Source: Celeribacter indicus (GTDB lineage Bacteria; Pseudomonadota; Alphaproteobacteria; Rhodobacterales; Rhodobacteraceae). From it: a stretch of 64,000 bases of DNA. This document shows, in pieces, positions 1 through 64,000 of the stretch. Position 1 is the first letter of the stretch, and each line of letters begins with the position of its first letter. The position numbers were made by a program, and so were the translations under genes. The stretch spans positions 2,418,001 to 2,482,000 of the forward strand of contig NZ_CP004393.1 of assembly GCF_000819565.1 (NCBI RefSeq). The letters are read 5' to 3'. Below the pieces are notes generated by a model, which was not told where the DNA came from, did not search any database, and worked only from the letters and a program-made list of their open reading frames with translations.

Positions 1-1014
1 CGAGCGGACCTTCTGCGGCGCGGGCGGCAGGTCGGAGGCGCGGATCCTCCTGTCTTTCGGCCAGCCGCTCAGATCGAGTCCGGTCATCTCGCGGATATTG
101 GCGAGTTTGCGCGCCTCGTCGGCCCCGGCGTGAGTGGCACGGTAGAGCTCGCGGGCTTCCGCCTCGGTCGCGGCGAGATAGAGGCTCAGCCCCGGCATCA
201 GCCGCACGGCATCCTCCGGGCGGCCATGCGCCCTGGCGCGGCGGCGCAGGTCGCGGCGCAGCTCGATCGCGGCCTCCATGTCGGGCGTCGAGGCAAAGGT
301 CGCGTCGGCGACGCGGGAGGCGAAGTCGCGCCCGGCCTCCGAGGCCCCCGCTTGCACGAGGGGAATGCGGCAGGCGCCCGTGGCCGCCCCCATGTTCGGC
401 ACGCCGAGGGGGCCCTCGACGCTGTAATACGTTCCCTTGAAATGGATCGGGCGCACCAGCTCGGCCCGGACGAACTGTCCCGTCTCCCGGTCCGGCTGCC
501 AGGCGTCGCCGGGGAAGCTGTCCCAAAGCCGGGTGACGATTTCCGTGACCTCCGCGGCGCGGGTGTAACGGTCTTCTGGCGAGGGCATGTCCTCGAGCGA
601 GAAATTCCTCTGGCCGTCGAGCGCGGTCACGATGTTCCACCCCGCGCGTCCCCCGGACAGCCAATGCAGCGACATGAGCATCCGGGCGAGGATATAGGGC
701 GGATAGAAGGTCGTGGACACCGTGGTCAGGAGGCCGATCCGGCTGGTCGCATGGGCGATCGCGCAGAGCAGGAGCGTCGGGTCCAGCCCCGCCATTCCCG
801 CGCCGCGCCCGAGCAGGCCCATGTTGACGGCGAGCGTGTCCGGCCGGAACACGAAATCCAGCTTCGCCGCCTCCGCCCGCCGCGCGATGTCGATGTAATA
901 GTCCTGGCCCATAAGCCCCTCGACCCCGCTGTCGGGGCGGCGCCAGGCCTCGCCGGAGAGCCATGTGGGGGTCAATGTCATGCCGATATGCAGCGGTGCG
1001 TCGGATGCACTCAT
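1..1014 (-). CDS. NtaA/SnaA/DszA-type FMN-dependent monooxygenase (3' end cut by window edge)
   Basis: Reading the minus strand from the ATG at 1014 gives an open frame of 338 codons that runs off the left edge. It begins MSASDAPLHIGMTLTPTWL and contains LSGGRAGWNIVTA (about residues 121-133) and the later segment VQAGASEAGRDFA, both characteristic of the bacterial luciferase-like NtaA/SnaA/DszA/DmoA monooxygenases. These two-component enzymes use reduced FMN from a partner reductase to oxidise organosulfur or aminopolycarboxylate compounds; the substrate here cannot be told. Family members are about 430-450 residues, so roughly 100 C-terminal residues lie outside the window. Metal- or sulfur-uptake genes often sit next to such enzymes, and an iron-type ABC permease remnant lies just upstream. 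Confidence 0.88.
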   Translation of the reverse strand, partial: MSASDAPLHIGMTLTPTWLSGEAWRRPDSGVEGLMGQDYYIDIARRAEAAKLDFVFRPDTLAVNMGLLGRGAGMAGLDPTLLLCAIAHATSRIGLLTTVSTTFYPPYILARMLMSLHWLSGGRAGWNIVTALDGQRNFSLEDMPSPEDRYTRAAEVTEIVTRLWDSFPGDAWQPDRETGQFVRAELVRPIHFKGTYYSVEGPLGVPNMGAATGACRIPLVQAGASEAGRDFASRVADATFASTPDMEAAIELRRDLRRRARAHGRPEDAVRLMPGLSLYLAATEAEARELYRATHAGADEARKLANIREMTGLDLSGWPKDRRIRASDLPPAPQKVRS

Positions 1015-1055
1015 CTTTCCTCTCCTCGGTCCTGGCCGGCGCGTCCGGGCCGGCC

Positions 1056-1469
1056 TCATGGTCGCGAGCGCCGGGTCAGCACCCACAGAAGATATCCGCC
1101 GCCGAGCAGTCCGGTCATCTGTCCCACGGGCAGGCTCAGGTCCAGCGGCGCGCGCTGGCTCGCCAGATCGGCGGCGAGCAGCAGGCCCGCGCCCATGAGG
1201 CTGGCGGCGAAGACGGGGATATGCGCTGTGCCGCTGAGGCGGCGGGCCAGTTGCGGCGCGGCGAGCGCGACGAAGCTGATGGGCCCCGCTGCGGCCGTGG
1301 CGACCGAGGTCATGCCGACGGCGGCAAGCACGGCAAGGATGCGGGTGCGGTCCACGGACACGCCGAGCGCGGCGGCGCTGTCCTCGCCGAGATCGAACAT
1401 CGCCAGCCGGCGCGACAGCAGGAGGACGACGGGTGCGAGCAGGAACAACCCGGCGGCGGCGGGCAGGAA
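1056..1469 (-). pseudogene. FecCD-family iron/siderophore ABC permease, 3' part only
   Basis: The minus-strand frame ending at the TGA at 1056-1058 encodes about 137 residues of a FecCD/BtuC-type permease. Recognisable parts are the LSRRLAMFDLGEDSAAALG coupling-helix region, the GPISFVALAAPQLAR motif and a hydrophobic C-terminal end (GLLGGGYLLWVL). Family proteins are about 330 residues, so more than half of the N-terminal side is missing. Permease-like sequence (LPAAAGLFLLAP) can be followed back to about 1469 and then stops making sense. From about 1470 the opposite strand encodes a TonB-dependent receptor that is also missing its front. The only start near the break is a TTG at 1448, which would give a non-functional fragment. 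Inference: a deletion removed the 5' halves of both divergent iron-uptake genes. Confidence 0.75.
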
Positions 1470-2747
1470 ATGGCGACGCGGCCCTATGACGACCTCGACA
1501 ACGCCTATGCGACCAGCCTGCCGGGGTGGGAGATCGAGGTGAATTCCGCCGCGCTCGACATCGACTATGACTTCTTCAACGGCATCCGCTTGTTCAACCA
1601 GCTACAGGTGAGCAAGAGCGATGTCGACCGTGTCACCGGCGTGGCGAGCGGCGATGCGGTGATCTCCTCCGAGGAGATCTCGAACGAGTTCCGGCTCTCC
1701 TTCGGGGAGAGCGGTGACAGGCTCTCCGGCCTCGTCGGCCTCTATGCCAGGAAGGTGGAGAGCGACGACCGGCTCTGGATGTATGTCACGAAGGCCGACG
1801 GGGTCGGGGCGGATACGCAATATGACGACACGAAGACCTATCTCGGCCTCTTCGGCGAGGTGACGTGGAACTTCGCGGAGCGCTGGAGCCTGAATGCCGG
1901 GCTGCGTGCCGAAAGGGACCGGATCGAACGGGAGGGCCAGTCGGCTTACATCACGGAACCCGCCGATTACGACGAAACCTTCACCGAGCTCCTGCCGCGC
2001 CTCTCCCTGTCCTACGAGCTGAACCCGGACTGGACGGTGGGTGCGCTCTACAGCCGCGGGTACAACCCCGGCGGCGTGTCGCCGAATTTCACCACTTTTC
2101 GGTGGGAGGAGTTCGACGCCGAGACCATCGACAACTACGAGCTCTTCACCCGCGCGAGCCTGATGGGCGACCGGCTCTTCGTCACGGCGAACCTGTTCTA
2201 CATGGATTATGCCGATGCGCAGTATAACATCCAGAACGCGGTGGCGCCGGGTGTGTTCAATATCTATACGATCAATGCCGAGGAATCCCATGCCTACGGG
2301 CTCGATCTCGGCGTCGATTTCGCGCCGAGCCAGGCGCTGCGCCTGAGCGGCAGCCTCGGCCTGCTCGAGACCAAGATCGAGGAGATCAGCCGGAACACGG
2401 ATTTCGAAGGCAATGCCTTCGCCAAGGCCCCGCCCGTCACGCTGACGCTCGGCGCCGACTGGGGCGTGACGGACAGGCTCCGTCTCGGCGGACAACTGCG
2501 CCATGTCGGCGGCGATTACTATTCCGACGTGGGCAATACCGGCGACTACAAGGTCGGCGACTACACGATCGCCGACATCCAGGCCTCATATGCCATTGTC
2601 GAGGGGCTCGAAGTCTACGGCTACGTGAACAACCTCTTCGACGTGCGCGAGGCGACGTTCAAGCAGTTCAACCGCACCGGCGGCGGCACGGAAGCCTCGA
2701 TCACGACGCCACGGACCGTCGGCATCGGTTTCCGCGGCACGTTCTGA
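1470..2747 (+). pseudogene. TonB-dependent outer-membrane receptor, C-terminal beta-barrel only
   Basis: From about 1470 to the TGA at 2745-2747 the plus strand encodes about 425 residues of alternating aromatic/hydrophilic beta-strands typical of a TonB-dependent receptor barrel. Examples are LPRLSLSYELNPDWTVGALY, LDLGVDFAPSQALRLSGSLG, and the closing segment YGYVNNLFDVREATF followed by a C-terminal phenylalanine (GIGFRGTF). The signal peptide, TonB box, plug domain and first barrel strands are absent; full receptors are about 650-800 residues. The frame is formally open upstream to 963, but that part is only antisense of the neighbouring genes. The partner remnant is an iron-type permease, so the lost locus was probably a siderophore or heme uptake system. 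There is no promoter or plausible start at the join, so it is unlikely to be expressed as a working receptor. Confidence 0.8.
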
Positions 2748-2868
2748 TCGCGATGGAACCGGGCGGGATGCGTCGTCGCGCTTCGCCGCCGACCGGGGAA
2801 CGCGTGCAGCCTGTCGAGGGGGAGGATGGCGATCCGGTCGCGGAGAGCGGCCCGCTCACGCGACCGCG

Positions 2869-4071
2869 TCAGTCGGGACTGCGTTGCGCGATCAGGAAGG
2901 AGAGCTGCGCGAGGAGGCCGGCGGCGGCGAGGACGAGGGCGGCGGACAGCGCGGGGTTGCCGCCGATGCCGCTGAGCGCGGCGCAAAGCGCGCCGATCAC
3001 CATCTGCATGCAGCCGTAGAGCCCCGAGGCCGATCCCGTCGCGGCTGGATTGAGGTTCAGCGCCTCCGACAGCGCCATGGGCGAGGCGATCCCCGCGCCA
3101 TAGCTGAACAGCAGCATCAGCAGGACGGTGAGCGCCACGCCCAGCCCGCCCGTCAGCACCACCAGCAGGAACAGCAGGGCGCCGAGACAGCTGATCAGGT
3201 TGCCGGTGACCATGAGCCGTCCGGTGCGGATCCGGCCGGCCAGCCGGTTGGCGGTCAGGCTGCCGAACCAGGCGCCGAGGATGTTGAAGGCGAGATAGGC
3301 CGCGATCTCGCCTTCCGGCCGGTGCAGCTGGTCGACGAAGATGAAGGGCGCCGCGCCGATATAGGCATAGAGCGCGGTCGTGGCGAAGCTGCCGCCGATG
3401 GCATAGCCCAGAAATCCGCGGGACCGCAGAAGCCGGAGGTAGTTGCCCATTACCACGCGCAGGTCCCGTCCCTCGGCCTCCGGGCCGCGCGGCAGCCGGC
3501 GCCAGACCAGCAGCAGGTTCGCCAGCCCCAGCAGGCACAGGAGGAGGAAGATCGAGCGCCAGCCGGTGACCGCCGACAGTCCCGCGCCGACCAGGGGGGA
3601 AATGCCGGGGCCGGTCATGACGATCAGGTTCATCAGCGAGAGCTTCTTGGCCGCCGCCTCGTGGCTGTTCCCGTCCCGCACCATCGCCCGGCCGAGGACC
3701 AGGCCGGAGCCGCCGCCGATCGCCTCGAAGAAACGGGCCGCGATCAGCAGTTCGATCGTGGGGGAGAGGAAGGCGACCAGCCCGGACAGGGCATAGATGA
3801 ACATGCCCGCGACCAGCACCGGGCGGCGCCCGTAGCGGTCGGCGACGGGGCCGTAGACGATCTGCGCCAGCGCCAGGCCCACGATATAGGCGCTGAGCGT
3901 CATCTGCGCCCCGCCGGCGGTGGTCCCGAAGGCATCCACCACCCGCGGCAGGGCCGGCACGAAGATGTGGATGGCCATCGTGCCGCTGAGCGTGAGCAAT
4001 GCCAGCAGCCAGAGCGGCGCCGGGGCGCGCGCGGAGGGGGCGGTTTCGGACGGGTGGAGGGGCATGGTCAT
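2869..4071 (-). CDS. Bcr/CflA-family drug-efflux MFS transporter
   Basis: This 400-residue inner-membrane protein has about 12 hydrophobic segments. MFS motif A is seen as GPVADRYGRRPV (about residues 74-85) and an antiporter-type glycine-rich stretch EAIGGGSGLVLGRAMVRD at about 115-132, which places it in the drug:H+ antiporter (12-TM) Bcr/CflA group. Members export compounds such as bicyclomycin or chloramphenicol and sometimes cysteine; the substrate here is unknown. The ATG at 4071 overlaps the stop of the upstream MarR-type gene by 4 bases (ATGA), so the two are translationally coupled. That is the usual layout of a locally regulated efflux pump. Length and motifs look intact. It converges with the receptor remnant at 2747. 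Confidence 0.88.
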   Translation of the reverse strand: MTMPLHPSETAPSARAPAPLWLLALLTLSGTMAIHIFVPALPRVVDAFGTTAGGAQMTLSAYIVGLALAQIVYGPVADRYGRRPVLVAGMFIYALSGLVAFLSPTIELLIAARFFEAIGGGSGLVLGRAMVRDGNSHEAAAKKLSLMNLIVMTGPGISPLVGAGLSAVTGWRSIFLLLCLLGLANLLLVWRRLPRGPEAEGRDLRVVMGNYLRLLRSRGFLGYAIGGSFATTALYAYIGAAPFIFVDQLHRPEGEIAAYLAFNILGAWFGSLTANRLAGRIRTGRLMVTGNLISCLGALLFLLVVLTGGLGVALTVLLMLLFSYGAGIASPMALSEALNLNPAATGSASGLYGCMQMVIGALCAALSGIGGNPALSAALVLAAAGLLAQLSFLIAQRSPD

Positions 4072-4538
4072 CCGGGGCTTTCGTGGTCGGGCCGGTCGGC
4101 GTCCAGCCGGTCAAGCACATGTTGCAGGACCTCGCGGGCGATCCGGATCCGCTCCTCGTCGAGGCCGGAGAGGACTTCGGCCTCGAGGCTGCCCGAAATG
4201 GCCAGCGCCCGCGCCGCCAGCGCCGCGCCCGCCGGGGACAGGCTCAGCGCCTTGGCGCGCCCGTCGCGCGGGTCGGGCGTGCTGAGCACCAGGCCGTCCG
4301 CCTCGAGCCGGGCGATGACCCGGACCAGGGAGGAACTGTCCAGCGACAGGGCGGCGGCGAGATCCTTCTGCCGGACCGGCTCTCCGGCGCGGGCGAGCTG
4401 GACGAGCGGCGCAAGGCCGGCCTCGGTGACACGGACGCCTTGCAGGCGCAGATCGACCGCCCGCCGCCAGCGCCGGCTCGCCTGGCCGATCAGCCTGCCC
4501 AGGCGGGGCGGCTCACCCTGCGTCTCGTCTTTGGACAT
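4068..4538 (-). CDS. MarR-family transcriptional regulator
   Basis: The 156-residue protein has the winged-helix core of the MarR family: VRQKDLAAALSLDSSSLVRVI is helix-turn-helix-like and ARLEADGLVLSTPDPRDGRA is the wing with its typical D-x-R-D-G-R loop. MarR proteins bind as dimers to palindromes near their own promoter and are released by phenolic or drug-like ligands. It is the first gene of a two-gene unit with the Bcr/CflA efflux pump (4-base overlap), so it most likely represses that pump. The ATG at 4538 is preceded at a suitable distance by AGGA. An imperfect palindrome lies just upstream at 4562-4581. Confidence 0.85.
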   Translation of the reverse strand: MSKDETQGEPPRLGRLIGQASRRWRRAVDLRLQGVRVTEAGLAPLVQLARAGEPVRQKDLAAALSLDSSSLVRVIARLEADGLVLSTPDPRDGRAKALSLSPAGAALAARALAISGSLEAEVLSGLDEERIRIAREVLQHVLDRLDADRPDHESPG

Positions 4539-4561
4539 GAGGATTCCTGCTGTTGCGAAAG

Positions 4562-4581
4562 ATAGATGACATACAAACTAT
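4562..4581. promoter_or_regulatory. Possible MarR operator
   Basis: An AT-rich stretch in otherwise GC-rich DNA, reading atagatgacatacaaactat, has matching ATAG/CTAT ends and a partly symmetric centre. It lies 24-43 bp upstream of the marR start, where an autoregulatory operator would be expected. The symmetry is weak, so this is a suggestion only. Confidence 0.3.
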
Positions 4582-4692
4582 TTTGCCGCAATGCACGAAA
4601 CTGCAACCGGGCCATGCGCGGACGGAGGGGGCGAGGCGGGTCCGGCGCGCGCCGGGACGAGGGCGGCGGGACTTCGCCGCGCGGGAGCGCCT

Positions 4693-5277
4693 CTACAGTT
4701 CGATCCGGAAGCGATAGCGGTCGGCCCGGTAGGTGATGATCGCGAATTCGACCGGCAGCCGGGCCGGGGAATGCGCGGTCCGCTGCGCGATCAGCACCGG
4801 ATCCTGCGGGGCGAGACCGAGGTCGCGGTGCAGGTCCGGGCCGGCCAGCCCGGCCTCGATGAATTCGACGCCGCCGGTGATCTCCGTCCCCGCATGTTCG
4901 CGCAGCCAGTCGTAGAGCGACCCGTGGGTCAGCTGTTCGGCGGTGGGCGGTGCGATCTCGGCAAAGATATCCGCGCGGATGTAGGAGCGGCTGATGCCGA
5001 TGAGGCGGCCGTTCGTCTTCAGCAGCCGCTTGAGGAAGAAGGGCTTGTCGGCCGAGGGTGTGCCGAGGGCCTGGCTGGCCTCTCCGGGGGGCGTGACGAA
5101 GCCGCAGTCGAGCACCTCGTAGCTTGCCGTCAGCCCGCGCGCCTTCATGTCCTCGGAAAAGCCGCGGATCTGGTGCATCTGCGTGTCGACCTTGCGATCC
5201 AGGACGATGGTGCCATGACCGGCCTGCCGGCTCACCAGCCCCTCGGACACGAGCTGTTGCATCGCGGCCCGCGCAAT
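4693..5277 (-). pseudogene. GntR-family (HutC/UTRA) regulator lacking its N-terminal DNA-binding part
   Basis: The frame ending at 4693 encodes a complete UTRA ligand-binding domain and only the tail of the GntR winged helix. Visible are ARAAMQQLVSEGLVSRQAG, which is the recognition-helix end and wing, then FSEDMKARGLTASYEVLDC and the C-terminal ARLPVEFAIITYRADRYRF typical of HutC-type UTRA domains. A full regulator is about 240 residues; about 50 N-terminal residues are missing. Sequence agreement with GntR stops at about 5272-5277, where the opposite strand becomes a sugar ABC permease that has also lost its front. An internal ATG at 5262 would give a 189-residue product unable to bind DNA. 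Inference: it once controlled the divergent sugar-transport operon. Confidence 0.78.
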
Positions 5278-6179
5278 TCGCCTCGGCCTACAACCTCCAG
5301 CAACTGACGATCAACGCGGCGATCATTCTCGTGCTGGCGATCGGGCAGACCTATGTGATCATCTCCAACGGCATCGACCTTTCCGTGGGGTCGGTCCTCG
5401 TCTTCTGCTCGGTCGTTTCCGCGCAGATCATGCTGGCGCTGTCGGGAGAACCGGGAACCACCTTCGGCACCACCTCGGCGGGCTGGGGCGTCATCCTCGC
5501 GGGAACGGTCGCGGCCATCCTGACGGGGATCGCCTGGGGCCTGCTGAACGGCTTCCTCGTGGCGGTGGCGAAGATCCCGGCGCTGATCGTGACGCTGGGC
5601 ACGCTGGGCATGGCGCTCGGCGGGGCGCAGATCCTGTCGGGCGGCACGGATGTGCGCGCGATGCCGGAGCTTCTGGTGACGCATGTCGGTTCGGGCCGCT
5701 TCCTCGGCCTTCCGACCCTGGTGGCGATCGCGGCGCTGGTCGTCGTGGTCGCGGGCCTGGTGCTGCACCTGACGCGGTTCGGCCTGCATACCTATGCGCT
5801 GGGGTCGAACATGGAAGGCGCCCGGCGCAGCGGCATCAGTGTCGTCCGCCAGACCCTCGGGGTCTATGCCGTCTCCGGCGCCATGGCCGGTATCGCCGCG
5901 GTGATGGCCAACGCGCGTTTCGCCACCACGACGATCAACGGTCACGCGATGGACAACCTGACCACGATTTCGGCCGTCGTGCTCGGCGGCACCAGCCTCT
6001 TCGGCGGCGTCGGCAGCGTCTTTGGCACGGTGGTGGGCGTCTTCATTCCGATCATCCTGCTGAACGGCTTCGTCATCCTCGGAATCCCGCCCTTCTGGCA
6101 GACGGTTGCCATGGGGGCGGTCCTGATCCTCGCCGTCTGGATCGACCAGCTCAAACGACGGCTCCGCAAGCGCGGCTGA
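5272..6179 (+). pseudogene. Ribose/xylose-type (RbsC family) ABC sugar permease, 5' truncated
   Basis: From about 5272 the plus strand encodes about 300 residues of a carbohydrate-uptake-2 permease. It starts inside the N-terminal region (ASAYNLQQLTINAAIILVLA) and carries the family signature GQTYVIISNGIDLSVGSV, then IPALIVTLGTLGMALGGAQI and the late GGTSLFGGVGSVFGTVVGV. About 20-40 N-terminal residues and the start codon are absent. The frame extends formally to 5124, but that part is the antisense of the GntR gene. The operon order ATPase-permease-binding protein is usual; here the ATPase is not in the window, so the deletion at about 5272 probably removed it with the promoter. Without start signals the protein may not be made. 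Confidence 0.78.
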
Positions 6180-6212
6180 CGCGCGTCCCCTCCCAACAGG
6201 AAAGGTAAGAAC

Positions 6213-7154
6213 ATGAAAAAGATGATCACGACCACGGCCCTGCTGGCCTTTGCCGGCCTCGGCGCGGCACAGGCGCAGGACGCAGGGTCGGTCGCCCTGG
6301 TGCTGGGCGTCAGCGGCTCTCCCTTCTATCAGGTGCTTCAGTGCGGGGCGATGGCGCGCGCCGAAGAGCTTGGCCTCGATCTGACCGTGTCCGCGGGCGA
6401 TCAGTTCGCCGCCGACAGCCAGATCCCGGTGGTGAACGCGGTGACGGCCGCGGGCCCGGACGTGGCCGCCATCGTGCCGACCGACATGCAGGCTCTGGTG
6501 CAGCCGATGCGGGAGCTGTCGGAGCGCGGGACCCGAGTCATCACCGTGGATCAGACCATCGCGGACAACAGCTTCGTGGAGACCGAGGTGCTGACGGACA
6601 ACGAAGCCGGCGGCGGGATGGCCGCGGAGATCATGGCCGAGATCCTCGGCGGCGAGGGAAAGGTCCTGATCATCACCCAGCCGCCGGGGTCGCTGGCGCA
6701 GGATGCGCGCACGCGCGGCTTCGAGGACAAGATCGCGGAATATGAGGGCATCACCTATATCGGTGCACAGTACCAGTCCGACGATCCGCAGAAGGCGGCG
6801 GAGATCGTGACCTCGACCCTGTCGGCGCATCCCGATCTCGCGGGGATCTTTTCGACCAACGATCAGGGGGCGATCGGCGCGATCACCGGCCTGCGCCAGG
6901 CGGGCGCGGTGGGCCGCGTGAAGATGGTGGCCTATGATGCCGCCTCCGCCGAGGTCGCGGCCCTGAAGAACGGTGCGATCCAGGCGCTGATCGCCCAGAA
7001 CCCCAAGCAGGAAGGGCAAGCGGCCATGGATGCCGCGCTGGCGCTGATCAACGGCGAGACGCTCGAGAAGACGACGATGACCGAACTCGTCGTCATCCGC
7101 GAGGACGAGCCGGACAAGGCCGACCAATACGAATACATCGCCGACTGCATGTGA
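6213..7154 (+). CDS. Periplasmic sugar-binding protein of an ABC importer
   Basis: This 313-residue protein has a clear signal peptide (MKKMITTTALLAFAGLGAAQA, cleavage before QDAG). Its two-lobe periplasmic-binding fold is of the ribose/galactose type (Peripla_BP_4), shown by VALVLGVSGSPFYQVLQCG near the N terminus, AAIVPTDMQALVQPMREL in the first lobe and GIFSTNDQGAIGAITGLRQA in the second. It would capture a pentose or related sugar in the periplasm and deliver it to the membrane permease. An AGGAAAGG ribosome-binding site sits about 10 bases before the ATG. It follows the truncated permease by 33 bp, so both were one operon. The gene is intact, but with the permease truncated and no ATPase nearby its transport function here is doubtful. 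Confidence 0.85.
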   Translation: MKKMITTTALLAFAGLGAAQAQDAGSVALVLGVSGSPFYQVLQCGAMARAEELGLDLTVSAGDQFAADSQIPVVNAVTAAGPDVAAIVPTDMQALVQPMRELSERGTRVITVDQTIADNSFVETEVLTDNEAGGGMAAEIMAEILGGEGKVLIITQPPGSLAQDARTRGFEDKIAEYEGITYIGAQYQSDDPQKAAEIVTSTLSAHPDLAGIFSTNDQGAIGAITGLRQAGAVGRVKMVAYDAASAEVAALKNGAIQALIAQNPKQEGQAAMDAALALINGETLEKTTMTELVVIREDEPDKADQYEYIADCM

Positions 7155-7168
7155 CCGGCGGTGTCGCG

Positions 7169-7206
7169 AAAACGGCCGGCCGCGCGGAGCCCCCGCGCGG
7201 CCGTTT
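7169..7206 (+). terminator. Strong hairpin after the binding-protein gene
   Basis: Fifteen bases after the stop codon is a near-perfect GC-rich inverted repeat: arms aaacggccggccgcgcgg and ccgcgcggccgttt flank a short loop. A T-poor tail follows, as is common for terminators in high-GC alphaproteobacteria. It fits the end of the sugar-uptake operon. Confidence 0.65.
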
Positions 7207-7252
7207 CCGGGCGGCGGGCAGGGCGGGGCCGGCCTGTCGCGACACATCGTCA

Positions 7253-7529
7253 GGCAACCGCCGATCTCATCTATGACCTCGGAGCAGACCGTTTTCTGGC
7301 GCCGGGTGCGCGCGAGGAGCGTTTCGATGAGCCCACGGTCCACCTGATGCGGGACCTGTTCCCCACGTCGCCCGAACGCCGTTCTCCCGGATCATCCGGT
7401 GACCAGGAGGGCCGGCCGGAGCGGTGGGCCGAGATCTGGGACAGGTTCGTCGACCATATGGACGACGCGGGGTCCGGGATGGGGGAATTCCGCCCTTTCC
7501 GGTGGAGCCCGACGACTGACACGGCTTGA
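7253..7529 (+). pseudogene. Unrecognised coding fragment (3' end of a lost gene)
   Basis: The frame ending with the TGA at 7527-7529 shows strong G/C third-position bias over about 90 codons, like the true genes around it and unlike its other frames. It begins to look protein-like at ADLIYDLGADRFLAPG and ends FRPFRWSPTTDTA. No domain is recognised. The nominal start at 7161 lies inside the upstream terminator hairpin and is not credible. I read it as the surviving 3' part of a gene whose front was lost, possibly in the same decay that produced the breaks at 1470 and 5272. It may alternatively be a short lineage-specific protein starting at an internal ATG or GTG. Confidence 0.35.
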
Positions 7530-7583
7530 ACCGTCCCCGACGCGGCACGCCACGACCGGCGGCGCCGGTCGCATCGACGGGCG

Positions 7584-9185
7584 TCAGGCGTGCGAGTCCA
7601 GAAGGCTCCGCAGTTGCGAGGGGAAAAGCTGCATCAGCCAGGTCTCGGTCCGTGCCTGTCCCTCCACCTCGACATACATGCGAAGGTCGATGGGCTCGTC
7701 GTCCTCCTCCGGGATCTCCGAGAAATCGAGATCGAAGATGGCGCGCCAGTAGCTCTCGCCCACGACGGGATAGGCCACAAGGCTCCCGGTGCTCCCGCGC
7801 GAGGTCGATACCACGGGCAGGATCGACGGATCGCGGTCGAGGCCCTCGAAACCGGTGTTCTCGAAATCGCACACGATCTTGACGATGCCCGGCGGTCTGG
7901 GCTGGCCGGGAATGCCGCCCGCACCGATGCGCGTCGCGATGAAACGCGCGGCATTCGGCGGCACGGGGGCGTCCTCGAACCAGGTCAGCCGATAGCTGAA
8001 ACTGTGCTCGCGATCCTGCCCGCCGGGGGTCCACATCGCGACGATATTGTCGTGGATCTCGTCATCGGTGGACAGCTCGATCAGGGTCACGGCCCCGTCT
8101 CCCCAGTCCTCCTTCGGTTCGACCCAGACGGAGGCGCGTTTCTCGTAGAAAACGCCGTCGTCCTGATATTCCTCGAATGCCCGCTCGCGCTGCATCAGCC
8201 CGAATCCCTTTACTCCCGGCGCGGAGAACTCGGAGGCCATGGTCCGCGGCGGATTGTTGAGGGGGCGCCAGATCCGTTCGCCGTTGGCGGCGTGAATTTC
8301 CAGCCCGTCGCTGTCATGCACCTCCGGGCGCCAGTCCGGCGCCACATGGGCATTGGGCTTGCCGAACCAGTACATCGAAGTGAGCGGCGCGAGGCCAAGC
8401 CGCTCCACATCCGCGCGCAGGAAGACATGCGCCTCCACATCCTGTGCGACGCCTTCCTCGCCTCGGGCGGAGTAGATCCTGTAGGCCCCGGTCGCGCGCG
8501 GGCTTTCCAGAAGCGCATAGGCCGTCAGATCGCCATCCTCGCCCTGGTCGAGCCAGAAGCGGGTAAACCGCGGAAACTCCTCCGGTCCGCCCGCGATCGC
8601 CGTGTCCAGCGCCAGGCCGCGCACCGACATCCCGAACTGGCCGGAATAACCAGACGTCCGCCAGTAGGAGGCGCCGAGGAAGGCCATCCAGTCGTCGCCA
8701 TCCGGCCGGTCCTGAACGCGGAAGCCTGCGAAGCCTTCCGTCCGTGTGAGCTGGTTGGCGGGGTTGTCGCCGGGGATGTCGAAGAATTCCTTCGAAAAGA
8801 CCACCTCCCGCGCCATGCCGTCCTGTAGCGCATAGACATGCACCGGCTCGCGGAAATACCGCCCCGGAAAGAAGAACTGCACCGGCGAGGCCCCGTCTTC
8901 GTTCCACAGCGTGCGGTCTTTGCGGAACGCGATCTGGTTGTGACGGTCATAGTCGACCTGATCGAGAACATCGCCATCGGCGACACGCATCGGCACGAAC
9001 TCCTCGCGCGCCAGGGACTGCGCGGTCTCGCGCAGCTGTGCGAAGGAGAACGGCTCGGCAGGCCCGAGCCCGGAGGATCCGGTGCTTCCCTTCTGCGCGC
9101 GGGCCAGCTCAGGCAGGAGAAAGAATGCGCCGGCGCCCACGGCGGAGGCAAGCATTCTGCGGCGGGAGAGTGCGATGTCAGACAT
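7584..9185 (-). CDS. OpgG/OpgD-type periplasmic glucan biosynthesis protein (Tat-exported)
   Basis: The 533-residue protein belongs to the MdoG/OpgG family, which modifies the backbone of osmoregulated periplasmic glucans. Family segments are seen in order: FSFAQLRETAQSLAREEF, VQFFFPGRYFREPVHVY, SYWRTSGYSGQFGMSVRGLA, LTSMYWFGKPN, and FSYRLTWFEDAP before the C-terminal immunoglobulin-like domain. The ATG at 9185 is preferred over 9239 because the protein then begins MSDIALSRRRMLASAVGAG, a twin-arginine signal, as in OpgD. No glucosyltransferase gene (opgH) is adjacent, so it acts with a partner elsewhere or as an orphan paralogue. The gene looks complete, and the product should be folded in the cytoplasm and exported by Tat. 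Confidence 0.88.
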   Translation of the reverse strand: MSDIALSRRRMLASAVGAGAFFLLPELARAQKGSTGSSGLGPAEPFSFAQLRETAQSLAREEFVPMRVADGDVLDQVDYDRHNQIAFRKDRTLWNEDGASPVQFFFPGRYFREPVHVYALQDGMAREVVFSKEFFDIPGDNPANQLTRTEGFAGFRVQDRPDGDDWMAFLGASYWRTSGYSGQFGMSVRGLALDTAIAGGPEEFPRFTRFWLDQGEDGDLTAYALLESPRATGAYRIYSARGEEGVAQDVEAHVFLRADVERLGLAPLTSMYWFGKPNAHVAPDWRPEVHDSDGLEIHAANGERIWRPLNNPPRTMASEFSAPGVKGFGLMQRERAFEEYQDDGVFYEKRASVWVEPKEDWGDGAVTLIELSTDDEIHDNIVAMWTPGGQDREHSFSYRLTWFEDAPVPPNAARFIATRIGAGGIPGQPRPPGIVKIVCDFENTGFEGLDRDPSILPVVSTSRGSTGSLVAYPVVGESYWRAIFDLDFSEIPEEDDEPIDLRMYVEVEGQARTETWLMQLFPSQLRSLLDSHA

Positions 9186-9239
9186 GTCGTCCCTGTTGTC
9201 CCAGTTCGTTTCAGGCACAATCTGATCACCTGTTGCCAA

Positions 9240-10675
9240 AGGGTAAATCCCTTGAGGATGCAGCGGCAGAAGATCGCCTATAAGGGCCTATAAAGGAGGA
9301 GATGCAGGCGCCGATGAGCGCAATTTCCCTGCAAACCCGGAGGATCGGGTGCCGGGCGGGCCGATTTTCAGAACCGCAAGAGGGGGAGTGCGGACAGGTT
9401 CGGACATCTGCCGCAACGGGGCGATGCGGTGCAGACGCCAGATCCGACAGACCCGGAGGTCTCGGAATCTGATCATCTATCGACAGGTCTGCGGGCGGTC
9501 ATGCAGACCGGTCGCAACTGGTGGAAGGAAAGCATGATTTACCCGCTCACAAGCAAAATGGAGCGGCTGACATGAAAGGCGGGACGTGGTGGCTGAGCTG
9601 GAAGAGGAACAGACGGCCGGGTGATCGACCGCCCTTGCAGGGAGCTACCTGGACCATCACCGGTCTCGCGTGCCTGCACTGCAAATATAGATCAAAGTCC
9701 GAAATCAAGGAAGGGGTCGATATCAAGACCCTACAGGGGATGAGAGCGCCGGACATGAGATTCAGGATTTGCTTGAGCTTATGGCGCGCATGATGCGGTC
9801 CGTCGATGAAGCGGTTGGCGACAGGCTTACCGGATCGACCGGCGTGGGAAGATCGGCGGCACCGGGATTGGAGCGCCTGTATTTGCGCCCGTGCCAGCCG
9901 ATGCCGATGCGCCGGCCCCAGAGCGGATAGATCTCCTTCATCCAAACTCCCTTGATCCCGCGCAGGACACTGAGATCGCGGTGGGGCAGGGTATACATGT
10001 GAAGACCGGGTGGCCGCGATCAGGTTTCGCCATACGGTGTTCAGTCGGCGCTGCTGCGAAGGGCCAACGCCCCCCGAATTCTCCGGAAACGTATTGGAGT
10101 GAATTTTCCATTTGCCCGTGTGTCGTGATCAGACGGGGAGAATGATGTTCCGGGAAGCGGTGTGGCTCATCCTGGACCTTGTGCTTGCTGGCGGGTTTGG
10201 CCCAAAGGGGGGGACGCATCCTGCGGCAGGCGCGCGGCTATCGATCTGCCGCCACCGCGTGGCTGTAGCGCTCTCGCCCCAGGCTGCCATTTCCAGCCCC
10301 CCACTCGACCCGCTCTGCGTTACCGGAAACGGGAACAAGATCTCGGGCGAACAGGACATAGCCAGCCTCACGTCCGTATCAACTGTGAGCCGTCGCCACG
10401 GCTACATGGCGGACCTCATCAACTGCTTTCGCGCGCTACCGGGATCGAGTGAGGACCCGGACCGATTGAGTGCAGCGGTTGCCGCCACAAAGTCTTCGGT
10501 CACATCGCAAGGACAGGGTGTCCGGCCATGACGCAGATTGTCGCGCACGAAGGTATCGACATATGTGCGCCGGAAGATCCGTCAGTCCAAGGTACCCTTC
10601 CCCAGCTGTTTCCCTGCTTGCCGCGCAGGGGCCATCACGGGCCGCGTCATGGCAGCGGCCCATGATACGGGGATG
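9240..10675. other. 1.4 kb stretch without a recognised gene
   Basis: Several frames of 60-140 codons are open on both strands, but none shows the third-position G/C bias of the neighbouring genes and none resembles a known family. The GC content looks a little lower than in the flanks. It probably contains the promoter of the OpgG-like gene at its left end; the rest may be decayed mobile or chromosomal sequence. Confidence 0.5.
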
Positions 10676-12019
10676 TCAGCTGTCCTCGCCGGAGCGCAGG
10701 TCCGCGACGGTGCCTGCATCGACAGATCCCGAGGCATCGTTGCTCCAGGCGCTGCGCAAGAAGGAGGCGAGGGTGGCCACCTCCGCGTCCGAGAGCCGGT
10801 CGGCGAAGCCCGGCATGCGCAGGGCGTAGGGGCGCTTTTCGGTTGAGGGAAGGGCGCCGCCTTCGAGGATCATCGAGATGAGGCCGGTGGGCTCGCCCGC
10901 CTGAACGATCGAGCTGCCGTCGAGCTCGGGGAAGACCTCGTCCGCACCCTTGCCGTCGACGAAATGGCAGGCCCCGCAATTGTCGAGGTACAGGCGCGCA
11001 CCTTCGGGCATGTTCGGATCTGCAGACGCAAGCATCCGTTCGGTCTCGGTCGCGGGGGCGTCCGCGAGGCGCTCGGCAAGGCCGCCCGAGGGCGGGTCCT
11101 GCGCTGTGGCCCCGCCATTGCCGTCAAGGCTAACGAGGTAGCGTGATACCGCTATGAGGTCGTCCTCCGTAAAGTATTGCGTACTGTCCTCGACCACCAG
11201 CAGCATCTCGCCGTTGATCGCGGCATGGGCGTTGCGCCCGGTGCCGAGGATCTGTGCCACCTCCTCGGCGGTCCAGCCGGCGATGGCGCTGTCCTCGCCG
11301 CGCAGGGCGGGGGCGGTCCAGCCCGCGACGACGCCGCCGGCCAGGAAGCCGGGGTCGTCCGCGGTGTACCCCTCCTGCACGAAGAGCATGTTGCGCGGGC
11401 TGTGGCAGGCTCCGCAATGGCCCGGACCTTCGACGAGGTAGGCACCGCGCCGCAACGGGTCGTCCGATGTCGCGCCCGAGGCAAAGCCGACCTCTGGCAT
11501 CGCGACCCATTTCCACGCCCGTAGACCCCAGCGCTGGTCGAAGGGGAAGGGCAGGTCATTGGCGGCAACCTCGTTGCGCACCGGGTCCAGTTCCTCGATG
11601 AAGTAATGGTACAGACCGGCGATGTCGGTCTCGGTGAGTCCCCGGTAGTTGGTGTAGGGCATCGCCGGATAGAGGTGGTGCCCCTCGTCGTCGAGCCCGT
11701 CGACCAGCGCCCCGCGGAACTCGGCAAGGGTCCAGCCACCGATGCCGGTCTCGGGGTCCGGGGTGATGTTGGCCGAGTGGAGTGTGCCCACCGGGCTTTC
11801 AATGGGCCGCCCGCCGGCAAAGGGCGCGCCGCCCTCGGCGGTATGGCAGGCAGCGCAATCGGCGAGGCGCATCGCGTATTCGCCGTGGTCCTTGGGCTCC
11901 GGGCCACCGGAGGCCACCTGCTGCGGGGCGCTGCGCGAGACCGGCCAGAAGATGAATGCCGCCAGGGCGACAAGGCCGACGATCACCAGCGCGGCGAGGG
12001 TGCGGAGGAAAGTCTTCAT
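10676..12019 (-). CDS. Triheme cytochrome c subunit of a membrane-bound alcohol/gluconate-type dehydrogenase
   Basis: The 447-residue protein has one N-terminal membrane anchor or signal (about residues 5-26) and three heme c sites: CAACH at about 55-59, CGACH at about 202-206 and CGACH at about 348-352. That is the three-domain layout of the cytochrome subunit of FAD-dependent gluconate, sorbitol or alcohol dehydrogenases. It takes electrons from the flavoprotein in the periplasm and passes them to ubiquinone. It is the last gene of a three-gene minus-strand operon; its ATG lies 12 bases after the flavoprotein stop. The C-terminal tail (SGSVDAGTVADLRSGEDS) is acidic and soluble. Confidence 0.9.
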   Translation of the reverse strand: MKTFLRTLAALVIVGLVALAAFIFWPVSRSAPQQVASGGPEPKDHGEYAMRLADCAACHTAEGGAPFAGGRPIESPVGTLHSANITPDPETGIGGWTLAEFRGALVDGLDDEGHHLYPAMPYTNYRGLTETDIAGLYHYFIEELDPVRNEVAANDLPFPFDQRWGLRAWKWVAMPEVGFASGATSDDPLRRGAYLVEGPGHCGACHSPRNMLFVQEGYTADDPGFLAGGVVAGWTAPALRGEDSAIAGWTAEEVAQILGTGRNAHAAINGEMLLVVEDSTQYFTEDDLIAVSRYLVSLDGNGGATAQDPPSGGLAERLADAPATETERMLASADPNMPEGARLYLDNCGACHFVDGKGADEVFPELDGSSIVQAGEPTGLISMILEGGALPSTEKRPYALRMPGFADRLSDAEVATLASFLRSAWSNDASGSVDAGTVADLRSGEDS

Positions 12020-12031
12020 GATGGCATCTCC

Positions 12032-13801
12032 TCAGACCAGGGGCCGCGGGTTCGGCAGGTAATCGTTGATGATGGCGTCGGTGGTCCAGTAGGCCAGCGC
12101 ACCCACCGCGCCGGTCGGGTTGTACTGGATGTTCTGCGGGAAGGCGGAGGCCCCGAGCACGAAGACATTGTGCTGCCCCCAGGCCTGCTGGAAGCGGTTG
12201 ATCGACGAGGTCTGTGGGTTCTCGCCCATGATCGCGCCGCCGACGTTGTGCGTCGTTTGGTAGGGGCGCACGTCGTAGATGGCACCGTCCTCCTTGTAGC
12301 TCGACTGCCAGCTGTCGGGCTCCATGGCCTCGACGATCTCTTCGATGCGCTGGCGCATGAACTGAGTCATGCGGATGTCGTTGTCCTTCCAGTCGAAGGT
12401 CAGGCGCAGCAGGGGCCGCCCGTGCGGGTCGGTGTAGGTCGGATCGAGATCGAGATAGCAGTCGCGGTAGGACATGTTCGATCCGTGAGAGCCGAGCGAG
12501 GTGGAATGGCCGTAATGCGTCCCCACCGCCTGTTTCCAGTCCGCGCCCCAGCTAGGTGTGCCCTCGGGCACCGCGATACCCCGGATCGGCTGGCCGTTGG
12601 AATGGCCGCAGGTCATGTAGCTGCCGCCGATGAAGCCCTCGGCGGCGTAGTCGATCTGCTCCATGCCGAAATCGTTGATCGACATGCCCGACGAGCCGGC
12701 CGCCACGAAGGGATTGAACTGGCGGTCTTCGAAGAACATCGTGGTGCCGCCGTTCATCTGGTAGCTGTAGTTCTTGCCGGTGGTGCCGGTGCCGCTGCGC
12801 GGATCGTAGGGCTCGCCGATGCCCGACAACAGCATCAGGTGGACGTTGTGGATCGAGTAGGCGGCGAGGATCACGATGTCGGCGGGCTGCGTCACCTCTT
12901 CCTCGGCCTCGGCATCCCAGTAGGTGACGCCGGTGGCGGTCTGCCCGTCCTCGGCCAAAGTCACGCGCAGCACCTCGGAGTTCACGCGGTAGTTGAAATT
13001 CTCATACCGCTTCAGCGCGTCCAGAATGCAGGTCTGCGGCGAGGATTTCGAGTAATTCAGGCATCCGTAGCGGGCGCAGAATCCGCAGTAGTTGCAGGGG
13101 CCGAGCTGCATTCCGTACTCGTTCACATGCGGAGCCGAGGCATTGGCGGCCGGGCGCGGGAAGGGGTGGTAGCCCATCTGCCGCGCGACTTCGGCGAAAT
13201 GCAGGCCGTCGGGCTGCTGTGCCAGCGGCGGCAGGGGATAGCCGCGCGAGCGGCTGGACTCGAACGGGTTGCCTCCCTCGAGCGTCTCGCCGTTCACAAC
13301 GCCGGCCTGTCCCGAGATCCCGGCCATGTATTCGAAGCGGTCGTAGTAGGGCTCCAATTCCTCGGCGGTGATGCCCCAGTCCTGGATCGTCATGTTCTCC
13401 GGGATGACGTCTGCGCCGAAACTCTCCTCCACGTAGGAGCGCAGGCGATATTCCTGTGCCTGCGGACGCCAGGTCTGGCCGTTCCAGTGGATGCCCGCGC
13501 CTCCGACGCCGTCACCGGGCAGGAAGGATCCGAGCCGGCGATAGGGCAGCGCCTCCTCGTCCAGGCTGCGGCGGATGGTCAGCGTCGACTGCTTCGGCCG
13601 CTGCATGTAGCCGTAACGGATGCCGAAGCGCAGCTCGTCGATGACCTCGGGATACTTGAAGTCGGGCACTGTGGAGCGGTCCGGCCCGCGTTCCAGCGCG
13701 AGGATGTTGAGCCCTTCCTTTGCCAGTTCGATCCCGGCTATGGCGCCGGTCCAGCCGAGGCCGACGATGACCACATCGCGTTTGGTGTCGGTTCTTGCCA
13801 T
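12032..13801 (-). CDS. GMC-family FAD-dependent dehydrogenase, large subunit (gluconate 2-dehydrogenase type)
   Basis: The 589-residue protein starts with an FAD-binding Rossmann motif (VIVGLGWTGAIAG, glycines at about 14, 16 and 19) and the acidic end of beta-2 (ALERG). It contains the cysteine-rich segment LGPCNYCGFCARYGCLNYS, proposed in this family to hold a 3Fe-4S cluster. The C terminus has the GMC active-site region THNVGGAIMG (histidine) and NPTGAVGALAYWTTDAII. It lacks its own signal peptide and is expected to be exported bound to the small Tat subunit encoded 3 bases upstream. The complex oxidises a sugar acid, polyol or alcohol in the periplasm; the exact substrate cannot be read from sequence. 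Confidence 0.9.
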   Translation of the reverse strand: MARTDTKRDVVIVGLGWTGAIAGIELAKEGLNILALERGPDRSTVPDFKYPEVIDELRFGIRYGYMQRPKQSTLTIRRSLDEEALPYRRLGSFLPGDGVGGAGIHWNGQTWRPQAQEYRLRSYVEESFGADVIPENMTIQDWGITAEELEPYYDRFEYMAGISGQAGVVNGETLEGGNPFESSRSRGYPLPPLAQQPDGLHFAEVARQMGYHPFPRPAANASAPHVNEYGMQLGPCNYCGFCARYGCLNYSKSSPQTCILDALKRYENFNYRVNSEVLRVTLAEDGQTATGVTYWDAEAEEEVTQPADIVILAAYSIHNVHLMLLSGIGEPYDPRSGTGTTGKNYSYQMNGGTTMFFEDRQFNPFVAAGSSGMSINDFGMEQIDYAAEGFIGGSYMTCGHSNGQPIRGIAVPEGTPSWGADWKQAVGTHYGHSTSLGSHGSNMSYRDCYLDLDPTYTDPHGRPLLRLTFDWKDNDIRMTQFMRQRIEEIVEAMEPDSWQSSYKEDGAIYDVRPYQTTHNVGGAIMGENPQTSSINRFQQAWGQHNVFVLGASAFPQNIQYNPTGAVGALAYWTTDAIINDYLPNPRPLV

Positions 13802-13804
13802 GGG

Positions 13805-14569
13805 TCAGGCCCTTTCGCCGGAGATGGAGACGGGGCCGAGCGGGTAGTCTTCCTCGCGTCCGACCCATTCGGCATAGCTGCCCCGCGCACCGGGGAAGCC
13901 GATGTAGCTCCAGGCGGCCATGCCCGCGTTGCCGCCGTACATCGGATCGGCGAAATAGCCTTCCTTGGTGTTCTGCACGAGTAGCGCGAAGAACTCCTTG
14001 AGCTCCGGGGCAAGGCCGAAGGCGGTGCTTCCGCCCGTGTTCATCGCGCCGCCGCCGCTGTCCTCGGCCATGTCTTGTGTGCTGCCGCTGGTCGACGGGC
14101 TTTCCTCGAGCGCGCTCAGCACCTCGTCCTGCTGTGTCGGGTCGAGATCGGCGAAGACGCTGCCGTATTCGTCGGTGCAGGCGGTATCGATGGCCTCGAT
14201 GGCTCCCCGGTAGATCTCGGCTGGCGTGAGCGGGCTTTGCGGGCCGAGCGTGTCGGGTGCATCAGGCCTGAAGGGGCCTTCCATGTAGAGATCCGCCGCG
14301 TTGCCGAAATCCCCGGCCAGTTGCAGGTCGATGAAGACCGGCACCCGCGTCTCGATCGCGCCTGGCCCGTCGCCGTCCGAGGGGATGATCCGCGCCGTGG
14401 CGGCCATGACGAAGGCCCATTCGGCGGCATTCAGGTACTCGGGGCTGTACTGCTCCAGCGGCGGCACGTCCTGCGCGTGGGCGCGCGCACCGAGGGCAAA
14501 CGCCGATGCTGCGGCAGTGCCGCCGAGAAACCTCCGGCGAGTGGTATTTAGATAGGTTGGATGGCTCAT
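13805..14569 (-). CDS. Gluconate 2-dehydrogenase subunit 3 family protein (Tat-exported small subunit)
   Basis: The ATG at 14569 gives a 254-residue protein starting MSHPTYLNTTRRRFLGGTAA, a textbook twin-arginine signal with an AHA-type cleavage region near residue 35. An upstream start at 14602 would only add a non-signal leader. The mature part (EWAFVMAATARIIPSDGDGPG, then EFFALLVQNTKEGYFADPMYGGN) matches the gluconate 2-dehydrogenase subunit 3 family, which chaperones the GMC subunit through Tat and stabilises the membrane complex. A Gly/Ser-rich insert is present at about residues 165-185. It is the first gene of the operon with the flavoprotein and the cytochrome. Confidence 0.88.
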   Translation of the reverse strand: MSHPTYLNTTRRRFLGGTAAASAFALGARAHAQDVPPLEQYSPEYLNAAEWAFVMAATARIIPSDGDGPGAIETRVPVFIDLQLAGDFGNAADLYMEGPFRPDAPDTLGPQSPLTPAEIYRGAIEAIDTACTDEYGSVFADLDPTQQDEVLSALEESPSTSGSTQDMAEDSGGGAMNTGGSTAFGLAPELKEFFALLVQNTKEGYFADPMYGGNAGMAAWSYIGFPGARGSYAEWVGREEDYPLGPVSISGERA

Positions 14570-14751
14570 CGCGTCTGCCTCTCCCAAGGGGTTGGCAAGC
14601 ACGGCGCAAGGGGTGCATCACCCCGAGGCCGACGCTTGCAAGCGAATGCTCTCTTGCGTGCTTATTGACCCTAGGGTGGTATCGATGGGTATCAAATACA
14701 TTCAAATTTGCGAACCTGTCGCCCGCCGAAACACCGGGCGGGCAGGATCAG

Positions 14752-14897
14752 TCAGATGCGAGTGCGCGACCGGCAAGCGCGCTGATCTCCTGAAATTCCT
14801 CGGCGATGCCAAGCGGCAGAACGGCCACGCCGGTGGGCAGGATAGCCGGGTCTTCTTGGCCATCCCTGAGGGTCTTGCGGTCTTTGATCCAGGGGAT
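14752..14897 (-). pseudogene. C-terminal fragment of an unknown gene cut by an IS
   Basis: On the minus strand a frame ending at the TGA at 14752-14754 reads KDRKTLRDGQEDPAILP and then GVAVLPLGIAEEFQEISALA. The regular third-position G/C and amphipathic ending suggest the true C terminus of a protein of about 48 visible residues. Its upstream part is replaced by the left end of an IS3 remnant at 14901. I do not recognise the family. A small GC-rich inverted repeat (14720-14742) follows the stop and could act as its terminator. Confidence 0.35.
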
Positions 14898-14900
14898 CAG

Positions 14901-15571
14901 TGAACCGCCCCAGGTTTGCCGGAGGATGATTACGGTTAGTTACGCGGCCATGTCTTCAGTTTCCAGCGCTGCGTGGAAGTTGGCCTCTGCCTCGGCTGGC
15001 GGGATGTTCCCGACGGGCTCGAGGAGACGGCGGTTGTTGAACCGGTCCACCCATTCCAGTGTCGCGTATTCGACTGCCTCGAAGCTGCGCCATGGGCCGC
15101 GGCGATGGATGACCTCCGCCTTGAACAGGCCGTTGATGGTTTCGGCCAACGCATTGTCGTAGCTGTCGCCAACGCTGCCGACCGAAGGTTCGATGCCGGC
15201 TTCGCCCAGCCTCTCGGTGTAGCGAATGGACGGATATTACGAGCCGCGGTCGCTGTGATGAACCAACCCCATGGCCTTTGTCGGCCTTCGGTCATGGACC
15301 GCCTGCTTCAGTGCATCCAGAACGAAACCTGTCTGCGCTGACGTGCTGGCGCGCCAGCCGACGATCTTGCGGACATAGGCATCGATGACGAAGGCGACAT
15401 AGATGAACCCCTTCCAGGTCGCGACGCAGGTGAAATCGCTGATCCAGAGCATGTTGGGCGCCGGCACGCGAGCTCGCGGTTCACCTTGTCCAGCGGGCAT
15501 GGGGCCTTCTTGTCTGGGATCGTCGTCCTGTGCGGCTTGCCGCGGATGATGCCTTGGATGACCGAAGCCGT
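14901..15571 (-). mobile_element. Broken IS3-family element (orfB remnant)
   Basis: The left inverted repeat (tgaaccgccccaggtttgcc) closely resembles that of the intact IS3 copy at 37372-38686. The enclosed orfB is a diverged relative of that copy's transposase: it retains the DDE-domain segments NMLWISDFTCVATWKGF and HHSDRGS and the C-terminal [19 protein letters not shown]. It is inactive. There is an in-frame TAA at 15237-15239, a frameshift at about 15465, and the N-terminal third of orfB and all of orfA are missing past about 15571. It separates the dehydrogenase operon from the tRNA-Asn attachment region. Confidence 0.85.
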
Positions 15572-15592
15572 CAAGAATAGAGAGGTGGCGGC

Positions 15593-15922
15593 ATGAACCA
15601 CGATCAGTCCCGCGCAACGGCAAATCTGCGAGACCATCTGCGAAAAACGCTGCGCGACCGAGATGCGTTCCATGGCAAACCGACGCAACGGCTTGCTGCA
15701 CAGATCGCAGCGCAGTTGATCGACCAAGAGCGCCAGTTGCCTTGGGCGCTATGCCAAACCATAGAGCAAATCGACATTCTGCGCAGCCGCCTGCCGCAGC
15801 AAATGTGTGAACCGCCTAATGTTGTAGAGTTGTTGCAGAGCCTACCCAAAACGACGAAGGCCGCCCTGAGAGTCGGCCTTTATCGTGTTGTAATCTCTAG
15901 GAGATTTTGGCTCCGGCGGTAG
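15593..15922 (+). CDS. Small hypothetical protein next to the att site
   Basis: A 109-codon frame starts at an ATG with GAGAGGTGG about 6 bases upstream, a good ribosome-binding site. The product begins MNHDQSRATANLRDHL and has the mid-segment LIDQERQLPWALCQTIEQID. No family is recognised and third-position bias is modest. Its last codons and stop fall inside the copy of the tRNA-Asn 3' end at 15905-15928. A terminator-like hairpin lies inside its 3' part at 15858-15881, which argues against it. Treat as a possible gene only. Confidence 0.3.
   Translation: MNHDQSRATANLRDHLRKTLRDRDAFHGKPTQRLAAQIAAQLIDQERQLPWALCQTIEQIDILRSRLPQQMCEPPNVVELLQSLPKTTKAALRVGLYRVVISRRFWLRR
15858..15881 (+). terminator. 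Hairpin with short T run
   Basis: The inverted repeat aaggccg / cggcctt with a 10-base loop is followed by a T-containing stretch. It lies just before the left attachment-site copy and could have ended a transcript of the ancestral chromosome. Confidence 0.4.
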
Positions 15923-15928
15923 GGATCG
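15905..15928. repeat. Partial att core (left copy, polysaccharide island)
   Basis: Twenty-four bases, beginning ttttggctccggcggtag, are identical to the 3' end of the tRNA-Asn gene at 56083-56157 and to the copy at 38870. After these bases the sequence diverges. It is the expected footprint of an integration event at the tRNA-Asn 3' end, in the same orientation as the other two copies. Confidence 0.7.
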
Positions 15929-16444
15929 GAGCTGTTTTCTCACGGTGGTTATAAGTTATTGAATTTAAGTTGTTTTGTTGTGAACTTGCGATGGCGGACT
16001 TCATGATTTGTGAGACATTTGTGAGACGGAGGTGAAACCGTTCTCACGATGTTCCTTCCAGACATTAGGAGCGTTTTATTGTTAGGTCGAGATAAAAAAT
16101 GTGGTGTGCTGTAGGGCTGCTGTGCTGCGTGTTTTAAACGTTCGAATTCTCGAATGATCCGTATGTGCCACGATTACGAGGCGGTTCAGACAGCACAAAA
16201 GGCCGCGCGCGGCTCCAGGCACATTTCTCTTGGGATCATATTCTGGGTACGTATGAATAGGAGCTCTTGGAGCAAAGACACAAAGCTTGAGCTATACGCT
16301 TGTTGTCTCAGCCAGAATGAAACATGGTTGTTACGCTCGCTTTTTATCCTCGCCTTAAAACCGCAAAGTTGCTTGTCTATTCGCATCATACGTTGTGTAA
16401 ACACTCGATACGTGGACCACGCCGTAGTATTATAAGGTTACAAT
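15929..16444. other. AT-rich leader region of the rhamnose operon
   Basis: About 515 bases without a credible gene. Base composition drops sharply here relative to the chromosome on the left. It holds two tgtgagac repeats (16009-16016, 16020-16027) and must contain the promoter for rfbC. I could not identify a conserved anti-termination (ops-like) element by eye. Confidence 0.5.
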
Positions 16445-17008
16445 ATGATGAGCACAAAGATATCGCTTTCGGGCGTTTACCTTATTACTCCGCCACGTTT
16501 TGGCGATCATCGGGGCTTTTTTTCGGAGAGCTGGAACAAAAAGAAACTGACAGAGGCAGGTCTCGACCTGCCGGAATTCGTACAAGACAATCATTCGCTC
16601 TCGCGCGAGGTTGGAACTGTTCGGGGCCTGCACTTCCAAAGTCCGCCGCATGCGCAGGGCAAGCTTGTGCGCTGTGGTAGAGGACGGATTTTCGATGTTG
16701 CGGTTGATGCCCGCGAAGGGTCCTCAACTTATGGACAGTGGGTTGGAGAAGAGCTGTCCTTTGAGAATGGCAAACAGCTTTGGATCCCGGCAGGGTTCTT
16801 GCATGGTTTCATGACGCTGGAGCCTGACAGCGAGATTATTTACAAATGTACCGATTATTACGCGCCGGAGTGCGACGGGGCGGTAAAATGGGACAGCTGC
16901 GGCATCGACTGGCCGCTTGATGGGATCTCGCCAGTGATCTCGGAAAAGGATGAGAAAGCGCAGGCTTTTGCAGACTTCGAGACGCCTTTTACGAAGGACA
17001 ACGCATGA
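16445..17008 (+). CDS. rfbC: dTDP-4-dehydrorhamnose 3,5-epimerase
   Basis: The 187-residue cupin enzyme converts dTDP-4-keto-6-deoxyglucose to dTDP-4-keto-rhamnose. Visible are [13 protein letters not shown] near the N terminus, [20 protein letters not shown] with the catalytic histidine at about 63, and the second part [23 protein letters not shown] (tyrosine at about 133). The length is normal. It is the first gene of the rfbC-rfbB-rfbD-rfbA operon and overlaps rfbB by 4 bases. Two adjacent ATG codons open the frame; either may be used. It supplies activated rhamnose to the polysaccharide locus further right. Confidence 0.93.
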
Positions 17009-18054
17009 AGATTTTGGTGACGGGTGGAGCAGGGTTCATTGGCTCTGCCGTGGTGCGGCTTGCGGTGTCTCGCGGGCATGAGGTGGTGAATTGCGATGCG
17101 CTGACCTATGCGGCCTGCCTCGACAATGTGGCCTCTGTGGCTGACAGCCCGCTGTATGCGTTCGAACAGGTGGATATCCGTGATCGGGCTGGATTAGACA
17201 CTGTTTTTGCGCGTCACAAACCCGATGCGGTGATGCATCTGGCCGCCGAAAGCCATGTGGATCGCTCGATTGATGGGCCGGGCGATTTCATCGAGACGAA
17301 CATCACCGGCACATTCAATATGCTGGAAGCAGCGCGCAAATGCTGGGGCGAGGCGGACAAGCCGGAGGCGTTTCGCTTCCATCACATTTCCACCGACGAG
17401 GTGTTCGGCTCGCTACCTAACGATCCAGCGATCCAGTTCACCGAAGACACGCCCTACGACCCGCGCTCGCCCTATTCGGCGTCGAAAGCCAGCTCGGACC
17501 ATCTGGTGCGCGCCTGGCATGAGACCTATGGCTTGCCGGTGGTTCTGACCAACTGTTCCAACAATTATGGCCCCTTCCATTTCCCCGAAAAACTGATCCC
17601 GGTGATTATCCTCAACGCGCTGGCGGGGAAAGCCCTGCCGATTTACGGCGACGGGTCCAATATTCGCGACTGGCTTTATGTCGAGGATCACGCCGACGCG
17701 CTTTTGCTGGTGGTCGAGAAAGGAGAACTGGGGCGGAGCTACAATATTGGCGGCGAGAACGAGCGCACGAACCTTGAACTGGTCAAAACTCTCTGCGCCA
17801 TTCTCGATGAAAAGAGACCCAAATCCAGCGGAAGTTACGCCGATCAGATCACCTTTGTGACGGATCGTCCGGGTCATGATGCACGCTATGCGATCGACCC
17901 GTCCCGGATCCGTGACGAGCTTGGTTGGCGGCCTTCGGTAACGGTCGAAGAGGGGCTGGCGCAAACCGTTGTGTGGTATCTCGACAACGAGGATTGGTGG
18001 CGTGCCCTGCAGCAACGCCACGGGGTCGGGGAACGGTTGGGGGTCAAGGGATGA
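17005..18054 (+). CDS. rfbB: dTDP-glucose 4,6-dehydratase
   Basis: The 349-residue extended SDR enzyme carries the NAD-binding motif VTGGAGFIG (residues 5-13), the catalytic STDEVFG triad region (Thr130, Asp131, Glu132) and [10 protein letters not shown] with Tyr157 and Lys161. It catalyses the second step of dTDP-L-rhamnose synthesis. The start overlaps rfbC by 4 bases and the end overlaps rfbD by 4 (ATGA), so the operon is tightly coupled. Length and active site are complete. Confidence 0.95.
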
Positions 18055-18902
18055 TCCTCGTCTTTGGCAAAACCGGTCAGGTGGCCACGGAATTACAAAC
18101 GCTTCTGCCTGAGGCGACCTTCCTCGGGCGCGACGAGGCGGATTTAACCGATCCGCTGCTCTGTGGCCGAAAAATCCGGGAGATCAAACCGGAGGCCGTG
18201 ATTAATGCGGCAGCTTACACGGCGGTGGACAAAGCCGAAGGTGACCCACTGGTCGCCACACTCGTCAATGCAGCAGCACCGACCGAGATGGCGGAGACCT
18301 GCGCCGATCTGGGCATTCCTTTTGTGCATATTTCCACCGATTACGTCTTCGACGGGGAAGGGGAGGCACCGTTTTTCCCGGATCATCCCACGGGCCCTCT
18401 GGGCGTCTATGGTGAAACCAAGATTGAGGGCGAGAACGGCGTGCGCGAGGCGGGCGGGCCTTTTGCGATCCTGCGCACCTCCTGGGTGTTCTCGGCCCAT
18501 GGCGGCAACTTTGTGAAGACCATGCTGCGGCTTGCCGAGACTCGTGACAAGTTGACGGTCGTGGCCGACCAGGTCGGCGGCCCGACGCCCGCGCGCGACA
18601 TCGCGAAAGCCTGTGTCTCGATCGCGGACCAGCTCAAAACAGATCCGAACAGGGCGGGCACTTATCATTTCTCCGGCGCGCCTGATGTAAGCTGGGCCGA
18701 TTTTGCGCGCGAGATTTTCGCTCAGGCGGGCAAGGTAATGGGGGTCGAGGATATCCCGACCTCGGCCTATCCGACCTCTGTAGCACGTCCGGGCAACAGC
18801 CGGATGAATTGCGAGACGACCAAAGCAGTCTTTGGCATAGATCGCCCGGATTGGAAGACGGGACTGGCTGAAGTTCTTAAAAAGTTGGAGAAGACATTAT
18901 GA
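18051..18902 (+). CDS. rfbD: dTDP-4-dehydrorhamnose reductase
   Basis: The start at 18051, inside the ATGA overlap with rfbB, gives a 283-residue protein beginning [15 protein letters not shown]; the longer frame from 17925 is only antisense of no value. The NADPH motif is GKTGQVA (about residues 6-12), followed by the [13 protein letters not shown] segment, [14 protein letters not shown], and YGETKIEGE with the catalytic Tyr/Lys. It reduces dTDP-4-keto-rhamnose to dTDP-L-rhamnose. It overlaps rfbA by 4 bases. Confidence 0.93.
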
Positions 18903-19774
18903 CCGACCGCAAAGGCATCATCCTCGCCGGTGGCTCGGGTACGCGGCTCTATCCGTTGACCATGGCGGTGTCGAAACAGCTCATGCCGATCTACGACAAG
19001 CCTATGATTTACTATCCTCTCTCCGTGCTGATGCTTTCGGGCATTCGCGAGATCGCGATGATCACCACGCCGCAGGATCAGGATCAGTTCAAACGCCTTC
19101 TGGGCGATGGTTCGCAATGGGGCCTGAGCCTTACCTACATTACTCAACCTTCGCCCGATGGCTTGGCGCAGGCCTACCTTCTCGCCGAAGACTTCCTAGA
19201 TGGTGCGCCCTCCGCGATGGTTCTGGGCGACAATATTTTCTTTGGTCATGGCTTGCCGGAAATGCTTGCTGAGGCCGATGCCAAAGAGGTGGGCGGGACG
19301 GTGTTCGGCTATCATGTGGCCGACCCCGAACGTTACGGTGTTGTGAAATTCGATTGCGAGGGTACGGTCGAAGAGATCATCGAGAAGCCCGAAGTGCCGC
19401 CGTCGAATTACGCGGTCACCGGGCTTTATTTCCTCGATGGCGATGCGCCGCGCAGGGCAAAAGAAGTCCGGCCTTCACCGCGCGGCGAGTTGGAAATCGT
19501 GACACTGCTTGAAAGCTATCTTGCCGATGGCACACTGTCGGTGGAGCGGATGGGGCGTGGCTACGCCTGGCTCGACACCGGCACGCATGGCTCGCTTCTG
19601 GATGCTGGCAACTTCGTGCGTACGCTCTCGATGAGGCAGGGCATGCAATCGGGTTGTCCCGAAGAAATTGCATATCAAAGGGGCTGGATCGATACCGATA
19701 AAATGCGTGAGCATGCAGAAACGTTCAAGAAAACGGAATATGGCAGGTATCTCGCGAATCTGTTGAAAGACTAA
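18899..19774 (+). CDS. rfbA: Glucose-1-phosphate thymidylyltransferase
   Basis: The 291-residue nucleotidyltransferase has the signature LAGGSGTRLYPLT (about residues 9-21), KQLMPIYDKPMIYYPLS, the metal-binding VLGDNIFFGHG and EEIIEKPEVPPSNYAVTGLYF. It makes dTDP-glucose, the first step of the rhamnose pathway, although it is last in this operon. The stop lies 8 bases before the left end of an IS3 copy, so anything once downstream was displaced by insertion sequences. Confidence 0.95.
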   Translation: MTDRKGIILAGGSGTRLYPLTMAVSKQLMPIYDKPMIYYPLSVLMLSGIREIAMITTPQDQDQFKRLLGDGSQWGLSLTYITQPSPDGLAQAYLLAEDFLDGAPSAMVLGDNIFFGHGLPEMLAEADAKEVGGTVFGYHVADPERYGVVKFDCEGTVEEIIEKPEVPPSNYAVTGLYFLDGDAPRRAKEVRPSPRGELEIVTLLESYLADGTLSVERMGRGYAWLDTGTHGSLLDAGNFVRTLSMRQGMQSGCPEEIAYQRGWIDTDKMREHAETFKKTEYGRYLANLLKD

Positions 19775-19895
19775 GGTAAGGTGAGCTACCCCCCGAAAAT
19801 CGGACACTGACGTAAGCAACGATTTGTTGTCTGCTGATCTTCGACGAGAAGGAGAATGAGACCTTGTCCGCCATTGGTCCGAGGACAATGGTCGA

Positions 19896-20234
19896 ATGAT
19901 GTCGAAACGGAAGCAGCATTCGCCTGAGTTCAAGGCGAAGGTGGCGCTTGAAGCGCTGAAGGGTGAGCAGACGGTGGCCGAGCTGGCGAGCCGGTTCGGG
20001 GTTCATCCGACGATGATCCACACATGGAATCGGGCGTTGCTGGAAGGTGCGTCTGGCGTGTTCGAGCGCGGCGGCAGGAAAAACCCCGAGATCGACGAAG
20101 AGCAGGTGAAAGAATTGCACGCCAAGATCGGGGAGCTGGCTGTGGCCAACGGTACGGGGGCTTACGCGGCCCCACTGGGGCCACGGTCCCCCTTAACTTT
20201 GTCACGAAAGCTCAAACCGTGGACCGGCAAGTGA
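19896..20234 (+). CDS. IS3-family transposase OrfA (with an unusual insert)
   Basis: The 112-residue protein is the helix-turn-helix OrfA of an IS3-family element: HSPEFKAKVALEALKGEQTV is followed by ELASRFGVHPTMIHTWNRA and a leucine/glutamate-rich coiled coil. After ELAVAN it contains an extra stretch (GTGAYAAPLGPRSPLT) before the normal ending LSRKLKPWTGK. The extra DNA (about 20150-20194) is GC-rich and forms an imperfect hairpin. Frame is kept. I judge the insert from memory of related OrfA proteins, which pass directly from this region to LSRKLKPW. Confidence 0.8.
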   Translation: MMSKRKQHSPEFKAKVALEALKGEQTVAELASRFGVHPTMIHTWNRALLEGASGVFERGGRKNPEIDEEQVKELHAKIGELAVANGTGAYAAPLGPRSPLTLSRKLKPWTGK

Positions 20235-20242
20235 GGCGCGAC

Positions 20243-20974
20243 ATGATTGAGCCGAACAATTCCATTTTGTCCATTGGGCAGCAATGCAGGTTGCTGTCGA
20301 TCTCGCGCTCGTCATTCTATTACAAGCCTAAGGGCGAGACCGAGCAGAACCTTGGCCTGATGAGGCGGATCGATGAGCAGTTTCTGGAGACGCCGTTCTT
20401 CGGTGTCCGCCAGATGACGTGGCACCTGCGCAACGACGGCCATTTGGTGAACGAGAAACGGATACGGCGGCTGATGCGCCTGATGGGGCTGATGCCGATC
20501 TACCAAAAGCCCAACACCAGCAGGCCAGCAAAAGGGCACAAGACCTATCCCTATCTGCTGAGAGGTCTGCGGGTGGAGCGTCCGAACCAAGTTTGGTGCT
20601 CGGATATTACCTATCTGCCCATGCGCCGAGGGTTCCTGTATCTGGTCGCCATTATGGATTGGCACACCCGTAAGGTGCTGGCTTGGCGCATCTCGAATAC
20701 GCTGGAGGCGGACTTCTGCGTTGAGGCACTGAACGAGGCCATTCACAAGTTTGGTCCGCCGGAGATCATGAATACTGATCAAGGATCTCAGTTCACATCT
20801 TTTGCCTGGACGGATCGACTGCGCCGGACCGGCGTCCGCATTTCGATGGATGGCAAGGGCCGCTTCCTCGATAATATCTTCATCGAGCGGTTGTGGCGAA
20901 CCCTGAAATACGAGTGCGCCTACCTGCATGCCTGGGAGACCGGCTCGGAAGCGAAGGCAGGCATCCGGAAATAG
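20243..20974 (+). pseudogene. IS3-family transposase OrfB, amber stop and truncated
   Basis: From MIEPNNSILSIGQQCRLLSI the frame encodes an rve-type integrase core: QVWCSDITYLPMRRGFLYLV (first Asp), MNTDQGSQFTS (second Asp) and DNIFIERLWRTLKYE (Glu). The reading stops at TAG 20972-20974 in GIRK-stop-MTFYNNQRPHS, where homologues have a tryptophan. The real C terminus is in addition replaced by the next IS. All three catalytic residues are present before the stop. Confidence 0.82.
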
Positions 20975-21044
20975 ATGACCTTCTACAACAACCAACGCCC
21001 ACACTCTGGACCTGTCCCGTTTTCGTGCCGCCCCATGTGCTCGT

Positions 21045-21870
21045 TTAAGCCACTTTCCGTTCGAATGCGACGGGGCTTTTCCAGCCTAGTGCTGAGTGGC
21101 GTCGTCGCGGATTGTAAAACCCGTTGATGTATTCAAAGATCGCCACTTCAGCTTGCCGCCGCGTTTCCCATGACTTGCGCCAGATCAGTTCGGCTTTGAT
21201 GGTTTTGAAGAACGTTTCGACAGCAGCATTGTCGTAGCAATTGCCCTTGCCGCTCATCGACACCTTGAAGCCATGCTGGCACAGAAGCTTCTGATAGTCA
21301 TGTGAACAATATTGCGACCCGCGATCCGTATGATGAATGCAGCCTTTGGGCGGCGCCCGGAAAGCTATGGCCATGTTCAATGCTCGGATCGCTAAGTCGC
21401 GTTTCATGCGATTGCTGACTGCCCAGCCGATCACCCGCCGAGAATGCAGGTCAAGAATAACAGCCAGGTAGAGCCATCCTTCTCGCGTCCAGACATAGCT
21501 GATGTCGCCCGCCCACTTCTGGTTCGGTTGATCGGCGTGGAAGTCCCGGTTCAGCAGGTTTGGCCCGATGTTGAACGCATGGTTGCTGTCCGTCGTGACC
21601 TTGTATTTCTTCGATCTTTCGACCCGGATGCCGTTCTCGCGCATCAAGCGGCCCACACGGCGATGACCGACGTCCAGACCGATCTCCTTCAACTCTTCGG
21701 TCATTCGCGGCCTGCCGTAGCTACCAAGGCTCAGGCGGGACTGTTCTTTGATGTGTGCAAGCGTGACCATATCAGATCGTTGTCTGCGACTGGCAGGGCG
21801 ACTACGGAAGGCCCGCAAGCCACGTGTGCTGACGCCAACGACACTGCATAAACGGTTGGCTGGAAAATGG
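21045..21870 (-). pseudogene. IS3-family transposase OrfB split by IS66
   Basis: The frame has FPANRLCSVVGVSTRGLRAF near the break and then a full rve integrase core: NQKWAGDISYVWTREGWLYL, CIHHTDRGSQYCS and NAAVETFFKTIKAEL, ending RRHSALGWKSPVAFERKVA. IS66 has replaced the first roughly ten codons, and the frame as read through to 21899 uses IS66 sequence for its first residues. Catalytic residues are present but native expression by frameshift from orfA is impossible. Confidence 0.82.
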
Positions 21871-21950
21871 TTCCTGTGTAAGCGGCGTCTGCGGCCCACG
21901 TTGTAGATGAGCTCTGGCGCTGCGAGGTGATACCCATCTCATGATGGGGA

Positions 21951-22370
21951 GTGCGTTTCGCAATGTGCGCCACAAATTCGTTTCTCAAATCTCTGGGCGT
22001 CGAGATCTACGCGTCGGGTCACCGGCGCTGGCCGGACGATGCTAAGGCTCGCGCTGTGGCAGAGACCTTGGAGCCGGGGGCGACAGTGTATGCTGTGGCC
22101 GGTCGGTATGGCATCCGCCCAAACCAGCTCTCCGCCTGGCGGCGCTTAGCAAAGCAGGGACAGCTGGTTCTCCCCGCCGAGGAGATCGGCGGTCCTGTCT
22201 TCACGCCGCTGGTCGTTTGCGATCCGGCCGAGATGAGCGGGCCGGCGAGCGCGACGCCCGAGCATATGATCCGGATTATCAGGGGAGCGATGCAGATCGA
22301 GCTGTCGCCCGACACACCGGCAGATCGGATCGCGGCGATCGTGCATGCTCTGGAAGCACCGACGTGCTGA
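21951..22370 (+). CDS. tnpA: IS66 TnpA (accessory protein)
   Basis: This 139-residue protein has the IS66 Orf1 (Tnp8-like) layout. A helix-turn-helix lies in the first half (RWPDDAKARAVAETLEPGA, then YGIRPNQLSAWRRLAK), followed by an acidic C-terminal half. It is required together with TnpB and TnpC for IS66 transposition. Its stop overlaps the TnpB start (ATGA-type coupling at 22370). Confidence 0.9.
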   Translation: MRFAMCATNSFLKSLGVEIYASGHRRWPDDAKARAVAETLEPGATVYAVAGRYGIRPNQLSAWRRLAKQGQLVLPAEEIGGPVFTPLVVCDPAEMSGPASATPEHMIRIIRGAMQIELSPDTPADRIAAIVHALEAPTC

Positions 22371-22717
22371 TGCCGTCCCAAGGCGTCCGCATCCTGGTGG
22401 CGACGAAGCCGGTAGACTTCCGCAAGGGACATGATGGCCTGGCCGCCCTGGTGCAGTCGACCCTGGCCGAGGATCCGTTCACCGGGACGGTCTTCGTCTT
22501 CCGGGCGAAGCGCGCGGACCGGATGAAGATCCTGTTCTGGGACGGCAGCGGCCTCGTCATGGCCTACAAGCGGCTGGAAGAGAGCACCTTCACCTGGCCC
22601 GCGATCCGGAATGGGGCGATGACGCTGAACCGCGCCCAGTTCGAGGCGCTGTTCGCCGGGCTGGATTGGCGGCGGGTGCGGTCCCTGGAAGCGCGCCGCC
22701 CGGCTGTGGCAGAATGA
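22370..22717 (+). CDS. tnpB: IS66 TnpB (Orf2-like accessory protein)
   Basis: The ATG at 22370 gives a 115-residue IS66 Orf2 family protein with the standard sequence VLVATKPVDFRKGHDGLA-like N terminus and the core KILFWDGSGLVMAYKRLEE. Its biochemical role is unknown, but it is needed for IS66 movement. The longer frame from 22217 overlaps tnpA and is not used. Confidence 0.9.
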   Translation: MPSQGVRILVATKPVDFRKGHDGLAALVQSTLAEDPFTGTVFVFRAKRADRMKILFWDGSGLVMAYKRLEESTFTWPAIRNGAMTLNRAQFEALFAGLDWRRVRSLEARRPAVAE

Positions 22718-22771
22718 CTCAGGGGCGGGAAAGCCTGCCTGCCGAAGACGGGAGCAGGGTATGATCCCGCC

Positions 22772-24328
22772 ATGTCCAGCGCCCCATCCCTCGACCTGTC
22801 GGCCATTCCGGAAGACCAGCGTGAAGCTGTTCTGGCCGTGCTGCGTGAGCGCGATGCACTCAGGGAAGCCAACAAGCGCCTCGAGCATCTCGTCGCCGAG
22901 CTGAACCAGGTCGTGCATGGCAAGAAGTCCGAGAGGCTCAGCGAGGACGAGCGGCAGCTGGCCTTCGAGGACCTGGAAACTGCCGTTGCCGAGGTCGAGG
23001 CGCAGCAGGATGAAGACGCCCCGGCCTCGTCCGGTCCGCGGCGAGCCAAGACCGTCCGGCGCAACCGAGGCAATCTGCCCGAAGGACTCCCCCGGACCGA
23101 GCAGGTGATCGAGCCGGCCAGCCTGGACTGTCCGTGCGGCTGCGGCACGATGCACCGGATCGGCGAGGACCGCAGCGAGCGGCTGGACATCGTGCCGGCC
23201 CAGCTCCGCGTCATCGTGACGGTCCGGCCAAAGTATGCCTGTCGTGCCTGCGCCGAAGGGATCACCCAGGCTCCGGCCCCCGCCCACCTGATCGAGGGCG
23301 GGTTACCGACCGAGGGCGCCATCGCGCATGTGCTCGTCGCCAAGTTCGCCGACCATCTGCCCTTGTATCGCCAGAGCCAGGTCCTCGCGCGCTCTGGGAT
23401 CGAGCTCCAGCGCAGCACGCTCGCCGATTGGGTCGGCACCGCGGCCTTCCACCTTGCCCCGGTGGTCGATCGGCTCGCCGAGCATTTGAAGAGCTCGGGA
23501 AAGCTCTTCATGGACGAAACCACGGCGCCGGTTCTGGAACCCGGGCGGGGCCGAACGAAGACCGGCTTCCTCTGGGCGCTGGCCCGAGACGATCGGGGTT
23601 GGGGCGGCGATGACCCGCCCGGCGTGGTCTTCACGTATCACCCGAGCCGCGCCGGCGTGAACGCGGAGCAGATCCTGCAGGGCTTTGACGGCATCCTGCA
23701 GCTGGACGGCTATGCCGGCTACGATCGGCTGACGCGCCCCTCGCGCACGGGCGGGGCGCCGATCACGGTTGCACACTGTTGGGCACATGCGCGCCGAAAG
23801 CTGAAGGAAGTCTTTGACCGCGACGGATCGGAGGTCGCCGCCGAGGGGCTGCGCCGGATCGCCGAGTTCTACCGTATCGAGACCGAGATCCGCGGCATGG
23901 GACCGGGACAGCGCCTGTCGGCGAGACAGACACGCACCGCGCCGCTGGTGGCCGAGTTCGGCGAATGGTTGCAGTTCCAGCGCCGCCGGGTCTCCGCCAA
24001 GTCCCGCCTCGGAGAGAAACTCGCCTACATCCACCGGCAGTGGGACGGGCTGCAGACCTTCCTGCAGGACGGCCGCGTCGAGATCGACTCCAATGCCGTG
24101 GAGAACCTCATCAGGCCGATCGCCCTGACACGGAAGAACGCACTCTTTGCTGGGCACGATGAAGGCGGACGCACCTGGGGCCGCATCGCCTCGCTCATCG
24201 CCACCGCAAAGATCAACAGCGTGGAGCCCTTCGCCTACCTCAAGGCGACGCTCGAGGCGATCGCGGCAGGCCATCCTGCGCACCGAATCGACGAGCTCCT
24301 GCCGTGGAACTTCACGCCGTCAAGCTGA
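22772..24328 (+). CDS. tnpC: IS66 TnpC transposase
   Basis: The 518-residue DDE transposase has, in order: an N-terminal coiled coil (about 20-50), a CxCG-type zinc ribbon (LDCPCGCGTMHRIG at about 112-125), the catalytic core with LFMDETTAPVLEPGRG, LQLDGYAGYDRL and CWAHARRKLKE, and the C-terminal NAVENLIRPIALTRKN with the catalytic Glu. The gene is complete, and the element should be active. Confidence 0.93.
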   Translation: MSSAPSLDLSAIPEDQREAVLAVLRERDALREANKRLEHLVAELNQVVHGKKSERLSEDERQLAFEDLETAVAEVEAQQDEDAPASSGPRRAKTVRRNRGNLPEGLPRTEQVIEPASLDCPCGCGTMHRIGEDRSERLDIVPAQLRVIVTVRPKYACRACAEGITQAPAPAHLIEGGLPTEGAIAHVLVAKFADHLPLYRQSQVLARSGIELQRSTLADWVGTAAFHLAPVVDRLAEHLKSSGKLFMDETTAPVLEPGRGRTKTGFLWALARDDRGWGGDDPPGVVFTYHPSRAGVNAEQILQGFDGILQLDGYAGYDRLTRPSRTGGAPITVAHCWAHARRKLKEVFDRDGSEVAAEGLRRIAEFYRIETEIRGMGPGQRLSARQTRTAPLVAEFGEWLQFQRRRVSAKSRLGEKLAYIHRQWDGLQTFLQDGRVEIDSNAVENLIRPIALTRKNALFAGHDEGGRTWGRIASLIATAKINSVEPFAYLKATLEAIAAGHPAHRIDELLPWNFTPSS

Positions 24329-24385
24329 ACTCCGGTGGGGCGCAGACGCCGCTTACGTTCCTGTGTTCCTCGACAAACCTAAATC

Positions 24386-24661
24386 TCATTGCTTTAGGCC
24401 CGCGAAGAACTGGGTGGCCTTTTTTAGGATTTCCCTCTCCTCCTTGAGAAGCCGGATCTCTCGTCGAAGCCGCTCATTCTCTTTGGCGAGGTCTAAATCC
24501 TCTTGTGAAACCACCTTCGTGTCTCGGTGTGCTGTGATCCATTTGTTCAGCGTCGACATGCCAACGCCCAGATCATCAGCCACCTGCTTGCGCGTCAACC
24601 CGCTGGTCAGCGCAATACGCACTGCATCTTGGCGAAATTCGTCCGTCCGTTTCAGTCCCAT
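24386..24661 (-). CDS. IS3-family transposase OrfA
   Basis: The 91-residue OrfA has a helix-turn-helix (DEFRQDAVRIALTSGLTRKQ, then VGMSTLNKWI) and a C-terminal leucine zipper (KENERLRREIRLLKEEREIL). It belongs to the IS3 copy split by IS66; its orfB partner resumes at 21870 on the other side of the insertion. Confidence 0.88.
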   Translation of the reverse strand: MGLKRTDEFRQDAVRIALTSGLTRKQVADDLGVGMSTLNKWITAHRDTKVVSQEDLDLAKENERLRREIRLLKEEREILKKATQFFAGLKQ

Positions 24662-24848
24662 AGTCAGTCTCCTTTGTTCCAGTAAAGGCTATCAAAGGAG
24701 CGGCATCAAACCGTGACACGTCCACTGATCAAGTCATTAAATATAGACAGAAGTAGAGTCGATGCGTCGCAAGCTGCGGTTAGTGGAGCGTGAACGTTCG
24801 GAAAGTAAGACTTGGATTGACGTAAATAGAGTATTCTAGGGTGAGAAT

Positions 24849-26009
24849 TTGGAAGATTTTTTGAATAATTACGGACTTTTGAGCGCCTTTTTGATTTCCA
24901 CTACTCTTTCGGCTTTGCTGGTGGTAACCCGCCGGGTTCATCTCAAGCTCACATATAGACAAAAGGATGTATCGGCGATCCAGTCCGCGCACAGTGTGCC
25001 AACCCCGAGAATTGGTGGTGTTGCCGTTTTGGTAGGCGCCTTGGCGGCAGGAGTACCCATGGCTATGGATGGGACGGGGCAGACCTGGTTTCTCGCGCTC
25101 TCACTCATTCCAGTATTTGCTGCAGGTCTATTGGAAGATTTAGGCGTCGGCGTAAGTCCCAAACACCGCCTGTTGGCGGCGGCGCTTTCTTCGGTTCTGG
25201 CGATCATTCTGTTTGGAGCCTGGGTGGCGCGCACCGACTTGGTCGGGCTCGACTTCCTAGTGGCTTTTGCACCCGTGGGAATCGCACTGACAGTTTTTGG
25301 TGGTGCGGGGATTTGTAACGCCTTCAATCTGATCGATGGGCTCAATGGTCTGTCAGCCACGATTGGCATTACGGTTGCTGTCGCACTTGGACTTATTGCA
25401 AGCCGGGGGGGGCAGCCCGACCTTGCAACCTGGGGATATGTGATTGCCAGTGCGCTTACCGGATTTCTGTTGCTCAACTTTCCTTGGGGGAAGATTTTTA
25501 TGGGGGATGCGGGGGCCTATGGGATCGGGCATCTTCTGGTCTGGGTGGCGATCCTGATGCTTGATGCTCTCCCGGATTTGACACCTTGGGCTTTGCTCTT
25601 GGTTTTTTTCTGGCCCCTGGCTGATACCGTTCTCGCCATCGTCCGTCGCCGCCGGAGTGGAAAGCCTACAGACCAACCGGACCGGCTTCATTTCCACCAG
25701 CTCGTTATGCGAGCGATCGAGATTGGCAAGCTAGGGCGCGGCGCGCGCCATATTGCCAATCCGCTGGCCACTGTGGTGATGATGCCGTTCTTTATGGCGC
25801 CGCCTTTTGTGGCTGTCATTCTGTGGGATAATGCAGTTGCGGCAGCGATCGCATTTTTCTGTTTTGTTGTGCTTTTCGCGACGAGTTATTCGACGGGTGT
25901 GCTGCTGGCGCGTGCGTGGCGCAAGAATTCCGGCCGGAAGTTCATCTATGGTTTGATGCGCCAGAAGGTTCACAGTCTGATCCCTTATCTTCCTGAATAT
26001 AAAGGGTAG
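24849..26009 (+). CDS. WecA/MraY-family undecaprenyl-phosphate sugar-1-phosphate transferase
   Basis: This 386-residue polytopic membrane enzyme transfers a (N-acetyl)sugar-1-phosphate from a UDP-sugar to undecaprenyl phosphate, the first step of lipid-linked polysaccharide synthesis. It shows the aspartate-rich motif LLEDLGVGVSPKHR, NAFNLIDGLNGLSAT (Mg-binding/catalytic region), GKIFMGDAGAYGIG, and the cytoplasmic HIH-type motif RLHFHQL. The frame opens with TTG at 24849 (MEDFLNNYGLL...). No upstream in-frame ATG exists, and the first usable ATG lies well inside. It stands 4 bases before the NusG-like gene. Confidence 0.88.
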   Translation: MEDFLNNYGLLSAFLISTTLSALLVVTRRVHLKLTYRQKDVSAIQSAHSVPTPRIGGVAVLVGALAAGVPMAMDGTGQTWFLALSLIPVFAAGLLEDLGVGVSPKHRLLAAALSSVLAIILFGAWVARTDLVGLDFLVAFAPVGIALTVFGGAGICNAFNLIDGLNGLSATIGITVAVALGLIASRGGQPDLATWGYVIASALTGFLLLNFPWGKIFMGDAGAYGIGHLLVWVAILMLDALPDLTPWALLLVFFWPLADTVLAIVRRRRSGKPTDQPDRLHFHQLVMRAIEIGKLGRGARHIANPLATVVMMPFFMAPPFVAVILWDNAVAAAIAFFCFVVLFATSYSTGVLLARAWRKNSGRKFIYGLMRQKVHSLIPYLPEYKG

Positions 26010-26013
26010 GCCG

Positions 26014-26532
26014 ATGCATGATGGTAGTCTTGGGCCTTTGCGCCGCTGGTATATTCTTCAACTGCGACCCAATGGTTTGAAGTTGGCTCTTACCAATTTG
26101 GCACGGCAGGGTTTCGAGGTCTTTAGTCCAACCCAGATGGTGTCGCGGCGACGCTCTGGTGGGTTCGTACAACAACCCGAGCCTCTGTTTCCAGGGTATC
26201 TGTTTGTGCGTTTTGACCCTTTAGAGGGGCGCTGGCGCAAGTTGAACAGCACTCGGGGTGTGTCGCGAATTGTTTCGCTGACCGGAGAACCTACGCCGGT
26301 GCCCGAGGGATTGATGGTGGGCTTAATGGCGCGATGTGGTGAGACGGGGCAGCTTCTTCAACCTGATGAGCTTGCCGCAGGCGATGAGGTTCGCATCGCC
26401 GAAGGTCCGTTTGCGGATTTTACCACCACGATTGAGAAGATCGATAGCTCGAAACGGATTTGGGTTCTTCTGGATTTGCTCGGGCGGCAGACGCGTGTTG
26501 CGCTAAGCGAGCGTGAGGTGCAGCGGGCATGA
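26014..26532 (+). CDS. NusG/RfaH-family transcription antiterminator
   Basis: The 172-residue protein has an N-terminal NGN domain (RRWYILQLRPNGLKLALTNL, then FEVFSPTQMVSRRRSGGF and PLFPGYLFVRFD) and a C-terminal KOW segment (GDEVRIAEGPFADFTTTIEK). Specialised NusG paralogues of the RfaH type travel with RNA polymerase through long surface-polysaccharide operons and suppress early termination. Its place directly behind the initiating sugar transferase, in a polysaccharide locus, fits that role. The housekeeping nusG would be beside secE and rplK, which are not here. The DNA element it recognises is not identified. Confidence 0.85.
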   Translation: MHDGSLGPLRRWYILQLRPNGLKLALTNLARQGFEVFSPTQMVSRRRSGGFVQQPEPLFPGYLFVRFDPLEGRWRKLNSTRGVSRIVSLTGEPTPVPEGLMVGLMARCGETGQLLQPDELAAGDEVRIAEGPFADFTTTIEKIDSSKRIWVLLDLLGRQTRVALSEREVQRA

Positions 26533-26867
26533 CGGCTGGGGTATGTAGCTGGTATTCGGTGTTTTTTCTCAACGGCGGTTTTCACTTTGCCTCGGTTGAG
26601 AAAATATACCAGCGCTCATTTTTTGAACACTCGAGAGTTTTGCGCGCACGTTAAGCGTCACGTTTTTGGGACATTGTGGTCAACGTTTGATGTCGACGGC
26701 CTTTTGCAATTGCTTGTGGTTCAATCGCATTGTGAAAGGTTTGAGGGACTGGTGTTTGCATCGAATGCTGGAGGTGAGTGAAGTCACCGCCTGCGAGGTA
26801 GCTATATTGCACGACAAAGTTTTTCTGTGAACGAGCTCGCCTCTGGAGATGGACTGTATGGAAGGCA
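26533..26867. other. Convergent intergenic region
   Basis: About 335 bases between the NusG-like gene and the oppositely oriented glycosyltransferase. No credible gene is seen. It contains the inverted repeat at 26565-26604. Confidence 0.5.
26565..26604. terminator. Possible bidirectional terminator hairpin
   Basis: The arms ttttctcaac (26565-26574) and gttgagaaaa (26595-26604) form a 10-bp stem with a 20-base loop; a further ggtat/atacc pair extends it outside. Symmetric A/T-rich bases suit a terminator for the two convergent operons. Confidence 0.45.
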
Positions 26868-27962
26868 TTAGTTGGCGTCGACTTTTTCGATCAGGTTGAA
26901 GTAGCTTCTGCCAATTTCGTCCCAAGTGTATCGCTTGCGCGCGATTTCCAACATGCGCAGCCCGCGCGCTTTTTCGACTTCATGGTCCCGGTTAGCAAGA
27001 AACCGAGCCAGATCTTCGGCAGTTTCGAAGTAGTCCGCCTCATTTTCCGTGGTCTTGCGGTTGAAAACGCAACCGTGGGCGACAATCGGAAGGCCGAAAT
27101 GCATCATTTCGACTAGCGCTGGATTGGTGCCTCCGGCAGAATGCCCGTGAACATAGAGGTCAGCGCCTTCGCGCAGCCCCCGGAGTTTGGCGAGGTCGTA
27201 AATCGGTTCTGCCATATGGATGTTCGCGAATCCTGAATACTGGCGGCGCAAACGCTGGCCAAAATCGCTGTTGTTCCAGTTTCCAACATAGACAAGTGAC
27301 TTGTCTGGAACTGTGGAAAATGCCTCCAAGATTTTCGCGACGCTGTTCTCCGGCTCTATCCGGCTGAGTGCGAATGCGTAACGTTCAGGCGGCATAAACG
27401 GCAGATCATGATCGGGCGCCACAGTCATCGCGTGATCTCCGCCATAAGCAATTGTGCTGCACCGGATGCCATAGGTTTCGGCAACGTATTCCGTGATCGC
27501 ATCGTTGTCCGCAATTACCTCATGCGACCACCGCACGGCGATTGCTTCGGACATTTTTAGAAATCTCTTGGCAAGCCCGTTCCACTTGGCACGCCGCCAT
27601 TCGATACCATCGATATTGGTAACGATCTTCGAATTGGAAAAAAGTCGGACAACCGGAATAAATACTGCGCCGGATACTCCAAGAATGAGAAGAACGTCAG
27701 TGCGGCGGAATACAGCGTGAAGCATGGATCGTATGTCATAGGGGATGCTCTGGACCCCGTTGGCGTTTAGGGGGACATATCGTAACTCCGCTCCGTGATA
27801 GAATGCCAGCGAAGATTCATTCCGTGATCCACTGCAATACACACTCAGTTCGCCGTCCAGATTTTCTGCTTCATGATAGCGCACAAGGTTATCGGCCAGC
27901 GTCTCGAAACCGCCGTAGGCGCCGGGAACCCCGACCGTTCCTATGATCGCAACCTTTGTCAC
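26868..27962 (-). CDS. Glycosyltransferase (DUF1972 / GT4, rhamnosyltransferase-like)
   Basis: The 364-residue protein begins MTKVAIIGTVGVPGAYGGFE, the hallmark of the DUF1972 N-terminal domain in Cps2T/RfaB-like rhamnosyltransferases. It continues with a GT4 Rossmann half: IAYGGDHAM, RYAFALSRIEPENSVAKILEA, and the donor-site stretch GADLYVHGHSAGGTNPALVE with its E(x7)E-type glutamate. It adds a sugar, plausibly rhamnose from the nearby rfb operon, to the lipid-linked repeat on the cytoplasmic side. It is the last gene of a seven-gene minus-strand unit and overlaps the preceding gene by 4 bases. Confidence 0.87.
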   Translation of the reverse strand: MTKVAIIGTVGVPGAYGGFETLADNLVRYHEAENLDGELSVYCSGSRNESSLAFYHGAELRYVPLNANGVQSIPYDIRSMLHAVFRRTDVLLILGVSGAVFIPVVRLFSNSKIVTNIDGIEWRRAKWNGLAKRFLKMSEAIAVRWSHEVIADNDAITEYVAETYGIRCSTIAYGGDHAMTVAPDHDLPFMPPERYAFALSRIEPENSVAKILEAFSTVPDKSLVYVGNWNNSDFGQRLRRQYSGFANIHMAEPIYDLAKLRGLREGADLYVHGHSAGGTNPALVEMMHFGLPIVAHGCVFNRKTTENEADYFETAEDLARFLANRDHEVEKARGLRMLEIARKRYTWDEIGRSYFNLIEKVDAN

Positions 27963-29143
27963 TGGCGCGTCCCCTCAAGCCCATAGTAAGAAAGATAGAT
28001 GTCAGTCACGAGACGCGCATGGAAACGGTGCAGGAACAAGTGGTTGCTGTTTTTCGTCAGTTCCTGCGCTGATTTTTCCCGGAGCGATACAAGTCCAGCC
28101 AGAAGATCGGAGACCGATCCCGGGCGCGCCACATAGCCGTTCCATCCCTGGATGACCGTATCCCGGCAACCCGGAGTGTCGTAGGTGACGACGGCATTGC
28201 CGAAATGCAGGGCTTCGATCAGCGATCGTGGGACGCCTTCCCGATATCTGGATGGCAGAATCACGACCTGAGCAAGCCGCATGAGACCGAAAATATCGTC
28301 CTGAAACCCGATGAAACGGACATTTTCGCTTTCAAGTTTTTTCAGATCGGTCTTGGAAAGACCGCCCTGGGCCTCATTTGCCTCTTCACCAGCATGGAGA
28401 AAAACGCAGTCGTCAAACAATTGGGAATACAGGTTGCCGACGTCGTAAAAGTCCCGAACCCCTTTGGCTTCCAGCGCCCGCGACGGATAGAGTACGATGC
28501 GCTTGTCGGTATCCACGCCAAACTCGTCTCGCAGCCGTTTTTTCAAGACATCGTCGGACCCGGCTGTCTCCTGGCCCACCAGGGCGGGGTCAAGTCCCGA
28601 ACCCGGCGTCACAACGATTTTGTCGCGTGTCAGCTCCATAATGGCGGTAAATTCCTTGGCATCCTGATCGTTCTGGAAAAACACTGCTTCGGCACGTTTC
28701 GCCATACTTTTGTATGCGGTGACCAAACCCAGCTTGGAGATGCGTCCGCGCAGATCGAGCGTGTTAGAAAACAAACGTCCCGAGCCTGTCAGATTCGGGA
28801 AAAAACGGATTTTCGGAAAGTGACGGACCGCAAGAAATCCGACCACATTTCCGGCGTGGGTGAAGGCGTGAAGAATATCAGGACTGGTCTGCCCGAGAAT
28901 ACCGCGCAGTTCCTTCGCCTGACGCAGCAGACGCCCAGGGCGGATTTCGGCGGTCTCCAGCCCGTCGATCACATGGGTTTCAATTCCAAGCGCCCTGAGA
29001 CCGGCGATATAATTGTCCGCGTTGTGGCCGCGCCCGCACACCGCGATCATTTCATAGCCTGCTACCTGAGCCGCGCGAAAAAGCGGCAACCGAAACCGGA
29101 AAAGTGTTCCGGCCGAGTTCGACAGAAGGACGACCTTTTTCAT
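27959..29143 (-). CDS. GT4-family glycosyltransferase
   Basis: About 394 residues from the ATG at 29143 (MKKVVLLSNSAGTLFRFRLP); an upstream TTG at 29164 is possible but less likely. Domain features: N-terminal Rossmann fold, PDILHAFTHAGNVVGFLAV, then the GT4 donor domain with ALEAKGVRDFYDVGNLY and VVILPSRYREGVPRSLIEAL holding the EGVPRSLIEA glutamates. The sequence resembles WbpT/PglA-type transferases acting on undecaprenyl-linked sugars. It overlaps the next glycosyltransferase by 4 bases and follows the polymerase gene closely. Confidence 0.87.
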   Translation of the reverse strand: MKKVVLLSNSAGTLFRFRLPLFRAAQVAGYEMIAVCGRGHNADNYIAGLRALGIETHVIDGLETAEIRPGRLLRQAKELRGILGQTSPDILHAFTHAGNVVGFLAVRHFPKIRFFPNLTGSGRLFSNTLDLRGRISKLGLVTAYKSMAKRAEAVFFQNDQDAKEFTAIMELTRDKIVVTPGSGLDPALVGQETAGSDDVLKKRLRDEFGVDTDKRIVLYPSRALEAKGVRDFYDVGNLYSQLFDDCVFLHAGEEANEAQGGLSKTDLKKLESENVRFIGFQDDIFGLMRLAQVVILPSRYREGVPRSLIEALHFGNAVVTYDTPGCRDTVIQGWNGYVARPGSVSDLLAGLVSLREKSAQELTKNSNHLFLHRFHARLVTDIYLSYYGLEGTRQ

Positions 29144-29170
29144 GCGATACTTACCCATTTTCAAGCTTTG

Positions 29171-30334
29171 TCATAATGGGCTCTCACCCGGACGAGACAC
29201 CGGTTGCTCCAGTATAGGTGTTGACAATCGCATTGTTCGTTTTTCCTTAGTCATCAAAAAAATAGTGATGAATAGCCAAAAAGCTGAAAACCGGAACCCA
29301 TGGTGAGTCACGGAATAGGCTAGCGGCGCGGCCAATACGGCAAGTTCCACCAAAGTCGCACCGCGGGCGGCAATCCATATCATGCTCAGAAACAGAAGTA
29401 GTCCGATGATCCCGTAGCTGAAAAGCAAGGTTCCGAATGTCGAATGCAATTCGAGCGCTGCTTCAATGCCGAACCTCGACAATCCACCTTCCCCGGCACC
29501 AAACAACAGGTACTGCGGAAATTCATAAATCCTGTCATATCCCCGCTCGGCGATGCCTCCGTCTAGCTTGTCATCAAGCAATAAAAAGCGATTTGAGACA
29601 ATTTCAAAGACCTGGCTGTGGCTTTCAGGGAGGAAAAGGGACGGGGCCAGAAGCGCGGCGGTCAAACCAAAAAAAACGATAAGGAACAGCCTTCTAGCGC
29701 CGACTTTTAAAGACCACGCACCGCCCAGCAAGGCGAGGGCGGCATATCCAGTAAGTGATGCTGCGACCAAATTTGAAATGACCAGCATCGCAGCCGGCAT
29801 CGCGAAACGCAACCGGAGCAAGCTCGGGCGATCAGAGGCCAAGATGAGGCCGCCAAGCACGAGTATTGAAAAGTAAGCCAGTTGGTTTGGGTTGTTGAAC
29901 ATGGCCGTCTGACGCGAAGAAGAGCCTGAGAAAGTCAGCAATAAGCCCGTAAACATGACAACGGCCGAAACCGTCAAGGCTTTCGCGATCAACTTGTCTG
30001 GATAATCTAGGTGTTGGAGCGCGGCGAATCCAAGCAATACGAGCATGAAATTGAACATCCCAAAGGCGGGTGCCATCAGAATATCAGTGAGACCAGACAT
30101 GAGTGAGTTTACAACCGAAACGACTAGAACCCAGACGAAAAAAACGAATGTGACTAAAAGAAAAGAACGGGCGCGGGCAGTCGGAAAGGCAATACGTCTG
30201 CCTGTAAGCAAGATGAAAGCTATCCCGATCGGAACCAGAAAGTCGGCTGGCTGCGGCATGCCGCTTGGCAGTAGATAGAGCGGTGCCAAGACGATATAGA
30301 GGGTGAAAAGCAGCGTGGTCGGCCTCGACTTCAT
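29171..30334 (-). CDS. Wzy-like O-antigen/EPS polymerase
   Basis: The 387-residue integral membrane protein has about 10-11 hydrophobic segments and a large periplasmic loop (about residues 240-320: LPESHSQVFEIVSNRFLL to LLFGAGEGGLSRFG). It has little sequence conservation, as usual for Wzy. The loop G-x-G-x-G-x-x-R patch and the LHSTFGTLLFSYGIIGLLLF motif (H followed by small-residue helix) are typical of the Wzy_C/O-antigen ligase superfamily. Its position among flippase and glycosyltransferase genes favours polymerase over ligase. It is separated from the upstream GT2 gene by 118 bp. Confidence 0.75.
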   Translation of the reverse strand: MKSRPTTLLFTLYIVLAPLYLLPSGMPQPADFLVPIGIAFILLTGRRIAFPTARARSFLLVTFVFFVWVLVVSVVNSLMSGLTDILMAPAFGMFNFMLVLLGFAALQHLDYPDKLIAKALTVSAVVMFTGLLLTFSGSSSRQTAMFNNPNQLAYFSILVLGGLILASDRPSLLRLRFAMPAAMLVISNLVAASLTGYAALALLGGAWSLKVGARRLFLIVFFGLTAALLAPSLFLPESHSQVFEIVSNRFLLLDDKLDGGIAERGYDRIYEFPQYLLFGAGEGGLSRFGIEAALELHSTFGTLLFSYGIIGLLLFLSMIWIAARGATLVELAVLAAPLAYSVTHHGFRFSAFWLFITIFLMTKEKRTMRLSTPILEQPVSRPGESPL

Positions 30335-30452
30335 CTCCAGCCCTCCAAATCACCACACCGCTCGTATTTGCGCCAAACCTGAAGGGCTGTGGCGCGGGCG
30401 TTCAAGCTTAGGCTGACACAGTATTCGCCACGCTTTTCATTCTGCTTCTTTA

Positions 30453-31256
30453 TCATGCCCCCCGAACCTTCCAGGTTAGCCGGCGCACGCCCCGGGGCGT
30501 TAGTCCGAACAGGAACTTGGCAATGAAGAACGCATAGTCCAGCGGTCTGGCGCCCAGCTTCGGCGCGTAGCGCAACTGGAGTCTCAGGCTTGACCAGACA
30601 TAGCGCAGCCGCGCGCGTGCCTCGAAGGATTGGCGCGCGTGGATTCGTTTTGCCGTGAGTATGGCGGGAAGTTCCAGAATGCGTCCTCCGGCGTGAAGGC
30701 TCCTCAGCCATAGTTCATAGTCGAACTGAGATCTCCGGGTGTCGTCATACCCTCCGATCTCCCGCAGGAAATTACGGTGCGCCAATATGCTGCTGTGGTT
30801 CACATGGTTGCGGCGCAGCATCTGGCGCGAAAGGTCCCGGTAGCCGCCCTGCTGTTCGATGCCTGGCCAGGGAATGCCTTCCTGCTCTCCGATCACGAGC
30901 GAGTGGGTGCAGAGAATGTCGTGTTTTCCGGCGCCTGATGCCACGTTCATTTGCATTTTCAGCTTCTCCGGATGGAACAGGTCGTCGGCATCGAGATTGG
31001 CGACCCACTCGCCGCGCGCCGCTTCAAGCGCCCGGTTCAGTGCGTGGCCGCGCCCTTCGGGCGGCGTTTGCACAAACCGCAAGCCGGGGTGATCGCCCCA
31101 CCTGGCGAGGATCGCATCGCGCGATCCATCCGTGGAGCCATCATCGACCAGGATCAACTCCCAATCGGTGAAACTCTGGGCAATCACGCTGCCGACGGCA
31201 TTCAATACCCACGGCATTCCGTTGCGAAAGGTCATTATGACAGAAACCAGCGGCAT
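30453..31256 (-). CDS. GT2-family glycosyltransferase
   Basis: The start at 31256 is chosen because the protein then begins MPLVSVIMTFRNGMPWVLNA, the normal GT2 N terminus; the frame upstream to 31508 is the antisense of the neighbouring gene. GT-A fold motifs: DDGSTDGSRD (about residues 39-48) and VANLDADDLFHPEKL (about 89-103) with the DxD-type metal site, then a QFDYELWLRSL acceptor-side motif. The 267-residue length is normal. It transfers a sugar from a nucleotide donor to the growing repeat unit. It starts 5 bases after the preceding gene. Confidence 0.87.
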   Translation of the reverse strand: MPLVSVIMTFRNGMPWVLNAVGSVIAQSFTDWELILVDDGSTDGSRDAILARWGDHPGLRFVQTPPEGRGHALNRALEAARGEWVANLDADDLFHPEKLKMQMNVASGAGKHDILCTHSLVIGEQEGIPWPGIEQQGGYRDLSRQMLRRNHVNHSSILAHRNFLREIGGYDDTRRSQFDYELWLRSLHAGGRILELPAILTAKRIHARQSFEARARLRYVWSSLRLQLRYAPKLGARPLDYAFFIAKFLFGLTPRGVRRLTWKVRGA

Positions 31257-31261
31257 GAACT

Positions 31262-32095
31262 TCACCGGGCGTTGTTGTTGCGACGCAAGCGCATGAGTAA
31301 CGGCCTTAGTCCTGCGGCCGTTATCGTCTTTCCGATTCCAAGGCGCAGGGCCGACCTTACGGGGCCGGAAAACCGTTCCCGCTTCACGTCGCCGTTGGCG
31401 CGGACGCGGCTTGCCCGTGCGGACATGAGAGGTGGTTTGATCCCCGCCTCGTCGAGAACGAAACGCAACAGACGTTCGGAATGAACGGGGCTGGAGGTTT
31501 CGACGCAAAAATCCCGCATCCGGTTCACGCGGCTACCATAAATACGCGCAGCCGATACGCCGCGGCAAATTGCAAAACGGTCGTTGTATCCCCCATGCCA
31601 GTGTTGCCAGTTCGGAAGGGTAACACCTGGCTCGGAACTTGCCAAAGCCCGGCCGATCCAGGGGCCGAGATTGTGATGGTAGAGCATATCGGGGCGGCAG
31701 TAGATGACCAGGTCTGGATCGTCAGCCAGTGCGTCTGCGGCGGCCGCGTTCATCGAATGAAGCTGATGGACGAGATTGCGTAGAGAGCGGAAACCATCGT
31801 TCCAGGAATCCCCGAAATCCTTCAGCCCTTCAAATCCCCATTCCTCAAGGCACATATCGGGCGCCTCCAGCCGTAGCCTATCCGCCTTGAGGAGTCTGTA
31901 TTCTTCGCGATCCAGCTCACCCTGTTCTCCGGAGCGCGAGTTGCTGATTGATGCCTGATCAAAGAAATGCGCGTAAGTGCGAACCGTGCCGAGCGCGCGG
32001 GCGGGTTCTATCACATTGGCCTCGATCGATCCGATCGTGTGTTTCAACGATCGGGTAATGCCGAAAAAGCAGATTGCGATTTGCGTATTTCTCAT
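31262..32095 (-). CDS. Unknown protein of the polysaccharide locus, probably glycan-modifying
   Basis: The 277-residue protein has no confident family assignment. It opens with a hydrophobic beta-strand and a small-residue loop (TQIAICFFGITRSLKHTIGS) and later has DPDLVIYCRPDMLYHHNLGP. This pattern (IAICFFGxTRS ... xxRPDxxxY) resembles hypothetical proteins encoded in other surface-glycan loci and may be a GT-A-like transferase. The C-terminal 50 residues are very basic (RASRVRANGDVKRER, then LLMRLRRNNNAR), suggesting contact with membrane or polyanion. It overlaps the sulfotransferase gene by 4 bases. Confidence 0.5.
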   Translation of the reverse strand: MRNTQIAICFFGITRSLKHTIGSIEANVIEPARALGTVRTYAHFFDQASISNSRSGEQGELDREEYRLLKADRLRLEAPDMCLEEWGFEGLKDFGDSWNDGFRSLRNLVHQLHSMNAAAADALADDPDLVIYCRPDMLYHHNLGPWIGRALASSEPGVTLPNWQHWHGGYNDRFAICRGVSAARIYGSRVNRMRDFCVETSSPVHSERLLRFVLDEAGIKPPLMSARASRVRANGDVKRERFSGPVRSALRLGIGKTITAAGLRPLLMRLRRNNNAR

Positions 32096-32733
32096 CTCGC
32101 CGGATATCCCAACTCTTCGCAGTCGCGACTGTAGAAGCTGCGGATGTCCGGCGCTCTTCTGGCAAACAAGGCTTCGACGTCCGGGCGGTAGCTTGACGCC
32201 TTGGAGCGCTTGCGGCTGCGCAGCCCTTTCCTGAACATGCGTTTCGGCAGAGATTGGCTGCTATGCGAAAGCACGGCGTCAAGGGCGCCGGAAACACCGT
32301 TATCCTCCAGCTTGAACACGCGAACCGGGCCGCTGGAAGGGATGAATTCGGTCTGGGGGCGCAGATGATTGTCGAAACATCCGGGATCCGCCGCGTAGCT
32401 GTCAAAGGCGTGCTCGATCCATGTCTCGGCCGGAAGATCCGTCTGCCCCGACGTCTCCTGCCAATAGAATTCCGATTTCATTCGCGCGACGGGATCGCGA
32501 ACAATGATGATGATCTCGTCGAATGCCTCAAAGCGGAAAACAGTCTCCAGCAGGCTGGCATGAAAATGCTGCGGGGTCACTTTCATGAAAGACACCCGTT
32601 CAGGACTCAAGCCGTTGACTGAAAAATGCTTGGTCCACCCGTTTTCCACCACGGCGTTTTCGAAGGCGGTGCCGGCGGCCTTGGGAATATGGACAAACAG
32701 GCAGGTTTTGTTTTGAAAAGTGAATACCGGCAT
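32092..32733 (-). CDS. Sulfotransferase family protein
   Basis: The 213-residue protein carries the PAPS-binding 5'-phosphosulfate loop CLFVHIPKAAGTAFE (about residues 11-25) and the 3'-phosphate motif IIIVRDPVARMKSEF (about 75-89), as in carbohydrate sulfotransferases of the Sulfotransfer_2 group. It lies between the flippase and the unknown glycan gene in one operon, so the likely acceptor is the polysaccharide repeat unit or an intermediate. The C-terminal region is rich in Arg/Lys. No PAPS-synthesis genes are adjacent; the donor would come from general metabolism. Confidence 0.82.
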   Translation of the reverse strand: MPVFTFQNKTCLFVHIPKAAGTAFENAVVENGWTKHFSVNGLSPERVSFMKVTPQHFHASLLETVFRFEAFDEIIIIVRDPVARMKSEFYWQETSGQTDLPAETWIEHAFDSYAADPGCFDNHLRPQTEFIPSSGPVRVFKLEDNGVSGALDAVLSHSSQSLPKRMFRKGLRSRKRSKASSYRPDVEALFARRAPDIRSFYSRDCEELGYPAR

Positions 32734-32734
32734 C

Positions 32735-34195
32735 CTACCGCACTCCGACCTTATTGATTAAACGCGACCGCGGCAGGCGAGCCGAGCCTGAAAGTAATGC
32801 TGCGCATCCGAAAACCAGAAAAAGAACCGCGATGCTCAGGATAAAATTGATTTTGTCACCAAGAGCAAAATACCAGCCGGTTGCCACCACGCTCGCGTAG
32901 ATTGCGGGTAAAAGTCCATAGAGAACAGCGCCTATGGTCAAGCTCGTTATACTCAGCAATGCCGTCAGAACAAGAACCCGGAAAGTCAGGACCGTAATTG
33001 TCACGGCAACCGCAACGCCTGCAAGGCCGAAGTAATTGGCTCCAACCAAAAGCGCGGGAATTCCCACCACGACATAGTTGATCAGGTTCAGACGAAAGAA
33101 TGCCCGTATACGCCCCATGCCCTGCAGTGCTTCTCCGCTTGGTCCCGACATCGCATAGACGAGTCCGCCAAAGCCGAGGATACGCGCCGGCAGCGCGGCT
33201 CCTTCCCATTCCGGGGGGAACATCATGTCGATGAGCGGCGCGGCGTAGAAAATCAACGAAAGCGCGATCGGAAAGAGCAGCAGCGACAAGGTTCGCGTGA
33301 ATCCCGGAAAGATCCGGGCAATTTCATTCGGATTATCCTGGAGCTGACTGAACACGGGAAACATGACCCGCACCACGATTTGCGCAGCGCTTGTCCGCAG
33401 CGTTTCGGTCAGGGTGTAGGCCAGCGTGTAAATGCCGAGGGCGTTGGTGCCCAGGATCGCGCCCACAAACATGTAGTCGCTGTTTTGACGCGCATAGTAA
33501 ATGAGTTGATTGCCCAGGCTGTAGGTTCCGAACGAGGCGATCTCTCGCAGAGCCTGAAACGAGAACCGCCAGCGCGGGCGCCAGCGGCACATAGACCAAA
33601 GTGCGGCTGTCTTGAGAGCAACCGCAGTGAGCTGCTGCAGTACAAGACTCCAGACGCCAAATCCGAGAAGCGCAAAACTTATGGCCACGGTCGCGCCGCC
33701 CACCATGGAAACGAGTTCTGCGAGAACGATGTTGCGAAACCGCAGGCGCCGGGTCAGCCGAATGGTGGGCAGTATGCCGAGGCTGTGCAGGAGAATGCTT
33801 GCCGCCATGACCATGGAAGGGGTGGAAAGGCGAGGCTCATCGTAGAACCATACCATCACGCGCGTCCCGGCAAAGGCGAAGACCAGTGACAGCACGGCGC
33901 CAGCCGCAATGAGAAACCAGAACGCACTGTCATACCGCAAAGGGCTGTCGGCATCACGGCGACGCTGGACCAGCGCTTTCTCAAAGCCGAAATCTACGAG
34001 AACGTTCGTTAATCCCAGAAACACAATGATAAGCCCGATCAGTCCGAAGTCGTCGGGCACAAGCAAACGCGCCAGGACCAGCCGAACCAGAACCGACAAG
34101 CCCTTGTTTACAACGAGATTCAGGGCATTCCATATCATGCCGCGTTTCATGCTACGGGCGCGTGTGGATTTTGATTTTTTTTTTCCAGAATTCAT
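32735..34195 (-). CDS. Wzx-type lipid-linked oligosaccharide flippase (MATE/MVF superfamily)
   Basis: The protein has about 12 or more hydrophobic segments and the N-terminal pattern MIWNALNLVVNKGLSVLVRL, LVPDDFGLIGLIIVFLGLTN, VDFGFEKALVQRR typical of polysaccharide_synt (RfbX/WzxC) flippases. The start is uncertain. 34195 (MNSGKKKSKSTRARS) and 34150 (MKRGMIWN) are both possible; the longer frame to 34276 reads into IS5 remnant sequence. It moves undecaprenyl-linked repeat units to the periplasm for Wzy. It is the first gene of the seven-gene minus-strand operon, and the IS remnant just upstream may have altered its promoter. Confidence 0.85.
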   Translation of the reverse strand: MNSGKKKSKSTRARSMKRGMIWNALNLVVNKGLSVLVRLVLARLLVPDDFGLIGLIIVFLGLTNVLVDFGFEKALVQRRRDADSPLRYDSAFWFLIAAGAVLSLVFAFAGTRVMVWFYDEPRLSTPSMVMAASILLHSLGILPTIRLTRRLRFRNIVLAELVSMVGGATVAISFALLGFGVWSLVLQQLTAVALKTAALWSMCRWRPRWRFSFQALREIASFGTYSLGNQLIYYARQNSDYMFVGAILGTNALGIYTLAYTLTETLRTSAAQIVVRVMFPVFSQLQDNPNEIARIFPGFTRTLSLLLFPIALSLIFYAAPLIDMMFPPEWEGAALPARILGFGGLVYAMSGPSGEALQGMGRIRAFFRLNLINYVVVGIPALLVGANYFGLAGVAVAVTITVLTFRVLVLTALLSITSLTIGAVLYGLLPAIYASVVATGWYFALGDKINFILSIAVLFLVFGCAALLSGSARLPRSRLINKVGVR

Positions 34196-34282
34196 AGTTG
34201 TTAGGGAAGAGAAACGCCGAATTAATGTGTAAAATCCGGCTGAATATGGCTTGGTTACACTGCGCTCCAGACACATTGATGG

Positions 34283-34346
34283 TCATAGCCAGAAGATGAC
34301 GACAGCGACCAAGGTGCTGGCGGAGAGGAAGACCTTGAGGCATCTA
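34283..34346 (-). pseudogene. IS5-family transposase C-terminal remnant
   Basis: On the minus strand a short frame reads RCLKVFLSASTLVAVVIFWL-stop, matching the usual C-terminal ending of IS5-family transposases in alphaproteobacteria (CPRVFFSAIALAATVIFWL-like). Only about 20 codons are left. It lies directly upstream of the flippase gene, so the flippase leader is IS-derived DNA. Confidence 0.5.
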
Positions 34347-34470
34347 TGCGATTTTCATGCGAACGTACTCACTGGCTATGTAAATTCCTGATTTTTCGAG
34401 ATTGTTCTAATGCCTCTAAATCTCTCAATTCAAAACGCTTAGTTTCACAAGAGCCAAATAATGCAAACTC

Positions 34471-34836
34471 TTAACGAGCACTCGGCAATAGGTCGGTGTC
34501 GCAGTCTATTTCTTGGGTCAACCCGTCAATCTCTTTCCTCAACGCTTCGTACTCTTCCAACTTCCTCACGAGAAACGCCCGCGTAAGTGCTGCCTTCCTC
34601 GCGATGCCTTCTGGCGTCAACACGGTGGCATATCGACGTTTGTCTTTAGTGGCGGTGAAAGTCCCTATCTTCACAAATCCCTTGTCGATCAGGGCGTTCA
34701 GCACATAAAGCATGCCACCAACGCTAACCCCGACCACCGCAGTCAGCTCTCTCCGAGACATCTCAGGGTTCTATTGCAGGAGGCGAAGCACACGAAAATG
34801 CGTATCCTCTTGCAGCTTGGTCCGCTTGCTATTCAT
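34471..34836 (-). pseudogene. EPS-associated MarR-family regulator with an amber stop
   Basis: Reading from the ATG at 34836 gives MNSKRTKLQEDTHFRVLRLL-Q, then TAG (34771-34773), then NPEMSRRELTAVVGVSVGGM and a full winged-helix continuation (LNALIDKGFVKIGTFTATKD) and coiled-coil end. Family members of the MarR EPS-associated regulator type read LLQxNPEMSQRELA without a break, so a single sense codon has become a stop. A short product from the ATG at 34761 would lack the first helices. Its place at the end of an exopolysaccharide locus is standard. Either the regulator is dead here, with loss of control over polysaccharide production, or the amber is suppressed. Confidence 0.75.
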
Positions 34837-35311
34837 TTTAGGATTTTCTAAGGCTACCGCACAAGGACTGCCTGTGAGGCGCCTTGTTGTGTGCAAAGGT
34901 AATGACGAGAGTGGATTTTCATCATTGTCCGAATTTTGAACGATATTAAATGGTGCGCGAGCAAACAAGAGTGAAATGTAGAGCCTCAAGACTTTTTCGT
35001 AAAGACGATATCAGTGGTCGACCTGTGGGTTGAGTACTCAGACTTAAGCGGAGCTTCGCCCGGAGTGAGACTGCGGCTGGAATTCAGGTTCGCACCCGCG
35101 CTGTCGCCTTTGATTGTAATAAGCTGATAATTGAACGCCCTTGTCAGCACAAAACCACATCAGGAATCTGGTTGGGCGCCAATCCCGACCGGGGCGTGGC
35201 TACGGCTCCTCGGCACGCGGCCACTTGTCGGCTTTGTGTCAGTCACTTGGCCAAAGTTTTCGGATGCTCATGCCGAGACGAGCCTTTCACCCGTGTTGAC
35301 CATCCATTCCC
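34837..35311. other. Intergenic region before IS256
   Basis: About 475 bases without a credible gene or obvious regulatory repeat. Short open frames exist but show no coding bias. Confidence 0.45.
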
Positions 35312-36640
35312 GGGAGTGTCATGAACTATGTGTATCTGGCCCGGCCCATGCGGTTTCAGATACTCAAGCGTCGAAGCGCTCGCCGAACATTATGGCGAAC
35401 TGGTTGCGGGCTGCAAACCATTCCCGGACATTTCGGCCATCCTTTTCGAATTTGCGGATTGCCAGATAGATCAACTTGGTTGCGGCCTCGTCGGTCGGGA
35501 AGGAGCCCCGCGTCTTGATCGTTTTCCGGATCACGCGGTTCAAGCTTTCTATGGCATTCGTGGTGTAGATGATTTTCCGGATCGCGGGATCGAAACCAAA
35601 GAACGGGATCACCTCCTGCCATGCCCGGCGCCAGGCCGGGGCGATGGAGGCGTATTTCCCGGCCCATTTCTCCTCGAAGGCATCGAGCTCGGCCTCGGCC
35701 ATATCGGCGGTCGGGGCACTGTAAATCCGGCGTAGGTCCGCAGCCACGGCCTTGCGGTCCTTCCAAGAGCAGAAATTCAGGGAATGGCGCACCAGATGCA
35801 CGATGCAGGTCTGGACCATGGCGTCCGGGAACGCGGCGGTGATGGCCTCAGGAAAGCCCTTCAGCCCGTCCACGACCGCGATCAGGATGTCCTGCACGCC
35901 CCGGTTCTTCAACTCGTTCATCACCGAGAGCCAGAATTTGGCGCCCTCGTTCTCGGCGGTCCACAGGCCCAGAACCTCACGGCTCCCATCACGGGTGACG
36001 CCCAGGGCGACGTAGACGGCCTTATTCTTCACTGTCCGGCTGTCGGCGTCACGGATCTTCACCCGTAGAGCGTCGAAGATCACGATGGGATACATCCGAT
36101 CCAGCGCGCGGGTCTGCCATTCCCTGACCTCGTCCAGCACCGCATCGGTGACGCGGCTGATCAGGTCGGGCGAGACCTTCAGGCCGTAGAGATCAAGCAG
36201 GTGAGCCTGGATGTCCCGGACCGTCAGCCCGGCCGCATAAAGCCCGATGATCTTGTCATCGATCCCGTCGATCCGGGTCTGGCCCTTCTTCACCAGCTCG
36301 GGCTCGAAGCTGCTGTCGCGGTCGCGAGGCACCGCCAGCGGCAGTTCGCCGTCTTGGCTCTTCAGCACCTTGCTCGAGGCGCCATTGCGGCGGTTGGTCT
36401 GGCCGGGTGGAGCGTCTTTGCCTTCCTCGTAGCCAAGATGCGCCGTCAGCTCCGCGCCCAGCATTCGTTCCATGAGCTTGATCTTCAGCTCTTTCATCAG
36501 CCCGGCATCGCCGAGCAGATCCTCAGGGCGCTCCACACCCTTAAGCAATTCGTCCAAGATGTCTTTCGAAATAGTCATTCATGCTTCCTTTCGGTGCAGC
36601 ATGAACCGGATCAGCCATACACAAAAGGTCGGACACTCTC
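35312..36640 (-). mobile_element. IS256-family insertion sequence
   Basis: Imperfect terminal repeats bound the element. The left end is gggagtgtcatgaactatg (from 35312) and the right end reads, in complement, gagagtgtccgacctt (from 36640), sharing gagtgtc and tgtgtat blocks. The single transposase gene is intact. The right end abuts an IS701 transposase fragment. No clear 8-9 bp target duplication is visible, suggesting later rearrangement. Confidence 0.8.
35364..36578 (-). CDS. IS256-family (mutator-type) transposase
   Basis: The 404-residue protein is a complete Transposase_mut: LKELKIKLMERMLGAELTAH-like N terminus, IGLYAAGLTVRDIQAHLLDLYG, catalytic segments YPIVIFDALRVKIRD (Asp) and LIAVVDGLKGFPEAITAAFP (Asp), the CIVHLVRHSL motif, and TTNAIESLNRVIRKTIKTRG with the catalytic Glu. 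It is expected to be active. Confidence 0.93.
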   Translation of the reverse strand: MTISKDILDELLKGVERPEDLLGDAGLMKELKIKLMERMLGAELTAHLGYEEGKDAPPGQTNRRNGASSKVLKSQDGELPLAVPRDRDSSFEPELVKKGQTRIDGIDDKIIGLYAAGLTVRDIQAHLLDLYGLKVSPDLISRVTDAVLDEVREWQTRALDRMYPIVIFDALRVKIRDADSRTVKNKAVYVALGVTRDGSREVLGLWTAENEGAKFWLSVMNELKNRGVQDILIAVVDGLKGFPEAITAAFPDAMVQTCIVHLVRHSLNFCSWKDRKAVAADLRRIYSAPTADMAEAELDAFEEKWAGKYASIAPAWRRAWQEVIPFFGFDPAIRKIIYTTNAIESLNRVIRKTIKTRGSFPTDEAATKLIYLAIRKFEKDGRNVREWFAARNQFAIMFGERFDA

Positions 36641-37285
36641 GGATACGCTCTTTGCAGAACTTGATACCGAAGCCTGGCAGTCCTGTGCCGCCGGGGAAGG
36701 CGCAAAGGGGCCGCGTCTCTATGATTGGGCTCGCCTGCCATTGGGGGCACCACGAGGGAACGGGTTCGACCGTTGGGTGCTGGCCCGCAGGAGCCGCCAC
36801 GACCCGCGGGCCATTGCCTATTACTTCGCCTTTGCGCCAGCCGGGACCGCGCTTGCCGAACTCGCGGCAGCCGCCGGTTTGCGCTGGACCATCGAGGAAT
36901 GTTTCCTGCGGGCCAAGGACGATCTGGGGCTCGATCATTGTGAGACCCGGTCCTGGCATGGCTGGCACCGCCATATGAGCCTGGTGATGGCCGCCGCCGC
37001 CTTCCTTGCCGGCTTGACCGCAGCTCAACGTCTTCACGCTTTCGGAAAAGCGAACAAAACGAGTCCGATGGCCAGCCTCGGTGCCGCATGATTTTTGTTC
37101 GCGCCGAACGCTACACGACGCCGGTATGCCTCACGACATCCGAAATCCTGCGATTGGTCGCGCGCCTTATTCTCAACCGTGCGCCACCGGCTGAATTCAT
37201 TCTCGCCTGGTCGTTCTGGCGACGACGACATCAAGCCAGCGCCGCAAGCGCTCACCGCAGAAATCGAGATCAAGTGCAACTGTAG
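36641..37285 (+). pseudogene. IS701-family transposase remnant with frameshift
   Basis: Directly after the IS256 end the plus strand reads DTLFAELDTEAWQSCAAGEG, KGPRLYDWARLPLGAPRG, LRWTIEECFLRAKDDLGLDH and WHRHMSLVMAAAAFLAGLTA, the C-terminal half of an IS701-type DDE transposase. It hits a TGA at 37089-37091, but the expected ending (LTTSEILRLVARLILNRAPP, then FWRRRHQ) continues in another frame to 37285, so there is a frameshift at about 37085. The N-terminal half is missing. Confidence 0.78.
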
Positions 37286-37410
37286 TACTAGGCTGCCGGC
37301 TACAACGAGGAACGGCCACACACAGCGCGATTGGGAACAAGCCACCGATCCTGTTGACGAAATCGGGGGACTGAACCGCTCCGGGTTTGCCGGAGGCTGT
37401 TTGGTTTAAG

Positions 37411-38310
37411 TTATGCGGCTATGGTCTTAGTTACCAGAGCTGCGTAGAAGTTTGCCTCTGCTTCCGCTGGTGGGATGTTCCCGATGGGCTCGAGGAGGCG
37501 GCGATTGTTGAACCAGTCGACCCATTCCAGAGTGGCGTATTCCACGGCGTCCAGACTGCGCCACGGGCCACGGCGGTGGATGACCTCCGCCTTGAAGAGA
37601 CCATTGATTGTCTCGGCCAAAGCGTTGTCATAGCTGTCACCGACGCTGCCGACCGAGGGTTCGATTCCTGCCTCGGCCAAGCGTTCGGTGTATTTTATCG
37701 CCAGGTATTGCGATCCGCGGTCTGAGTGATGGATCAGTCCCACACCAGGCTGCCGCTGATGAACAGCCTGTTCCAAAGCGTCGAGAACGAAGCCTGTGTG
37801 AGCCGTGCGGCTGACGCGCCACCCAACGATCCGGCGCGCGAACGTGTCGATCACGAATGCCACATAAACGAACCCTTGCCAGGTGGCGACATAGGTGAAA
37901 TCGCTGACCCAGAGCATGTTCGGTGCCGGCACCCGGAATTGCCGGTTTACCTTGTCCATCGGGCACGGCTGCTTCTTGTCAGGGATCGTCGTTTTATGCG
38001 GCTTGCCCCGGATGACGCCCTGCAGGCCCAAATCCTTCATCAACCGGGCTATCGTGCATCGGGCCACATCAAATCCTTCCCGCCGCATCTGGCGCCAGAC
38101 TTTGCGCACGCCATAGACCTTGTAATTCTCATCGAACACGCGCTCGATCTCGGGGCGAAGCTCGTCGTCGCGCTTGAACCGATCCGAGCGCAGATCAGGG
38201 TCGGCCCGTTTGGCCAGATGATCGTAGTATGTGGACGGGGCAATCGGCAGGTGCTTGCAGATCGGCTCGACCCCGAGCTCTCCACGATAATCGTCGATAA
38301 AGGCGATCAT
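37411..38310 (-). CDS. IS3-family transposase OrfB
   Basis: The 299-residue protein has the HTH_21 region ([20 protein letters not shown]) and a full rve core: [34 protein letters not shown] and [20 protein letters not shown], giving the D, D and E residues. It ends with the typical [20 protein letters not shown]. It is complete and probably expressed as an OrfAB fusion by -1 frameshifting. Confidence 0.92.
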
Positions 38311-38633
38311 GACTTCGGTCGGCGGTCGAGCTCCGCCATCGCAAAATACGCCGACGCCTTCCGCAGGATCTCATTCGCCTGCTTGAGTTCGCGGTTCTCG
38401 CGCTCCAGCGCCTTCATCTTCTCGGCCATCTCGGTACTGACCCCAGCACGGTCGCCACGATCAATCTCTGCCTTTTTGACCCAGTCATTCAGCGTGTTCG
38501 TCGAACAGCCTATCTTCGCCGAGATCGATACGATCGCTTGCCAGCGGCTCTCATGCTGACCGGCGTTGTCCAAAACCATACGAACCGCTCGCTCGCGCAC
38601 TTCAGGGGAATATTTGTTCGTTGTCTTGCTCAT
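38307..38633 (-). CDS. IS3-family transposase OrfA
   Basis: The 108-residue OrfA has an HTH_Tnp_1 fold ([20 protein letters not shown], then [16 protein letters not shown]) and a C-terminal coiled coil ([20 protein letters not shown]). It overlaps orfB by 4 bases. It recognises the element's inverted repeats. Confidence 0.9.
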
Positions 38634-38775
38634 GATGCTCCATCCTACTCAAGAGTTGGAGCCTCCGGCAAACCCGGAGCGGTTCAGTAGAGATATTTCT
38701 GCTGAGTCAAAGTGGACCTCTGTGATGAGGCCATCGCATATGAAACAACTTACAACCAGCGCTGTGTGAACCTTT

Positions 38776-38794
38776 TGTGAGACGCCAGTGAGAC
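38776..38794. repeat. Arm-type direct repeats, right end of polysaccharide island
   Basis: tgtgagac at 38776-38783 and agtgagac at 38787-38794 are 11 bp apart, 76 bp from the att core at 38870. The same octamer pair with the same spacing and orientation lies at 16009-16027, 81 bp inside the other end. This is the pattern of integrase arm-binding sites. Confidence 0.5.
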
Positions 38795-38869
38795 GAATCT
38801 AGGTGAGAAATCAAAAGTGAGCGGAGCTACTTTCTTTTTCTTATCCATATCAACAGGTTAAGTTGGATA

Positions 38870-38916
38870 TGGCTCCGGCGGTAGGGATCGAACCTACGAC
38901 CAATTGATTAACAGTC
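38870..38916. repeat. att core, middle copy (47 bp of tRNA-Asn 3' end)
   Basis: These 47 bases, starting tggctccggcggtaggga and ending at acagtc, are identical to 56083-56129 inside the tRNA-Asn gene, including the anticodon-loop region. Downstream the match stops. It is the left boundary of the phage-like element and at the same time the right boundary of the polysaccharide island. Confidence 0.9.
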
Positions 38917-39034
38917 TAATTTTTACATATATCACATTATAACTATATATAGCAAAATTATCTGGAACTTATTGAAAACACTTTGTATTGTGGTAACTCA
39001 TCCTAACAGTGTATAACAGGGCCATAAACTATTT

Positions 39035-39055
39035 TGTGCCCCCAAGTGTGCCCCC
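39035..39055. repeat. Arm-type direct repeats, left end of phage-like element
   Basis: tgtgccccc occurs at 39035-39043 and 39047-39055, about 120 bp inside the left att core and just before the integrase start. The same nonamer recurs near the right end (55998-56006, with near copies at 55988 and 56009), in the same orientation. They are candidate arm sites for the integrase. Confidence 0.5.
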
Positions 39056-39071
39056 GAAGGACAAATTGATT

Positions 39072-40319
39072 ATGAAGCTCACCGCGCAGAGTGTTGCCAA
39101 GATTAAGCCGGCCGACAAACGCCAACAGATTTCGGATGACAATTGCCCCGGCCTGAACCTCATTGTGCAGCCCTCGGGAAAGAAGGGCTGGGCGGTGCGA
39201 TACAGGATAGGAGACACCCATCGGCGCATGACCCTCGGGGCCTATCCGATCCTGTCTCTGGCTGAGGCGAGGCAACGGGCGCGGGAGGTATTCGCAGCGG
39301 CGGCGGAAGGGCGTGACCCTGCCGAAGAGGTGCGGGCCGCGAAAGCCTCTAAGCCGGAGGATGATCGCGACAAGGTTTCATCGCTTTTGACCCAATACGC
39401 CAAGCGACACCTCAAGAGCCTGAAATCCGGTGCCACGGTGAAGCGCGAGCTTGACCGCTTTGTTGGGGCCGAGTGGGGCGATCGGGATATTCACTCGATC
39501 ACCAAGCGCGATGTGATCGACCTTTTGGACGAAATCGCGGACAGCGGGCGCACGGTTACGGCAAACCGCGTCCGGGCCTATCTCTCGAAATTCCTTAACT
39601 GGTGCGTTGAACGCGATATTCTTCCCATGAGCCCGGCGACCGGTGTCAAGCTAGTGGCGAAGGAAAAGAGCCGTGACAGGGTTTTGAGCGACGATGAGGT
39701 GTGCTGGTTCTGGCAGGCCTGTGACGACCTGGGGTTTCCATGGGGGCCTGTGGGGCAGGTGCTCTTGCTCACCGGGCAGCGTCTTGGCGAGGTGGTCGGA
39801 ATGTCCGACTCTGAGCTGATGGGCGATCTCTGGCACATGGACGCGGGCCGGACGAAAAACGGACGCGCCCATGACGTACCGCTTTCAAAGCCCGTCCGTG
39901 ACATTCTGGCCGGTGTTGAACGGACCGCGGATGAAAAGGGCAGGGTGCAATTCATTTTCACGACCACGGGTGAAACGCCTCTGAGCGGGTTTAACAAGGG
40001 CCGAAACCACATTGCCGGCCGGATGGCTGCAATCGCCTCTAAGGAAGCCGGAGAGGCCGTCACCATTCCGCATTGGACTTTCCATGATCTGAGGCGCACG
40101 GCGGCAACCGGCATGGCGCGGCTTGGGATTGCTGTGCGCGTCACTGAGGCGGTTCTGAATCACGTCTCAGGCACGGGCGGCGGGATCGTCGCGGTCTATC
40201 AGCGGCACGACTATGCCGACGAAAAACGGCGCGCGCTGGGCGCATGGGCCGGGCTGGTGGCGGAGATTGTCACCGGCAACGTTTCCAGTGAGAAGGTGGT
40301 GTCGATCAGGGGCGTGTGA
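39072..40319 (+). CDS. int: Tyrosine-type site-specific integrase (P4 family)
   Basis: The ATG at 39072 yields 415 residues starting MKLTAQSVAKIKPADKRQQI; the upstream start at 39009 would run through the putative arm sites. It has the DUF4102 arm-binding domain (NLIVQPSGKKGWAVRYRIGD), the SAM-like core-binding domain (about 95-180) and a catalytic domain with the Arg in LLLTGQRLGEVVGMS, the H-x-x-R in HDLRRTAATGMARLG, HVSG and the nucleophile Tyr in VAVYQRHDYADEK. It sits next to the tRNA-Asn att copy, the normal place for an integrase acting on that site. Confidence 0.93.
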   Translation: MKLTAQSVAKIKPADKRQQISDDNCPGLNLIVQPSGKKGWAVRYRIGDTHRRMTLGAYPILSLAEARQRAREVFAAAAEGRDPAEEVRAAKASKPEDDRDKVSSLLTQYAKRHLKSLKSGATVKRELDRFVGAEWGDRDIHSITKRDVIDLLDEIADSGRTVTANRVRAYLSKFLNWCVERDILPMSPATGVKLVAKEKSRDRVLSDDEVCWFWQACDDLGFPWGPVGQVLLLTGQRLGEVVGMSDSELMGDLWHMDAGRTKNGRAHDVPLSKPVRDILAGVERTADEKGRVQFIFTTTGETPLSGFNKGRNHIAGRMAAIASKEAGEAVTIPHWTFHDLRRTAATGMARLGIAVRVTEAVLNHVSGTGGGIVAVYQRHDYADEKRRALGAWAGLVAEIVTGNVSSEKVVSIRGV

Positions 40320-40602
40320 CAACCCGGCCGGCAGCTTTGTCATAGGCCGCGCCGCGTTCTCGCTTATCTACTGCCAAGACATACACAACCACTTCCTGAT
40401 CAACGACCTCATAGACCAAACGGATGCCTGGGGATTTGAGTTTGATCTTGTAGCGGTTGGGATTGCCTGAAAGGCGCGCAGAGGGCACATGAGGATCTTC
40501 CAAGCGCTCCGCCAGCTTGTCTGTGAGCCGCTTTCGCACAACGTGATCCAGCGCCTTGAATTCTTTCAGGGCCTTTTTGTGGAATTGCAGATTATAGGTC
40601 AT
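40306..40602 (-). CDS. RelE-family toxin
   Basis: From the ATG at 40602 the 98-residue protein reads MTYNLQFHKKALKEFKALD, then KRLTDKLAERLEDPHVPSA and YKIKLKSPGIRLVYEVVDQE, a compact RelE/ParE-superfamily mRNA-interferase fold with its basic core and the conserved R-L-x-Y-E strand. It overlaps the antitoxin gene by 11 bases and its 3' end overlaps the integrase end by 14 bases. The pair probably stabilises the element. Confidence 0.87.
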   Translation of the reverse strand: MTYNLQFHKKALKEFKALDHVVRKRLTDKLAERLEDPHVPSARLSGNPNRYKIKLKSPGIRLVYEVVDQEVVVYVLAVDKRERGAAYDKAAGRVVTRP

Positions 40603-40792
40603 CAAGCGACACCGAGACGAAGGGGCCACCGGCCCGTTCATCGGCAATCGCATTCAGGCGCGCATCTTCAAGAGCATCTTCCAAGGCTTCTTCACTGACA
40701 ACACGCACACCAATCCGCCTACGTGCCGCACGCATCGCAAGCAGTTTGTTGCCGCTACGGCTGTAGGGGGGTGTAAGTGCAAAGGTGGTCAT
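40592..40792 (-). CDS. RelB/Phd-type antitoxin
   Basis: The 66-residue acidic protein precedes and overlaps the RelE-like toxin gene. The N-terminal half (SGNKLLAMRAARRRIGVRVV) would bind DNA, while the C-terminal acidic tail (LEDALEDARLNAIADERAGG) would wrap the toxin. The family call rests mostly on position and composition. Confidence 0.75.
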   Translation of the reverse strand: MTTFALTPPYSRSGNKLLAMRAARRRIGVRVVSEEALEDALEDARLNAIADERAGGPFVSVSLDDL

Positions 40793-41105
40793 GGTTGGCT
40801 CCTAGTCCTGCTTTATATAGCAACTTTGCTTACCGATATCAATCATAGCTTAAAGACACGTTCGCGCGCGTGGGGGTGGTTGCGTAGAGAGCGCAAAATT
40901 GCGCTCTGTAAAATCGACACCTCCGCGCGCGAGTGGGTAGTTGAGGTTCGGGGCGGGGGGGGGTGATTTTGAAAGGGCCAATTACGCTATAAAGCACGTT
41001 GACAGGAGCGGGGGGCCCATTTAAGTATTATCGCAAAGCGATGGTGTGTCATGTAGCGCACCGGACAGCCCGGCCAGAAATGGTGCGGGCTTTTTCTTTG
41101 TCGGA
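40793..41105. other. Intergenic region with a 20-bp palindrome
   Basis: About 310 bases with no credible gene. It holds the palindrome agagcgcaaaattgcgctct at 40888-40907 (9-bp arms, 2-base centre), flanked by GC-only runs containing cgcgcg on both sides. It may be an operator or a terminator for the toxin-antitoxin transcript. Confidence 0.5.
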
Positions 41106-41495
41106 TTAGTCGTCGGGGAGGTTGTCCGGGAATGGCTCCGGAAGTCCGAACTCATATTTTATATCTCCTCCAGCCATCGTAAGGCGGAGGGTATTGTCAT
41201 GCAGCGACATTTCGCACTGGGCGCCGCGAAGGCGCAGCTCCTGCTCTTTCTCTCTAACGGAGAGTTCGCGGTCTTCTTTCGTCATGATCGTTAGCAAGCC
41301 TAGCAGCTGAAGAACTTCAAAGGTTACCTGGTGCATGTCGGGCGACAGCGCGGGATATGCTTCTTCCAATGTCGCCACGATCTCGGCATTCATGGATCGG
41401 TTGTTCGCTTCGGCAGCGGCCTTGATGCGGTCACGCATTCCGGCAGGCGGACGAATTACGATCTGTCCAGTCTCTGCGTTTTTACTGCGTGCCAT
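41106..41495 (-). CDS. Arc-like ribbon-helix-helix repressor with C-terminal extension
   Basis: The 129-residue protein begins MARSKNAETGQIVIRPPAGM and continues RDRIKAAAEANNRSMNAEIV, an Arc-type ribbon-helix-helix DNA-binding domain (residues about 11-50). The C-terminal part (SVREKEQELRLRGAQCEMSL) adds a coiled region. It is transcribed divergently from a second Arc-like gene at 41620; the 125 bp between them hold two palindromes. By position it is a candidate maintenance repressor of the element, like Arc/Mnt of P22-type phages. Confidence 0.8.
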   Translation of the reverse strand: MARSKNAETGQIVIRPPAGMRDRIKAAAEANNRSMNAEIVATLEEAYPALSPDMHQVTFEVLQLLGLLTIMTKEDRELSVREKEQELRLRGAQCEMSLHDNTLRLTMAGGDIKYEFGLPEPFPDNLPDD

Positions 41496-41523
41496 GCCTG
41501 CTCCATAAGCTGAAAGTCCAAAA

Positions 41524-41536
41524 TCACACTATGTGA
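41524..41536. promoter_or_regulatory. Operator-like palindrome 1 (Arc-type switch)
   Basis: tcacactatgtga has 5-bp arms around a 3-base centre. Its half-site (TCACA/TGTGA) matches palindrome 2, centred 54 bp away, a phase close to five helical turns. Confidence 0.6.
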
Positions 41537-41546
41537 CTATTTTTGA

Positions 41547-41591
41547 TTGACACAATACTCACAAAAAGTGTGTATGGTCACATAATGTGAC
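41547..41591 (+). promoter_or_regulatory. Promoter overlapping operator-like palindrome 2
   Basis: A consensus TTGACA at 41547-41552 is followed 17-18 bp later by GTGTATG as a weak -10. The perfect palindrome gtcacataatgtgac (41577-41591) lies at the expected start point, so a repressor bound there would block transcription of the rightward operon. Confidence 0.55.
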
Positions 41592-41619
41592 TAAATTGGG
41601 GCAAATCCGAGGAGAAGAA

Positions 41620-41859
41620 ATGGAGACAGTTCAAATCGGAATTAGATTTCCGAAAGACATGAAGGCTTGGCTAGAGGAGCAATCGCGCCTCAATCGTTCA
41701 AGTCAAAATTCGGAAGTTGTTCGTGCCGTGCGGGCAACGATGAAGGCAGCGGGGGAACAGTTTGGCGACCAAGCCCCCGCTGCGCAAGTGACCAAGGAAG
41801 AAACCCTCAATCAGAAGGAACGTCATCATGAACGCGATGATTCCGCAACCTGCGCCTGA
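41620..41859 (+). CDS. Second Arc-like ribbon-helix-helix protein
   Basis: The ATG at 41620 follows a strong GAGGAGAAGAA ribosome-binding site; an upstream ATG at 41587 lies within the operator. The 79-residue protein reads METVQIGIRFPKDMKAWLEE, then QNSEVVRAVRATMKAAG, a ribbon-helix-helix domain, with a polar tail. It opens the rightward operon of the element and faces the other Arc-like gene, so the pair may form a two-repressor switch. Confidence 0.78.
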   Translation: METVQIGIRFPKDMKAWLEEQSRLNRSSQNSEVVRAVRATMKAAGEQFGDQAPAAQVTKEETLNQKERHHERDDSATCA

Positions 41860-42055
41860 TGCGCAACCGCTCGTTCCCGACAAGCGTATCCCGGCAGCTG
41901 TCGTCCGCACCCTGTGCGGCGGCGTGTCGAACATGACCATTCACCGTTGGCTCAACCGTGACGATTTCAATTTCCCGAAGCCGATCCGAATCGGCAACCG
42001 ACGTTACTGGAAAGAGGCGGACATTATCGCGTGGCTGGAAGCGCAGGAAGGATGA
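41828..42055 (+). CDS. AlpA-like helix-turn-helix protein (excisionase/activator type)
   Basis: The 75-residue protein has a winged-HTH of the AlpA/MerR-like class: RTLCGGVSNMTIHRWLNRDD, NFPKPIRIGNRRYWKEADII, AWLEAQEG. AlpA proteins act as excision or induction regulators in P4-type satellites and many integrated islands. It overlaps the end of the preceding gene and is followed by a chain of small genes. Confidence 0.85.
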   Translation: MNAMIPQPAPDAQPLVPDKRIPAAVVRTLCGGVSNMTIHRWLNRDDFNFPKPIRIGNRRYWKEADIIAWLEAQEG

Positions 42056-42057
42056 CC

Positions 42058-42357
42058 ATGGAAAACAAAATGAAAAACCCCGGCGCGCAGGCTAACGCAA
42101 CCGGGGCGGAAATCCATAAGGGACTGGATATGACGGCAGGATCTCATGTCGCCGACCCGTTCGTCAAGCGGCTTGACGCGCTCCAAGCTGAGGTCCGCGA
42201 AAAGGCCTTGATAAGCAAACATGTGGACGCGGTTCACAGCCTGATCGTGATCGCGCTCGATGCAATCGAAGCCCCGGCCCTAACCGAACGCAACCGCATT
42301 GAGGCGAAAAGATCGCTCGAAATGGCGCTCCTGATCATCGGGGAGAACGTAGCATGA
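42058..42357 (+). CDS. Small unknown protein of the element
   Basis: A 99-residue protein starting MENKMKNPGAQANATGAEIH (ATG 42058; 42052 is possible). It is mainly helical with two predicted helices (DPFVKRLDALQAEVREKALI and HVDAVHSLIVIALDAIEAPA). No family is recognised. It overlaps the next gene by 4 bases, so it belongs to the early operon. Confidence 0.6.
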   Translation: MENKMKNPGAQANATGAEIHKGLDMTAGSHVADPFVKRLDALQAEVREKALISKHVDAVHSLIVIALDAIEAPALTERNRIEAKRSLEMALLIIGENVA

Positions 42358-42563
42358 AATCGAAAATGGCACAGCACATCCAGGCGCAGCAAGACCTTGC
42401 TTGCAGTCTGAAAGGGATAATCGAAGCCATTCTTGTCTTGGACGACCAAGGCGTTGCTCCGGATGCGGTGACGGCGCTCCTGAACGTCGCGCTGGACCAT
42501 GTAATCAGGCTGAACCACAATCTTGATGTTGTGGCGCTTCCCGAAGAGGAGGGCGCGGCGTGA
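42354..42563 (+). CDS. Small unknown protein of the element
   Basis: A 69-residue helical protein (MKSKMAQHIQAQQDLACSLK, then VTALLNVALDHVIRLNHNLD) ending in an acidic tail. It overlaps both neighbours by 4 bases. No family recognised. Its helical layout resembles the gene before it, perhaps an old duplication. Confidence 0.55.
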   Translation: MKSKMAQHIQAQQDLACSLKGIIEAILVLDDQGVAPDAVTALLNVALDHVIRLNHNLDVVALPEEEGAA

Positions 42564-42796
42564 GCGACTTTCCTGAACATCACTTCCGTGAACTCAAGAT
42601 GAACACACCTTTGTTCAACATCACCGTAGCTCTTTCAATCATCCAGAGCCACATCCTTGCCTCTGACTCGGCCTTGGACCCGCATATGATGTGGGGCGGT
42701 AATCACATTAAAGATGATGGCCTTGAGGCCGCAGTCGCCCTGTTGGCACCTGTGATAGACGTGCTGGAGGACCTCTCTTGGGAGGGCGAGAAATAA
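42560..42796 (+). CDS. Small unknown protein of the element
   Basis: A 78-residue protein beginning MSDFPEHHFRELKMNTPLFN, with segments IQSHILASDSALDPHMMWGG and LLAPVIDVLEDLSWEGEK. No recognised family. It starts in a 4-base overlap with the previous gene. Confidence 0.55.
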   Translation: MSDFPEHHFRELKMNTPLFNITVALSIIQSHILASDSALDPHMMWGGNHIKDDGLEAAVALLAPVIDVLEDLSWEGEK

Positions 42797-42798
42797 GC

Positions 42799-43008
42799 AT
42801 GAACTTCACCGATCTTGATGACGTTCTCGCGCTCAAGCCTAAAGGCGTCTTCCGTGTAGAAAATGTCCGTGGCCGCACGATCATCACCGTGAACCGTCCC
42901 GGCGAGCTGGAAGAGATCATTCTGTGCCTCTCCCCTGGTCACGCAAACCAAGTGCGTATGGCGCTTTCGGATCAGGGCCTTACGGGGCTTGTCGCGGAGG
43001 CGCTGTGA
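42799..43008 (+). CDS. Small unknown protein of the element
   Basis: The ATG at 42799 lies 2 bases after the previous stop and gives 69 residues: MNFTDLDDVLALKPKGVFRV, then IITVNRPGELEEIILCLSPG. Beta-rich N terminus, helical C terminus; no family recognised. Its stop overlaps the start of the replication-type gene. Confidence 0.55.
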   Translation: MNFTDLDDVLALKPKGVFRVENVRGRTIITVNRPGELEEIILCLSPGHANQVRMALSDQGLTGLVAEAL

Positions 43009-43538
43009 TGGGACGCGATAAGCGGAATGAGCAGCGACACGAGCACTTCACTACAATGGTGAGGAATACGATGGAGGCGCCCGCCTGGCGGGCGCTCTCA
43101 CCGACTTCACAATCCTTGTACGTATGGGTCCGGCTTGAGTGGCGCGGGCCGAAAGCAAATAACAATGGGAAAATCAGACTGAGCGTCAGGCAGGCAGCTG
43201 AGCGAATGGGTGTAAAGTCTCTCAACACCATCAGCCGCGCTTTTCACGATCTTCAGGCTAAGGGTTTCCTCGTAGTGCGTGAGCATGCGGTTCTCGGCAC
43301 GCAGGGTGAAGCAAAATCGCCGGCCTTTGAACTGACCGAATTGCCCCTGCCGAATGCAGAATCGAACCAAGGGCAGCGCCTTTACAGGAATTGGCGAGAG
43401 GGACACGATTTCCCGGTCATCCGAGCCGTTGCTCATAACCCCACCGGTCGCGGCCCAAAATTAGAATCCTGTCGCAAAAATGAAGACGGGGCCGTCTCAA
43501 AAATTGCGACGTTCCCTCGGAGGCCGTCGCAAAAATGA
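43008..43538 (+). CDS. Replication-initiation-type winged-helix protein, 3' end in a repeat array
   Basis: The ATG at 43008 gives 176 residues: MGRDKRNEQRHEHFTTMVRN, APAWRALSPTSQSLYVWVRL, KIRLSVRQAAERMGVKSLNT, ISRAFHDLQAKGFLVVREH. This is a winged helix-turn-helix of the kind found at the N terminus of phage and plasmid replication proteins. No helicase or primase domain follows. The last 25 codons lie in palindromic repeats (43471-43564), where the frame ends early. A continuing frame downstream (43535-43753) suggests that a one-base difference between the repeats has shifted the original C terminus. Confidence 0.65.
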   Translation: MGRDKRNEQRHEHFTTMVRNTMEAPAWRALSPTSQSLYVWVRLEWRGPKANNNGKIRLSVRQAAERMGVKSLNTISRAFHDLQAKGFLVVREHAVLGTQGEAKSPAFELTELPLPNAESNQGQRLYRNWREGHDFPVIRAVAHNPTGRGPKLESCRKNEDGAVSKIATFPRRPSQK

Positions 43539-43608
43539 AGACGGGCCGTCTCAAAAATTGCGACGAAACCGACGATCTGACGGCATCCCCCGTCGCAATT
43601 TTTGAGAC
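43471..43608. repeat. Iteron-like palindromic repeats (candidate origin)
   Basis: A roughly 40-base imperfect palindrome, from gtcgcaaaaatgaagacggg to gtctcaaaaattgcgac, is present at 43471-43510 and again at 43526-43564 (one G shorter). The 17-base arm gtctcaaaaattgcgac recurs in inverted orientation at 43592-43608. Such arrays inside or next to a rep gene are typical of origins bound by their own initiator. Confidence 0.6.
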
Positions 43609-43753
43609 ATCCTTACCTACCATACCCACTGGTGCAGACGCAGCCAAGAAGACGCCCTTGCACACTGTGCCCCCCGGTAACAGCAGAAAAAACAGCCTCA
43701 CGGCAATGAAACAGCAGGAACAGGCAGATGACACCAATGGAAAAACACGATGA
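43535..43753 (+). CDS. Small ORF, possibly the shifted C terminus of the replication protein
   Basis: Seventy-two codons, MKTGRLKNCDETDDLTASPV, then FETSLPTIPTGADAAKKTPL and a lysine/glutamine-rich end. It overlaps the end of the upstream gene, has no clear ribosome-binding site and looks like an unstructured tail. It is either a separate small protein or the natural end of the preceding gene before a frameshift in the repeats. Confidence 0.35.
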   Translation: MKTGRLKNCDETDDLTASPVAIFETSLPTIPTGADAAKKTPLHTVPPGNSRKNSLTAMKQQEQADDTNGKTR

Positions 43754-43964
43754 ATTTCCGCCCCTCGATAAGTGGCGGTTTGATGACATGACGTCGAAGA
43801 CGGAGAAGCTTTGGGGCTTGCCGTCTATCGCCAAGGCGCTGGGTGTGAGCGTGGACAAGGCAAGGAAGCTGGCACAGAAGGACGATGTGCCAATCTATAG
43901 ACCAGACGGCGCGACTTACATGGCGTTCAGATCGGACCTCATGGCATGGCTGAGGACGAAGTGA
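43728..43964 (+). CDS. Small helix-turn-helix protein
   Basis: A 78-residue protein (start 43728 or 43740) with KLWGLPSIAKALGVSVDKAR and KLAQKDDVPIYRPDGATYMA, a MerR/excisionase-type helix-turn-helix with a wing, ending FRSDLMAWLRTK. DNA-binding proteins of this sort often precede the packaging genes in phages, where terminase small subunits use the same fold. Here a separate P27-type small terminase exists, so the role is more likely regulatory. Confidence 0.65.
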   Translation: MTPMEKHDEFPPLDKWRFDDMTSKTEKLWGLPSIAKALGVSVDKARKLAQKDDVPIYRPDGATYMAFRSDLMAWLRTK

Positions 43965-44012
43965 TAAATGCAGAATTTGGCCGCTAACCTATCCGGCCAT
44001 TTTGGCCCCATG

Positions 44013-44053
44013 GGGTGACGGTGTGTCGGGGCTGGGGTGACGGTGTGTCGGGG
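44013..44053. repeat. Tandem repeat upstream of the portal gene
   Basis: The segment ggggtgacggtgtgtcgggg occurs twice with a 22-base period, in a region without genes between the HTH gene and the portal gene. Confidence 0.6.
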
Positions 44054-44145
44054 GGTGGTCCTGAACTTTGGGACCAAAGGCGGGACCGGCGAGGGGACCA
44101 ACGCGCGATATAGAGGCTAAATAGGATTTTTTCTGAGGGGAAACT

Positions 44146-44178
44146 AGGATCTGCTAGGATTTACTAGGATCTGCTAGG
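44146..44178. repeat. Short direct repeats (ctaggatctg-type)
   Basis: The unit ctaggat(c/t)t(g/a) is repeated head to tail about four times, with an outlying aggatt at about 44122. The array lies 35 bp upstream of the portal start. It could be a packaging (pac/cos) or late-regulator binding site. Confidence 0.5.
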
Positions 44179-44213
44179 TTGGCGAAGAAAACGGCGCGGC
44201 GCACTGTCGGGCC

Positions 44214-45416
44214 ATGTTCAAGATCTTCCGTCGCTCCGAAACGAAATCCTTCGCTGATCCCTCACCGGATTTGCTGTCCCTGTTCGGGATCACGCCGACC
44301 GCTGCGGGTGTGGCGGTGTCGTCGGAGGCTGCGCTTCGTGTTCCCGCCGTCTCCTCGGCCATTCGCCTGATTTCGGAGGCGACAGCCTCGCTCGAAGTCA
44401 AGGTGAAGCGGATCGGTGCAGACGGCACGGAAGCTGACGATCCGGGCTCGTCCATTCTAGGACTTCTCCGTGACCAGGCGAATGACTGGACGGACGGCTT
44501 TTCCTTCATCCGCGACTTGGTGATTGACGCCCTGTCCGATGATCGCGGCGGTCTGGCCTTCGTGAACCGGATCGACGGGCGTCCGGTGGAGCTCATTCGC
44601 TATCGCGCAGGGATCATGAGCGTGGATTACGAACCGGACACCGGCGAGCCGTCCTATCGAATCTCAGGCCGCGTGGTGCGCTCTCAGGATGTGATCCATC
44701 TTCGCAGCCCGTTCGGACGGGCCCCGCTTTCACTGGCGCGCGAGGCCATCGGACTTGCGATAGTCATGGAACGGCACGGATCGAACCTTTTCGGATCCGG
44801 AGCCCGGCCATCGGGCGTTTTGAGTTTCCCCAAGGGCATGGGCGAGGAATCGGTGAAGAAGGCGCGAGAGGCGTGGCGCAAAACTCACGAGGGCGGCGAA
44901 ACCGGCCGCACCGCGATCCTGTATGACGGCGCCAGCTTCACGCCGCTGCAACTGACCTCGACCGACAGCCAGTTTCTGGAGAACCGGCAGTTCCAGATCA
45001 CGGAAATCGCACGGGCGTTCAGGGTGCCGCCTTCGATGCTCTTCCAGCTCGACCGAGCGACGTGGAGCAATTCGGAACAGATGGGGCAGGAATTCCTTAC
45101 CTACAGCCTCGAGCCTTGGCTGCGCGCGCTCGAAGGGGCGCTCCGGCGGGCTCTGTTCCTGCCGGATGAGCGCCCGCGCATGGCGATCCGGTTCGATCGC
45201 GACGACCTGACCCGCGCCGACCTCACGGCGCGCGCGACGGCGATCAACAGCCTGATCGCGAGCCGCACTATCAATCCCAACGAGGGCCGCGACTGGCTCG
45301 GCCTCGCTCCGTACCAGGGCGGCGAGGAGTTCTTCAATCCCAACATTTCTACCTCGGGCGGCGCGGCTGTCGCGCGAGATCCCGAAGACAAGGAACAGAT
45401 CGACAATGCAGATTGA
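44214..45416 (+). CDS. HK97-type phage portal protein
   Basis: The 400-residue protein is a Phage_portal family member: RVPAVSSAIRLISEATASLE near the N terminus, DVIHLRSPFGRAPLSLAREA, ASFTPLQLTSTDSQFLENRQ, ITEIARAFRVPPSMLFQLDR and the late SIASRTINPNEGRDWLGLAP-type segment. It forms the dodecameric ring at one capsid vertex for DNA entry. It starts the head module and overlaps the next gene by 11 bases. Confidence 0.93.
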   Translation: MFKIFRRSETKSFADPSPDLLSLFGITPTAAGVAVSSEAALRVPAVSSAIRLISEATASLEVKVKRIGADGTEADDPGSSILGLLRDQANDWTDGFSFIRDLVIDALSDDRGGLAFVNRIDGRPVELIRYRAGIMSVDYEPDTGEPSYRISGRVVRSQDVIHLRSPFGRAPLSLAREAIGLAIVMERHGSNLFGSGARPSGVLSFPKGMGEESVKKAREAWRKTHEGGETGRTAILYDGASFTPLQLTSTDSQFLENRQFQITEIARAFRVPPSMLFQLDRATWSNSEQMGQEFLTYSLEPWLRALEGALRRALFLPDERPRMAIRFDRDDLTRADLTARATAINSLIASRTINPNEGRDWLGLAPYQGGEEFFNPNISTSGGAAVARDPEDKEQIDNAD

Positions 45417-45792
45417 CGATATTCTCTCGGCGGCGGCGGATCATGAGAAGGGCGCCTGGTTGGATCTGGCACATCCCGAAACGGGTGAACCGACCGGAAT
45501 TCGCCTGCGTCTGGCGGGGCCCGACAGCGACACGCAGTCGCGCTCGCGCCTCAGTCTGGCCGACGAACTTGCCGAGGCCGCAGATCTCGATGGCAGGGTA
45601 AATGCGGCCGCCCGCGAAAAGGCGCGGCTCAACAGCCTCGCGCGCTGCGTTCTGGACTGGGAGGTGATGGAGGACGACCAGCCGATACCCTTCACTCACA
45701 AGAATGTCCTGCGGTTACTGCGGGCGGCGACATGGGTTCAAGTTCAGGTCGATGCCTTTGCGGGTGATCGCCGGAACTTCGGGGGGCTGTGA
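45406..45792 (+). CDS. Unknown protein between portal and protease-capsid
   Basis: A 128-residue acidic protein: MQIDDILSAAADHEKGAWLD, GEPTGIRLRLAGPDSDTQSR, LARCVLDWEVMEDDQPIPFT, LLRAATWVQVQVDAFAGDRR. The layout (N-terminal domain handling a DPDS/GPDS-type loop, C-terminal conserved VLDW...FT...N) resembles small proteins in Rhodobacterales phage loci that are like tail-assembly chaperones. Function unproven. It overlaps the downstream gene by 4 bases. Confidence 0.55.
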   Translation: MQIDDILSAAADHEKGAWLDLAHPETGEPTGIRLRLAGPDSDTQSRSRLSLADELAEAADLDGRVNAAAREKARLNSLARCVLDWEVMEDDQPIPFTHKNVLRLLRAATWVQVQVDAFAGDRRNFGGL

Positions 45793-47312
45793 TGGACAAG
45801 ATCGAAGTCAAGGCAAACCTCTCCGTTGATGACGAGGGTTCCGTCACCGGCGTGGCATGGCCTTTCCGCTCGGCGGATCGCATGGGCGACGTAATCGAGA
45901 GGGCGGCGTTCGCCAACGCGGTGCCACCCTTGCCGATGCTCGATACGCATGACCAGACTAAAGCAATTGGGGTCTGGAATGAAGTGGCGGTGACAGACGA
46001 GGGCCTCAAGCTGAAAGGGCGCCTCCTGGTCAACGACGTGGAGCGAGCACGCGAGGTGCGGGCGCTTGTTCTGGCAGGCGGCATGCGCGGTCTCTCCATC
46101 GGTTTCCACGCTACAAAGGCGCTACCGCGCCATGGCGGAGGCAGGACCATTCAAGCCCTCGAACTCATGGAAATCTCAATCGTCGCGGTTCCGGCGCATC
46201 CGGGCGCGCGCATCACCTCTGCGAAAGGAGCAGAAATGGCCGAACAAGAGAACGGCGCGCCGGATGTGACGGCGCTCGAAACCAAGGTGGGCGAAACCAC
46301 GGAGGCGATCACGGTGCTGACCCAGCGCCTTGACAAGGTGGAGGCCAAGGCAAACCGCCCCGGCGGAGATCAGGAGAGGAAGGACGATCCCTCTGACGAG
46401 CGCAAGGCCTTCGCGAACTACCTCCGCCATGGCGATCGGATCAGCGACGAGGACCGCAAGGCGCTCAACGTGTCGAGCGATCCGCAGGGCGGCTATCTCG
46501 CCCCGCCGGAGTTGTCTTCGGAGATCATCCGCGATCTGGTGGAATATTCCCCGATCCGATCCGTTGCTTCCGTGCGCACGACCACGGCGCCGTCCGTGAT
46601 CTATCCGACACGTGGTGATGTCACCAACGCGCGCTGGCATGGGGAAATGGACGAGCGGAAAGGCAGCGATATTTCGTTCGGCCAAAAGGAGCTCGAGCCG
46701 AAAGAAATTTCCACCTATGTGGACATTTCCAATCGCTTGCTCGCCGACGCTCCGCAGGCCGAAATCGAGGTCCGCGCGGCGCTTTCGGAAGATTTTGGGC
46801 AGAAGGAAGCCAAGGCTTTCGTGAACGGTGCGGGCGGCCCTGAGCCCGAAGGCTTCATGGCCCATCCGAGCATCGAGCACACGGTGAATGGCCATGCAAC
46901 GGAGATTAAGGCCGACGCGCTGATCAAGCTGCTGTACGCGCTCCCGGCTACCTACCGCAACCGGGGTGTCTGGGCGCTCAATGGCACCACGCTGGGTCTC
47001 GTTCGCACGATGAAGGACGGGCAGGGCAACTACCTGTGGCAACCGTCCTATCAGGCCGGGCAACCGGAGACGATCCTCGGGCGCCCTGTGGTGGAAATGG
47101 TCGATATGCCGGACGTGGAAGCGAATGCGTTCCCGATCTGCTACGGCGATTTCTCCGCCTATCGCATCATCGATCGGCTTGCCGTGACGACGCTGGTGGA
47201 TCCTTACACGCAGGCGACCACCGGCATCACCCGCATCCACGCAACGCGGCGCACCGGCGGTGCGGTGTTGCAGGCTGCGCGCTTCCGCAAACTCAAGATG
47301 GCCGCGAGCTGA
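45789..47312 (+). CDS. Prohead protease fused to HK97-fold major capsid protein
   Basis: The 507-residue product has two parts. Residues about 1-145 are a peptidase S78 prohead protease: VTGVAWPFRSADRMGDVIER, MLDTHDQTKAIGVWNEV with the catalytic His, and GGMRGLSIGFHATKA with the catalytic Ser. Residues about 150-507 are a major capsid protein: a coiled-coil scaffold-like delta domain (DVTALETKVGETTEAITVLT), then GGYLAPPELSSEIIRDLVEY and the C-terminal GDFSAYRIIDRLAVTTLVDP. Inside the gene, AAAGGAG lies 5 bases before an in-frame ATG at 46236, which would yield a separate 358-residue capsid precursor. Confidence 0.9.
   Translation: MMDKIEVKANLSVDDEGSVTGVAWPFRSADRMGDVIERAAFANAVPPLPMLDTHDQTKAIGVWNEVAVTDEGLKLKGRLLVNDVERAREVRALVLAGGMRGLSIGFHATKALPRHGGGRTIQALELMEISIVAVPAHPGARITSAKGAEMAEQENGAPDVTALETKVGETTEAITVLTQRLDKVEAKANRPGGDQERKDDPSDERKAFANYLRHGDRISDEDRKALNVSSDPQGGYLAPPELSSEIIRDLVEYSPIRSVASVRTTTAPSVIYPTRGDVTNARWHGEMDERKGSDISFGQKELEPKEISTYVDISNRLLADAPQAEIEVRAALSEDFGQKEAKAFVNGAGGPEPEGFMAHPSIEHTVNGHATEIKADALIKLLYALPATYRNRGVWALNGTTLGLVRTMKDGQGNYLWQPSYQAGQPETILGRPVVEMVDMPDVEANAFPICYGDFSAYRIIDRLAVTTLVDPYTQATTGITRIHATRRTGGAVLQAARFRKLKMAAS
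46224..46238 (+). promoter_or_regulatory. Internal ribosome-binding site and start for separate capsid protein
   Basis: aaaggag (46224-46230), 5 bases of spacing and ATG at 46236-46238, in frame with the capsid part. This is the best Shine-Dalgarno in the head module. It would allow excess capsid over protease from one gene. Confidence 0.65.
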
Positions 47313-47324
47313 GGAGTCTGATCC

Positions 47325-47702
47325 ATGCGAGACCTCTACAACAACATTGTCACGCTTCCCGCCCTCGCCCCCGCGGTTCACACCGCGGCGGCAACCGGTG
47401 CCGGCATCGACACCGCGCGCAGCAGATCCGCCGCCTTCGTCGTGAGCACTGGTGCCGTTGTCGGGTCGGCGGATTTCGGCGTCAGCTTGCAGGAAAGCGA
47501 CGACGGGACATCCTGGAAGAGCGTAGACGCGGCACAGGTGCAAAGCAATGCGCCCGCCACGCTCGAAGCCGACAGCGCGTATCGTCTCGGCTATCTTGGT
47601 TCAAAGCGCTACGTGCGCCTCGCGCTGACGAGGGCGGGCGGGACAAGTCTTGCCTTGGGCGCAGTCGCCGCGCTCGAGCCGCTGGACCGTCCGGCGGCGT
47701 AA
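47325..47702 (+). CDS. Small structural protein after the capsid gene
   Basis: A 125-residue alanine-rich protein: MRDLYNNIVTLPALAPAVHT, FVVSTGAVVGSADFGVSLQE, AYRLGYLGSKRYVRLALTRA, ending LEPLDRPAA. A beta-sandwich-like protein at this place in HK97-type head modules is usually a capsid decoration or head-related protein. No firm family. It begins 12 bases after the capsid gene. Confidence 0.65.
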   Translation: MRDLYNNIVTLPALAPAVHTAAATGAGIDTARSRSAAFVVSTGAVVGSADFGVSLQESDDGTSWKSVDAAQVQSNAPATLEADSAYRLGYLGSKRYVRLALTRAGGTSLALGAVAALEPLDRPAA

Positions 47703-47712
47703 GGCGGCGGCG

Positions 47713-48072
47713 ATGGCTTTCCGTGCTCCTCATGTGTGCGGCTGCGGACAGCGCGTCCCTGCCGGGATGCGCTGTCCGTGCCAGGTGAAACGGGACGCGG
47801 AGCGCAAGGCGCGGTTCGACAAGAGGCGCCCAAGCGCACATCAGCGCGGCCTGGGCGCGGACTGGCGAAAGCTCCGCGCACGGTATCTTCGAGACAACCC
47901 GTTTTGTGTGATCTGCGGCGCAATCGCGACGGACGTGGATCATATCGTTCCGAGGTCTGTGGCGCCCGAACGGCGGCTCGACACCTTCAACCTTCAGAGC
48001 TTGTGCAAAGCTCATCACTCCGGCGCCAAGCAGAGCCTCGAGCGCCGCCTCTACAAGGATAGGAAGACATGA
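47713..48072 (+). CDS. HNH endonuclease
   Basis: From the ATG at 47713 the 119-residue protein has an N-terminal zinc-binding cluster (VCGCGQRVPAGMRCPCQVKR) and an HNH core: NPFCVICGAIATDVDHIVPR, FNLQSLCKAHHSGAKQSLER. In HK97-type phages an HNH protein beside the head genes assists the large terminase at the cos site. The core His, Asn and His and the zinc cysteines are present. It overlaps the next gene by 4 bases. Confidence 0.9.
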   Translation: MAFRAPHVCGCGQRVPAGMRCPCQVKRDAERKARFDKRRPSAHQRGLGADWRKLRARYLRDNPFCVICGAIATDVDHIVPRSVAPERRLDTFNLQSLCKAHHSGAKQSLERRLYKDRKT

Positions 48073-48554
48073 TCTACGCGACCAACGGCGCAAAGATTTA
48101 CATCGGCGCGGCCGTCGAGGTTCTCGGTGAAGATGTGGTCGAAAGCGATTTCGCCTCCCAACCTTGGGTCGAAATCGGAGAGGCCTCAAGTATCGGAACG
48201 CTGGGCGATACGGCATCGGAAATCACGTTCGAGGGCCTGAGCCATTCGCGCACCCGTCGCCTCAAGGGCACGCGTGATGGCGGTACCATGGAACTGGCCT
48301 TCGGCCTCGATGCGGCGGACACAGGCCAGATCGCCTTGAAGGCTGCCGAGAAAACCAAGGACAACTATGCGTTCCGTGTCGTCATGAATGACGCGCCGGC
48401 CGGTGGCGGAACGCCGTCTGAGCGTCTTTTCGCGGCCATGGTGTCGAGCGCGACGGAAGTTCTCGATGAGACCAACAGCGTAATGATGCTGAATTCCTCC
48501 TTGTGGGTGAACAGCAATATCGTGCGTATAGACGCGGCGGAATCGGGAAGCTGA
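48069..48554 (+). CDS. Phage tail tube (major tail) protein
   Basis: The 161-residue protein starts MIYATNGAKIYIGAAVEVLG and has EASSIGTLGDTASEITFEGL, GTMELAFGLDAADTGQIALK and YAFRVVMNDAPAGGGTPSER, the beta-barrel pattern of small siphovirus tail tube proteins (TTP/lambda V-like). Its position before the head-tail adaptors, rather than after them, is unusual. Assignment is by pattern and gene context. Confidence 0.7.
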   Translation: MIYATNGAKIYIGAAVEVLGEDVVESDFASQPWVEIGEASSIGTLGDTASEITFEGLSHSRTRRLKGTRDGGTMELAFGLDAADTGQIALKAAEKTKDNYAFRVVMNDAPAGGGTPSERLFAAMVSSATEVLDETNSVMMLNSSLWVNSNIVRIDAAESGS

Positions 48555-48556
48555 TC

Positions 48557-48871
48557 ATGGCAATCGTGACGCTCAGGCAGGTGAAGGCGCAGTTGTCGTT
48601 TTCGGACGATCTCGGCATCGGCGAGGATGATGATCTGATCATCCGCAAGATCGAGGCTGCGCAGCACCATCTCGAACGCCTTCTGGGGTTTCGGATCGAT
48701 GAGACCTACGGCGGGTCCGACCAAAGAGAGGTGCCTCCGGATCTGATCGAGGCGGTCTGCCAGCTCTCGGCGTGGTGGTATGAGACCCGCGAAGCGGCAG
48801 GAGAGGGGGCACGGGAAATGCCCTTCGGTGTGTCACGCATCGTCAACGAATATCGGGAGTTCACCTTCTGA
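48557..48871 (+). CDS. Head-tail connector protein (gp6-like)
   Basis: The ATG at 48557 gives 104 residues: MAIVTLRQVKAQLSFSDDLG, DDDLIIRKIEAAQHHLERLL, DLIEAVCQLSAWWYETREAA. This all-helical pattern with early L-x-x-V-K-x-x-L and a late LL/WW helix is the HK97 gp6/phage_QLRG family of connector proteins that bind under the portal. It shares one base with the next gene start. Confidence 0.85.
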   Translation: MAIVTLRQVKAQLSFSDDLGIGEDDDLIIRKIEAAQHHLERLLGFRIDETYGGSDQREVPPDLIEAVCQLSAWWYETREAAGEGAREMPFGVSRIVNEYREFTF

Positions 48872-49326
48872 TGGAAAAGGATGGCGGTCTCTCGAAGTTT
48901 CAAAAACGCATGCAGGCAATTCCGAAGGATGTGCGCGCCGCGGTGAAGCCAGCACTCGTGCGCAACGCCGAGGAGATGGCGCGGACGATGCGCACAATGG
49001 TTCCCGAGGAAACAGGCAAGCTCAAGGAGAGCATCCTCGTGACGGGGCCCGGCGAAAGTACACCGCCGTACTCGCAACCCGGCGGATCGCAGTCGGTTGG
49101 ATTGACCCAGGCGGCGGTCACGGCGGGAAACAGCGACGCGCGTTATGCCCACCTCGTGGAATACGGCCATAGCAACGGCTTCATGCAGGGTGCCGAACAG
49201 GGGACGCGGGGGCAGGAGGTTCCAGCGAAGCCGTTTTTCTGGCCCGCTGTGCGCCTGCATCGCAAGAAAGCGGCTTCGTCGATCAAGCGGGCGATCTCGA
49301 AGGCCGTCAAGGAGTCAGGCAAATGA
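48871..49326 (+). CDS. HK97 gp10-like tail/head completion protein
   Basis: A 151-residue protein with DVRAAVKPALVRNAEEMART, MVPEETGKLKESILVTGPGE, DARYAHLVEYGHSNGFMQG and VPAKPFFWPAVRLHRKKA, which are the conserved elements of HK97-gp10_like proteins (the Y-A-x-x-V-E-x-G and P-A-x-P-F motifs). It joins head and tail. It overlaps the following gene by 4 bases. Confidence 0.9.
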   Translation: MEKDGGLSKFQKRMQAIPKDVRAAVKPALVRNAEEMARTMRTMVPEETGKLKESILVTGPGESTPPYSQPGGSQSVGLTQAAVTAGNSDARYAHLVEYGHSNGFMQGAEQGTRGQEVPAKPFFWPAVRLHRKKAASSIKRAISKAVKESGK

Positions 49327-49733
49327 GCGCCGAACTTGCCGTTCAGAAAGCCATACGTGCACGATTGATCGGATCGGCCGGTCTGACGGCGCTTGTTCCT
49401 GCCGCCGCAATCCTTGATCGCAACGAGCGCCCGGCGTCATCGCCGGCGATCATTCTCGGCGAGAGCCAGTCTGTGGACGAGGGAGACAGCCTCAGCCGAT
49501 CGCACACGCGGGTGTTTCACACGATCCACGTCTGGTTGCGGGAGCCGTCTCTCGAAGGCGTCAAGAGGATCTGCGGAGAGATTCGGGCGGCACTGAAGTC
49601 GCACCGGCCCGATCTGGGGGCTTTCCATTGCGCGGACTGGCGGGTGTCGGGGATGCGATACCTTCGGGACGGCGATGGGGTGACCTCCCACGGTGTGGTG
49701 ACGGTCGATGTTCTCGTATCGGGGGACGGCTGA
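49323..49733 (+). CDS. DUF3168 tail completion protein
   Basis: A 136-residue protein: MSAELAVQKAIRARLIGSAG, PAIILGESQSVDEGDSLSRS, HTIHVWLREPSLEGVKRICG, GVVTVDVLVSGDG. The pattern of an N-terminal helix followed by x-I-x-V-W and a final beta strand is that of DUF3168 (gpU-like tail terminator) proteins. It shares a base with the next gene. Confidence 0.87.
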   Translation: MSAELAVQKAIRARLIGSAGLTALVPAAAILDRNERPASSPAIILGESQSVDEGDSLSRSHTRVFHTIHVWLREPSLEGVKRICGEIRAALKSHRPDLGAFHCADWRVSGMRYLRDGDGVTSHGVVTVDVLVSGDG

Positions 49734-50056
49734 TGAGGGCCGGCAAGATGCGTCACAAGATCGAGATCAGGGCCGTTGCCGTCGAACCGAATGAATTCGG
49801 AACACCGGTCGAGAGCAGCCAGGCGTCCAAAATCCTGCGGGCCGAAGTAGTTCAGCAGACCACGGAGGAATTTATCCGTGCGCAGGGCGCGCTCGATGAA
49901 ACACTGATTCTGTTCCGTGTTCGAAATCCCGGCGGGGTGACGACCTCGATGCGTGTCATTTACCGGGGCGACACGTACGGCATTCGCGAGATCGTTCCCA
50001 TTGAGAACGAGCGCGGACTTGAACTGCGCTGTCGGAAATCAGGGGGACAACCGTGA
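49733..50056 (+). CDS. Phage head closure protein (head-tail joining, SPP1 gp16-like)
   Basis: The ATG at 49733 gives 107 residues: MRAGKMRHKIEIRAVAVEPN, SQASKILRAEVVQQTTEEFI, GVTTSMRVIYRGDTYGIREI. It starts with the usual G-x-x-R-H-x-I-x-I strand and has the V-x-Y-x-G-x-x-Y-x-I motif of Phage_H_T_join proteins. It overlaps the terminase small subunit gene by 4 bases. Confidence 0.88.
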   Translation: MRAGKMRHKIEIRAVAVEPNEFGTPVESSQASKILRAEVVQQTTEEFIRAQGALDETLILFRVRNPGGVTTSMRVIYRGDTYGIREIVPIENERGLELRCRKSGGQP

Positions 50057-50499
50057 TGCGTGGAGTGAAGCCCGAAATGAAAACCGATCCGGAAGCCATT
50101 ACCGATCTGGATCCGCCCGGGTGGTTATCCGGTGATGCGAAGGACGAATGGGTGCGCGTCATGCCGATCCTGTCGAAGCGGCGCATCCTGACTGCGGCAG
50201 ATGTGGGCAGTCTGGAAAACTTTTGCGTCGCGATGGGGCAGGTACGGGAAATGGAGCGTGTCCTTCAGGAAAAAGGCGCCGTCTATCAGGCAGGCGATAT
50301 GCTCAAACGAAATCCGGCGGCAAGCATCCAGGCGGACGCGATGAACCGCGCGCGGCTTCTGGCGGCGGAGCTCGGCCTCACGCCGGTGTCGCGATCGCGC
50401 CCGGCAATCCGTGATGATGCCGCACCAGAGGAGGATGATCCCTTGAGCCTCGGCGGCCTTTTCGGCTGGCAGGGCGGGCTCGGCGGTGCCGTGCAATGA
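50053..50499 (+). CDS. terS: Terminase small subunit, P27 family
   Basis: A 148-residue protein with PGWLSGDAKDEWVRVMPILS, LTAADVGSLENFCVAMGQVR, VYQAGDMLKRNPAASIQADA and RARLLAAELGLTPVSRSR, all signatures of phage terminase P27 (N-P-A motif, L-G-L-x-P-x-x-R). It would recognise the packaging site. The arrangement here, after the adaptors instead of before the portal, is not the usual HK97 order. It overlaps the large subunit by 4 bases. Confidence 0.92.
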   Translation: MMRGVKPEMKTDPEAITDLDPPGWLSGDAKDEWVRVMPILSKRRILTAADVGSLENFCVAMGQVREMERVLQEKGAVYQAGDMLKRNPAASIQADAMNRARLLAAELGLTPVSRSRPAIRDDAAPEEDDPLSLGGLFGWQGGLGGAVQ

Positions 50500-52106
50500 G
50501 CGAGGGACGGACGGTAACTGCATCAACTTTTCCCGACTGGATCTATGACGCGTCGGAAATTCCGGATCCCATGGGGTTCGGAGAGCGCGCTGTAACCTTC
50601 CTGCGGATGCTGCGCCACCCGAAGAGCGGGCGTGCCTTCCAGCTCGACCCATGGCAGGAGCGCATTGTGCGCCGCATTTATGGTCCGCGCCACGAGGATG
50701 GTTCGCGGATCGTCAAGACGGTGGTGATCCTCGTCCCGCGTGGCAACCGGAAAACCTCGCTGGCGGCCGCGCTGGAGGCGCTTCATACGGTCGGGCCGGA
50801 GGCGGTGCCGGGTGGCGAAGTGATCTCGGCGGCTTCCGATCGCAAGCAGTCGCGCATAGCCTACGAGGAGTTGCGCGGCCTCATGTTAGCACATCCGAAG
50901 ATCGCGCCGCATGTCCAGCCCAAAGATTACCGAAACCGGATCGAGTTTCCGAGGCTGCGCAGCTTCTGCGAAGCGATCAGCGCCGACGCGGGAACGCAGC
51001 ACGGTCGCACACCGGTCTTTGTCCTGGCGGATGAACTTCACGCGTGGAAGAAGCGCGATCTGTGGGACGTGCTCCGGTCCGGTCTTGTGAAAACGCGCGG
51101 CTCTCTTCTGGTGGTGGCGACGACCGCTGGGCGCGGTCAGGAAAATATCGCCTGGGATATCGTGGACGATGCGCGCAAGATTGCGCGCGGCGAGGTGGAC
51201 GATCCCTCTGTTCTGCCCGTCCTGTTCGAGGCGGATCGCAACTGCGACTGGACGGACGAGGATCTCTGGTTCCGCGTCAATCCGGGGTTGCGACACGGAT
51301 ATCCCGATATCGAGGGCCTGCGCCAGCTTGCCCGTGAAGGCGAACGCCGCGTCGGGGATCGCGAAGCCTTTCGGCAGCTCAACCTGAATATCTGGCTCGA
51401 TCATGCGACCGAACCTTTCGTGGAAATGCCGGTCTATGACGAAGGTGCCAAGCCGGTCGATCTGGAAGGGCTCGAAGAGGATCCCTGCTGGATCGGCGTA
51501 GATCTGTCGAGCAATGACGATTTGACGGTCGCTGTCGCGTGCTGGAAAGATCAAGACGGAGGGTTTCTGGTGTGGCCGTGGTTCTTCTGTCCCGAGGAAA
51601 ACCTCCGGGGGCGCGAAGAGCGGTCGGGCGTGCCCTACACGACATGGGCGGAGCAGGGACACATCATCCCGACACCGGGCAACGTGGTGGATTTCCGAGT
51701 AGTGGAGGATCACATTCGCGAGTTGTGCGCGCGCTTCAACGTCCGTGAGATTGCGTTCGATCCGCACCTTGCACGCAATATGCTCAACAACCTGCTCGAG
51801 GATGGTTTCCCGGCTGTCGAGATGCGGCAGGGGTGGGTGACGATGGCTCCGGCGGTAAAGGAGCTCGAGCGCGTGATTGTTGGCCGAAAGCTTCGGCATG
51901 GCGGGCATCCCGTTTTGCGCTGGAACTTCGCCAATATCGAAGTGCGAACGGACCCGGCTGGCAACCGGATGTTCCACAAGGGCAAGTCGAAAGACAAGAT
52001 CGACGGCGCCATCGCCGCGGCGATGGCTGTGGCGCGGGCTGCGGCGGGCGATGGCGGACTGACGACTGAGGCGGACTGGTTCAACGACGATATGTGGGTG
52101 GCGTGA
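50496..52106 (+). CDS. terL: Terminase large subunit
   Basis: The 536-residue packaging motor has an N-terminal ATPase with Walker A VPRGNRKTS (about residues 80-88), Walker B VFVLADELH (about 174-182) and the coupling TTAGRG (about 209-214). The C-terminal RNase H-like nuclease has WIGVDLSSNDDLTVAV (Asp at about 336), EIAFDPHLARNML and SKDKIDGAIAAAMA with the last Asp. All catalytic residues appear present. It ends in a 1-base overlap with the tape measure gene. Confidence 0.93.
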   Translation: MSEGRTVTASTFPDWIYDASEIPDPMGFGERAVTFLRMLRHPKSGRAFQLDPWQERIVRRIYGPRHEDGSRIVKTVVILVPRGNRKTSLAAALEALHTVGPEAVPGGEVISAASDRKQSRIAYEELRGLMLAHPKIAPHVQPKDYRNRIEFPRLRSFCEAISADAGTQHGRTPVFVLADELHAWKKRDLWDVLRSGLVKTRGSLLVVATTAGRGQENIAWDIVDDARKIARGEVDDPSVLPVLFEADRNCDWTDEDLWFRVNPGLRHGYPDIEGLRQLAREGERRVGDREAFRQLNLNIWLDHATEPFVEMPVYDEGAKPVDLEGLEEDPCWIGVDLSSNDDLTVAVACWKDQDGGFLVWPWFFCPEENLRGREERSGVPYTTWAEQGHIIPTPGNVVDFRVVEDHIRELCARFNVREIAFDPHLARNMLNNLLEDGFPAVEMRQGWVTMAPAVKELERVIVGRKLRHGGHPVLRWNFANIEVRTDPAGNRMFHKGKSKDKIDGAIAAAMAVARAAAGDGGLTTEADWFNDDMWVA

Positions 52107-54076
52107 TGGCGCGGGATGAAGAAAGACTTGTGGTGCTGCTCGAGGCGCGCGTGAACGAATTCGAGAAGCGCATGGCCAAGGCGGAAAAGAAGGGCACGAA
52201 GACCTACACGAGCCTTCAACGCCGGAGCCGGTCCGCATCGCGTCAGATGGAGCACGATATGTCCCGTTCGTCGCGTGCGGTAAACAAGGCGGTCTCTTCG
52301 GTCAGCAATGAAATCGGCACCATGGGAAAGGCGTTCCTCGGAGGTTTCCTCGGCGCCACGCTGTTCGAGACGTTGAAATCCGCGACACGGGAAGTTCGGG
52401 TGCTGGCTTCGGAAGTGGCGGAGGTGGGCAATCAGGCGCGCAGGGCGGGCCTTTCCGCCTCCGAGTTTCAGGAATGGGCCTATGTGGCGCAGCAGAACCG
52501 GATCGGCGTCGATAGCCTTACGGACGGCCTCAAGGAGCTCTCGCTCCGGGCGGACGAATTCGCGACGACAGGAAAGGGCAGTGGGGCGGAGGCATTCGAG
52601 CGGCTCGGGTATTCGGCGGATGAGCTGGCGAAAAAGCTGGAAGATCCATCGGAGCTCATGCTCGAGATCCTCGGGAGGCTTGAGAAAATGGACAAGGCCG
52701 CGCAGATCCGCATTGCCGACGAGGTGTTCGGCGGCACGGGCGGGGAGCGCTTCGTGGAATTGCTCGACCAGGGCGCTCAAAAGATCCGCGCCACCAAGCA
52801 GGAGGCGACCGGCCTCGGTATGGTCATGTCGGATGAGTTGATTGCGAAGGCCGAAATCCTTGATCAACAGTTCAACCGGATCTCGAGAACCGTCGGAACG
52901 ACACTCAAAAGTGCCATCATCAGCGCCGCCTATTCGCTCTCCGAGTTTATCGACGGGTTCAGAGCCTTTGAACAGCAACGCACCGCCACGCTGGAGAGCC
53001 GGCAATCCGAGATCATGGCGGAAAAGGCTCGTCTCCATGCGACCGATCAGGAGCAATCGTCATGGTCTGAACGCAAGCGGTCGAGGACAGGCATTGCGGC
53101 AGAAGTGATCGCCCAACAGATTGCTGCGCTCGACGAGGAGGAAAACAAGATCATCGCGATCTTGTCGCAGCGGAACACCCCGCAATGGACACCCGAAAGC
53201 GACACATGGACACCGCCGCCAGCGCCCCCTGGCGGGACGGGCGGTCGGAGCAGCGCCTCCTCCTCATCCTTTGAAAACCGGGCCGCGCGGATCGCGAGCG
53301 AGGCGGCGGCACTTGAGGCTCAGGCAACGGCCTATGGGCAGATCGCGGCGTCGGGGCGCGACTATGCGGACGCCATGGAACTCGCACGGGTCAAGGCCGA
53401 ACTCCTTGCGGCAGCTCAGGCCGACGGGGTTCAGGTCACGCCCGAGATGGAAGCACAGATCGAGCTCCTGGCAAAGGCTTATGTGAACGCGGCCAACGCG
53501 GCCGATAACGCTCGCCAGAAGATTGATCAGGTGCAATCTCAGGCGCGGGAGGGAGCGGACGCGCTGGCGGACGTCTTCATGTCGCTCACCGAGGGGATAG
53601 ACGGGTTGCGCAGCGCCTTGGCAACTCTGCTTCGGCAGATCGGGAACGCACAGATCAGCAAGCTCATACGTGGCCTGGAAGCCAGTTCCGGTGGCGGGGG
53701 ATTGCTTGGAAGCCTGTTTGCCGAGGGTGGCTATACCGGAGACGGGGGCACTCATGAACCTGCGGGCATCGTTCACCGGGGAGAATACGTCTTCTCGAAA
53801 AGGGCGACCAGGGCCTTGGGGGCGGGCAATCTCCATGCCATTCATGAGCGCGCCAAGCGGGGATATGCGTCAGGCGGCTATGTGGGCAGATCGGCGGGTG
53901 GGGCGTCGCCGCGCGCGGAGCGCCTTGCCATCCACGTCACAGCTGCCTTCGACGAGAGCGGCAATGCCTATGTGAAGAACGTCGCGCGGAACGAGGCCGC
54001 CTCGGCAGCACAGGTCGTGCGTGCGGGTGTTCCGGCTCAGATCCAACAATACAACCAAAACCCGAGGAAACGATAA
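52106..54076 (+). CDS. Phage tail tape measure protein
   Basis: The ATG at 52106 gives 656 residues. The N terminus is coiled coil (LVVLLEARVNEFEKRMAKAE), followed by the tape-measure segment LSASEFQEWAYVAQQNRIGV, the glycine-rich GGTGGERFVELLDQGAQKIR, more coiled coil (to about 500), and the C-terminal AEGGYTGDGGTHEPAGIVHR, EYVFSKRATRALGAGNL repeat typical of tape measure proteins in Rhodobacterales phages. Its length predicts a short siphovirus-like tail (roughly 100 nm). No tail-assembly chaperone gene pair precedes it. Confidence 0.87.
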   Translation: MARDEERLVVLLEARVNEFEKRMAKAEKKGTKTYTSLQRRSRSASRQMEHDMSRSSRAVNKAVSSVSNEIGTMGKAFLGGFLGATLFETLKSATREVRVLASEVAEVGNQARRAGLSASEFQEWAYVAQQNRIGVDSLTDGLKELSLRADEFATTGKGSGAEAFERLGYSADELAKKLEDPSELMLEILGRLEKMDKAAQIRIADEVFGGTGGERFVELLDQGAQKIRATKQEATGLGMVMSDELIAKAEILDQQFNRISRTVGTTLKSAIISAAYSLSEFIDGFRAFEQQRTATLESRQSEIMAEKARLHATDQEQSSWSERKRSRTGIAAEVIAQQIAALDEEENKIIAILSQRNTPQWTPESDTWTPPPAPPGGTGGRSSASSSSFENRAARIASEAAALEAQATAYGQIAASGRDYADAMELARVKAELLAAAQADGVQVTPEMEAQIELLAKAYVNAANAADNARQKIDQVQSQAREGADALADVFMSLTEGIDGLRSALATLLRQIGNAQISKLIRGLEASSGGGGLLGSLFAEGGYTGDGGTHEPAGIVHRGEYVFSKRATRALGAGNLHAIHERAKRGYASGGYVGRSAGGASPRAERLAIHVTAAFDESGNAYVKNVARNEAASAAQVVRAGVPAQIQQYNQNPRKR

Positions 54077-54717
54077 TGGCCACATATCCGTTGGATTTCC
54101 TGTCCGATGAGCTTGGCCTCGAGGCGGTGACTTTCGATGTGCAGCGCAACGAGGAAATGCACGGCACCGGAGACGGGGCAGTCTGGCGCACAGAACTCGC
54201 CCGCCCGCTCTGGAAGATCACCGTGAGCCTACATCTGCGTCACGCCGAACTGGGGCGAGCGATTGACGCGAAGCTCCTCGGGATGGGGGCAGGGGATGAC
54301 TTCCTGTTCGCCGATCCGTCCTACCACGGTCCGGCATGGGGACCGGGCAGCTACCTCCTGCATGACATGACAGTCTGCCTCAGCGGGGTAAGCGAGGACC
54401 GAAGATCGGTTTCGCTCACAGGACTGGGCAGCAATTTCCTGTTGTCCGCCGGGGACCGGTTCTCGATCGAATACGGGGCTGGAAAAGTCTATTTTGGAGT
54501 GTTCCGCGAGAGCCGAAGCATCGCCTCGTCCGCCGACGCAGCGGAAATCCAGGTGTTTCCCTATCTCCCTCTCGGGATCCCCGTCGGCGCAGAGCTCGAG
54601 CTGGTGAAGCCGTTCCTCAAGGTCATGCTGGCACGGGATGGCTACATGCCGTTTACCGTGCGCCCTGGCCTCTATGCCGAGAGCGCCTCGATCACCATGT
54701 TGCAGAAGGTGCGATAG
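54076..54717 (+). CDS. Distal-tail-type protein
   Basis: A 213-residue beta-rich protein: MATYPLDFLSDELGLEAVTF, VWRTELARPLWKITVSLHLR, ELGRAIDAKLLGMGAGDDFL, FADPSYHGPAWGPGSYLLHD. It resembles phage proteins that follow the tape measure gene and form the distal tail ring (DUF2460/Dit-like); the exact family is uncertain. It is the last recognisable virion gene of the element; no tail-tip or fibre gene follows. Confidence 0.65.
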   Translation: MATYPLDFLSDELGLEAVTFDVQRNEEMHGTGDGAVWRTELARPLWKITVSLHLRHAELGRAIDAKLLGMGAGDDFLFADPSYHGPAWGPGSYLLHDMTVCLSGVSEDRRSVSLTGLGSNFLLSAGDRFSIEYGAGKVYFGVFRESRSIASSADAAEIQVFPYLPLGIPVGAELELVKPFLKVMLARDGYMPFTVRPGLYAESASITMLQKVR

Positions 54718-54718
54718 G

Positions 54719-55045
54719 ATGCGGCTCAGAAAACATCTGTGCAATGCGCTGGAAGCCGCACTCTACAGGCGATCCTTCACCATACCGGCCGGCGGCGAGC
54801 CGATCTGGGAGGCCTTCCTGAGACTGTCTCGCGCCCGCCGCCACCATGCGGCCGGACCGGAGGCGATCAGCCACCAGGAGATCCTTGCCTATTGCCGCTG
54901 CTGCCGCATCCCGTTCGCGCCTCATCACATCGAGGCGATCGAGGCGATGGACGAAGTTTGGCTCGAATGGACGAGGAAGCCGAAGGATCAAAAGACCGAG
55001 ACACTGCCGCTCACCGCAGCGCTGTTCGATTTCAGCTTCGGGTGA
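54719..55045 (+). CDS. Unknown protein at the end of the virion module
   Basis: The ATG at 54719 gives 108 residues: MRLRKHLCNALEAALYRRSF, LRLSRARRHHAAGPEAISHQ, ILAYCRCCRIPFAPHHIEAI, DEVWLEWTRKPKDQ. The segment SHQEILAYCRCCRIPFAPHH and DEVWL are like small phage proteins found beside tail genes in alphaproteobacterial phages (possible tail-assembly function). No firm assignment. Confidence 0.55.
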   Translation: MRLRKHLCNALEAALYRRSFTIPAGGEPIWEAFLRLSRARRHHAAGPEAISHQEILAYCRCCRIPFAPHHIEAIEAMDEVWLEWTRKPKDQKTETLPLTAALFDFSFG

Positions 55046-55049
55046 TGCT

Positions 55050-55556
55050 ATGAACCTTACGCTCATTGATCAGAAGAAAAAACGAAAACAGCAACGGAAA
55101 GAGAGGGACGCACGGCGCGGGAGGCTGGGGCAGGGGCGCTTTGACGCGCTGGTGAATGAACTGGCTGAGGTGATCCGTCTCGCTTTTGAGGCAGGGGCGA
55201 CAGCAAGCGTGTGGGGGCTGGAAGGTCCGCTGCGCCATGCCATTTGCTCTGATCTGTGTTTACAGGGCTGGGCATGGGAGACAGCTGATCTGATGGCGCG
55301 CGAACTCATGGATTGCGCGCACAGGCGCGTCGGAGCTAAAAGACCAACTTGGAATGAAGGGCAGCCGGAATGGGTGATTTACGAAGGAACTCTGATCGAA
55401 CGGACCCTTTGTGCCAATTGTCACAAGCCATTGCCAGAGGGAAGGCCGAAGTTTTGCAGCGACTTGTGCAAAGGAGCACATCACGCAATCACGGCACGAT
55501 TGAAAATCGCCAACGAGGATCAGGCTATCAGGATTGCAACCGGATTGATGTTATAA
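55050..55556 (+). CDS. Zinc-ribbon protein, first part
   Basis: The ATG at 55050 gives 168 residues. A basic N terminus (MNLTLIDQKKKRKQQRKERD) precedes a helical domain (FDALVNELAEVIRLAFEAGA) and a zinc ribbon CANCHKPLPEGRPKFCSDLC (about residues 121-140). The next frame immediately continues with three more ribbons of the same kind without its own good start, so this gene and the next piece were probably one protein. No known family; nucleic-acid binding is likely. Confidence 0.6.
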   Translation: MNLTLIDQKKKRKQQRKERDARRGRLGQGRFDALVNELAEVIRLAFEAGATASVWGLEGPLRHAICSDLCLQGWAWETADLMARELMDCAHRRVGAKRPTWNEGQPEWVIYEGTLIERTLCANCHKPLPEGRPKFCSDLCKGAHHAITARLKIANEDQAIRIATGLML

Positions 55557-55954
55557 ATCGATGCCTCCACTGTGGAAAGGCTTTGCCGGAAGACAGCCAC
55601 CCCACGCGAAAATATTGTGACCAGAAATGCCAGACCGCATCGCGAGTTGCCTTGGACAGTGCCGCGCGCCGCGCCGCTCGCGCTGGTAGAATCTGCCCGC
55701 TGTGCGGCGGTGCCGTGAGCGACGACAAGCCTGCAAATACCATTTATTGCAGCGCGCGTTGTCAGTCACGCTCTCACCCGCCGAAGCTGCATCAAAAGTT
55801 GTGCGCTAACTGCGGAGCAAATTTCAGGACAAAGCATCGTCATCAAGCAACGTGCTCTAAATCCTGCGGTAAGGCACTGGAATGGAAAAGTGGGTCTCGC
55901 AACCACCTGCGCGCCCGCCTGACTGCCGCCCGATTCGACGCCATGTTTTGTTGA
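55557..55954 (+). pseudogene. Triple zinc-ribbon continuation in a shifted frame
   Basis: Directly after the stop at 55556 another frame reads NRCLHCGKALPEDSHPTRKY-C, ICPLCGGAVSDDKPANTIYC and CANCGANFRTKHRHQATC, three C-x2-C...C-x3-C ribbons. The formal start at 55370 lies within the preceding gene and encodes nonsense there, and no good start codon or ribosome-binding site precedes the first ribbon. Either a one-base change split an ancestral four-ribbon protein or translation shifts frame at about 55540-55556. Confidence 0.5.
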
Positions 55955-55987
55955 TAAATGACCTTGAACTTTTTTGGGGGGCAAATC

Positions 55988-56017
55988 TGTGCCTCGCTGT
56001 GCCCCCATCGTGCCCCC
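55988..56017. repeat. Arm-type direct repeats, right end of phage-like element
   Basis: tgtgcctcg, tgtgccccc and cgtgccccc start at 55988, 55998 and 56009, 66-95 bp inside the right att core. They match the pair at 39035-39055 beside the integrase gene. Confidence 0.5.
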
Positions 56018-56082
56018 GAGACTTGCAGCAAAAGACGGAGCCCGAAGGGGTTTTGGTAAACCCATGTAATATATGGAATTTT

Positions 56083-56129
56083 TGGCTCCGGCGGTAGGGA
56101 TCGAACCTACGACCAATTGATTAACAGTC
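56083..56129. repeat. att core, right copy within tRNA-Asn
   Basis: The 3' part of the tRNA gene, identical over 47 bases to 38870-38916 and over its first 23-24 bases to 15905-15928. Confidence 0.88.
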
Positions 56130-56157
56130 AACTGCTCTACCGCTGAGCTACGCCGGA
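56083..56157 (-). tRNA. tRNA-Asn (GTT), integration target
   Basis: Minus-strand gene of 75 bases with encoded CCA. The acceptor stem is TCCGGCG/CGCCGGA with discriminator G. The anticodon loop ctGTTaa gives asparagine, and the T loop is GTTCGATCC-type. Its 3' 47 bases are the att core shared with 38870-38916, so the gene is intact after integration. Confidence 0.96.
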
Positions 56158-56238
56158 ACACGAGGCGGTGTATAGCCATGTGGTTTCGGCCGTGCAAGAG
56201 GGTTTGTGGCAAAAATCCGTGTTTTGCCGCAAAATATT

Positions 56239-57135
56239 TCAAGCTATTGAGAATATGGCGTTTTCGGACAATCTCGGGGTGGCCTGGACGCGGTTTCGGG
56301 TGGTCAGGTCGATGAGATGGGCGAGGGTGTTGCGGGCCGCGGCGGGCAGGTGCGTTTCGGGCAGGTCGGCATAGACGGCGCGGGTCAGGCCGGGGAGGTC
56401 CAGCGGGCCGCGGGCGAGGGCGTCGAGGATCTGCGCCTCGCGGGCGGCGCGGTGCGCGAGCAGGGCGCCGATGCGCGCGGCCGGGTCCTCGACCGCGGGG
56501 CCGTGCGCCGGGTAGAGGCGCCGCGCCTCCGCCGCCGAGAGGCGGGCGCAGCTGTCGCGGAAGGCCGCGGCGTCGCCGTCGGGCGGGGAGATCAGCGAGG
56601 AGGACCAGCCCATCACCAGATCGCCGCAGAAGATCACGTCGCGCCAGGCGAAACTCAGGTGTCCGGCCATGTGGCCCGGCGTGTGCAGCGCGGTGACGGG
56701 GCCGGCGGGGGTCGCGACCGTCTCCCCGTCGGAGAGCCTGCGGTCGGGGGCGAAACCGTGGTCGACGCCTTCGCCGCCGCCCACGAGCCCGTCGGCGAGC
56801 AGCGCCTGCATATGCGGCGCGCGGCCGGAGACGGCATCTCCGAAGGCGAGGATCTCCGCACCGGTCTCGCGCGCGAGCGCCGCGGCGCCCCCGGAATGGT
56901 CGAGATGGGCATGGGTCACGAGGATCAGCGCGATCCGCGCGCCCGCCGGCAACGCGGCGCGCAGGGCCGCGCGATGCGCCGGCAGTTCGGGGCCGGGGTC
57001 GATCAGCACCCGTGCCTCTCCGGTGCCGAGCAGGAAGCTGTTCGTGCCCCAGAAGGTCATGGGAGAGGGGTTCGGCGCGATCACGCGCACCAGCCCGTCC
57101 TCGAGCCGCGTCACCTGTCCGGGATGGGCATTCAC
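56239..57135 (-). CDS. MBL-fold metallo-hydrolase (beta-lactamase-like, LACTB2 type)
   Basis: The 298-residue protein has the metallo-beta-lactamase metal motif VTHAHLDHSGG (His75, His77, Asp79, His80), a third-ligand region HTPGHMAGHLSF and the bridging Asp in FCGDLVMGW, followed by a C-terminal winged-helix-like region (RAAREAQILDALARGPLDLP) found in the LACTB2-like subgroup. That combination suggests a hydrolase acting on RNA or a thioester; the substrate is unknown. It is divergent from the sensor kinase at 57182. Confidence 0.87.
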   Translation of the reverse strand: MNAHPGQVTRLEDGLVRVIAPNPSPMTFWGTNSFLLGTGEARVLIDPGPELPAHRAALRAALPAGARIALILVTHAHLDHSGGAAALARETGAEILAFGDAVSGRAPHMQALLADGLVGGGEGVDHGFAPDRRLSDGETVATPAGPVTALHTPGHMAGHLSFAWRDVIFCGDLVMGWSSSLISPPDGDAAAFRDSCARLSAAEARRLYPAHGPAVEDPAARIGALLAHRAAREAQILDALARGPLDLPGLTRAVYADLPETHLPAAARNTLAHLIDLTTRNRVQATPRLSENAIFSIA

Positions 57136-57181
57136 GCGATTTTCCTTTCCATTCTCCGCCTCGCGCGACTACCAATAGCGC

Positions 57182-58513
57182 ATGTTCTTCGCATGGCTCA
57201 AAAGATATCTGCCGGGAAGCCTCTACGGTCGCGCGGCGCTCATCCTCCTCGTTCCGATGGTGATGATCCAGCTCGTCGTGCTCGTCGCCTTTTCCCAGCG
57301 CTATTTCGAGGACATCACGCGGCAGCTCATGCGCGGCGTGGTGGCGGAGGTGGGGCTCTACGTGGACGCGATCGCGGCGCTCGAGCCGGAGGACCTGCCG
57401 GAGGCGATGGCGGCGCTCGACCGGCGGATCGGCTTCGTCGCCGATCTCGGGGCGGCGGCGCCGGTGACGGATGCGCGGCCCTGGTACGATTTCTCCGCGC
57501 GGGTGATCGCCTCGGACCTGCGCGCGGGCGTCGAGGGGATCGAGGGCGTGGACACGGCGAGCGACCGGCGCGCGGTGCGCGTCTCCGCACGGACCGCGGC
57601 GGGGCGGCTGCTGCTCGAGATCCCGCGCACCCGCGCCTCGGCCCGCAATCCGCATCAGCTCATGGTCTGGACGCTCTTCACCGGGGTGGTGATGACGCTG
57701 ATCGCGGCGATCTTCCTGCGCAACCAGCTCCGCCCGATCCGGCAGCTCTCGGAGGTGGCCGAGGCCTTCGGACGGGGGGAAAGCAAGCCCTACCGGCTCG
57801 CCGGCGCGACGGAGGTGCGCTCGGCCGGGGCGGCCTTCCTCAACATGCGCGCGCGGATCGAGCGGCAGATCGAGCAGCGCACGCTGATGCTCTCGGGCGT
57901 GTCGCACGACCTGCGCACGCCGCTCACCCGCATCCGTCTCGGCCTGTCGATGCTGGAGGTGAGCGAGGCCGAGGCGGAGGAGGTGGCGGCGATGCAGGGC
58001 GACCTCGACGAGATGGAGCGGCTGATCGACGCCTTTCTCGCCTTCGCGCGGTCGGACACAACGGAGGAGCCGCAGCCCTGCGACCTGCGCGAGATCGTGC
58101 AGGCGGCGAAGGCGAAGGCGGAGCGCGCGGGCGGGCAGGTGGCGCTCGGCACGATGCCCGACGCGCCCGAGGTGTTGCGGGTGCGGCCGGAGGCGCTGGC
58201 GCGGGCGCTCGACAATCTCGTCGGCAACGGGCTGCGCTACGGCGATGCGGTGCGGATCAGCCTCAAGCCCTTCGAGCGGGCGGCGGTGATCTCGATCGAG
58301 GACAACGGCCCCGGCATCGCGGAGGACGTGCGGGAGCGGGCGCTTCAGCCCTTCGTGCGGCTCGACGCGGCGCGCAACCAGAACCTCGGCTCGGGTGTCG
58401 GCCTCGGCTTGTCAATCGCCCATGACATCGCCCGGCGCCATGGCGGCACGCTGCGCCTCGGGGTGAGCGAGGACATGGGCGGGCTGAAGGCGGACCTGGT
58501 GATCGCGCGCTGA
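57182..58513 (+). CDS. EnvZ-like transmembrane sensor histidine kinase
   Basis: The 443-residue kinase has TM1 at about residues 17-38, a periplasmic sensor loop (about 39-160), TM2 at about 161-180, a HAMP domain with RNQLRPIRQLSEVAEAFGRG, the HisKA box GVSHDLRTPLTRIRL (phospho-His242) and a HATPase domain with DNLVGNGLRYG, EDNGPGIA and GSGVGLGLSIAHDIARRH. The arrangement is that of EnvZ-type osmosensors. No response regulator is adjacent on the right; the MBL gene on the left is divergent, so its partner is encoded elsewhere. Confidence 0.9.
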   Translation: MFFAWLKRYLPGSLYGRAALILLVPMVMIQLVVLVAFSQRYFEDITRQLMRGVVAEVGLYVDAIAALEPEDLPEAMAALDRRIGFVADLGAAAPVTDARPWYDFSARVIASDLRAGVEGIEGVDTASDRRAVRVSARTAAGRLLLEIPRTRASARNPHQLMVWTLFTGVVMTLIAAIFLRNQLRPIRQLSEVAEAFGRGESKPYRLAGATEVRSAGAAFLNMRARIERQIEQRTLMLSGVSHDLRTPLTRIRLGLSMLEVSEAEAEEVAAMQGDLDEMERLIDAFLAFARSDTTEEPQPCDLREIVQAAKAKAERAGGQVALGTMPDAPEVLRVRPEALARALDNLVGNGLRYGDAVRISLKPFERAAVISIEDNGPGIAEDVRERALQPFVRLDAARNQNLGSGVGLGLSIAHDIARRHGGTLRLGVSEDMGGLKADLVIAR

Positions 58514-58819
58514 GCCCGCCTTTCGGCGCAGGTGCCGTGAACGAACGGCCGCCTTGCCGGCGCGGTCCACGCACCCCCCTCGCGCACGCGGGCAGAGAAC
58601 GAACGGCCGCCTTGCCGGCGCGGTCCACGCACCCCCCTCGCGCACGCGGGCAGAGGACGGGGCCACCGGGATCGGGGCACGGTGGACAACGCCCGCGCCG
58701 GAAACGGCGTTCGACTTTGGCGACGCCGTCTGCTAGTCTGTGTCGTCGGCTGTTGGTGTTCGGGGTTGGCCGATTGGGAGACGCGCGTTGTGCTCCTGCC
58801 CGATGTGCAGGAGCGCTTG
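58514..58819. other. Intergenic region with a 58-bp tandem duplication
   Basis: Between the kinase and the Crp/Fnr gene. An exact 58-bp unit is duplicated at 58539-58596 and 58597-58654. The remainder holds the promoter of the downstream gene. Confidence 0.7.
58539..58654. repeat. Perfect 58-bp tandem duplication
   Basis: Two copies, each beginning gaacgaacggccgccttgcc and ending gcgggcaga, follow each other without a gap. Each contains the small inverted element gccgccttgccggc. No reading frame with coding bias runs through them. Confidence 0.9.
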
Positions 58820-59548
58820 ATGACCAAGAGTTTCGGCGAGCCCGTGGCCGGGAACCGGCTTCTCGCCTCGCTGTCCCCCGATCTTTTCGGCGCGATCGCT
58901 CCGCATCTCGACCTCTTGCAGCTGGAGCAGGGATTGGCGCTGGAATATCCGCAGAAACTGGTAGAGCAGATCGTCTTTCCCGTCAGCTGCGTCTGCTCGA
59001 TGGTGGCGGTCGGCGACCAGGGCCGCCGCATCGAGGTCGGCCTCTTCGGCTTCGAGGGGATGTCCGGCACGACCATCGTCACCGGGGCCGAGACCAGCCC
59101 GCTCGAGGTCTTCGTCCAGATCGCGGGAGAGGGCCATGTGATCGGGCGGGAGGTCTTCCGGGGCCTGCTCGATGCGCACGGGGGGCTTGAGACGCATTTC
59201 ATGCGCTATATCCATTGCCTGAACATCCAGACCGCCCAGACGGCCCTTTCGAACGGACAGGCGAAGCTCGAGGAGCGGCTGGCGCGCTGGCTTCTCATGT
59301 GCCACGACAGGATCGTCGGCGACCGGATGGAGCTCACCCATGAATTCCTGTCCGTCATGCTCGGCGTGCGGCGCGCCGGGGTGACCGTGGGGACGCATCT
59401 GCTGGAAGGCAAGGGGCTGATCCGTGCGGAGCGCGGCGTCATCACGGTGCTGGACCGCGAGGGGCTCGAGGCCGAGGCGCGGGGAACGTTCGGGCCGGCC
59501 GAGAAGGAATATCTGCGTCTGTTCGGACCCGTCCGCGCCGGGCGGTGA
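58820..59548 (+). CDS. Crp/Fnr-family transcriptional regulator
   Basis: The ATG at 58820 gives 242 residues; the earlier start at 58682 adds a cysteine/arginine-rich non-family leader. The N-terminal cyclic-nucleotide-binding-like domain reads LLASLSPDLFGAIAPHLDLL, VCSMVAVGDQGRRIEVGLFG, with the C-terminal Crp HTH: EERLARWLLMCHDRIVGDRM, LTHEFLSVMLGVRRAGVTVG. It lacks an Fnr cysteine cluster and the cAMP contacts of Crp. The group often controls stress or light responses in alphaproteobacteria. It converges with the HisKA_2 kinase gene. Confidence 0.87.
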   Translation: MTKSFGEPVAGNRLLASLSPDLFGAIAPHLDLLQLEQGLALEYPQKLVEQIVFPVSCVCSMVAVGDQGRRIEVGLFGFEGMSGTTIVTGAETSPLEVFVQIAGEGHVIGREVFRGLLDAHGGLETHFMRYIHCLNIQTAQTALSNGQAKLEERLARWLLMCHDRIVGDRMELTHEFLSVMLGVRRAGVTVGTHLLEGKGLIRAERGVITVLDREGLEAEARGTFGPAEKEYLRLFGPVRAGR

Positions 59549-59558
59549 CCGCCTGGGG

Positions 59559-60194
59559 TCAGCCGGGAATTTCGATCCGGAACGTCGCGCCGGGCCCGTT
59601 CTCGGTCCTTATCGTGCCGTTGAGCTTCTGGACGGTCGATCCGATGATCGTCATGCCGAGGCCCGTGGTATGGTCCATGTCGAAGCCGTCCGGCAGGCCG
59701 TTGCCATTGTCGCTGATCACGACAGCCAGGCGACCGTCCCCGTCGACCGCGGCGGTTACCGTCACAGTCACCTTTCCATCCACCCCGCCATGCTTGACCG
59801 CGTTCGTCGCGACCTCGCTGATGACCACGGCCAGCCCGCTCGCCCGGTCGGCCGGGGTGGTGACGTCGCCGCAGGTCACCTGCACGTCGATCCCGAAGCT
59901 TTCGGAAAGATCCGCCGCAAGCTCCGACAGGAAGCCCGTCAGCTCCACCTTGCCGTCATGCCCGGCACGGGAGAGCGCGAAATGCACGCGGGACACGGCA
60001 TTGAGGCGATTGGCGGCGTTGAGCAGGGCGATCCGGCCCGCGTCCACCGAAGTCATCCGGCGACTTTCGAATCTCAGCATGGCGGAAAGGAAGGCAAGGC
60101 TGTTGCCGATGCGGTGGTCGGCCTCCTGATCCGCCCCGGACCTTGCCGATCGGTCCTTGTCCATGGTCGGATCAAATTGTTCTAGGTTCGCCAT
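59559..60194 (-). CDS. Soluble HisKA_2-type sensor histidine kinase
   Basis: From the ATG at 60194 the 211-residue protein has an H-box ADHRIGNSLAFLSAMLRFES (HisKA_2/HWE-like) and a HATPase domain (LAVVISEVATNAVKHG, VISDNGNGLPDGF, TGLGMTIIGSTVQKLNGT). It has no membrane or sensory domain. Such short kinases usually signal into general stress (PhyR-EcfG type) or light pathways, often next to Crp-like regulators. The longer start at 60233 is possible. Confidence 0.87.
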   Translation of the reverse strand: MANLEQFDPTMDKDRSARSGADQEADHRIGNSLAFLSAMLRFESRRMTSVDAGRIALLNAANRLNAVSRVHFALSRAGHDGKVELTGFLSELAADLSESFGIDVQVTCGDVTTPADRASGLAVVISEVATNAVKHGGVDGKVTVTVTAAVDGDGRLAVVISDNGNGLPDGFDMDHTTGLGMTIIGSTVQKLNGTIRTENGPGATFRIEIPG

Positions 60195-60233
60195 ATAGTG
60201 CTTCTCTGAGATAATCGGGTGAGGCAGGAACAT

Positions 60234-60945
60234 GCGCCGCGGCCTCTCCCGGTAAGGATGCGGCTCGCGTGATGCGATGAAAAATCCCTTCAGTATGATC
60301 TTGACGTTGCGTCACTTCTCAACCTATTGCATCTTTTTTTCAACCTATGGTGCGCAAGCGTACCATGCGCACACCGAACACGTGCAGGCAGGGGGCCGGA
60401 AAGGACCGCAGCGGCGGAACATCCGCGTCCCGCGCCCATCGGTGGGCCAAGCCGCCGTCGCGATGGTCTTTCCCTCCTCGGGACGCTCCCGGACGTCGAA
60501 AGCTTCTCGACGATCCGTCCGGGCCGCGTCGCGATCGTCCTCGGGGCGGCCGGCGCGGTCCCGGACCTCGGGGCGGTCCGTCTCGACAGGCATCCGCTCA
60601 AATGCCCCTGTGTCGGTCGGCTGTGTCGGTCGGCGCAGCAACCTGCCTCCGGGCTTCGCTTCTCTCGCCGGAAACCTGACGAGGCGCGCCATCGGCCCCT
60701 GGACGGGCGCGCCGCTGGTGCCCTGAGACGCCCCTTTGTGACAATTCGGTCACGGCTCCGGGCGGGGCGGATTTGAAATTTCTCTCGAAAATGTTACAAC
60801 CTTGGATGTGCCGGGATCTTCCGCCGAGGCCTTCGGCCCCGCGATCCCGTCATGTCCAAAGGTCCGGCCCTGCCGCATGCGGCAGGACGGGCGGATGCCC
60901 GGAAACATGCGCGCGCCCTGTGCGACGCAGGATACAGGAGGGACT
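60234..60945. other. 700-bp region without a recognised gene
   Basis: Open frames of 90-150 codons occur on both strands, but they overlap each other and match nothing I recognise; high GC makes such frames common. It contains the promoters of the kinase on the left and the UspA-like gene on the right. Confidence 0.5.
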
Positions 60946-61362
60946 ATGTTCAGCACGATCGCTGTTCCCGTCGATCTGGCCCATGTGGCAAAGCTCGAAA
61001 AATCGCTTGGTGTGGCCGGCGATATCGCGCGCATCTACGAGGCGCGCGTGGTCTATGTCAGTGTGACCACCGCCACCCCCGGTGCGCTGGCGCATTCGCC
61101 GGAGGAATTCCGCACCAGGCTCGCCGCTTTCGCCGCACAACAGGCCGAAGCCCGCGGCATCCGCACCGACAGCCACGTCATCGTCAGCCACGACCCCGCC
61201 GTCCAGATGAACCGCGAACTCGAAGAGGCGCTGGACACGCTGGACGCCGATCTCGTGGTGATGGCGACCCATGTCCCGAACCTCGCGGACCATCTGTGGT
61301 CAGGACATGGGGCGCATATCGCCACGCACAGCGATATCTCCGTCATGCTGGTCCGCGGCTGA
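60946..61362 (+). CDS. UspA-family universal stress protein
   Basis: The ATG at 60946, preceded by AGGAGGG, gives 138 residues: MFSTIAVPVDLAHVAKLEKS, ARVVYVSVTTATPGALAHSP, LVVMATHVPNLADHLWSGHG, and the C-terminal THSDISVMLVRG. This is a single Usp domain; the G-x2-G-x9-G-(S/T) nucleotide loop is modified (GHGAHIATHSD). It is 39 bp upstream of the BCCT carrier, so the two probably form an operon in which the Usp modulates transport, as proposed for TeaD with the ectoine TRAP system. Confidence 0.88.
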   Translation: MFSTIAVPVDLAHVAKLEKSLGVAGDIARIYEARVVYVSVTTATPGALAHSPEEFRTRLAAFAAQQAEARGIRTDSHVIVSHDPAVQMNRELEEALDTLDADLVVMATHVPNLADHLWSGHGAHIATHSDISVMLVRG

Positions 61363-61401
61363 GGCCCGGCCGGGACGTTCAGACACCAACAAGGAGGCTC
61401 A

Positions 61402-63060
61402 ATGGCCGAAGAAACTCCTCAGGAACAAACGCCGGAGGGCATTCCCAGCCCGGAGGGCGTGGTCGATCTCATCGAAACCGATTACGAGATCGGACAGGAC
61501 AATGTCGAAGGCAGCCTCGGCCCCTTCGGCTTCGACATCCACAACCCCGTCTTCCTCGTCTCGGGGCTGGCGATCGTCGCCTTCGTCTTCTACGCCCTCG
61601 CCCTGCCGGAGCAGGCGGGAAATCTCTTCACCTGGCTCTTCGACACCGTGACGACGGTCTTCGACTGGTTCTTCATCGGCGCAGCCAACATCTTCGTGCT
61701 GTTCTGCCTCGTGCTGATCGTCAGCCCCTGGGGCAGCGTGCGCCTCGGCGGGACCGAGGCGGAGCCCGACTATTCCTATATCGGCTGGTTCGCGATGCTC
61801 TTTGCCGCCGGCATGGGGATCGGGCTCATGTTCTACGGCGTGTCCGAACCGATGAGCCATTTCTCCTCGTCCTTCGGCGGCGTCGTCACCGAGAACGGGG
61901 TGCGCACCGACTGGGCGCCGCTCGGCGGGGCCGAGGGCGATGCGGAGGCCGCCGTGCGCCTCGGCATGGCCGCGACGATCTTCCACTGGGCGCTGCACCC
62001 CTGGGCGATCTATGCGGTGGTCGCGCTCGCCCTCGCGCTCTTCACCTACAACAAGGGGCTGCCGCTCACCATCCGCTCCGCCTTCTATCCGATCTTCGGG
62101 GATGCGGTCTGGGGCTGGGTCGGGCATGTCATCGACATCCTGGCGGTCTTCGCCACACTCTTCGGCCTCGCCACCTCGCTGGGCTTCGGCGCGACCCAGG
62201 CCAATGCCGGGCTGAACGAACTCTTCGGTATCCCGGTGGGTCCGACGACCGAGGTCCTGCTGATTTCCGGCATCACCGCCATCGCCCTCGTCTCCGTCCT
62301 GCGCGGGCTCGACGGCGGGGTGAAGGTGCTCTCGGAGATCAACATGGGGCTCGCCTTCGTGCTGCTGCTCTTCGTGCTGCTGATCGGACCGACCGGCTAC
62401 CTGCTGTCCCTCTTCGGCGGATCGCTTCTGACCTATCTCGAATACCTCCCGGCGCTGTCGAACCCGGTCGGGCGCGACGACCTCAACTTCGTGCAGGGCT
62501 GGACCTCCTTCTACTGGGCCTGGTGGATCTCCTGGTCGCCCTTCGTCGGCATGTTCATCGCCCGCGTCTCCCGCGGCCGGACGGTGCGCGAATTCGTGAT
62601 CTGCGTCCTGCTGATCCCCTCGCTCGTCTGCGTGCTGTGGATGTCCGTCTTCGGCGGCACGGCGCTGCATCAGGTGGTCAACGACGGCTATACGCTGGCC
62701 CAGGAGGCCGACCTCGAGCTCAAGCTCTTCAAGATGCTCGACGTCCTGCCGCTGAGCGCGATCACCTCGCTCGTCGGGATCATCCTCGTGGTGGTGTTCT
62801 TCGTCACCTCCTCGGATTCGGGGTCGCTGGTGATCGACACGATCACGGCGGGCGGCAAGGTCGACGCGCCGGTGCCGCAGCGGGCCTTCTGGTGCATCTT
62901 CGAGGGTGCGGTGGCCATCGTGCTCCTGCTCTCGGCGGGCGGGCTGCAATCGCTTCAGTCCATGGTGATCTCCACCGGACTGCCGTTCACCCTGGTGCTG
63001 CTGCTGATGTGCTTTGCCATCGCCCGCGGGCTCAGCTCGGAACGCGCGCTCAGCAAATGA
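61402..63060 (+). CDS. BCCT-family betaine/choline/DMSP-type transporter
   Basis: The 552-residue carrier has 12 predicted helices and BCCT hallmarks: the glycine-rich TM3 stretch AAGMGIGLMFYGVSEP, the tryptophan-rich TM8 motif FYWAWWISWSPFVGMFIARV followed by SRGRTVREF, and FFVTSSDSGSLVIDTIT. The first 45 residues form an acidic cytoplasmic N terminus; the C-terminal tail is short, so osmotic sensing by a long basic tail (as in BetP) is not expected. Substrates of marine homologues are glycine betaine, choline or DMSP; which one is not decided by sequence. Confidence 0.92.
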   Translation: MAEETPQEQTPEGIPSPEGVVDLIETDYEIGQDNVEGSLGPFGFDIHNPVFLVSGLAIVAFVFYALALPEQAGNLFTWLFDTVTTVFDWFFIGAANIFVLFCLVLIVSPWGSVRLGGTEAEPDYSYIGWFAMLFAAGMGIGLMFYGVSEPMSHFSSSFGGVVTENGVRTDWAPLGGAEGDAEAAVRLGMAATIFHWALHPWAIYAVVALALALFTYNKGLPLTIRSAFYPIFGDAVWGWVGHVIDILAVFATLFGLATSLGFGATQANAGLNELFGIPVGPTTEVLLISGITAIALVSVLRGLDGGVKVLSEINMGLAFVLLLFVLLIGPTGYLLSLFGGSLLTYLEYLPALSNPVGRDDLNFVQGWTSFYWAWWISWSPFVGMFIARVSRGRTVREFVICVLLIPSLVCVLWMSVFGGTALHQVVNDGYTLAQEADLELKLFKMLDVLPLSAITSLVGIILVVVFFVTSSDSGSLVIDTITAGGKVDAPVPQRAFWCIFEGAVAIVLLLSAGGLQSLQSMVISTGLPFTLVLLLMCFAIARGLSSERALSK

Positions 63061-63149
63061 TCCGACGCGGGGGGCCTGCGGGCCCCTCGCGCATCCGCGT
63101 CGCGGCGACCGCGGGATCGGGACGACCGGAGACGGACGGGGGAGAGAGA

Positions 63150-63225
63150 TGGTAGGCCCGGCAGGACTTGAACCCGCAACCAAAGCGTTATGAGCGCTCT
63201 GCTCTAACCATTGAGCTACAGGCCC
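63150..63225 (-). tRNA. tRNA with CAU anticodon (probably Ile2, else elongator Met)
   Basis: Minus-strand 76-base tRNA with encoded CCA. The acceptor is GGGCCTG/CGGGCCT with two G-U pairs, the D loop AATGGTTAGAGC, the anticodon loop ctCATaa and the T arm GGTTCAAGTCC. The combination GGTTAGAGCAGAGC and CTCATAACGCTTTGGT resembles bacterial tRNA-Ile(k2CAU), in which TilS modifies C34 to lysidine. Elongator Met cannot be excluded. Confidence 0.88.
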
Positions 63226-63377
63226 CCACGGGGGTCGCTCCCCTCCCGGCCTGATTATTGCCGCACGGGGCAGGGGTCAAGCCGAACCTGCGCACCGGCG
63301 CCCCAACGCGCCCTTTTCAACGGCCCCCAAACCGCGTAAATGGGCGGCGAACGGGACGTCACGCAGGGAAAATCGCC

Positions 63378-64000
63378 ATGAGCAACGCCGGCACTCCGGG
63401 GAAAAACGGTCTCACCTATGCTGATGCGGGCGTCGATATCGACGCAGGCAACGCGCTCGTGGAGCGGATCAAGCCGGCGGCGAAGAAGACCGCGCGTCCG
63501 GGCGTGATGGCGGGCCTCGGCGGGTTCGGCGCGCTGTTCGACCTGAAGGCGGCGGGCTATGACGACCCGATCCTCGTGGCCGCGACCGACGGCGTCGGCA
63601 CCAAGCTGCGGATCGCGATCGACACCGACAATGTGCGGACCGTCGGCATCGACCTCGTCGCCATGTGCGTGAACGACCTCGTGTGCCAGGGCGCGGAGCC
63701 GCTGTTCTTTCTCGACTATTTCGCGACCGGAAAGCTGAAGCTCGACAACGCCGCCGCCGTGATCGAAGGCATCGCGGAGGGCTGTGCGCGGTCGGGATGC
63801 GCGCTGATCGGCGGGGAAACCGCGGAAATGCCGGGCATGTACGAGGAGGGCGACTTCGACCTCGCGGGCTTTGCCGTGGGGGCGATGGAGCGCGGCACGG
63901 ACCTTCCGGCGGGGGTGCAGGCGGGCGACGTGCTGCTCGGGCTCGCCTCCGACGGGGTGCATTCCAACGGCTATTCGCTGGTGCGCAAGACGGTCGAGAT
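63378..64000 (+). CDS. purM: Phosphoribosylformylglycinamidine cyclo-ligase (AIR synthetase), 3' end outside window
   Basis: From the ATG at 63378 the open frame runs off the right edge (207 codons visible). It reads [120 protein letters not shown], which are the AIRS domain motifs of PurM. It forms aminoimidazole ribotide in purine synthesis. purN usually follows. Full length is about 345 residues. Confidence 0.96.

Follow-up and report, generated by a model that had tools for sequence, protein, structure and literature searches.

Gene content and boundaries of the element

We analyzed a 64,000-nucleotide stretch of Celeribacter indicus DNA (the window), which holds an element bounded by exact 47-bp direct repeats with a start-to-start distance of 17,213 bp (Table 1). 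The right copy forms the 3′ terminus of a tRNA-Asn gene that remains intact. A sequence-only reading of the window had proposed these repeats, and we recovered them at both ends; a third att-like copy, exact over 21 bp at position 15908 of the window, had escaped it. The att sites and the integrase are intact, and the reading frames are open.

Table 1. Coordinates of the features of the element within the window, with the supporting matches.
Feature	Position	Strand	Evidence
attL	38870..38916	+	47-bp copy of tRNA-Asn 3′ end; exact repeat
Tyrosine integrase, 415 aa	39072..40319	+	PF13356, PF00589
ParE/RelE-type toxin	40306..40587	-	PF05016, E 2e-11
Partner of the toxin, probable antitoxin	40592..40792	-	Position only; no convincing family match
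Arc-like repressor	41106..41495	-	PF03869
Divergent small Arc-like protein	41620..41859	+	Weak PF03869; PHROGs Arc-like
AlpA-like activator/excisionase	41828..42055	+	HTH_17 above cut-off, PF05930 at cut-off; phrog_66
Four small genes	42040..42357, 42354..42563, 42560..42796, 42799..43008	+	No Pfam/PHROG family match
Putative replication initiator (winged helix)	43008..43538	+	Weak MarR_2/HTH_36; no PHROG
Iteron-like direct repeats	43471..43565	+	Families D2 and D20
Small gene	43535..43753	+	No Pfam/PHROG family match
Second HTH_17/excisionase-like protein	43740..43964	+	Pfam and PHROGs
Portal	44214..45416	+	PF04860, E 1.7e-83
Tail-assembly-chaperone-type protein	45406..45792	+	phrog_313, E 4e-18
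S78 protease fused to HK97 major capsid protein	45792..47312	+	Pfam (capsid PF05065)
phrog_5707 protein	47325..47702	+	PHROGs
HNH endonuclease (packaging)	47716..48072	+	PF01844; phrog_144
Tail tube protein	48069..48554	+	phrog_158, E 1.3e-19; weak in Pfam
gp6-like head-tail connector	48551..48871	+	PF05135
HK97-gp10-like protein	48871..49326	+	PF04883
gp17-like tail completion protein	49323..49733	+	PF11367
Head completion protein	49730..50056	+	PF05521
TerS, P27 type	50053..50499	+	PF05119; phrog_83
TerL	50496..52106	+	PF20441, PF03354
Tape measure protein, 655 aa	52109..54076	+	phrog_10574, E 4e-144, residues 3-638
Distal tail protein (Dit type), last of tail module	54076..54717	+	phrog_1302, E 2.3e-15
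Phage_TAC_18 protein	54707..55045	+	PF23812, E 2e-9
Zinc-ribbon protein zr1	55050..55556	+	Pfam; comparison of loci
Zinc-ribbon protein zr2	55559..55954	+	Weak PF09889
attR	56083..56129	+	Within tRNA-Asn; exact repeat
tRNA-Asn(gtt), intact, integration target	56083..56157	-	

Next, all 30 predicted proteins of the element were compared with Pfam, and 20 of the 30 with PHROGs. Family matches bore out the earlier calls of an integrase, an Arc-like switch, and an AlpA-like protein, as well as those of a portal, protease-capsid, HNH, connectors, TerS, TerL, tape measure, and one distal-tail-type gene. The RelBE-like pair was recovered on the toxin side as a ParE-type protein, its antitoxin being assigned by position only. 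Similarly, the iteron-like repeats of the proposed rep-type gene stood, and the gene itself gave only weak winged-helix/MarR-like matches. The second HTH_17/excisionase-like protein had profile matches in 60 of 176 loci. The solved chain nearest to the protease-capsid protein was Rcc01687 (6tb9), which we take to be the Rhodobacter GTA capsid. Searching TerL against 50,697 phage records gave no match at 60% identity or above, the best among the matches listed being ~38%.

The two chaperone-type genes, one before the protease-capsid gene and one after the Dit gene, had been overlooked by the sequence-only reading. The Dit showed a profile match to the phi2LM21 protein in the Dit position. Its predicted model was poor (mean pLDDT 69), with Distal tail protein returned at E 0.69 by a profile search of solved structures; the zr1 model was largely helical (pLDDT 72), with a weak match to a MYM-type zinc finger. 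These models and structure matches were kept outside the evidence base. A possible marker of the family is zr1, which also occurs in some loci without this tail module. Median dN/dS was 0.27 for the tail tube, 0.44 for the tape measure, and 0.15 for TerL, with synonymous sites near saturation; by these ratios the tail genes look to be under constraint.

Tail-tip and lysis genes in the element and its relatives

The element's genes for head, packaging, connectors, tail tube, and tape measure thus form a complete set, and the run stops at the Dit. No holin, endolysin, tail peptidase, hub, or receptor-binding family was found in it (Pfam for 30/30 proteins, PHROGs for 20/30), the same outcome as the earlier observation that holin, endolysin, tail-tip peptidase, and receptor-binding proteins are missing. 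In 16 att-delimited elements, the 99 unassigned right-arm ORFs contained no lysis families and gave one minor-tail match. Another 120 ORFs, namely 68 unassigned ones to the left of TerL in these elements plus 52 from the right arms of seven "tail-less" loci, were scanned with Pfam and PADLOC, where the absence of lysis families covers the best 25 of 54 and of 154 families. No family member showed a peptidase of its own plus J.

Three phages supplied the tip and lysis queries, a choice under which unrelated tip proteins would go undetected; by these queries, 100 of the 107 tape-measure-bearing loci with the element's TerL gave no match anywhere in the retrieved stretch. Where the tape measure accompanied another terminase or none, 25 of 28 loci matched, the remaining three being fragments of compact elements.

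Distribution, size, and insertion sites of the family

TerL relatives were confirmed in genome contigs in 256 cases, and 80 of them, nearly all alphaproteobacterial by title, were kept for comparison. The tail-bearing elements with both tRNA att ends (n = 27) measured 16,288–20,168 bp with a median of 17,396 bp; the loci cover ~10 kb on each side of TerL, and much longer elements could therefore not show both ends. The att pair of a tRNA was not found in 50 of the 80 genome loci. Left out of the size table were the att-like pairs of L080 and L118 (11,890 bp) and L138 (7,093 bp), together with L125, which is the same locus as G047. The att of G252 was weak (14 bp, one mismatch), and several others were only 15–20 bp.

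Relatives of clades A and B at different tRNAs have their recognized genes in identical order. The check proposed with the sequence-only reading was borne out, in that the block running from the head genes to the tape measure recurs in other genomes between tRNA repeats at a length of ~17 kb and without recognized lysis genes; many different tRNAs serve as targets, so that tRNA-Asn is not the sole site, as had been supposed. Larger relatives of 25–40 kb sharing the terminase and having their own tip and lysis genes, which would have pointed to a deletion, were not encountered within 10 kb of TerL on either side. Six of the 80 kept IMG/VR contigs exceeded 25 kb, of which G296 only was read whole. 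Circular plasmid records related to the element were 16–17.5 kb, such as those of Paracoccus marcusii (17,494 bp), Roseomonas mucosa (16,883 bp), and Methylorubrum (16,127 bp). A tape measure was detected by tblastn in the circular relatives L053 and L056, and L055 was scored as carrying one. The family is one of widespread, uniformly sized phage parasites, mostly of alphaproteobacteria.

Probable repeated gain or loss of the tail module

Some sister loci lack this tail module, and on the TerL tree the tail-module label switches five or more times. One of the seven att-delimited "tail-less" loci, L068, was rejected as such because its tape measure is of another family. Together with its copy L152, it was therefore removed and the TerL counts were repeated, with the portal tree still as computed with both. 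Ten large ORFs representing all seven loci were inspected singly, and the other loci without recognized tail genes were checked with profiles and for similarity to the tape measure of L068 only, so the "tail-less" count is an upper bound. The earlier placement of the element between a cf-PICI and a prophage fits its gene content, but the trees point to a satellite lineage that gained or lost the tail module repeatedly, and less to a single intermediate stage.

A few members add a Dit, or a Dit plus a hub protein. The Neorhizobium member resembles the Sinorhizobium phage phi2LM21 in both (Dit 52%, hub protein 68% identical), the Dit of the Shinella member is 50% identical to that of phi2LM21, and that of L119 is 41% identical to the Dit of a Rhodobacteraceae phage in G042. 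One family member, in Shinella, has its insertion site in the J gene of a phi2LM21-related prophage. In the search for helpers, a comparison of J genes gave 7 of 50 satellite-bearing genomes (Shinella included), corresponding to 50 of the 80 kept loci, versus 0 of 289 genomes of the class; because the depth of candidate scoring and the genome sets differ between the two, no conclusion is based on these figures.

Discussion

An integrase and an AlpA-type regulator mark PICIs. Like cf-PICIs, the element has both, integrates site-specifically, encodes a capsid, protease, portal, and connectors of its own as well as its own HNH, TerS, and TerL, and has no recognized lysis genes. By definition, as quoted in PMC10690885, cf-PICIs take their tails from the helper; the element differs from a class without tail genes by adding tail tube, gp17-like tail completion, tape measure, chaperone-type (TAC_18 included), and Dit genes. 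Putative tmp genes are present in a sampling of cf-PICIs according to the legend of Extended Data Fig. 10b in PMC12987554, and members of the present family could be among them. In the account of PMC12987554 drawn on here, the PLE satellites of Vibrio cholerae build tails that are chimeric, contributing a tape measure, a chaperone, and, in some, a hub. The element likewise has its own tape measure and tail chaperone; however, PLEs take capsid and tail tube from the helper, whereas here head and tube are its own and the tip is missing. The episomal cf-PISPs of Vibrio, said in the parts of PMC13230959 used here to be without tail genes and not found there outside Vibrio, resemble the small circular kin with satellite head genes; in contrast, the window copy is integrated between att repeats, and the circular kin mentioned above have a tape measure. 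Thus, as far as these sources go, cf-PICIs, chimeric PLE tails, cf-PICIs with putative tmp genes, and episomal cf-PISPs are already in print.

The phage phi2LM21 (MF614627) has a tape measure 39% identical to that of the element over 489 residues, and its Dit and hub protein are similar to those of some family members. Unlike the element, it is 46.6 kb long and has a complete tip, a chitinase/endolysin, and a putative holin annotated; the other element proteins gave no match to it at E 0.01. A recognized complete tail tip, a receptor-binding protein, and lysis genes, as expected of an autonomous temperate siphophage, are not present in the element.

We therefore consider it probable from the sequence that the element is an integrated capsid-forming satellite that would build its own head and tail shaft and borrow tip and lysis functions from a helper, on which we infer it to depend. 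During the lytic program of the helper, it would be derepressed through the Arc/AlpA switch, excise, and then replicate. Its own HNH, TerS, and TerL would package 17 kb into its own small head, and its tail tube would polymerize round its own tape measure on the tip complex of the helper (hub, peptidase, J, and fibers). The captured Dit, in a few kin the Dit plus hub protein, would act as the adaptor to that tip, and lysis would be supplied by the helper.

Alternatively, the element might be a self-sufficient phage of minimal size, with tip and lysis functions encoded by small unrecognized genes. Five small genes match no Pfam or PHROG family, and a Dit and two chaperone-type genes are present. 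However, only ~2.0 kb separates the end of the tape measure from attR, occupied by Dit, TAC_18, and the two zinc-ribbon proteins. Full phages with Dits like the element's continue with hub-sized, peptidase-sized, and J genes (only J recognized by similarity in G075 and G289), the stretch from peptidase to J taking ~2.9–3.5 kb in phi2LM21, G075, and G289. Several relatives, moreover, are without even the Dit. We regard self-sufficiency as unlikely.

It is also rather improbable that the tail proteins chiefly poison or divert tail assembly of the helper instead of building a particle. Loci without this tail module have defence-type genes in the same place, and tail-targeting defences are among the systems described in PMC12987554; nevertheless, a complete and ordered head, connector, and tail-tube set is retained, and a recognized tube without a tape measure occurred in 0 of 113 full loci (one of which, G042, is a full phage).

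The sequence-only reading had offered a prophage stripped of its last 10 kb, and the head, packaging, and tail genes are indeed of the HK97-like siphovirus type. Against such a decaying deletion derivative, the end point and size are constant across many tRNAs and genera, att sites, integrase, and frames are intact, and the tail genes look constrained. Since no 25–40 kb sibling that shares the terminase and has tip and lysis genes of its own appeared in the retrieved stretches, this origin is very unlikely.

Regarding the source of the borrowed parts, this genome holds two identical prophage stretches with J and a lysozyme-like gene, and a GTA-like cluster, whose portal gene lies at C1:1.695 Mb and whose gp15-type gene lies at 1.705 Mb. 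The resident prophage tape measures showed no detectable similarity to the element's, and neither these stretches nor the GTA-like cluster had tape-measure, Dit, or tip similarity to it. In favor of the gene transfer agent as the supplier of tip and lysis, the portal, capsid, and gp6 of the element find distant matches in its cluster (25–32%). This source is nevertheless hardly credible, for tape measure, Dit, and tip find none, and the well-matching Dits match phages. A helper phage is most likely the source.

A broader proposal has, in our estimate, slightly less than an even chance of being correct. The satellite family would be a class-wide alphaproteobacterial lineage whose members differ in how far along the tail their own virion parts reach before the stolen ones begin: head only, head with tube and tape measure, these with a Dit, or these with Dit and hub, and never the tip. 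The head module would stay, whereas the tail module would be acquired, lost, or swapped time and again, helper-matched Dits would serve as adaptors, and packaging would be limited to 15–20 kb; the prophage whose J gene holds one member is related to the phages that share this member's type of Dit.

If true, satellites do more than steal tails: any head-side part of the virion can be of their own making, with just the host-recognizing tip left to the helper, and the element would set its own tail length. Helper choice would then hang on one small adaptor protein, making helper specificity testable. Alphaproteobacteria would also have a satellite family that is common among them and allows direct comparison of similarly sized sisters with and without a tail.

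Ends and gene content of the element

The element of C. indicus (genome G000) was bounded by exact 47-bp repeats 17,213 bp apart, with the right one forming the 3′ terminus of an intact tRNA-Asn gene. Its left part starts with the integrase gene, next to which lie the gene of a ParE-type toxin and its partner; a divergent Arc-like pair, the AlpA-like gene and small genes come next, followed by a winged-helix protein with iteron-like repeats and a second HTH_17 protein. The head/tail block then comprises portal, chaperone-type gene, protease-capsid, phrog_5707 protein, HNH, tail tube, four connector/completion proteins, the small and large terminase subunits (TerS and TerL), tape measure and a distal-tail-type protein (Dit), after which TAC_18 and two zinc-ribbon proteins form the right end. 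Neither Pfam (30 of 30 proteins) nor PHROGs (20 of 30) recognised a lysis, peptidase, hub or receptor-binding family in the element. The repeats and both family searches confirmed the att ends, the gene content and the missing tip and lysis genes described in the sequence-only reading.

One zinc-ribbon protein, zr1, is predicted to be helical with a C-terminal zinc ribbon. It is common to tail-bearing members and some loci without the element's tail module, and is a candidate hallmark of the family. To the left of the element, the tRNA-Asn 3′ end recurs as an exact 21-bp copy, followed by a stretch of lower G+C (mostly 53–61%, with a richer patch near 21–25 kb); because of these two features, we suggest that the stretch may be a second island in tandem. 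Putative transposase-like ORFs, named from reading of the sequences, lie in its right part.

Coordinates of features in the window and in compared records
Feature	Record	Position
Candidate satellite	window	38870-56129
zr1	window	55050-55556
Copy of tRNA-Asn 3′ end	window	15908
Possible second island	window	15908-38869
Putative transposase-like ORFs	window	35.4-38.6 kb
TerL in two parts, 20.2 kb member	L033 (G031)	11209-13998
Family member in Shinella curvata	L134	473-19171
J-like fragment	L288	1160-1813
Two identical prophage stretches (L365, L366)	G000:C1	near 1.850 Mb and 1.917 Mb

Compact relatives in Rhodobacteraceae and across the class

The tape measure was searched against 295 genomes of the same bacterial family (cut-off E 1e-10), and 13 matched, 12 of which were inspected (G089 was left out). 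Eight of the 13 (G000, G025, G026, G031, G046, G047, G250, G252) carry compact elements for which both ends were available. In these, a tRNA 3′ end was repeated at 16.8 to 20.2 kb spacing: Asn 17,213, Trp 17,511, Arg 17,717, Leu 17,128, Gln 18,049, Val 20,168, Thr 16,786 and Ser 17,635 bp, the last with a weak, 14-bp att repeat. The sequence-only reading had put forward, as a check, recurrence of the ~17 kb block between tRNA-Asn repeats in other Rhodobacterales. Compact elements did recur in the family, eight complete ones counting that of G000, at eight different tRNAs. A second compact element in G026 is truncated where its contig stops, and G091 holds two, on contigs that open with the tape measure and run on to a tRNA ~3 kb further. 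Full phages among the matches were G042, G234 and, judged by gene order, G075. The portal-to-tape-measure order of recognised genes was conserved among relatives. A 336-aa gene on the reverse strand interrupts TerL in the 20.2 kb member.

A TerL profile search then yielded 256 relatives on genome contigs and at least 592 in IMG/VR, with 80 of each kept. Judged from record titles, the genome loci retained are alphaproteobacterial (Rhodobacterales, Hyphomicrobiales, a Sphingobium and a Zavarzinia, among others), together with some "Proteobacteria bacterium" MAGs and one Cytophagaceae MAG (L119); the TerL of L119 clusters with the one from G250. In whole-genome samples, TerL of at least 44% identity over most of its length occurred in 6 of 385 class genomes, and matches in the phylum sample outside the class were at most 32%.

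Of the 80 genome loci, 30 showed part of a tRNA gene repeated across TerL, and 27 of these pairs were spaced 15.5–17.9 kb (tRNA 3′ end in 26, 5′ half in L067). Three pairs (11.9, 11.9 and 7.1 kb) were left out of the size set. Nineteen of the 27 loci are tail-bearing, not counting L125, which is G047 again. Together with the eight same-family elements, they give 27 tail-bearing elements with both att ends and a median of 17,396 bp. Each locus spans no more than 10 kb to the left and right of TerL, which caps the sizes that could be detected, but attR lies within that limit. Of the 80 kept IMG/VR contigs, 42 were 13–21 kb, 29 shorter, 3 were 21–25 kb and 6 exceeded 25 kb.

Several genomes hold multiple members (L075, L083 and L087 in Martelella lutilitoris; L067 and L068 in Xanthobacteraceae 501b), and near-identical TerL genes at different tRNAs in some such genomes hint at recent movement. 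Circular 16–23 kb plasmid records of Paracoccus, Roseomonas and Methylorubrum (L053–L056) have related genes for TerL, portal and capsid; these could possibly be episomal satellites outside Vibrio.

Tip and lysis genes

We analyzed 99 unassigned ORFs right of TerL from 16 att-delimited tail-bearing elements. They matched 18 Pfam families, including integrase, HTH, KAP ATPase, PIN and SieB-type exclusion, none of them a lysis family; also among the matches were one minor tail protein and one protein of gene transfer agent (GTA) gp10 type. No lysis name occurred among the 25 of 42 PHROGs families listed.

Tip and lysis proteins of the full Sinorhizobium phage phi2LM21, G042 and G234 were then used as queries. 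There was no match in 100 of 107 loci that bear the element's TerL and extend 4 kb or more past the tape measure, duplicates included. Loci without this TerL matched in 25 of 28, the three query sources among them; the other three were L220, where TerL is cut, and both of the G091 elements that end with their contigs. As for the exceptions, L089 has an endolysin next to a second portal, which probably belongs to a neighbouring prophage, and L119 matched through Dit only. L122 and L239 encode a hub-position protein directly before TAC_18 (25–68% to phi2LM21 p46, its hub-position protein). L134 and L172, one locus, have pieces of the tail-tip gene J outside the element, and in L288 a piece resembling J lies on the other strand and abuts a truncated capsid gene, possibly a chimera or rearrangement.

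The right border of the tail genes varies among members. A profile detected Dit in 12 of 176 loci, counting duplicates, among them the element, G026 and G250; it was absent in G046, G047 and G295, where TAC_18 directly follows the tape measure. Neorhizobium L122 has both Dit (52%) and the hub protein (68% to p46), at which its tail gene series ends. Full phages G075 and G289 carry a Dit 33–34% like the element's, followed by proteins of 200–203 aa and 139 aa, assigned by size and place only, and then by a J-like protein (1013 or 833 aa) recognised by similarity.

Sisters without the tail module

Among 113 full loci, 69 had tube and tape measure, 22 tape measure without recognised tube (including full phage G042), 22 neither, and none tube without tape measure; tail tube and tape measure occur together. 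After G042 and identical TerLs were dropped (78 tail-bearing, 20 others), gp10 was found in 0 of 20 others compared with 74 of 78 tail-bearing loci, and gp17 in 0 of 20 compared with 73 of 78. On the TerL tree (95 rows), the tail label changes by gain or loss at least nine times, five of them forced by well-supported branches, and a single clade of the 19 tail-less rows was rejected (p-AU 1.4e-6). L068, one of seven att-delimited "tail-less" loci, carries another tape measure family and was rejected as tail-less; the count without it was again nine. With only the six vetted tail-less loci, five changes were needed and a single clade was rejected (p-AU 2.4e-8). The portal tree, where L068 was scored tail-less, gave 11 changes, seven forced.

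Large ORFs right of TerL in the six encode a kinase and helicase (L066), MauJ-domain (L077), subtilase (L079), DUF4365 (L083), SIR2/NB-ARC (L087), and M78-HTH and AAA proteins (L095); one 463-aa ORF had no family match. In L066, L079, L083, L087 and L095, the kinase, subtilase, DUF4365, SIR2/NB-ARC and AAA genes occupy space freed by the missing tail module. Defence models IetS/IetA and RmrA were among the matches listed for 120 ORFs pooled from tail-bearing and tail-less loci.

Possible links to helpers and overall reading

In one case, a family member of ~18.7 kb in Shinella curvata (L134 = L172 = 72.9 kb IMG/VR record G296) interrupts the J gene of a prophage, with 23 of 29 flanking bases in common and an exact 10-bp core. 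The tip genes of this prophage resemble those of phi2LM21 (Dit 47%, p46 68%, p47 61%, J N-part 66%). G000 itself has two prophage stretches, 100% identical over 20 kb, with a tape measure, J and a putative lysozyme-like gene read from sequence; neither tape measure resembles that of the element. The start of a transposase-like ORF in this duplicated prophage matches that of the ORF beside the satellite. G000 also appears to hold a GTA-like cluster, as read from portal and capsid matches and a gp15-type gene.

Among the papers listed by searches of the open-licence phage-satellite literature, none dealt with this family. For comparison, published sources define the capsid-forming cf-PICI class (PMC10690885), report chimeric tails for the Vibrio cholerae PLE satellites and predicted tmp genes in unrelated satellites, cf-PICIs included (PMC12987554), and describe cf-PISP satellites as episomal (PMC13230959); a review (PMC11389934) and a preprint (PMC13345588) were also consulted. 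Because of its recurrence, size and missing parts, the reading of the element as a phage satellite, first proposed from sequence, is supported. We infer that the element would depend on a helper and may form chimeric particles.
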